A stretch of 20,944 nucleotides of DNA from a virus. This document shows positions 1-20,944 of this stretch, one piece after another. Each line of letters starts with the position of its first letter. Within the stretch, counting starts at the first letter, position 1. The notes below the pieces were generated by a model. The model was given only the letters and a program-made list of their open reading frames with translations, ran no database searches and was not told the DNA's origin. Position numbers and translations under genes: made by a program. The stretch is from IMG/VR virus record IMGVR_UViG_3300020428_000119, positions 1-20,944 of that record, one strand, 5' to 3'.

Positions 1-14
1 GTCAAGCCCAAATA

Positions 15-57
15 TGTTACGTTTTTAGGTCCTTTCAAACGTAACACCCTTTTTTTC
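15..57 (+). terminator. Hairpin with T-run, possible rightward terminator
   Basis: Perfect 10-bp inverted repeat TGTTACGTTT (15-24) and AAACGTAACA (37-46) with a 12-nt loop, followed after CCC by seven T residues (50-56). The stem is weak in GC for a factor-independent terminator. Each arm carries the 7-mer CGTAACA that also occurs in pairs before the late genes, so the site may instead, or also, be bound by a protein. A terminator would serve transcripts entering from the left of the window. Confidence 0.4.
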
Positions 58-134
58 TACATGATTTAGTTAAAGTAAAACTTGATTATTGACAAAGTTA
101 TTTTTTGTTTTATATTAATTTAAATATAAGATAT

Positions 135-172
135 AACCTAATAAGGATAACCTTAGGTTTGTTTTCTTAAGG
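135..172. repeat. Clustered CCTTA/TAAGG inverted repeats
   Basis: AACCTAA (135-141) is inverted at TTAGGTT (153-159); TAAGG (142-146) pairs with CCTTA (151-155), which can also pair with TAAGG (168-172); AACCTTAGGTT (149-159) is an odd-length palindrome. The 12-mer ATAACCTTAGGT (147-158) recurs exactly at 15024-15035. Role unknown: protein-binding sites (integrase arm, initiator) or an attenuating structure are options. Confidence 0.45.
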
Positions 173-209
173 TTTAAAAAAAAGAAAAAAATAACTAAAA
201 AGAAAAAAA

Positions 210-521
210 CTAGAACCCTAAAATTTTTCCACACTTATTTAAAAACGAATCTATCTGTTTAAGATTTGGAGTTAGATTGTAGGATGCAAAAGCATCTTTA
301 GTAGTGTTTTTTATATCTCTATCTAATTTTAAATTTAATCTTCTATGGTACTTTAGTAATTTATGTTTTACTATTTTTAATTCGATATAAGCGTTAGCAT
401 ACTCAACATCGTTTTGTGGTTTTTTACAACATAATGGTTTTGGTTTATTATGTTTAGAACAAAGAAAATTTAACTTTTTATAGAAATTAAAAATTTTTTT
501 ATAATCTAATTCACTATCCAT
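210..521 (-). CDS. Small basic protein of the lysogeny operon, unknown function
   Basis: A 103-residue lysine-rich protein I do not recognise. It has four cysteines (CSKH near residue 21 and a CC pair at about residue 31), too few and badly spaced for a confident zinc motif. Its ATG shares one base with the integrase stop (TAATG), so it is probably translated by coupling and is the third gene of the leftward repressor-integrase operon. It is the last gene before the non-coding left end. Composition suggests a nucleic-acid-binding or accessory protein, but this is only inference. Confidence 0.6.
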   Translation of the reverse strand: MDSELDYKKIFNFYKKLNFLCSKHNKPKPLCCKKPQNDVEYANAYIELKIVKHKLLKYHRRLNLKLDRDIKNTTKDAFASYNLTPNLKQIDSFLNKCGKILGF

Positions 522-1588
522 TAATCTATATTTGTAATTATTTCTCTATATCGGTCTACTTTATTGCTAATGTAATGCCTTGTTTGCTTAGTTTTTTTGT
601 GACCTGTAATCAATGCAATAACAGCATCTGGAACATTAGAGGAACTTAAAAGTGTATGATAAGTGTGTCTTAAAGAATGAAAATCTGGTTTCATAGATTT
701 TTCTGGATGTTTATATTTTATTTTTTTTAATATAGTTCTAAAGCGTTTAAGAGATTCGTTTTTTGCAGAAGGTGTTTTCATGCAATTACAAATCGCTTCG
801 ATACCGTATTCTACTAATTTTTTATGTAATGGTATGTCTACCCATGTTTCAAACTTTGATGTTTTACTAGGGGTTACAAAAATAGCATTATCTTTGATGT
901 CTGATGGTTCTAAAAACATTGCATCTCCAACGCGTAATCCAGTATATAGCAAAAGACTCCAAAAGAATTTATCGTTTTGATTATCCGTTTTTTCAATTGC
1001 TTTTTTAACAATGTCGTATGGTATTGCAGTTCTTGGGTTTTTAGCTTTTTTGCTTGGAGCGGGTATCTCTTTCACAAAATTATGAGATATGTAACCCTCT
1101 TTAACAATGAAATCAAATATTTGATTTAAGATAACATAATCATTTAAAACAGTTTTATTAGCGACCGTTTCAAGTCGTAAAGTCATTTCTTCCATTATCA
1201 TGTCTTTGGTAATATCTTTTACTAAAATATCTTTTATTCCATAATCTCGTTCAAAAAAAACATGCAATCTATTTATCAAAGATTTAGGTGCTTTTAATTT
1301 TGTAGGTTCGCGTTTTCCGTTTGTAGTTTTACTCTCATCATTTGTTGCTTGTGTTATTTTATGTTCAGCGTACAAATTTTTAATATACAGTTCTGATATT
1401 TTTTTGAAAGTTATATTTTTAGGAGCAATACCAACTTTTTTTAAAGCGATTTCATTGTCCCAATGGTCTGCAATCCGTTGTGCTATTTTTTTATTTTTAG
1501 AACCTGTTGATTTTTGTATTCGCTTATACCCAGTCCCATTTGTATACCACCAAAATGGAGAATCTGGTCGTTTATGAATACTACCCAT
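521..1588 (-). CDS. int: Tyrosine integrase
   Basis: Site-specific recombinase of the tyrosine (lambda-integrase) family, 355 residues, expected to integrate and excise the phage genome. The catalytic set is complete: Arg219 in YTGLRVGD, a lysine in the SKTSK hairpin (242 or 245), His304 and Arg307 in HSLRHTY, His330 in TGHKK and nucleophile Tyr339 in TRHYI. The N-terminal part (about 1-60) resembles an arm-binding region, and about 60-180 is the helical core-binding region. It overlaps the upstream repressor gene by 8 bp and the downstream small gene by 1 bp, so the three form one operon. Length is typical of phage integrases. Confidence 0.95.
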   Translation of the reverse strand: MGSIHKRPDSPFWWYTNGTGYKRIQKSTGSKNKKIAQRIADHWDNEIALKKVGIAPKNITFKKISELYIKNLYAEHKITQATNDESKTTNGKREPTKLKAPKSLINRLHVFFERDYGIKDILVKDITKDMIMEEMTLRLETVANKTVLNDYVILNQIFDFIVKEGYISHNFVKEIPAPSKKAKNPRTAIPYDIVKKAIEKTDNQNDKFFWSLLLYTGLRVGDAMFLEPSDIKDNAIFVTPSKTSKFETWVDIPLHKKLVEYGIEAICNCMKTPSAKNESLKRFRTILKKIKYKHPEKSMKPDFHSLRHTYHTLLSSSNVPDAVIALITGHKKTKQTRHYISNKVDRYREIITNID

Positions 1589-2336
1589 CTTCTATTCCAA
1601 ATCTTGTTTTTATTATTAAAGTTGCAGTCGTTCCATGAACAGTAAGTTGTGCAGACAACATAGTATTTACTGTTGACCCATCTTTATGTATGTATGAAAT
1701 TATAAAAGAAAGAGGAATAGGTTTGCCTGTAAAGATATTAAATCCTAGTGAGCATAAATGTTTAATACAATTTTCAGCAGTACGAAAACTTACCATAGAT
1801 GTATTGGAAACTAATTTCTCAACAGGATGTTTTTTTAATCCGTGATAATTACCTATGTCCCATATTTTTTCTAACTCAGATGAAGAATATCCTAAATATT
1901 TAGCACATTCTTTTTTCCCTGTAACGCTCTCAATAGACTTAAGAAGTTTAAGTCCTTTTAAAGGACCTTCTACTTTTACATGGACCTTGCAGGTTGAGTG
2001 CCATATTCCTGTCCCAAAATCATTATAATCATCTTTAACAGGTTGGCTTTCTATCTGTTTGAGTTTTTCTGTTAGCCTACCATTTTCTCGTGCTAACTCA
2101 ATAATTTCATTCATTGTAGGTTCTCCCTTTAGAGTTGTTATATCAAAATTAGGTCTATCATTCAACTCACTTTTAAGCTCTCCCACAAGACTTTCAAGGT
2201 ATTTTGGAACACGTTTGTTCATTCTCCAGTTTGTTATACTTTGTCTGGATATTTTGAAATAATCGGCTATTTCACGGTCCCATTTCCAATTTTTTAGTTT
2301 TTTAATTTCATCTATTAGATATGTGTTGTCACTCAC
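1581..2336 (-). CDS. CI-type HTH repressor with unfamiliar C-terminal domain
   Basis: Protein of 251 residues starting at GTG with GGAG seven bases upstream. Residues about 9-50 form a phage CI-like helix-turn-helix (W-D-R-E-I-A-D-Y-F-K-I-S followed by RQSITNWRM). A charged helical linker (about 75-98) may be a coiled coil. The C-terminal part (about 110-251) lacks the Ser/Lys autocleavage motifs of S24/LexA-type repressors, so induction probably does not rely on RecA-stimulated self-cleavage. As first gene of the integrase operon and divergent from an excisionase-like gene, it is the likely lysogeny repressor. Regulation is presumably by its own binding to the repeats in 2355-2434. Confidence 0.75.
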   Translation of the reverse strand: MSDNTYLIDEIKKLKNWKWDREIADYFKISRQSITNWRMNKRVPKYLESLVGELKSELNDRPNFDITTLKGEPTMNEIIELARENGRLTEKLKQIESQPVKDDYNDFGTGIWHSTCKVHVKVEGPLKGLKLLKSIESVTGKKECAKYLGYSSSELEKIWDIGNYHGLKKHPVEKLVSNTSMVSFRTAENCIKHLCSLGFNIFTGKPIPLSFIISYIHKDGSTVNTMLSAQLTVHGTTATLIIKTRFGIEDG

Positions 2337-2486
2337 TATTTATCTCCGTTACTTGTACATATATATTGCTTTTACATTCACAAACTACCGAGTAATGTAA
2401 ATAAATGTTGCTTAGTACATTTATATTGCTTATTTTTGATATATGACAAGTATCTTATGTTTATCGTTATCGCAAAGGAAATATAA
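2337..2486. promoter_or_regulatory. Divergent lysogeny/early control region with operator-like repeats
   Basis: A direct repeat GTACATATATATTGCTTTTA (2355-2374) and GTACATTTATATTGCTTATT (2415-2434) matches at 17 of 20 positions, 60 bp apart. Between them TTACATT (2372-2378) and AATGTAA (2394-2400) form a 7-bp inverted repeat, and AATGTA (2394-2399) is also inverted against TACATT (2416-2421). The layout between repressor and excisionase-like genes is that of a phage immunity region. I could not place -35/-10 boxes with confidence. The ribosome site of the rightward gene is AAGGA before 2487. Confidence 0.6.
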
Positions 2487-2720
2487 ATGTTAAAAAGTGA
2501 AATTGCAAATAAAGAATTTATCCAATCAAGTTTTCAAGACAAGGAATTTTTGTCAATTAAAGAAATTGCTGATGCAATAGGTGTGACTAGACAAACCATA
2601 CTAACGTGGGTCAACATTGGAAAGATACCCGCTAATAAAGTAGCGAGGACATATTTTATTAGCCGTACAGATTTTCAAAGATTTTTAAATGATAGTAAGG
2701 TAAGCGTAGTACAACTATAA
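2487..2720 (+). CDS. Excisionase-like / MerR-type wHTH protein
   Basis: A 77-residue protein with a winged helix-turn-helix of the excisionase (HTH_17) type: FLSIKEIADAIGVTRQTILT at residues about 21-40, followed by W..IGKIPANKVARTYFISRTDF, which matches the usual helix-helix-wing order ending in a short recognition strand. First gene of the rightward early operon, divergent from the repressor; AAGGA lies upstream of the ATG. It could be the excisionase, a Cro-like early regulator, or both; sequence alone cannot separate these roles. Confidence 0.75.
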   Translation: MLKSEIANKEFIQSSFQDKEFLSIKEIADAIGVTRQTILTWVNIGKIPANKVARTYFISRTDFQRFLNDSKVSVVQL

Positions 2721-2736
2721 CACAAAGGGGTGTGGT

Positions 2737-3099
2737 ATGTCAAAGACTCATTATACAGAAGAGTATAAAAAATTATATAAAGATATTTTCCATAAGCTAC
2801 AACCAGTTTTAAAAGACCCGGATGCTTTGATTGAGATTGTTGGCTCAAGTGTTTTTATACTTGACATACTGCAATTAATGGTACCGTGGGATGATATCAA
2901 AACAAGATTTAAAAAGATTTATGATGAAGAAGAATCAGAGAGAATGCTTGACCTTTTAGCAAACAGTATCACTAAGATTTATAATTTGCAAGATATACTA
3001 GATGATACATGGGACAAGTTTGGAATTGATAACACAAAAAAGATTTGTGTTGTAGAAGCTTTAATGCAAAAAACATTTGAAGATGAAAAAAATGCTTAG
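2737..3099 (+). CDS. Unknown 120-residue acidic helical protein
   Basis: I do not recognise this protein. It is rich in Asp/Glu and Lys and looks all-helical, with a hydrophobic middle (IVGSSVFILDILQLMV, about 39-54) that is amphipathic rather than a clear membrane segment. A GGGG-containing ribosome site precedes the ATG, and only 16 bases separate it from the excisionase-like gene, so both are probably on one early transcript. Its stop codon TAG is the left edge of the long inverted repeat that follows. An early regulatory or anti-host role would fit the position but is not shown. Confidence 0.7.
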   Translation: MSKTHYTEEYKKLYKDIFHKLQPVLKDPDALIEIVGSSVFILDILQLMVPWDDIKTRFKKIYDEEESERMLDLLANSITKIYNLQDILDDTWDKFGIDNTKKICVVEALMQKTFEDEKNA

Positions 3100-3212
3100 T
3101 CGCCCTATATATAAGGTATCCCAACAATTATATTTTTTGTCATTTTTCTTGTTGGGGCAGTTATTCATTACTGAACTCAGCCTTATTCGATTCCCACAAG
3201 CGGGGCGACTAA
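3096..3212 (+). promoter_or_regulatory. Nested inverted-repeat leader, possible structured RNA
   Basis: The gap between two early genes contains nested pairings: TTAGTCGCCC (3096-3105) with GGGCGACTAA (3203-3212), 10 bp perfect plus one wobble; ATAAGG (3111-3116) with CCTTAT (3181-3186); CCCAACAA (3120-3127) with TTGTTGGG (3149-3156); and a small hairpin TTCA/TGAA (3164-3175). The outer stem closes the whole element, and its right arm ends six bases before the GGAGG of the nuclease gene. This could be a riboregulator, an RNA processing site or an independent small RNA. A tRNA was considered and rejected because the TTCGATT is not flanked by a pairing T stem. Confidence 0.45.
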
Positions 3213-3227
3213 AATTTGGAGGTTTCT

Positions 3228-4025
3228 ATGGCAGATAAACCACACCTGTCTCCCTCTACAATTAACCAGTATTTGAGGTGTTCTTCTCAAGTGTTGTTCA
3301 AAAAGACGGTTGGACCTAAACCTCCCGGTATGGCATTGCTTTACGGAAAATCTACTGATGAGGCTATCAATGTAGATATGGAGCAAAAGATTACAACTAA
3401 AAAAGATTTAGGGTCCGATGAATTAAAAGATGCTTTTGTGGACTCATGGGATAAGAATAAAACTGATACTGAGTTCCATACAAATGATAAACCGGATGAA
3501 TTAAGAGAAATAGGTATCAAAGCAATTGGTAGATGGACCGATGAGATTGCTCCAACAATCCAACCAAAGTCTGTACAAGAGCAATTACCAATTCAGTTTC
3601 CCGGATTTGAGTATGACATATTACAATATAGTGATGTCATTACAGTAGATAATAAAATTATAGATAATAAGACTGCGGGCAGAAGCGTTACCACTAACAA
3701 AGAAAGTGGTCTTTTGCTTGTCCCGCCAGAACACAGGCTTCAGCTTACGATGTATGGTTTAGGATATGAGGCGGTTCATGGAGAAGAGCCATCCTCGCTT
3801 GGTTTAGATTATTCAATCAAGACCAAAGAACCTAAGATGCAACGTGCAGAATGGACACCTAATAAGAATGACAAGCAACTTGCTTTCAATCTAATTGTAG
3901 GTGTCGCAGAAGGCTTAGACAAAGGTGTTTTCATACCCAACCGTAATTCAATGATATGTAATAGAAGAATGTGCGGATGGTGGAGAGAATGCGAGGCTAA
4001 GTATGGAGGTACAGTTAAAAAATAA
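3228..4025 (+). CDS. Cas4/RecB-like PD-(D/E)XK nuclease with predicted 4Fe-4S cluster
   Basis: A 265-residue nuclease of the PDDEXK_1 (RecB/AddB/Cas4) superfamily, probably the resecting exonuclease of the phage recombination pair. Visible motifs: LSPSTINQYLRC at residues 7-18, Asp136 in YSDV, Asp146-x-Lys148 in IIDNKTA, and Gln172/Tyr176 in the RLQLTMY motif. Four cysteines, Cys18 plus Cys244, Cys249 and Cys255 in the C-terminal CNRRMCGWWREC, match the 4Fe-4S arrangement of Cas4 and AddB. I chose ATG 3228, five bases after GGAGG; an earlier in-frame TTG overlaps that ribosome site. The gene directly downstream is an annealing-type protein, which fits a two-part exonuclease/annealase system. 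Confidence 0.85.
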   Translation: MADKPHLSPSTINQYLRCSSQVLFKKTVGPKPPGMALLYGKSTDEAINVDMEQKITTKKDLGSDELKDAFVDSWDKNKTDTEFHTNDKPDELREIGIKAIGRWTDEIAPTIQPKSVQEQLPIQFPGFEYDILQYSDVITVDNKIIDNKTAGRSVTTNKESGLLLVPPEHRLQLTMYGLGYEAVHGEEPSSLGLDYSIKTKEPKMQRAEWTPNKNDKQLAFNLIVGVAEGLDKGVFIPNRNSMICNRRMCGWWRECEAKYGGTVKK

Positions 4026-4043
4026 CAATGAGGAGTAATAGCA

Positions 4044-4760
4044 ATGGACACATTAATGAAAAAACAACAAAACGGTCATAAAAAAGATAGTACAGATTCA
4101 ATTAAGACGGTTAATATTAGAGGAAATCAGTACGTAACAGTAGCAGAAAGATTACGACTTTTACATTTGAATTCTGATGTTAATAATCCGCCAAGTATCA
4201 ATACAGAAATTATTAGTGTTGAGAGTGGTGTATTTATAGTCAAGGCAACACTCATACCGGACACAAGTAAGCCGGAGAGTTTCTTTACAGGACATGCGGT
4301 TGAAGATGAAAATAAAGGTCAAATCAATAGAACAAGCGCATTAGAAAATTGTGAAACAAGTGCTATTGGTAGAGCATTAGGTAATGCCGGTTTAGGAACT
4401 GTTGAGGGTATTGCAAGTGCTGATGAGGTAGCGAATGCAATCTATCAGCAAGACAATATTAAATCCTCTAATGGCGCAAAGCATAAAGCTAGTGATTTGC
4501 AAAAGATGATGAATGATGTCAAGGTTGATTCAAAAATATCTAAAGAGTCTAATGCAGATTGGGAAAAGACTATGACCAAAGATGAAATACTTACGATTAT
4601 TGAGAAAAGGTTAAGACCGAGGTTTGAAACTTTGGAAAAGTATGACCTATTTAGAATCAAACAAAACATGGATGAAGCATTAGGTACATACAAAAAAGCA
4701 GAACTTGCACGCTTTGCAGAGAAATTGAAAGAGGAAATAAATAAAGGCAAAAAAGAATAA
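4044..4760 (+). CDS. Rad52/ERF-like single-strand annealing protein (predicted)
   Basis: A 238-residue protein. Residues about 28-135 carry the pattern of a phage single-strand annealing family: YVTVAERLRLL, then INTEIISVESGVFIVKATL, then TSALENCETSAIGRALGNAG (97-116) and IASADEVANAI. The last block resembles the conserved helix of ERF/Rad52-type annealases. The C-terminal region is charged and helical, a common place for partner contacts. It follows the nuclease by 18 bases with a GAGGAG ribosome site, the usual neighbour arrangement of annealase and exonuclease. Family assignment is from pattern memory, and a different DNA-binding role is possible. Confidence 0.6.
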   Translation: MDTLMKKQQNGHKKDSTDSIKTVNIRGNQYVTVAERLRLLHLNSDVNNPPSINTEIISVESGVFIVKATLIPDTSKPESFFTGHAVEDENKGQINRTSALENCETSAIGRALGNAGLGTVEGIASADEVANAIYQQDNIKSSNGAKHKASDLQKMMNDVKVDSKISKESNADWEKTMTKDEILTIIEKRLRPRFETLEKYDLFRIKQNMDEALGTYKKAELARFAEKLKEEINKGKKE

Positions 4761-5019
4761 TAGATTCGACCTCCAATACGTTGGGACGGCTCGCTTAGAT
4801 AAAACTTGGCGAGCCAACCAACAAAGATATTCAAACTCACAACGTGAATATCCAAACGGTATTGGTTTACAAAGGTCGGTAGAAATTAAACACAATTTAT
4901 TTGACGATAAGAAATTAGATGAATTAAATGAGAAAGAATTTACTATGCTATTGCGGAAGATAGCGCGCGAATACAGAGTTATGAGATTTAGAATGCGGGA
5001 AGAAGTTGGGAACATTTAA
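4741..5019 (+). CDS. Small basic protein, probable non-ATG (ATA) start
   Basis: An open frame of 92 codons fills the gap between the annealing protein and the replication gene and overlaps both, which is the habit of this operon. There is no ATG, GTG or TTG near its left end; the frame opens directly after a TAA with ATA at 4741, and AGAGG (4730-4734) lies six bases upstream, ideal for initiation there. The product (KAKKNNRFDLQYVGTARLDK at its start, then a charged helical part) has protein-like composition. Overlap with the next gene is 14 bp. A sequence error (ATA for ATG) is possible. I do not recognise a family. Confidence 0.45.
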   Translation: MKAKKNNRFDLQYVGTARLDKTWRANQQRYSNSQREYPNGIGLQRSVEIKHNLFDDKKLDELNEKEFTMLLRKIAREYRVMRFRMREEVGNI

Positions 5020-5995
5020 CGAAGTATCAACAAAGCTTTGGGTAAGCAAAGATTTTCGGACCTTGCCCGACAAATCCAAATTAATATTTTTATTTTTTTT
5101 AACAGGCTCAGTGCGACAACTACCGGGAATTTATAATGTAGGAGTTGGCTCCTGCATGGACCATCTTCGCATATCTAGAGCGGAATTTATGAAAGCTTTT
5201 GATAGTCTTATCAAAAGGGAAATGGCTTGTGCTGATTGGGATAACAATGTTGTTTATCTACCCAATTGGCATTTATATAATCGCAAGCCGGCAAACAAAA
5301 ATATAATTAAATCTTGGTATAATATTTTAGAAAGTGTTACGGAGTGCGAATTAAAAGAACGATATCTGGATGACCTAAAAACATTTTTGAGTGACAAAAT
5401 AAACTCTACCTCGCGGAAGTTAGATGCGATTAAAGAGCGAGTTTCAAAAGAAATGCTCGCTCTTAGCATTGATTATCACACAAAGGTCAAAAAAATCTTT
5501 CCCCATTTAAAACATCTTACAGAAAAAAGTTTTGAAAGCACTAGCATTAAAGGTGCGAATGAATTAGACAAGCTTACTGGTCTGGGATATCAAATTTCTG
5601 ATATTCAAAAAACTTTATCGTATGTACTAGATATGTATGATGAAGATGCTACTTTTAATTGGCTTTCTAATCTACAAAGTCTAGCATCCATACGTAGGGT
5701 TTCTAAATCAAACGGAAATATCAAGTACGAAAATATTTTAAATAGCATGCAACAATCTAAAGCTACTAAAAAGACAGAGTCGAGTCGCGTTGTTTTGAGT
5801 GAATACAAAATGGACGCTAGTGGTTTTTATCTTGGGTATTGTCAAGCATGTGGAGGTGGTGAAAGTTATGATAAACAAGAATTATTTAATCAAGAGAGTC
5901 GTTGTTGTCGAAGCCTAATCTTACCGAAGAAGAACAACGTAGTAAATTCTACAAACTCTGTTCAAGTGGTTATGGCAGACTCTTTAACAAGGTAA
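5006..5995 (+). CDS. Replisome-organiser-like replication protein with C-terminal zinc motif
   Basis: A 329-residue protein starting at TTG, with GGGA five bases upstream and no better start in frame. Residues about 8-110 match the winged-helix N-terminus of phage replication initiators of the DnaD / O-protein type: KLWVSKDFRTLPDKSKLIFL, PGIYNVGVG, then a recognition-helix region and VVYLPNWHLYN. The middle (about 110-260) is helical. A zinc-binding tail is visible at Cys279-x2-Cys282 and Cys300-Cys301. It sits after the recombination genes, the normal place for an origin-binding or helicase-loading protein. The tail overlaps the next gene by 94 bp. Confidence 0.7.
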   Translation: MGTFNEVSTKLWVSKDFRTLPDKSKLIFLFFLTGSVRQLPGIYNVGVGSCMDHLRISRAEFMKAFDSLIKREMACADWDNNVVYLPNWHLYNRKPANKNIIKSWYNILESVTECELKERYLDDLKTFLSDKINSTSRKLDAIKERVSKEMLALSIDYHTKVKKIFPHLKHLTEKSFESTSIKGANELDKLTGLGYQISDIQKTLSYVLDMYDEDATFNWLSNLQSLASIRRVSKSNGNIKYENILNSMQQSKATKKTESSRVVLSEYKMDASGFYLGYCQACGGGESYDKQELFNQESRCCRSLILPKKNNVVNSTNSVQVVMADSLTR

Positions 5996-6141
5996 TTACG
6001 AAAGGGCAATGGTACAGAGAAGTTGCAGTTTTTTTTCGTGAATGCGGAATGCACAAAGATGCGAATGAAATGGAGTTTGAAGCAGAGTTGTGGGAAAGAG
6101 AGAACGGGACCAAAGATAATATGGAGGATTTACCATTTTGA
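5902..6141 (+). CDS. Small protein with SSB-like acidic DLPF tail
   Basis: A 79-residue protein starting at one of two adjacent TTG codons (5902 or 5905) with AAGAGAG just upstream, inside the end of the replication gene. The body is charged and helical, without an OB fold, yet the last residues are MEDLPF. This is the form of the C-terminal peptide of bacterial SSB (acidic, ending in Pro-Phe), which docks DnaG, RecO, PriA, Exo I and others. The protein might therefore recruit, or compete for, host SSB partners. The stop overlaps the TTG start of the following nuclease. Family not recognised. Confidence 0.6.
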   Translation: MLSKPNLTEEEQRSKFYKLCSSGYGRLFNKVITKGQWYREVAVFFRECGMHKDANEMEFEAELWERENGTKDNMEDLPF

Positions 6142-6452
6142 CACATCCAAATAAAATAAAAGGAAATCGTTTTGAAAATGAGGTAGTAGCAACGGCTAAA
6201 AAATTTGGTTTAGAAGCGGTGCGAAGTTGGGGAAGTAACGGTAAAAGTTTAGGACAGCATGAAGAGTGTGACGTTATGATTGAGAAAATTACTGTACAAG
6301 CGAAAATACGTAAGTCGCTTCCAAAATGGATTGAACCGTCTGAGCATATTGACTGGCAAGTTATAAGAGCTGATAGATGTCGCGCTTATGTTGTGATGCC
6401 TCTTGATAGTGCTTGCCAGATGTTGAAAGAAAACAAAGATGCGAAAAAGTAA
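6138..6452 (+). CDS. PD-(D/E)XK nuclease, Hjc / Holliday-junction-resolvase-like
   Basis: A 104-residue protein with the compact restriction-endonuclease fold pattern: GNRFENEVVATAKKFG (9-24), SWGSNGKSLGQHEE (30-43), Asp45 in CDVMI, and the Gln54-x-Lys56 step in ITVQAKIRKSLPKWI. This order is typical of small phage Hjc-like enzymes; the usual Glu of E-x-K is Gln here, which occurs in the superfamily. The likely job is cleavage of branched DNA during replication or recombination. It starts with TTG overlapping the previous stop by 4 bases, with GGAGG ten bases upstream. It is followed by a 14-bp overlap with the next gene. Confidence 0.65.
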   Translation: MTHPNKIKGNRFENEVVATAKKFGLEAVRSWGSNGKSLGQHEECDVMIEKITVQAKIRKSLPKWIEPSEHIDWQVIRADRCRAYVVMPLDSACQMLKENKDAKK

Positions 6453-6906
6453 CAACGAAAGAATTTTAGATTTTTTAAGACAGAGGCTTGAAATGGGCAA
6501 TAAAAAATTCAAACGTGAAATGCCCATTGGAAACTACAATGGTGTAAAAGAGACAAAAGAAGAAATCATAGATAGTTTAGCGTATATGATTTCAGATTTA
6601 TTGGACTTAGAAGATAGGGAGGAAGCAATGCGACTTTCAAAAGAGGATATAGAAACAAATCGAAAGTTACTAGAACACGGAATCACTCTGGCAAAAGCGA
6701 CAGGGGACAAAGACCTTGTGCAAAAGGGACAACAGTTTTTAGACAGGTTTAATGTTAGTGCGAACCCATCTGAAACGGTGGCTACTATGGTGGCTGGTCA
6801 ACAAAACGTAGAAACTGAGGTCCGCGAAGCGTATGATTCTTTAGTGCCGGACTATGATAGAGTAGGAGAGGTGTATGGACCTCCAACATGCAAAGACAAT
6901 AAATGA
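6439..6906 (+). CDS. Unknown helical protein, weakly MazG-like N-terminus
   Basis: A 155-residue charged helical protein. Residues 7-57 (ERILDFLRQRLEMGNKKF, then ETKEEIIDSLAYMISDLL) resemble the short phage family in which an Arg/Gly/Lys-rich helix is followed by E-E-x-x-D-x-L-x-Y, related to MazG-type helices. The resemblance is weak and does not establish nucleotide hydrolysis. The C-terminal half looks flexible and acidic. The ribosome site is poor at the ATG chosen; a better one (AGAGG) precedes an in-frame ATG at 6493, but starting there would remove part of the matching segment. Its stop overlaps the next start as ATGA. Confidence 0.55.
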   Translation: MRKSNNERILDFLRQRLEMGNKKFKREMPIGNYNGVKETKEEIIDSLAYMISDLLDLEDREEAMRLSKEDIETNRKLLEHGITLAKATGDKDLVQKGQQFLDRFNVSANPSETVATMVAGQQNVETEVREAYDSLVPDYDRVGEVYGPPTCKDNK

Positions 6907-7190
6907 ATAGATTAGAAAATCTATTGTATTGTCCTACATGTGGACACAACACTGATAAGGTTTATCAGTGCGCAGAACATGACGGTTGGAAAGAGTTGTT
7001 CTTGTCTAATCAAAAGTTAATTGAATCGCGTGAAACCATAGACAATTATTTAGACAAGCTACAAAAACTTATACAATTTTATGGAAATCAAGAGAACTAT
7101 AAACCAAACGAGTCAGATGACATGTTGGTCATCCATGATAGAGGACAATTAGCACGTAAAATAAAAAAGGAGATTACAGATGGCGTATGA
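6903..7190 (+). CDS. Small zinc-ribbon protein
   Basis: A 95-residue protein with an N-terminal zinc motif Cys10-x2-Cys13 (YCPTCGHN) and Cys23-x2-His26 (QCAEH), followed by a long helix (about 30-65) that may form a coiled coil. The ATG overlaps the upstream stop (ATGA), and its end overlaps the next gene by 11 bp, placing it firmly in the early replication operon. Small zinc-ribbon-plus-helix proteins of phages are often DNA- or partner-binding factors; no specific function can be given. Confidence 0.65.
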   Translation: MNRLENLLYCPTCGHNTDKVYQCAEHDGWKELFLSNQKLIESRETIDNYLDKLQKLIQFYGNQENYKPNESDDMLVIHDRGQLARKIKKEITDGV

Positions 7191-7416
7191 ATATAAAGAG
7201 AGCAGAGGAAGTTTATTTAAAGTAGAAGAAAAAACGCACCCGGAGGGACCGGATTATACAGGCAAGATAAACGTAGGTAATACAATTTTTGATTTAGCGG
7301 GTTGGAAAACTACCGCGAAATCTGGCAAAACATATCTATCTGTTAAGATTAGTCCGGAGTACGATAAGCAAAATGCAAAAAAAAGTAACAACAATGAGGT
7401 GGACTTACCCTTTTAA
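7180..7416 (+). CDS. DUF736-like protein with SSB-type DLPF tail
   Basis: A 78-residue protein. GSLFKVEEKTHPEGPDYTGK (10-29), then a short beta-rich stretch with FDLAGWK and a SGKTYLSVKISPE strand (49-61), match the DUF736-type small beta protein found in phages and mobile elements. After a polar linker (KQNAKKSNNN) it ends in EVDLPF, the form of the SSB C-terminal partner-docking peptide. AGGAG is well spaced before the ATG. It may be a small single-stranded-DNA-binding or SSB-mimicking protein; the DUF itself has no firm function. It shares one base (TAATG) with the next gene. Confidence 0.65.
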   Translation: MAYEYKESRGSLFKVEEKTHPEGPDYTGKINVGNTIFDLAGWKTTAKSGKTYLSVKISPEYDKQNAKKSNNNEVDLPF

Positions 7417-7829
7417 TGCAACTAAAAATTAATCAGGAACAATTCAGGAGTCTTTTGACGCAAGCGCGAAAAGAGTCAGGGAGTGTTGCCCTGAAAGATT
7501 TCGATTTAAATTTAATCGAAGGTCTACAAGGCGAAAATGAACTTGCATTAATTTTAGAAACAATAGAAGTTAAAACAGATTTTGAAACACATCGAACAGG
7601 AAACATTGCAATTGAATATGAGTCGCGCGGTAAACCTTCGGGTATTTCTACCACAAAAGCAAAATATTGGTGTTTCAATCTAAAACAAATGGATGTTATG
7701 ATTTTAATCGAAACAGAAAAATTAAAGGTGATAGCGCGAAAGTATTATCACAACGAATCTAGAAATGTAAAAGGCGGGGACGACAATAGTAGTTCTTTAT
7801 TATTAGTTCCTGTAAAGGATTTGATTTGA
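7416..7829 (+). CDS. Predicted PD-(D/E)XK-type endonuclease
   Basis: A 137-residue protein with a segment I associate with a widespread phage nuclease family: IEVKTDFETHRTGNIAIEYE (about 49-68) then SRGKPSGISTTKAKYW. The Asp and the Glu-x-Glu after TGNIAI would be the metal-binding set of a restriction-endonuclease-like fold; the last part, GGDDNSSSLLLVPVKDLI, is also typical. It is the third predicted nuclease of this type in the operon, consistent with DNA processing during replication or recombination. Function is inferred from motifs only. The start is one base inside the preceding stop, and its own stop is followed by TGATG coupling to the next small gene. Confidence 0.55.
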   Translation: MQLKINQEQFRSLLTQARKESGSVALKDFDLNLIEGLQGENELALILETIEVKTDFETHRTGNIAIEYESRGKPSGISTTKAKYWCFNLKQMDVMILIETEKLKVIARKYYHNESRNVKGGDDNSSSLLLVPVKDLI

Positions 7830-7966
7830 TGGCGCATCATTCTCTACCACGCGAGTCGTTATTGCTATTACTCATCCCGCGTGATTGGTGTGCCATTATT
7901 CTTCGACATGGCTTTAGATACCTCAAAATACACCCCCAATACCCAAATTCTAAGGTCATGTCATAA
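7829..7966 (+). CDS. Small 45-residue protein, unknown
   Basis: A short open frame that exactly fills the gap between two genes: its ATG overlaps the preceding TGA (TGATGG), and its TAA overlaps the next ATG (TAATG). AAGGA (7815-7819) lies nine bases upstream. The product begins MAHHSLPRES, has a hydrophobic run LLLLLIP, then RDWCAIILRHGFRYLKIHPQ. Double coupling and fit are the main evidence; no family is recognised. Confidence 0.5.
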   Translation: MAHHSLPRESLLLLLIPRDWCAIILRHGFRYLKIHPQYPNSKVMS

Positions 7967-8199
7967 TGTTTGTAAGTAAAAAAAAACACGAGAAGATATT
8001 AAAAGAAAAGAAAGTTTTGCATCACAGACAGATTGCGAATGCTTTGCTAATTATACGAAATAGTATGAATAATATATTGGTGGTGTTGGAAAAGTACGAG
8101 AGGAAAGAGTATGGTAGCAGACGCGCGCTAAATGAAATCAGAAAGATTGTTCAGCGCGCACTTACTATCACGAATAACTATTTCAAGATTGAGGACTAA
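7966..8199 (+). CDS. Small basic helical protein, unknown
   Basis: A 77-residue, very Lys/Arg-rich protein predicted to be two or three helices; residues about 1-20 (FVSKKKHEKILKEKKVLHH) are strongly basic. No cysteine motif or membrane segment. Last gene of the rightward early operon, coupled to the preceding small gene by TAATG. It ends five bases before the stop of the convergent leftward operon. A nucleic-acid-binding role is plausible from charge only. Confidence 0.6.
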   Translation: MFVSKKKHEKILKEKKVLHHRQIANALLIIRNSMNNILVVLEKYERKEYGSRRALNEIRKIVQRALTITNNYFKIED

Positions 8200-8219
8200 T
8201 CTTATTAAGCTTTGTCCTC
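8191..8219. repeat. Inverted repeat at the convergent gene junction
   Basis: GAGGAC (8191-8196) and GTCCTC (8214-8219) form a 6-bp stem around a 17-nt loop spanning both stop codons. There is no T-run on either side, so it is not a canonical terminator, but it lies exactly where two operons meet. Confidence 0.3.
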
Positions 8220-8741
8220 TGGTGGTATGCCATGCCATACAGTTTTATACTTTTTAAGTTTATCCCAATCCTCTAATACCGGACTAGGAAACCTAAACTG
8301 TTCTAATAGGCTTGTCATCATCTCCGGCTCTTTATCTTTAACAGGTCCTATTGGTTTTTCAAGTAGTTTACCATCTTTGTCCATTTTATAAGCTACATAT
8401 GTTGCTTTTAAAGCCTCTCTTACATTAACAATAAAGGTACTTTTGTAACTATCAGCACGTGCATCATCGCCCTTTGCTAATTTTTCTGACTCTTTTATAA
8501 ATGTACTACAACAAAGTCGCAAAGGAACAACGTAGTCTTTGTTACATGTATCACAAACATCTCCACCATCTTCAAATTTAGGCGGTAACATTCCTAAGTG
8601 TAACAGTTTATCATCTTTAGTGAAAAGATTCTTTTTGGTTAACTCAACAGAAATAATATGTCCATTGTTTCCAAATGCCCATTCATTATCTTTAAAAGTT
8701 TCTGTTGATTTGCAAAAATCGCATGTAAATGTTGTACTCAT
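8205..8741 (-). CDS. Double-CxxC zinc protein, unknown
   Basis: A 178-residue protein with two zinc knuckles, Cys7-x2-Cys10 (CDFC) and Cys63-x2-Cys66 (CDTC), and a later Cys77-Cys78 pair. The order is that of a zinc ribbon with a long insert between halves. The C-terminal part (about 80-178) is charged and lacks motifs I know. The ATG overlaps the stop of the upstream ADP-ribosyltransferase-like gene (ATGA), with AGGAG upstream, so the two are probably co-produced. It is the last gene of the leftward operon. Confidence 0.65.
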   Translation of the reverse strand: MSTTFTCDFCKSTETFKDNEWAFGNNGHIISVELTKKNLFTKDDKLLHLGMLPPKFEDGGDVCDTCNKDYVVPLRLCCSTFIKESEKLAKGDDARADSYKSTFIVNVREALKATYVAYKMDKDGKLLEKPIGPVKDKEPEMMTSLLEQFRFPSPVLEDWDKLKKYKTVWHGIPPEDKA

Positions 8742-9292
8742 AATAATCTCCTACTTTTATTTTCTAAAGTTCTAGCCGGTAGTTGTGATATCAAACTCCG
8801 TTGCCTAGATGCAGTGATACATTCTTGATTGTAAAAATCTTCATCAAATGTACATTTGCATGAATTTCTTATACAATCATCATCATGTGTTGCAATTATC
8901 TCTTCTTCCCAACATAAATCACTGGGGTTTAAGATTATTTCGTTCTCTCCTCTCGCGTTGATATAAAAAAGAACATCTTCTTTACGAATTTCTCCTTTTT
9001 TTAACATCCAACTTTTTTGGATTGCGCGAAATCTTGTTGCAAACCACGATGCTAGCTTTTTGTTTGTTGACCAAGAAACATTTAAGATATTAGGATTATA
9101 CTTTTGAAAAGATGAACCTCTATATACAGTAATGTATTCCGGTAGTTTATGAAACTCAGCTTTGTCCTCATCTAGATATTGTATTGGAATAGATGAAAAA
9201 AACTCTAAAATATCCTTTTGACTAAAGACCTCTGATGGATTTTCAAGAGTAATATATTCATCAATAACTTTTTTGACATTATTTATGTTCAT
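8738..9292 (-). CDS. Predicted mono-ADP-ribosyltransferase (R-S-E type)
   Basis: A 184-residue protein with the three-part signature of arginine-type ADP-ribosyltransferases in order: Arg58 in ITVYRGS; the Ser-containing strand NVSWSTNKKLASWFATRF (71-88), where SWST followed by A..FA corresponds to the STS motif and helix; and Glu116-x-Glu118 in GENEIIL, the catalytic E-x-E. Such an enzyme would use NAD+ to modify a host or phage protein. The C-terminal tail contains a cysteine group (DCIRNSCKC, 139-147). ATG 9292 has AAGGAG seven bases upstream; an earlier in-frame ATG at 9325 lacks this and runs into the upstream gene. Assignment is by motif pattern, not homology search. Confidence 0.6.
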   Translation of the reverse strand: MNINNVKKVIDEYITLENPSEVFSQKDILEFFSSIPIQYLDEDKAEFHKLPEYITVYRGSSFQKYNPNILNVSWSTNKKLASWFATRFRAIQKSWMLKKGEIRKEDVLFYINARGENEIILNPSDLCWEEEIIATHDDDCIRNSCKCTFDEDFYNQECITASRQRSLISQLPARTLENKSRRLL

Positions 9293-9305
9293 ATAAATAC
9301 TCCTT

Positions 9306-9617
9306 TTAACCAAGTCGCAAGCCATTTGTTAAGACGACTGCATTGCCCACAATATATCTTCGTAATGCAAAGCCGGACTCTAAAGCTATTTTGGTCGCTT
9401 CAAGGTTTGGCTCTAAATCATATAGCCCACCCTCTTCGTTCACAATAAGTTGTCCACCTTTGTATGGTCCCTTTTGCAATCTGATAATTTGTATGAGAGT
9501 ATCTTTGATTGAGTCTTTATCTTTTGATACGACTCTTTGTACTCTATCATACAATTTCTCATCGGTTTTTTTCTTGATATATTTGACAATCGTTTCGCAA
9601 CTACATTCCTGTTTCAT
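9306..9617 (-). CDS. Unknown 103-residue protein
   Basis: Start chosen at ATG 9617, six bases after AAGGAG; an upstream in-frame ATG (9653) overlaps the neighbouring gene and has no ribosome site. The N-terminus has a small cysteine group (KQECSCETI), the middle is helical and basic, and the C-terminal half (GPYKGGQLIVNEEGGLYDLE and following) looks like a compact alpha/beta unit. I do not recognise the family. It lies between the ADP-ribosyltransferase-like gene and another small unknown in the leftward operon. Confidence 0.6.
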   Translation of the reverse strand: MKQECSCETIVKYIKKKTDEKLYDRVQRVVSKDKDSIKDTLIQIIRLQKGPYKGGQLIVNEEGGLYDLEPNLEATKIALESGFALRRYIVGNAVVLTNGLRLG

Positions 9618-9645
9618 TACATACTCCTTTGACAATTTATTAATA

Positions 9646-9936
9646 TTATACATTATTTACCACCGTTTCATCATCTAGCTGACACCAACAATCAGATTCG
9701 CATTCATGTATTGGTGTCGATTCGATTTTGGTGACCGCCTCTTTCCATACATCATCTTCTCCAACATCATCTTCGAACGTGAGTACGTTTATGATGTGTG
9801 CTTGACCAAGAAATGATTTGCCGGAGGTGGTGACCAAATCCATGTGTTCGATACGCGTATTATCAATAGATTTTATCATGTCTATTTTAATATCACGTTT
9901 TCTTGCTATTAGTTTTGCTCTTTCTTTTACTGTCAT
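9646..9936 (-). CDS. Unknown 96-residue acidic protein
   Basis: Starts at ATG 9936 with GGAGG six bases upstream. The N-terminus is basic and helical (TVKERAKLIARKRDIKIDM); the centre is beta-like with an acidic cluster (FEDDVGEDDVWKEA); the C-terminal region has Cys-x3-Cys-x-Cys (HECESDCWCQ), possibly metal-binding. Unknown function. Spacing to the upstream gene is one base. Confidence 0.6.
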   Translation of the reverse strand: MTVKERAKLIARKRDIKIDMIKSIDNTRIEHMDLVTTSGKSFLGQAHIINVLTFEDDVGEDDVWKEAVTKIESTPIHECESDCWCQLDDETVVNNV

Positions 9937-9937
9937 T

Positions 9938-10354
9938 TTATGCCTCCGCTTTCGTTGTTTCTATGTTGTTCATCATTTCGCTTGATACCATATCAGCTTT
10001 TCTACTTTTAACATTATCCATCAGTTTGTCCATTCGCTTATCGTAAGAATGTTCTTTATGCATGCTTTCGATAATTCTGAGCGCGGTCATTCTGATGTAC
10101 TTGAGTATCTCTATGTCGCTCAAACCCATTTCATCAAAGACTCCATTTTTGTGGTCGTCTAAGACTTTCGTCAAAAGTGATGGTATCTTTTGAACAGAAA
10201 GACATTCGTGATGCACAAGTTTGTGTTCATTCAAGTCTAATAACGCGTTTGGGTCCTTTGGATTAACAAAGCCACTGCATATTGGACATTTATCATTTAC
10301 CTCGCATTCGTATTTGATTATTGTGCCTGTATTTTCGTTAGTTGGTTTGCTCAT
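9938..10354 (-). CDS. Zinc-binding protein with helical tail, unknown
   Basis: A 138-residue protein with Cys23-x2-Cys26 (KCPICSGF) and His48-x2-Cys51 (HHEC), a treble-clef-like zinc unit, followed by a helical region about 60-138 rich in Met and charged residues. The ATG has GGAGG upstream, located inside the end of the small membrane protein gene, which it overlaps by 17 bp. Probably a binding or adaptor protein; no family recognised. Confidence 0.6.
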   Translation of the reverse strand: MSKPTNENTGTIIKYECEVNDKCPICSGFVNPKDPNALLDLNEHKLVHHECLSVQKIPSLLTKVLDDHKNGVFDEMGLSDIEILKYIRMTALRIIESMHKEHSYDKRMDKLMDNVKSRKADMVSSEMMNNIETTKAEA

Positions 10355-10520
10355 TACTGAACCTCCTATCTTGGTTGTTGATTTCGCGTTTGATATATCC
10401 GAGAATAATCAAACCTATTTCTCTAAGTGATAGCATGAGTATTGCGCTAAATGCAAACATTGCAAGTAGCATAACACCAATGATTATAAATAGAATCCAA
10501 AATTCGATTTGTAACATCAT
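10338..10520 (-). CDS. Small integral membrane protein
   Basis: A 60-residue protein starting at ATG 10520 (or the next codon, also ATG), with GGAGG five bases upstream; longer in-frame readings lack a ribosome site and run through the neighbouring gene. Residues about 6-32 (FWILFIIIGVMLLAMFAFSA and on) form one long membrane segment or a tight hairpin, and a second hydrophobic patch (IGLIILGYI) is followed by a basic, polar C-terminus. The position-rule suggests a cytoplasmic C-terminus. Unknown role; holin-like function is possible but it sits away from any visible lysis genes. Confidence 0.6.
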   Translation of the reverse strand: MMLQIEFWILFIIIGVMLLAMFAFSAILMLSLREIGLIILGYIKREINNQDRRFSNEQTN

Positions 10521-10533
10521 GTAACCTCCTTGG

Positions 10534-10875
10534 TTAGTATTCGCTTGGAAAAAAGATATGGATTGCTTGACCGCTTGTGAAATCAAGCATTGCCCATATC
10601 TTGCCAAATGGTTTGTAAGTGAATTGGATAAGACCGTCTCCTTCCGGGTGGAATACGCTCGTATCTTTGTCCCATGCATCAAACAATGCTTTGAGTATCA
10701 TATTCACATGAAATTCAAAGCTATCGCTATTTGTCTGTTCTTTGATACCAACAGACAATCGTACAATTAGGTCTGACACGTTGAGTCTTTTGGTTTCTTT
10801 AGCAAGTTGTGTGATGTCTGTAAAGAGTCCATCTTGTACTGCTTGGTCTGCGGTGTATGTAAATACTGTTGTCAT
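10534..10875 (-). CDS. Unknown phage protein, DUF6573-like N-terminus
   Basis: A 113-residue protein. Its start, FTYTADQAVQDGLFTDITQL followed by AKETK, resembles a family common in plasmids and phages (AxAxxDGVLxDVSxxA pattern, DUF6573 as I recall). The C-terminal half has beta-like segments ending GKIWAMLDFTSGQAIHIFFP. AAAGGAA lies before ATG 10875. No function is established for the family; the match is from memory of the pattern. Confidence 0.6.
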   Translation of the reverse strand: MTTVFTYTADQAVQDGLFTDITQLAKETKRLNVSDLIVRLSVGIKEQTNSDSFEFHVNMILKALFDAWDKDTSVFHPEGDGLIQFTYKPFGKIWAMLDFTSGQAIHIFFPSEY

Positions 10876-10897
10876 GTTATTTCCTTTCGTTTGGTTG

Positions 10898-11140
10898 TTA
10901 GTAAGAGTAAGAGATATCTTCGCCTGTATGTTCGATTTCTATGTCGATATCTCCGCTACCCCATTGAAGCACTTTTTCCATTGCACTATTTCGCATTCTT
11001 CTATGGATATCTTCTTTTTCAGCACTATCCATGTTGTCATACCTATCTTGTGAAATCCACTCTTCTTCTCCATTAACACTCATTTCAATAGAAAAAACAC
11101 ACTTAACTAGTTTTTTCTTTTTGGTTTCTTGTTTTTCCAT
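10898..11140 (-). CDS. Small acidic protein, paralogue of its upstream neighbour
   Basis: An 80-residue protein with AGGAG before ATG 11140. After a Lys-rich start it has a beta strand (CVFSIEMSV), then EEEWISQDRYDNMDSAEKED and an amphipathic helix, ending DIEIEHTGEDISY. The same layout occurs in the gene at 11159-11410 (WDKMSERDKED in the middle and EINVHHNGEEIVY at the end). They are therefore probably tandem duplicates that have diverged strongly. Function unknown; small acidic phage proteins are often inhibitors or DNA mimics, which is only a possibility here. Confidence 0.6.
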   Translation of the reverse strand: MEKQETKKKKLVKCVFSIEMSVNGEEEWISQDRYDNMDSAEKEDIHRRMRNSAMEKVLQWGSGDIDIEIEHTGEDISYSY

Positions 11141-11158
11141 GCTTGTCTCCTTTTGTTT

Positions 11159-11410
11159 TTAATAAACTATTTCTTCTCCATTATGATGTACATTTATTTC
11201 GAATTTGTATGCATTATGATTAGATGTATCATATTCTAGTTCATTTTCCCATTCACACATAAAATCCTCTTTATCTCTTTCACTCATCTTATCCCATTCC
11301 TCTTCAGTGATACCTGTATCGAAATTTTGTTCTACACTTTCCAAGTACAGGTATTTATCTACAATTACTGTTTTTTTGCTCTTGCTTTTTGTATTGTCTG
11401 TTTTACTCAT
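11159..11410 (-). CDS. Small acidic protein, paralogue of its downstream neighbour
   Basis: An 83-residue acidic protein, basic only in the first 15 residues. Layout: Lys-rich head, beta strand (VIVDKYLYLESV), GITEEEWDKMSERDKEDFMC, a helix rich in Glu, and a terminal strand EINVHHNGEEIVY. The middle and end align with the protein encoded at 10898-11140. TAGGAG precedes its ATG. The pair lies directly downstream of the AAA+ ATPase and its partner. Function unknown. Confidence 0.6.
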   Translation of the reverse strand: MSKTDNTKSKSKKTVIVDKYLYLESVEQNFDTGITEEEWDKMSERDKEDFMCEWENELEYDTSNHNAYKFEINVHHNGEEIVY

Positions 11411-11423
11411 TTCTAGTCTCCTA

Positions 11424-12446
11424 TTATTTATGTTTATCTAGTATGTTACTTATGACCTTGCTAGGGTCCTCTGTATTGCCGACCAAGTAATCAATGCCGA
11501 CAAATTTTAGTGGGTCGTAGCCCGGAAAATCTTGTTTATAATCCGGTCCGTCTTTTATTTTCATGCTCATGCTTGGGTGCGAGCGACCTAAACTCCAAGC
11601 TAATTTCACCTCTGAAAGATTCATCTTTGGTAGTTCTTTGTTCAACAGAACATTTTGATAAGCTTTCGCCATGAACATTAGTATTCTAAAAAGTCCGCTA
11701 TGTGCTAAACTCATAATTCTATTTTCATCAAAACGCTCTTCTGCGCTTTTTACTTTTACTTTTCGCACACTGCCACCGGGTAAAAAGTTTGCTATATCTT
11801 CATTATTTTTAAATAGATGTACTCCCACAGATGGTTGTATGTAATAAATCTCAGTTGCATGACCACGTTTCTCTAATTCTTGAGCGACTACTGTTGCAAG
11901 TGCGGTAGCCGGAATACTTACATACTCTATTGTTTTAACTCCCGCATTAGCGCCAATAGATACACCCAGTCTTACTTTCTGTCTTTTCGCGCCCCGGTGC
12001 ATCATTGACCAATGCTCCGGCACCCCGGATAAAACTCTATCGATATCTATCTCATCACCAACATCACTGATTCTACGCTTTCGCTTTGCATGATTGATAC
12101 CTACGCCATGAAAGCATTGCGGATTATCAGCAACTAGTTCTTTTTTCGCTTTTTGATACATGCTATTGTAGTAGTCACTAATAAGACCGTACTCTAGATT
12201 ATGTCGTAACTTTTTATAGGATATCGTAGATGCCCAACTATCCGGCATTTTATTATTTAAGAGATAACTGTACAGGTTCCTATAATGCTTTTTCGTTGCA
12301 TCCTCATGTTTTTGCCAGTCAGCACATTCTTTTTCTAACGTTTCTACTAATTCATGGAGCGACTCAAACTCTATCATGCTCACTAATACATCACGTTTAT
12401 TTGTTTTTTGACTGCGATTTTTTATTATCTTTTTATGTAACAACAT
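11424..12446 (-). CDS. Partner protein of the MoxR-type ATPase (VWA-like fold suspected)
   Basis: A 340-residue protein with AGGAGG five bases before its ATG. The N-terminal part (about 25-105) is helical; 121-125 is a basic KRKRR patch; about 131-205 (DEIDIDRVLSGVPEHW, then VRLGVSIGANAGVKTIEYVS, then ELEKRGHATEIYYIQP) recalls the phage proteins that accompany CobS/MoxR ATPases, where a von Willebrand A-like or related Rossmann unit is suspected. The classical DxSxS metal site is not visible. It lies 18 bases downstream of the ATPase, the usual MoxR-VWA pairing. The substrate is unknown. Confidence 0.55.
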   Translation of the reverse strand: MLLHKKIIKNRSQKTNKRDVLVSMIEFESLHELVETLEKECADWQKHEDATKKHYRNLYSYLLNNKMPDSWASTISYKKLRHNLEYGLISDYYNSMYQKAKKELVADNPQCFHGVGINHAKRKRRISDVGDEIDIDRVLSGVPEHWSMMHRGAKRQKVRLGVSIGANAGVKTIEYVSIPATALATVVAQELEKRGHATEIYYIQPSVGVHLFKNNEDIANFLPGGSVRKVKVKSAEERFDENRIMSLAHSGLFRILMFMAKAYQNVLLNKELPKMNLSEVKLAWSLGRSHPSMSMKIKDGPDYKQDFPGYDPLKFVGIDYLVGNTEDPSKVISNILDKHK

Positions 12447-12464
12447 ATATACCTCCTGTATTGT

Positions 12465-13820
12465 TTATGATTGTTGTAACGCTTTTTTCTTTTCTTCTTG
12501 AGTATAGTCGATAAGTACGTTTTTCATCACTTTATCTAAGCTATAACTCTCGCCCTGCATAAGTTGTGCGCCCTGTATAAAAGCACGTGTACTTACGACC
12601 TTGTCTAGGTTGTATTTCTGTACATTCGCACGTAGGTCTGTCAGTGCGGTGAACAATTGCGGTAGTTTAGACGTTACTTTTTTCTCAAAGTCAGTATCGT
12701 AGTCGATAAATGATTTACCGGCTACAAACCTGTCTTTGAATGCTGAGTCTAGCATTTCTCTGACATAGGTCGCACCTTGACCTGTACCGTAACCATTACC
12801 CCACGTGTTTGATGCACAAATGATATGAGCATTCTTATGTCTTGTCGCATAGGGCTTATCTACTCTATTTGGCACTGATACTTTACCATTAGCTAGCGCA
12901 CTATTTAACGTGGTCATAACATTCGCATCTGCATTATCTACCTCGTCAAACAGGAATACTCCGCCATTTTCATAGATATTGATGAAGTCAGTAGATAAGA
13001 ATTGACCCTTGATATTCATGCGACCAAGTACATGTGCCTCGCTCATCCCGGCGGAGCATGATATACTAGCGAATGGTAGGTCCATCGCATTTGATATTTG
13101 ACTCGCCATGAATGTTTTACCAGTACCAGCTGGACCACATAACCATACTTGTTTTAAGGTGCGAAGTTCTCTAAACACTTTTTTATACATTGGATGCACA
13201 TGCTCGCCCTCGATAGTATGGACCTTGCCTTGCTTTTCTATTTTGATTATATGATAATCCGGGGCGCTACCACTACTTTTATCATTCTCTATGCTCTCTA
13301 CTCTATGGTGCAAGTGCATTTGACCGGCTAATAATCCACTATCTCTAGCTTGAGAGCGTTTCATTTCATCCTGTACGCCCTCTAATAGCTTGGTTGGTGC
13401 AATAACTCCAGTTGTAGTCACTAATTCCCAGTCGTCTTTAGCTATTGGTCCGCTTGGGTCGAATAGTTCAGCTAGACCCTTCGCCATTTCTTTGGTCATT
13501 CCATGTAGGTCCTCCATGTGCTTTTCTTTACTCTTACTAGGACTCTCTGATTTTGTTTTAGGACCTTGAGATGGAGTCTCCTCCGGGGCGCTACCTTTTA
13601 GCATGGACTCTAGAGTCTTTTTTGGCTCACTGGTGCTTTGTATCTTGTCAGCTATCTTATCGACCAGTTCGCTTTTAGACATTCTAGACATTGCCTTAGC
13701 TTCGCCCGGAAAGTGCTTTGTGAACAAGGGACCGGATAGACCCTTCTTTCCACGTAGCGGTACCTTTGTGAGTTCGCTTTTTATTACATGCGATGGAATA
13801 CGTTGTTCTTTAATCGCCAT
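12465..13820 (-). CDS. MoxR/CobS-type AAA+ ATPase
   Basis: A 451-residue ATPase. N-terminal 1-100 is basic and flexible with many Ser/Lys; the AAA+ module covers about 205-420: Walker A GPAGTGKT (229-236), Walker B GGVFLFDEVD (286-295, Asp292/Glu293), sensor-1 Asn338 in CASNTWG, and an arginine-finger candidate Arg364 in SAFKDRF. This pattern is that of MoxR/CobS-like proteins, which remodel or load cofactors into partner complexes together with a VWA protein. ATG 13820 has AGGAGG eight bases upstream, lying in the end of the upstream small membrane gene. An in-frame GTG three codons earlier is too close to that site. Confidence 0.85.
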   Translation of the reverse strand: MAIKEQRIPSHVIKSELTKVPLRGKKGLSGPLFTKHFPGEAKAMSRMSKSELVDKIADKIQSTSEPKKTLESMLKGSAPEETPSQGPKTKSESPSKSKEKHMEDLHGMTKEMAKGLAELFDPSGPIAKDDWELVTTTGVIAPTKLLEGVQDEMKRSQARDSGLLAGQMHLHHRVESIENDKSSGSAPDYHIIKIEKQGKVHTIEGEHVHPMYKKVFRELRTLKQVWLCGPAGTGKTFMASQISNAMDLPFASISCSAGMSEAHVLGRMNIKGQFLSTDFINIYENGGVFLFDEVDNADANVMTTLNSALANGKVSVPNRVDKPYATRHKNAHIICASNTWGNGYGTGQGATYVREMLDSAFKDRFVAGKSFIDYDTDFEKKVTSKLPQLFTALTDLRANVQKYNLDKVVSTRAFIQGAQLMQGESYSLDKVMKNVLIDYTQEEKKKALQQS

Positions 13821-13821
13821 T

Positions 13822-13971
13822 TTATACACCTCCTGTATTTGTTATGTTTCCTATGATATATGCTATACCACTAGCTATCGACATAAAGATGAGATAGTAG
13901 ATGGTATACTTTTTTAATAGCGCGTCATTTTTTTTCATTCGCGCTTTGATATAGTGTTTATCGCCTAGCAT
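13822..13971 (-). CDS. Small membrane protein, 49 residues
   Basis: Short open frame with GGAGG seven bases before ATG 13971, ending one base before the ATPase start. The product has a basic N-terminus (MLGDKHYIKARMKKNDALLK) and one membrane segment (about 22-44, YTIYYLIFMSIASGIAYIIG). The positive N-terminus suggests N-in topology. It fills the gap between two operon genes completely and its last codons carry the ribosome site of the ATPase gene, which supports translation. Role unknown; a membrane anchor for the ATPase complex is a guess. Confidence 0.6.
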   Translation of the reverse strand: MLGDKHYIKARMKKNDALLKKYTIYYLIFMSIASGIAYIIGNITNTGGV

Positions 13972-13973
13972 TC

Positions 13974-14264
13974 TTACACCTCCATTTCACGTTGCATAGC
14001 ATCAGTGCTAATTACGACTGTATCCGCGCCAGTTGGTCTGGCTTGAGTCTGGTGCTTAGACGTGGTTGGTGAATATTTATCTTTATTCTCATACCATGTT
14101 TGCTCTATTGGATTGTATATGTACATTGGAAAATGCTTGCCGTATGAATAGACTACATATACTCCATTGGTCCACTGTGCGAACATATTGTTCGCTTTGA
14201 ACTCTTTTTTCATAGTTGTATATCTATATGATTTACTGTTACTTGTTTTATATACATGATTCAT
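13974..14264 (-). CDS. Conserved phage protein, DUF8033-like
   Basis: A 96-residue protein whose central part, VYVVYSYGKHFPMYIYNP (about 35-52) and then WYENKDKYSPTTSKHQTQAR, matches a pattern I recall from many phage hypothetical proteins (SYG-x-HxP, then YSxTTSxH), named DUF8033 if memory is right. No function is known. AGGAG precedes ATG 14264, which overlaps the stop of the 33-residue membrane peptide gene as ATGA. Confidence 0.6.
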   Translation of the reverse strand: MNHVYKTSNSKSYRYTTMKKEFKANNMFAQWTNGVYVVYSYGKHFPMYIYNPIEQTWYENKDKYSPTTSKHQTQARPTGADTVVISTDAMQREMEV

Positions 14265-14362
14265 GCTTGTCTCCTCTTGATTTGATTAATGAATAAATAC
14301 AGTGCGAACGCTATTATATTTGATAGAATAGCGAATGCGATTATTAAGTAGATACCTACCAT
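14261..14362 (-). CDS. 33-residue membrane peptide
   Basis: ATG 14362 with AGGAGG seven bases upstream; stop overlaps the next gene start (ATGA). The peptide is almost all one membrane helix (GIYLIIAFAILSNIIAFALY, residues 3-22) followed by a basic tail ending KRRQA, so the C-terminus is probably cytoplasmic. The strong ribosome site and exact coupling support that it is real. Role unknown. Confidence 0.55.
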   Translation of the reverse strand: MVGIYLIIAFAILSNIIAFALYLFINQIKRRQA

Positions 14363-14392
14363 GTTTATTACCTCCTGTTGTAGTGTATTGTT

Positions 14393-14626
14393 TTATGAAT
14401 AGTCCATTACTATATATTGTAGCTTGTCTAGTTCTTTGTTGCTGATACCCTCAAGCGTAGCTTGCAAGTCCATATTCATATCTAGTGTAGCATGTACCAT
14501 AGATTTGAATATCTCCGGCATGATTCGCTTAGTATTGAATTCAATATTATATATGAACTCAGTAGCTTGAGCATGATTAGCAAAGCCCTTGCTTAGCTTG
14601 TTATTAGAATTGATAGTAGTTGCCAT
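14393..14626 (-). CDS. Unknown 77-residue protein, first gene of the leftward operon
   Basis: Start chosen at ATG 14626, seven bases after GGAGG; the earlier in-frame ATG 14641 overlaps that ribosome site. The product is helical and polar (KGFANHAQATEFIYNIEF, later ATLEGISNKELDKLQYIV) without motifs I know. As the first gene after the divergent control region it would be transcribed most strongly of the leftward operon. Confidence 0.6.
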   Translation of the reverse strand: MATTINSNNKLSKGFANHAQATEFIYNIEFNTKRIMPEIFKSMVHATLDMNMDLQATLEGISNKELDKLQYIVMDYS

Positions 14627-14701
14627 GATTGTTACCTCCATTATTATTAAATATTATCTGACACCATAACTTAGACATGTGAGATTGGCTCTTACAGGTC
14701 G

Positions 14702-14733
14702 CGCGTAAGTTCCTTAATATAGAGACTTACGCG
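14702..14733. repeat. Perfect 9-bp inverted repeat
   Basis: CGCGTAAGT (14702-14710) and ACTTACGCG (14725-14733) with a 14-nt AT-rich loop. No T-run follows on either strand, so a terminator is unlikely; an operator or a structured leader of the leftward transcript fits better. Confidence 0.55.
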
Positions 14734-14867
14734 GATTAGACTCAACCAACGAATTATGCAACAATCACTCAACCAAAAACAAAAATCGGCATCAAAATCG
14801 TAGGGGGGGCGGTTGCACAAGAGAGCCTTCCACGCATTTTTTACACTATTTTTGGGGTATTTTTATC

Positions 14868-14974
14868 GAAACCGTTTCAGTAACCGTTAGGGTAACCGTT
14901 TCGGTAACGGTTTAGGTAACCGTTTGCTTAACCGTTTATGTAACCGTTAAGGTAACCGTTAGGGTAACCGTTTA
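14868..14974. repeat. Nine tandem 12-bp repeats, iteron-like
   Basis: AACCGTT, or AACGGTT in the fourth unit, begins at 14870, 14882, 14894, 14906, 14918, 14930, 14942, 14954 and 14966: an unbroken period of exactly 12 bp. The consensus is GTAACCGTTwrg. Each core is nearly symmetric, TAAC-C-GTTA, so each unit looks like one dyad protein-binding site. The array is followed directly by a TATATA-rich stretch. Initiator-binding iterons or a cooperative regulator array are the main options. Confidence 0.9.
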
Positions 14975-14977
14975 TTT

Positions 14978-15005
14978 TTGCACTATATATATATAGGTAT
15001 ATATA
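14978..15005 (+). promoter_or_regulatory. Possible rightward sigma70-like promoter
   Basis: TTGCAC (14978-14983) and TATATA (15000-15005) are separated by 16 bases. The region is so AT-rich that other -10 boxes can be chosen; treat as a candidate only. Confidence 0.3.
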
Positions 15006-15086
15006 AGTATATAGGATATACCTATAACCTTAGGTAGGTCATCCTTAGGTAGGTTAAACCTAGATGCGCAAGTTTTATTTCGTAAA

Positions 15087-15134
15087 TGTTACGTATTTGT
15101 TACGTTTTTTGTCTTTTTTTCGTATATTGTGTAA
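15087..15134 (+). promoter_or_regulatory. Paired TGTTACG motif and -10-like box before the packaging genes
   Basis: TGTTACG occurs at 15087-15093 and 15098-15104, 11 bp apart, about one helical turn. TTACGT (15100-15105) and TATATT (15123-15128) are 17 bases apart and would place the transcription start at or next to the ATG at 15135, where no Shine-Dalgarno sequence exists. The same motif pair, in the other orientation, precedes the portal gene. Confidence 0.45.
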
Positions 15135-15929
15135 ATGAAAGTGTCATGTCACGGTAAAAAATTTATTGTTTATAACAAACAAGACGCAGAGTCTCTCAAA
15201 CTTCCTATTGTCAAAGATTGGCGTAAAGCAGAAAAAGGAGACTGGGTACACACATCCGATAATATGGTCGTTCAGATTGTCAAAAGAACAACTTGGAAAA
15301 GGAGTGACAGTAAAAAGCCAACAGTATTTATTACAACAGGCTACGGAGACACACCTGTAACCCAAAAACATATCTATGCTAGAAAATCTAAACAGTATAA
15401 CAAAAAGCGTATTGATGATAGTCGTTATAAACCTATTAAAAATGTCAAGACAACGACTCTTCAACGGATTTTTTTAGATATGTTAACACAAATTGCAAAA
15501 CCAACAGAGGTCAATGGAAAAATTTTTTGGGATTCTGAGAGCATCATTCGTGCATATCAGAATGTCTACAAACAAAACAACCCAGAGGTAGCACTTAAAC
15601 GTGGACACTGGGTATTGAATAAAAAAACAGCAAAGGAATATATGTCAAAGTTAATGAAAGAACAGTTTGACGAATTAGGTATGGACGATGCTTATGTTGC
15701 ATTTGCTTACAAAGCATTTTTAGAGGACAAAAAAGTACCTCACAGTGTCAAATTATCCGCACTTAATCGTATCTCTGAACTTAGGGGGCATAATGTCAAA
15801 GAAACTCTTGAAGAAAAACAAACTCTTGTTATGCTTACCAAAAGTCCAGACGATAAAAAACTACTCGCAGAGACAAAAAAGTTACTTTATGGCAAAGATG
15901 GGATTATGGTCAATGCCAAAGAGTCTTAA
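15135..15929 (+). CDS. Probable terminase small subunit
   Basis: A 264-residue protein two genes before the large terminase subunit. The C-terminal part (about 185-245; AFLEDKKVPHSVKLSALNRI, then SELRGHNVKETLEEKQTLVM) resembles the helical oligomerisation region of small terminase subunits, where a ligand-independent helix pair follows the DNA-binding part. The N-terminal 100 residues are basic and beta-rich, unusual for the family, and may be a separate DNA-binding module. Its role would be recognition of the packaging site and stimulation of the motor. The ATG has no ribosome site, suggesting a leaderless message. Identification rests mainly on position and the C-terminal pattern. Confidence 0.6.
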   Translation: MKVSCHGKKFIVYNKQDAESLKLPIVKDWRKAEKGDWVHTSDNMVVQIVKRTTWKRSDSKKPTVFITTGYGDTPVTQKHIYARKSKQYNKKRIDDSRYKPIKNVKTTTLQRIFLDMLTQIAKPTEVNGKIFWDSESIIRAYQNVYKQNNPEVALKRGHWVLNKKTAKEYMSKLMKEQFDELGMDDAYVAFAYKAFLEDKKVPHSVKLSALNRISELRGHNVKETLEEKQTLVMLTKSPDDKKLLAETKKLLYGKDGIMVNAKES

Positions 15930-16119
15930 TATCCCTAAAAATGAGTTTCTTGTAGAACTAGATAATAGTGTTCCGGGTACACTCGTAGTAGATGGCACCC
16001 AATATTTCTTAGATGAAGAGGTCGTTGACGTATTTCGTAACATGGCAGAAGAAATAGAGTGTTTGCGTTCTATCAATGAGGGGTTACAGTTGTCTATTAG
16101 TGTAACAGGAGAGTCTTAG
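15898..16119 (+). CDS. Small protein between the terminase genes, unknown
   Basis: A 73-residue acidic protein; several in-frame ATGs exist (15889, 15898, 15913) and none has a strong ribosome site, so the exact start is uncertain. The start overlaps the preceding gene by about 30 bases and the stop shares one base with the GTG of the large terminase subunit. The visible core is FLVELDNSVPGTLVVDGTQY followed by a helix with MAEEIECL. It ends in a coiled helix; it might be a terminase accessory factor by position. Confidence 0.6.
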   Translation: MGLWSMPKSLNIPKNEFLVELDNSVPGTLVVDGTQYFLDEEVVDVFRNMAEEIECLRSINEGLQLSISVTGES

Positions 16120-17744
16120 TGTCCAAATTTTCTGATAAAGAGAAAAAAATACTGTTAACTAGGATGGCAGTGGACCCTATTTTCTTTGCAAGTTTCATTT
16201 TAGGCGATAAATCCCAACCAATGCACTATCATATAAGAGAAAAAAGTCCACAATTCCACTATGAGATAGTCCAAAATCTATTATCTTTAGAAAAAGGCAA
16301 TAAATTAGGCGTAGTTGCGCCTCGGGGACACGGAAAAAGTACCCTAATCAACCTTGTTTATCCATTACATCAGATTTTATTCGGAGAAGAACGCTTTGTT
16401 CTGCTGATTTCTGAGTCAGAGACCCAGTCTAAGTATAATTTAGAGGCTCTAGGCAACGAAATCGAACATAATGAGAAGCTTATAGACTTTTTTGGCATGA
16501 GAAAAGGCAATATTTGGGGTAAAGAAGAAAAAGAGGTCGTTGGTAGCTTTAAACCAGACGGAACAACTGGACACATGTGTAAGATTTTAGTCAGAGGTTA
16601 CGGTCAAAAGGTTAGAGGACTTAAATATGGAGCGTATAGACCTACACTAACCATCATAGACGATGGAGAGGGTGAGGCAAATACCCTAACTTCTGGTCAA
16701 AGAGACAAGTTTAGACGTTGGTTGAACTCTGCGGTCATCCCCGGTTCTGATTCTGCGCGACTAATTAACATTGGAACTATCGTAGATGAGGATTCTTATC
16801 TAAATCGCACCGCAGGAGCGAAAGCGTTTCATCGAGATGGTACGCACAAAGCGACCGGATGGAAGAGTTTGTTCTATCAAGCTGTCTTACAAGACACTAA
16901 ACCGGGGGAATTTGTTGCAAGTGGGCGTGAAATACCCGATAAAGACGGTAATCCTAAGGTTTTATGGTCTGCTAGAAAGCCTTATCTATGGCTTAATAAT
17001 GAGAAGAAAAGGCTTATATCTGAGGGTGATTCAGCGTATTTCTTCCAAGAATATCAAAATATACCTATGGATGACTCCTTTCGTGTGTTCAAGTCAACAG
17101 ATATGCAATACTGGCAAGGATATTACCTGCGCGAAAAAGGACAATCCTATGTCATGCGTGTCGATGATGGTCGCAAAGAGAAAGTTCCTATCAATATCTT
17201 TATGGGGGTAGACCCAGCATCATCCGAAAACGTCAAAGCAGACTATACAGTGATAATGGTCGTAGGTGTAGATAAGAGTAATAATATATATGTGTTAGAT
17301 TTTTTTCGCGGACAGGTCACCCCTATGGATGGAGCGGATAAGATTTTTGAATTAGCAGATGAATACTTCCCCAAGTGTATCAATATTGAAGAAACTGGTC
17401 ATGTTATGTTAGCAGACTATATCTTGCGTACAAGTAAAGAGAGTGGACGGTTCTTAAATATCAATCCAAAGAAAGCTATTAAGACCAAGTACTATCGTAT
17501 CAAACAAATGCAACCACTCTTTGCTTCCAAAGCAATGTTCTTAAAAGAAGAACACTATGAACTAGAACAAGAATTACTTGCTTTCACAGAAAATGGTAAA
17601 CATAAGAAAGATACACTAGATGCATTACGTTGGGCAACAGATGACATATGGGTTCCAGAAGGAGATATGACAGACGGAGAGTATTTTGAGCCACCAACTA
17701 TTATTGGCTCAGACTGGGAGACAGGTGAGATATATTATGCTTGA
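16119..17744 (+). CDS. terL: Terminase large subunit
   Basis: A 541-residue packaging motor and nuclease. ATPase domain: Walker A APRGHGKST (67-75), Walker B TIIDDGEGE (178-186, Asp181/Asp182 with Glu184 as the likely catalytic carboxylate). RNase H-like nuclease domain: Asp365 in MGVDPASS, Glu424/Glu425 in NIEETGH, and Asp498/Asp501 in KKDTLDALRW. These cut concatemeric DNA into unit genomes while the ATPase drives DNA into the prohead through the portal. The GTG start has AGGAG six bases upstream and shares one base with the preceding stop. Length is in the normal range. Confidence 0.95.
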   Translation: MSKFSDKEKKILLTRMAVDPIFFASFILGDKSQPMHYHIREKSPQFHYEIVQNLLSLEKGNKLGVVAPRGHGKSTLINLVYPLHQILFGEERFVLLISESETQSKYNLEALGNEIEHNEKLIDFFGMRKGNIWGKEEKEVVGSFKPDGTTGHMCKILVRGYGQKVRGLKYGAYRPTLTIIDDGEGEANTLTSGQRDKFRRWLNSAVIPGSDSARLINIGTIVDEDSYLNRTAGAKAFHRDGTHKATGWKSLFYQAVLQDTKPGEFVASGREIPDKDGNPKVLWSARKPYLWLNNEKKRLISEGDSAYFFQEYQNIPMDDSFRVFKSTDMQYWQGYYLREKGQSYVMRVDDGRKEKVPINIFMGVDPASSENVKADYTVIMVVGVDKSNNIYVLDFFRGQVTPMDGADKIFELADEYFPKCINIEETGHVMLADYILRTSKESGRFLNINPKKAIKTKYYRIKQMQPLFASKAMFLKEEHYELEQELLAFTENGKHKKDTLDALRWATDDIWVPEGDMTDGEYFEPPTIIGSDWETGEIYYA

Positions 17745-17750
17745 CTATAA

Positions 17751-17768
17751 CGTAACAATTTCGTAACA
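17751..17768 (+). promoter_or_regulatory. Paired CGTAACA motif before the portal gene
   Basis: CGTAACA at 17751-17757 and 17762-17768, 11 bp apart, in the 37-base gap between the large terminase and portal genes. It is the reverse orientation of the pair at 15087-15104, with the same spacing. The portal ATG at 17782 lacks a clear ribosome site, so the gap seems built for regulation rather than for translation. Confidence 0.5.
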
Positions 17769-17781
17769 TCTACGACCATCT

Positions 17782-19785
17782 ATGATAAACATTAAAGACT
17801 TGCAGATAGAAGAAATTGAAGGAGAAGATATTCGAAGTGAATATGTTCTTTACAGTTCTTCTGGTGAGGATTTTTTTTATCAGATGGCAGAAGATGAGGC
17901 TTTTTACTTAGGCAATCAACTTACAGAGGCGCAAAAAGAGTATTTAGTATCGGTCGGACAACCCCCAGAATCCAATAATAAGATTCGTCCTGCTGTTGAG
18001 CAGGTTCTATCTAACGTGTCAGCAACAACTCCAGAGTGGGATATAGAACCCATTGGTAAACTAGACAACGAGTTAGCACAGATATATAATACATTGTTTG
18101 ACAAGGTATGGCATGACTCACATGGAGATGTGCATTTTCGTAATTGTGCTAAGTCCTTTATTATTAAAGGGATAGCATATATGTATGTCTATCCAGATTG
18201 GCATTCCGATAATGGTCTCGGTGCATTGCGATTTAAGTATATACGACCAGAAGCTATTACGGTAGACCCAAACTCTATGATGCCAGATTTTTCCGATGCC
18301 TCTTCCATTATTTATTCAGACCTACATACTAAAAAATCATTACAAGAATATTTTCCACAATATGCAGACATTATAGAAGATGCAGATGAAGATTACTTAT
18401 ATGCAGAAGAAACTTCAGATAAATATAGTAGAGACCAAGTTGAGACACGCGCTGACTTGACTAATGACGAACAACCAAAGATTAGAAAATATGTAAGATG
18501 GTCTAAGGTCAGTGTTCCTATTGTGGTCGTTACAGAAGCACTTACAGGGACTCAACAAACTTTTGATGCGGATGGATATAAAAAATTAACAGAGGACCCT
18601 GATTATGAAAAATTTATTGAAGAGGGTACGATTGTCGAAGAAAAGTCTTACGAAACACGTATTCGTGAAACTTTGTCTTTTGGAGATAGTATTGCTTACG
18701 ATTCTATACTGCCTCTAAGCAGATATCCTATTATTCCAGCATGTAACGAACATACAGGAACTCCGTATCCATCTGGAGATGTAAGACATGCAAAGTCTCC
18801 GCAAAGAATGTTAAATCGTACAGAAGCATTATTAATTGCACACACAACTGCTACATCCAATTTTAAGTTGGTCGTAGAAGATGGCGCGATTGACCCTAGC
18901 GAATTAGCAAAATGGTCTGTTCCAAACGCAATCGTTCGCGCAAATCCCGGTGCGTTAGCACAAGGAAAAATTAGAGAGTTCGCACCACCTGCTGTGAGTT
19001 CACAGTTATATAACGAAAAATCAAGATATGAATTAGATATAGAACAAGTTTTTGGTGCGTATAAATATTTACAAGGTTTTGCTGGAGCTTCTCCGGGAAC
19101 TGTGGGAGAAGCACAGTTAGTCGATGAAGCAGTTGCTCGTAAACAAAATTGGAAGGTCATGCCATTGTATGATATGCTTACCCTTGCAGGTAAAGTGGTC
19201 AAAGAATGGATTCCATTTGTTTATAATCAGCAACGAGTAATGAGAATTGTTGATGAGAACAATCAAGGAAAAGAAATAACCCTTAATCAATTGGTCAAAG
19301 ACAAGTCTGGTGAAGTACAAAGAATTTATGATATGGTTTCATGCGACATGGATGTAAAGGTCGTTATCGGCTCTACACGCGCGAAATCACCAATGGCAGA
19401 ATTACAAAAAGATTTACAACTGATGAATGCAGGTATCTATGACAGAAGCGAAGTGATTATGAATCTACATGGTGACGTAGATAAGCAAGGCTTGATACAA
19501 AGACATTCAGAGATTGCACAATTACAACAACAAGTGCAATCCCTATCAGAACAACTCAAGAAGGTCAGTGGAGACCTACAAACAAGAGAAAGAGAAGTAT
19601 TTCACGCAAATATGCGTGCAGAAATTGCTGAGGCAACAAAGCCGGTCGCACAGGCGGTCAGCAATGTAAAAGCCAAAGCGAAACTCGAAGAAGCACGGCA
19701 GTCAGATAAAACGCGCGATACAGCGCGAGAAATGAATGCCATGATTTCATCCGTAAACTCTAACGAAGATGGAGCATCCGCTTAG
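17782..19785 (+). CDS. Portal protein, P22-like
   Basis: A 667-residue protein of the length expected for P22-type portals, which form the twelve-part ring at the head vertex through which the terminase drives DNA. Diagnostic stretches: NKIRPAVEQVLSNVSATTPE (about 64-83), then a conserved region with FIIKGIAYMYVYPDW and FKYIRPEAITVDPNS (about 150-175), and RYPIIPACNEHTG followed by SPQRMLNRTEALLIAHTTA later. The C-terminal region (about 570-667) is a Gln-rich coiled coil (LQQQVQSLSEQLKKVSGDLQ), matching the barrel/tail of this family. It follows the terminase and precedes a scaffold-like protein. No strong ribosome site is visible. Confidence 0.85.
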   Translation: MINIKDLQIEEIEGEDIRSEYVLYSSSGEDFFYQMAEDEAFYLGNQLTEAQKEYLVSVGQPPESNNKIRPAVEQVLSNVSATTPEWDIEPIGKLDNELAQIYNTLFDKVWHDSHGDVHFRNCAKSFIIKGIAYMYVYPDWHSDNGLGALRFKYIRPEAITVDPNSMMPDFSDASSIIYSDLHTKKSLQEYFPQYADIIEDADEDYLYAEETSDKYSRDQVETRADLTNDEQPKIRKYVRWSKVSVPIVVVTEALTGTQQTFDADGYKKLTEDPDYEKFIEEGTIVEEKSYETRIRETLSFGDSIAYDSILPLSRYPIIPACNEHTGTPYPSGDVRHAKSPQRMLNRTEALLIAHTTATSNFKLVVEDGAIDPSELAKWSVPNAIVRANPGALAQGKIREFAPPAVSSQLYNEKSRYELDIEQVFGAYKYLQGFAGASPGTVGEAQLVDEAVARKQNWKVMPLYDMLTLAGKVVKEWIPFVYNQQRVMRIVDENNQGKEITLNQLVKDKSGEVQRIYDMVSCDMDVKVVIGSTRAKSPMAELQKDLQLMNAGIYDRSEVIMNLHGDVDKQGLIQRHSEIAQLQQQVQSLSEQLKKVSGDLQTREREVFHANMRAEIAEATKPVAQAVSNVKAKAKLEEARQSDKTRDTAREMNAMISSVNSNEDGASA

Positions 19786-19813
19786 GATTAACTCAAAAAA
19801 AAGGAGCATGGAA

Positions 19814-20719
19814 ATGAGCAAAACGAAAGAAGCGCCAACACCAGAAGTAGAAGGTGGAGATAACATTCTAGATATGTTAGATGATTTTAACACTCCAGAA
19901 AGCTCTCCCGAGCAACCAGAGCAAGAAGCAGAAAGTCAGCAAGCTGAAGAGCAACCTGAAGAATCTGTCGAAGCAGAGGAAGCCAAGCCGGAACAAGCTA
20001 GTGTTGAAGAACCTCCCACAGTTGAAGAAGAGGCAAGATGGTTGATTGACGGAAAGTTCAAAGACACCGAAGAAGGAAGAGAGAAGCTAGCGAAATCTTA
20101 TAAGGAAATGCAAAGTCTACGAGATAAAGATAGACAGCAATACGAAAAAGAGATAGGCACATTGAAACCTTTGCAAGAGCTTGATACTTTTTTAAAAGAA
20201 ACCCCTGAGGCAGTGGATGCAATACAAAATGTCGTACAAAAGGAAAAGAAGGCATTGGCACCACCACAACAACCTGAGGACTTTGACCAATTCGAGATAT
20301 TTACTGAAGGAACAAGTTCCAATAAATGGTTTAATGAAATGATGGATTTTAGAGAAAATAGAGGAGCGCAAAAGGCTCTTCAACAAATCTCAGCAAAAGA
20401 ACAACAATCTTCTCAATTACAACAACTAAAAGAAGAAGGTTTGAGTGATGAAGAAATCCAAGATTACACTAATTTTTGGCAAAGTGATAAAAATGTAAAT
20501 CAAAAAAACATGGTAGGTATATGGCGTTACTTGAATGGAAAGTCGTCTGACACGGGGTCAGATGAAACCCTCCCAGAAAAGAATCAACGCAAATTACCAA
20601 AAGTGGATAAAAATGTAAGCGGAGCCTCTGTTACTGGCTCTGTTCCTACACCTAAACCAGCTAAAGATAAGGCGGTTGAAGAATTTTGGGGAGGAATAAT
20701 GGAATTCTCAAAATCGTAA
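19814..20719 (+). CDS. Probable head scaffolding protein
   Basis: A 301-residue protein, start chosen at ATG 19814, seven bases after AAGGAG. It is highly acidic with a Glu/Pro/Gln-rich N-terminus (about 6-70), a short ordered part (ARWLIDGKFKDTEEGREKLA, about 73-92), long helical/coiled segments to about 240, and a Lys-containing C-terminal end. The order portal, acidic helical protein, major capsid is the standard place for scaffolding proteins that shape the prohead and then leave. It is not recognised by a catalytic protease motif, so a fused protease is unlikely. Confidence 0.7.
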   Translation: MSKTKEAPTPEVEGGDNILDMLDDFNTPESSPEQPEQEAESQQAEEQPEESVEAEEAKPEQASVEEPPTVEEEARWLIDGKFKDTEEGREKLAKSYKEMQSLRDKDRQQYEKEIGTLKPLQELDTFLKETPEAVDAIQNVVQKEKKALAPPQQPEDFDQFEIFTEGTSSNKWFNEMMDFRENRGAQKALQQISAKEQQSSQLQQLKEEGLSDEEIQDYTNFWQSDKNVNQKNMVGIWRYLNGKSSDTGSDETLPEKNQRKLPKVDKNVSGASVTGSVPTPKPAKDKAVEEFWGGIMEFSKS

Positions 20720-20731
20720 AGGAGCCTAACT

Positions 20732-20944
20732 ATGGCATATTCATACGGAACCGGAACTGCTAATCAGTTCACAGACGGTTCACAAAGACAGGTCCTTGAA
20801 CTAGGGAATAAAATACACTATTATAATCCGAGTGTAACTCCGATACTTTCTGTAAGTGGTCGAGCCGGCACTCGTATAGCTCCTGTTCCAATCTTTGAAT
20901 GGATGGAAGATGAGTATATGATTAAGAAAAGTATTTCAGTAACC
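20732..20944 (+). CDS. Major capsid protein, SU10-type (partial, 3' cut by window)
   Basis: Seventy-one codons of a gene running off the window, starting at ATG 20732 with AAAGGAG eight bases upstream, 12 bases after the scaffold gene. The start (MAYSYGTGTANQFTDGSQRQ), then YNPSVTPILSVSGRAGTRIA and FEWMEDE, match the N-terminus of the SU10/DUF5309-type HK97-fold major capsid family, in which the PxLSxxGR and FEWxEDE motifs are conserved. It forms the icosahedral shell. The rest of the gene is outside the window. Confidence 0.75.
   Translation, partial: MAYSYGTGTANQFTDGSQRQVLELGNKIHYYNPSVTPILSVSGRAGTRIAPVPIFEWMEDEYMIKKSISVT

Follow-up and report, generated by a model that had tools for sequence, protein, structure and literature searches.

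Complete absence of GATC from a phage contig and recurrent loss of short palindromes in its group of uncultured phages, consistent with avoidance of Type II restriction sites

Phage genomes that contain no GATC have been described before, and different explanations have been offered for them. Staphylococcus phage K has no GATC sites, which has been linked to restriction by Sau3A, a Type II enzyme found in the host genus (PMC6532042). The genome of φX174 is also wholly without GATC, and this has been linked to the avoidance of mismatch repair (PMC5014478). A survey by Rusinov et al. (2018) found that roughly 10% of viral genomes have fully eliminated a site, tied this to orthodox Type II systems, and reported it to be rarer in temperate phages (PMC6286503). 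The phages described here resemble phage K in their complete loss of GATC, but differ in that the host is tentative and the enzyme hypothetical, in that more palindromes are lost, and in that the loss recurs across an uncultured phage group. As in the survey, only the kinds of site that characterise orthodox Type II systems are avoided; however, GATC is lost in 42 of 50 members of the group, up to nine sites are lost per genome, and the genome that we analysed carries an integrase despite full elimination. The likeness to φX174 ends with the missing GATC, since that case concerns GATC and evasion of mismatch repair, whereas here many unrelated palindromes are lost. GATC-free phages were thus already known, and what is new is an unusually strong group-wide case and its breadth.

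The window, that is, the whole stretch of DNA analysed, corresponds to a 20,944-base IMG/VR virus record with a GC content of 36.2%. An initial annotation of the sequence had reported that GATC was absent where several tens of copies would be expected at approximately 36% GC. A machine count of the whole window confirmed this, giving 0 copies where the 3-mer/2-mer formula predicts 68.1 and base composition predicts 69.7. In 1000 synonymous-codon shuffles of the 32 called ORFs, the coding sequence alone was expected to hold 47.3 ± 5.3 copies, with a minimum of 32, and the Poisson chance of finding none is between 3e-21 and 3e-30. The Markov comparison that the annotation had proposed is thus far from expectation (0 versus 68), and GATC lies as far below composition-matched values as avoidance of restriction predicts. 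Words one step away from GATC, namely GATA, GATT, GATG and TATC, are common in the window.

We then examined how coding sequence accommodates this absence. GATC is avoided in all three codon phases of the window ORFs. Asp codons that precede a C are GAC in 28 cases and GAT in none, while before other bases GAC occurs 107 times and GAT 272 times. This dependence on the following base is the mechanism that had been proposed from a few Asp codons, and the four GAC-CC instances cited at that time, in the terminase and portal genes (Table 1), are all in-frame Asp-Pro GAC-CCN. Equivalent effects were seen for Ile, where ATC was used at 0 of 79 positions after a G-ending codon and at 87 of 340 otherwise, and for Ser, where TCN was used at 0 of 7 positions following xGA. 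The noncoding DNA of the window also has no GATC, although GAT (37) and ATC (26) are present. GATC has therefore been lost through synonymous and intergenic change, with the choice of Asp, Ile and Ser codons tracking the neighbouring base.

The recognisable genes of the window are listed in Table 1. The integrase suggests a phage that is, or once was, temperate; a recognisable tyrosine integrase was found in only two of the 35 group records searched, of which the window is one. Since this genome combines an integrase with full loss of GATC, full elimination here does not depend on a strictly lytic lifestyle. The DUF7192 protein and the CobS/MoxR-like AAA ATPase lie side by side (11424-13829, minus strand). 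A protein encoded at 8738-9325 (minus strand) contains a YRGS...SWSTNKKLASWFA stretch that by eye resembles ADP-ribosyltransferase motifs; sequence searches of Pfam, PADLOC and PDB gave no match for it. No tRNA genes were found in the window or in 50 relatives.

Table 1. Coordinates of features assigned in the 20,944-base window.
Feature	Position	Strand	Evidence
Tyrosine integrase	521..1588	-	PF00589, 56.8 bits; phrog_1 integrase
Putative transcriptional regulator/repressor, N-terminal helix-turn-helix	1581..2336	-	phrog_638, E 4e-5
PD-(D/E)XK exonuclease, phage recombination type	3216..4025	+	PF12705, E 5e-8; phrog_69 exonuclease
DnaD-like helicase loader	5006..5995	+	phrog_1701
Holliday-junction resolvase-like protein	6138..6452	+	phrog_244
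Single-strand DNA-binding protein	7180..7416	+	phrog_18154
DUF7192 protein adjoining MoxR/CobS-like ATPase	11424..12446	-	PF23822
AAA_5 (CobS/MoxR-like) ATPase	12465..13829	-	PF07728; phrog_249
Terminase large subunit, defines the phage group; GAC-CC at 16173, 17211	16119..17744	+	phrog_38, E 6e-76
Portal protein; GAC-CC at 18595, 18892	17782..19785	+	phrog_156, E 3e-67
Probable major capsid protein, cut by contig end	20732..20944	+	ORF order; start similar to L168 ORF at 9801

GATC is not the only word missing from the window. Further losses, which the initial annotation had overlooked, became apparent on comparison with synonymous shuffles: GGCC (0 versus 14.8 ± 3.2), CCWGG (0 versus 11.4 ± 2.5) and GCNGC (0 versus 8.1 ± 2.8) are absent, and CGNCG (1 versus 16.9 ± 4.0) is present as a single copy at position 13049. 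The window analysis was restricted to such short words, because 21 kb offers too few 6-bp sites for judgement. CCSGG is raised threefold (18 versus 6.1), so that the loss of CCWGG affects only the W form. The count of CCGG is about twice expectation (46 versus 22.5, and 45 versus 23.7 after synonymous shuffling); L056, L058 and L070 show an excess of this word too, whereas other members of the group have lost it. The CGNCG site is not readily assigned to a common Type II enzyme.

To place the window among its relatives, a terminase search was performed, which identified 76 viral loci. The group set comprised the 50 sequences, including the window, with a length of 7 kb or more; for 17 of the larger records, all or nearly all of the sequence was read. 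No other word is lost nearly as often as GATC across the group; with a one-strand expectation it is lost in 41 of 49 genomes, and in 28 of 35 when close copies are left out. Members without GATC include L038, L057 and L071 (observed/expected 0/138, 0/131 and 0/129, respectively). Other members have purged CATG, CCGG, CTAG, ACGT, AGCT, CGCG, GCGC, GGWCC, CASTG or CTNAG, and the largest number of lost sites is nine, in L057 (45.8 kb). Elimination is limited almost entirely to short palindromes. With a threshold of 0.15 of expectation for 4-mers, 81 of 730 palindromic tests scored as eliminated compared to 0 of 5982 non-palindromic tests, and for gapped 5-mers the corresponding counts were 102 of 2179 and 2 of 33,829. 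Both non-palindromic cases represent a single asymmetric word, counted on both strands, in L028. The word is GCSGG/CCSGC, absent from that genome at 0/19 and 0/15.

The set of lost sites varies among close relatives. Loss or presence of GATC requires at least six changes on the terminase tree, and neighbouring pairs may be in opposite states, as seen for L062 (0/27) and L061 (35/58), and for L030 (0/70) and L036 (26/22). L028 (G260; 50,370 bases) has 330 copies of GATC and none of ACGT, AGCT, CATG, CCGG, CTAG or CTNAG. Relatives that keep GATC include L007, L028, L036, L061 and L079. A phage-encoded D12-type methylase was sought as the basis for their retention of GATC, and self-methylation by a phage Dam-type enzyme was considered for the group; no match to PF02086 was found in the 50 relatives, and a single MT-A70-like ORF was recognised by motif, in L069.

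As a control, we used IMG/VR contigs drawn by an arbitrary 15-mer, 73 of which were testable for GATC. Scored in the same way as the group, 8 of these 73 had eliminated GATC. The mean number of sites lost was 1.0 in the control and 2.7 in the group when its members were cut to equal length. Site elimination is common among viruses at large, in agreement with Rusinov et al. (PMC6286503), but for GATC the group greatly exceeds this background.

We searched for a host by terminase similarity across 84,980 species. Bacterial terminases more than 50% identical occurred only in two Marinimicrobia/Fidelibacterota MAGs, on phage contigs. The one contig that was read, L168 from one of these MAGs, looks like phage DNA along its whole length, with no sign of integration; Marinimicrobia is therefore a lead only. 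The best identity of the window integrase in Marinimicrobia was 31%. When the whole-window DNA was compared with 245 Marinimicrobia genomes, strong matches were restricted to the two known phage contigs, and no convincing spacer or att site was found in these genomes, the remaining matches being short and weak. The samples are probably marine, given the Marinimicrobia link and some of the IMG project numbers. The phages of the group are uncultured and probably marine, and the host would be a Marinimicrobia-like marine bacterium. The initial annotation had raised the case of a host equally free of GATC, and this can be addressed for a tentative phylum only, whose sampled contigs retain GATC at 0.46-1.45 of expectation, with none below 0.46. 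If Marinimicrobia is the host, the phage deficit is thus not a host signature.

Taken together, the palindrome losses very probably reflect avoidance of orthodox Type II restriction sites, and we infer a Type II enzyme of the host as the cutter. The lineage would have been long exposed to hosts with orthodox Type II systems, one of which would cut unmodified GATC and others probably GGCC, CCWGG and GCNGC. Phages with fewer sites would survive entry more often, so that synonymous and intergenic substitutions would have removed every site, with Asp GAT before C becoming GAC, and Ile ATC after G becoming ATT or ATA. Selection by a GATC-cutting system, as originally proposed, gains support from the strength of the loss, the Type II form of the palindromes, the differing sets in relatives and the rarity of the loss in random contigs. 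Turnover between relatives would follow from changing host restriction repertoires, and would not be produced by mismatch-repair evasion or mutation bias. Against avoidance of Type II sites, no GATC cutter is linked to a proven host, assignment resting on the phage contigs in two MAGs, and the phages of those MAGs retain GATC. A likely GATC-type restriction-modification pair was found in just 1 of 245 Marinimicrobia MAGs searched through its nuclease family, and the window has an integrase, yet complete loss is rarer in temperate phages (PMC6286503). The initial annotation had also suggested a Dam-linked process. Escape from Dam/MutH mismatch repair, or some other process tied to Dam, has been argued for φX174 (PMC5014478) and for certain enterobacteriophages. 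Here it would fit GATC being the commonest lost word, but we consider it improbable. It gives no reason for the equally complete loss of GGCC, CCWGG, GCNGC, CATG, CCGG, AGCT, ACGT and CTAG, and L028 has normal GATC while lacking other palindromes. Nor is the deficit of the window specific to GATC in the manner of φX174, as GGCC, CCWGG and GCNGC are equally absent. A Dam-linked process is therefore unneeded, because unrelated palindromes have been eliminated just as fully.

Methyl-dependent cleavage offers a different route to the loss of GATC, in which a DpnI-like (Type IIM) enzyme would act, in Dam-positive hosts, against phages that had acquired GATC methylation in the previous host. Rusinov et al. 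report less GATC than expected in each of 46 phages infecting hosts that encode a Type IIM GATC enzyme, and suspect Type II systems behind most such avoidance (PMC6286503). Dam-family methylases are present in some Marinimicrobia. By sequence alone such an enzyme is inseparable from a DpnII-like one, but it leaves the other lost palindromes unaccounted for, each requiring its own cutter, and we regard it as quite improbable. The presence of nuclease-fold genes and many genes of unassigned function in the window would also permit a phage-encoded GATC nuclease that degrades host or competitor DNA, so that the phage must avoid its own target. This is very improbable, as every lost palindrome would demand a nuclease of its own, which makes up to nine in L057. 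Moreover, those nucleases that can be recognised are of recombination types, and no accompanying D12-type methylase was found. Hardly credible, and close to refuted already, is an inherited base-composition or mutational bias shared with an equally depleted host. Some contigs of the tentative host phylum do show mild GATC deficits (0.46-0.6), but none falls lower, zero of 68 is not expected while the one-step neighbours of GATC are common, and the loss is confined to palindromes.

Avoidance of Type II sites in this group has unusual depth, with near-universal loss of GATC along with many 4- and 5-base palindromes, and no cultured host. The deficits could allow the restriction repertoire of an uncultured marine bacterial lineage, possibly Marinimicrobia, to be read from its phages. 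GATC restriction would then be a near-universal barrier, and individual phages would have adapted to as many as nine Type II specificities simultaneously; we hold this wider reading to be plausible, though short of probable. Should the deficits correspond to the enzymes of the hosts, phage sequence would by itself predict the dominant restriction systems in uncultured bacteria and also their rate of turnover, and palindrome deficits could help in matching phages to hosts. Some recorded sites, CGNCG in the window and ACSGT elsewhere, may have no match to a common characterised enzyme.

We also looked at restriction and methylase genes in Marinimicrobia, where the Type II nucleases found include EcoRV-like and AlwI-like ones. 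One MAG, G023, encodes a methylase nearest DpnM (2dpm) with a PADLOC Type II nuclease approximately 600 bases away, and its genome has GATC at 1.14 of expectation. The two genes are likely a GATC-type restriction-modification pair, whose relevance to the window phage would be speculative; it was through the nuclease family of this pair that the 245 MAGs were searched. The DpnII nuclease model gave four weak matches, and in both of the neighbourhoods that were read, the flanking methylases looked unlike those of a DpnII operon. In L172 and L173, from two Marinimicrobia MAGs, a common operon carries two methylases that flank a nuclease weakly matching the DpnII family. In another MAG, a DGQHR protein of the kind associated with DNA phosphorothioation is directly followed by a Dam-family methylase (L187:337-2292). 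Two further Marinimicrobia contigs, L252 and L254, are nearly free of GGCC (observed/expected 1/86 and 2/24), which would fit a GGCC system in the bacterium, now or in the past.
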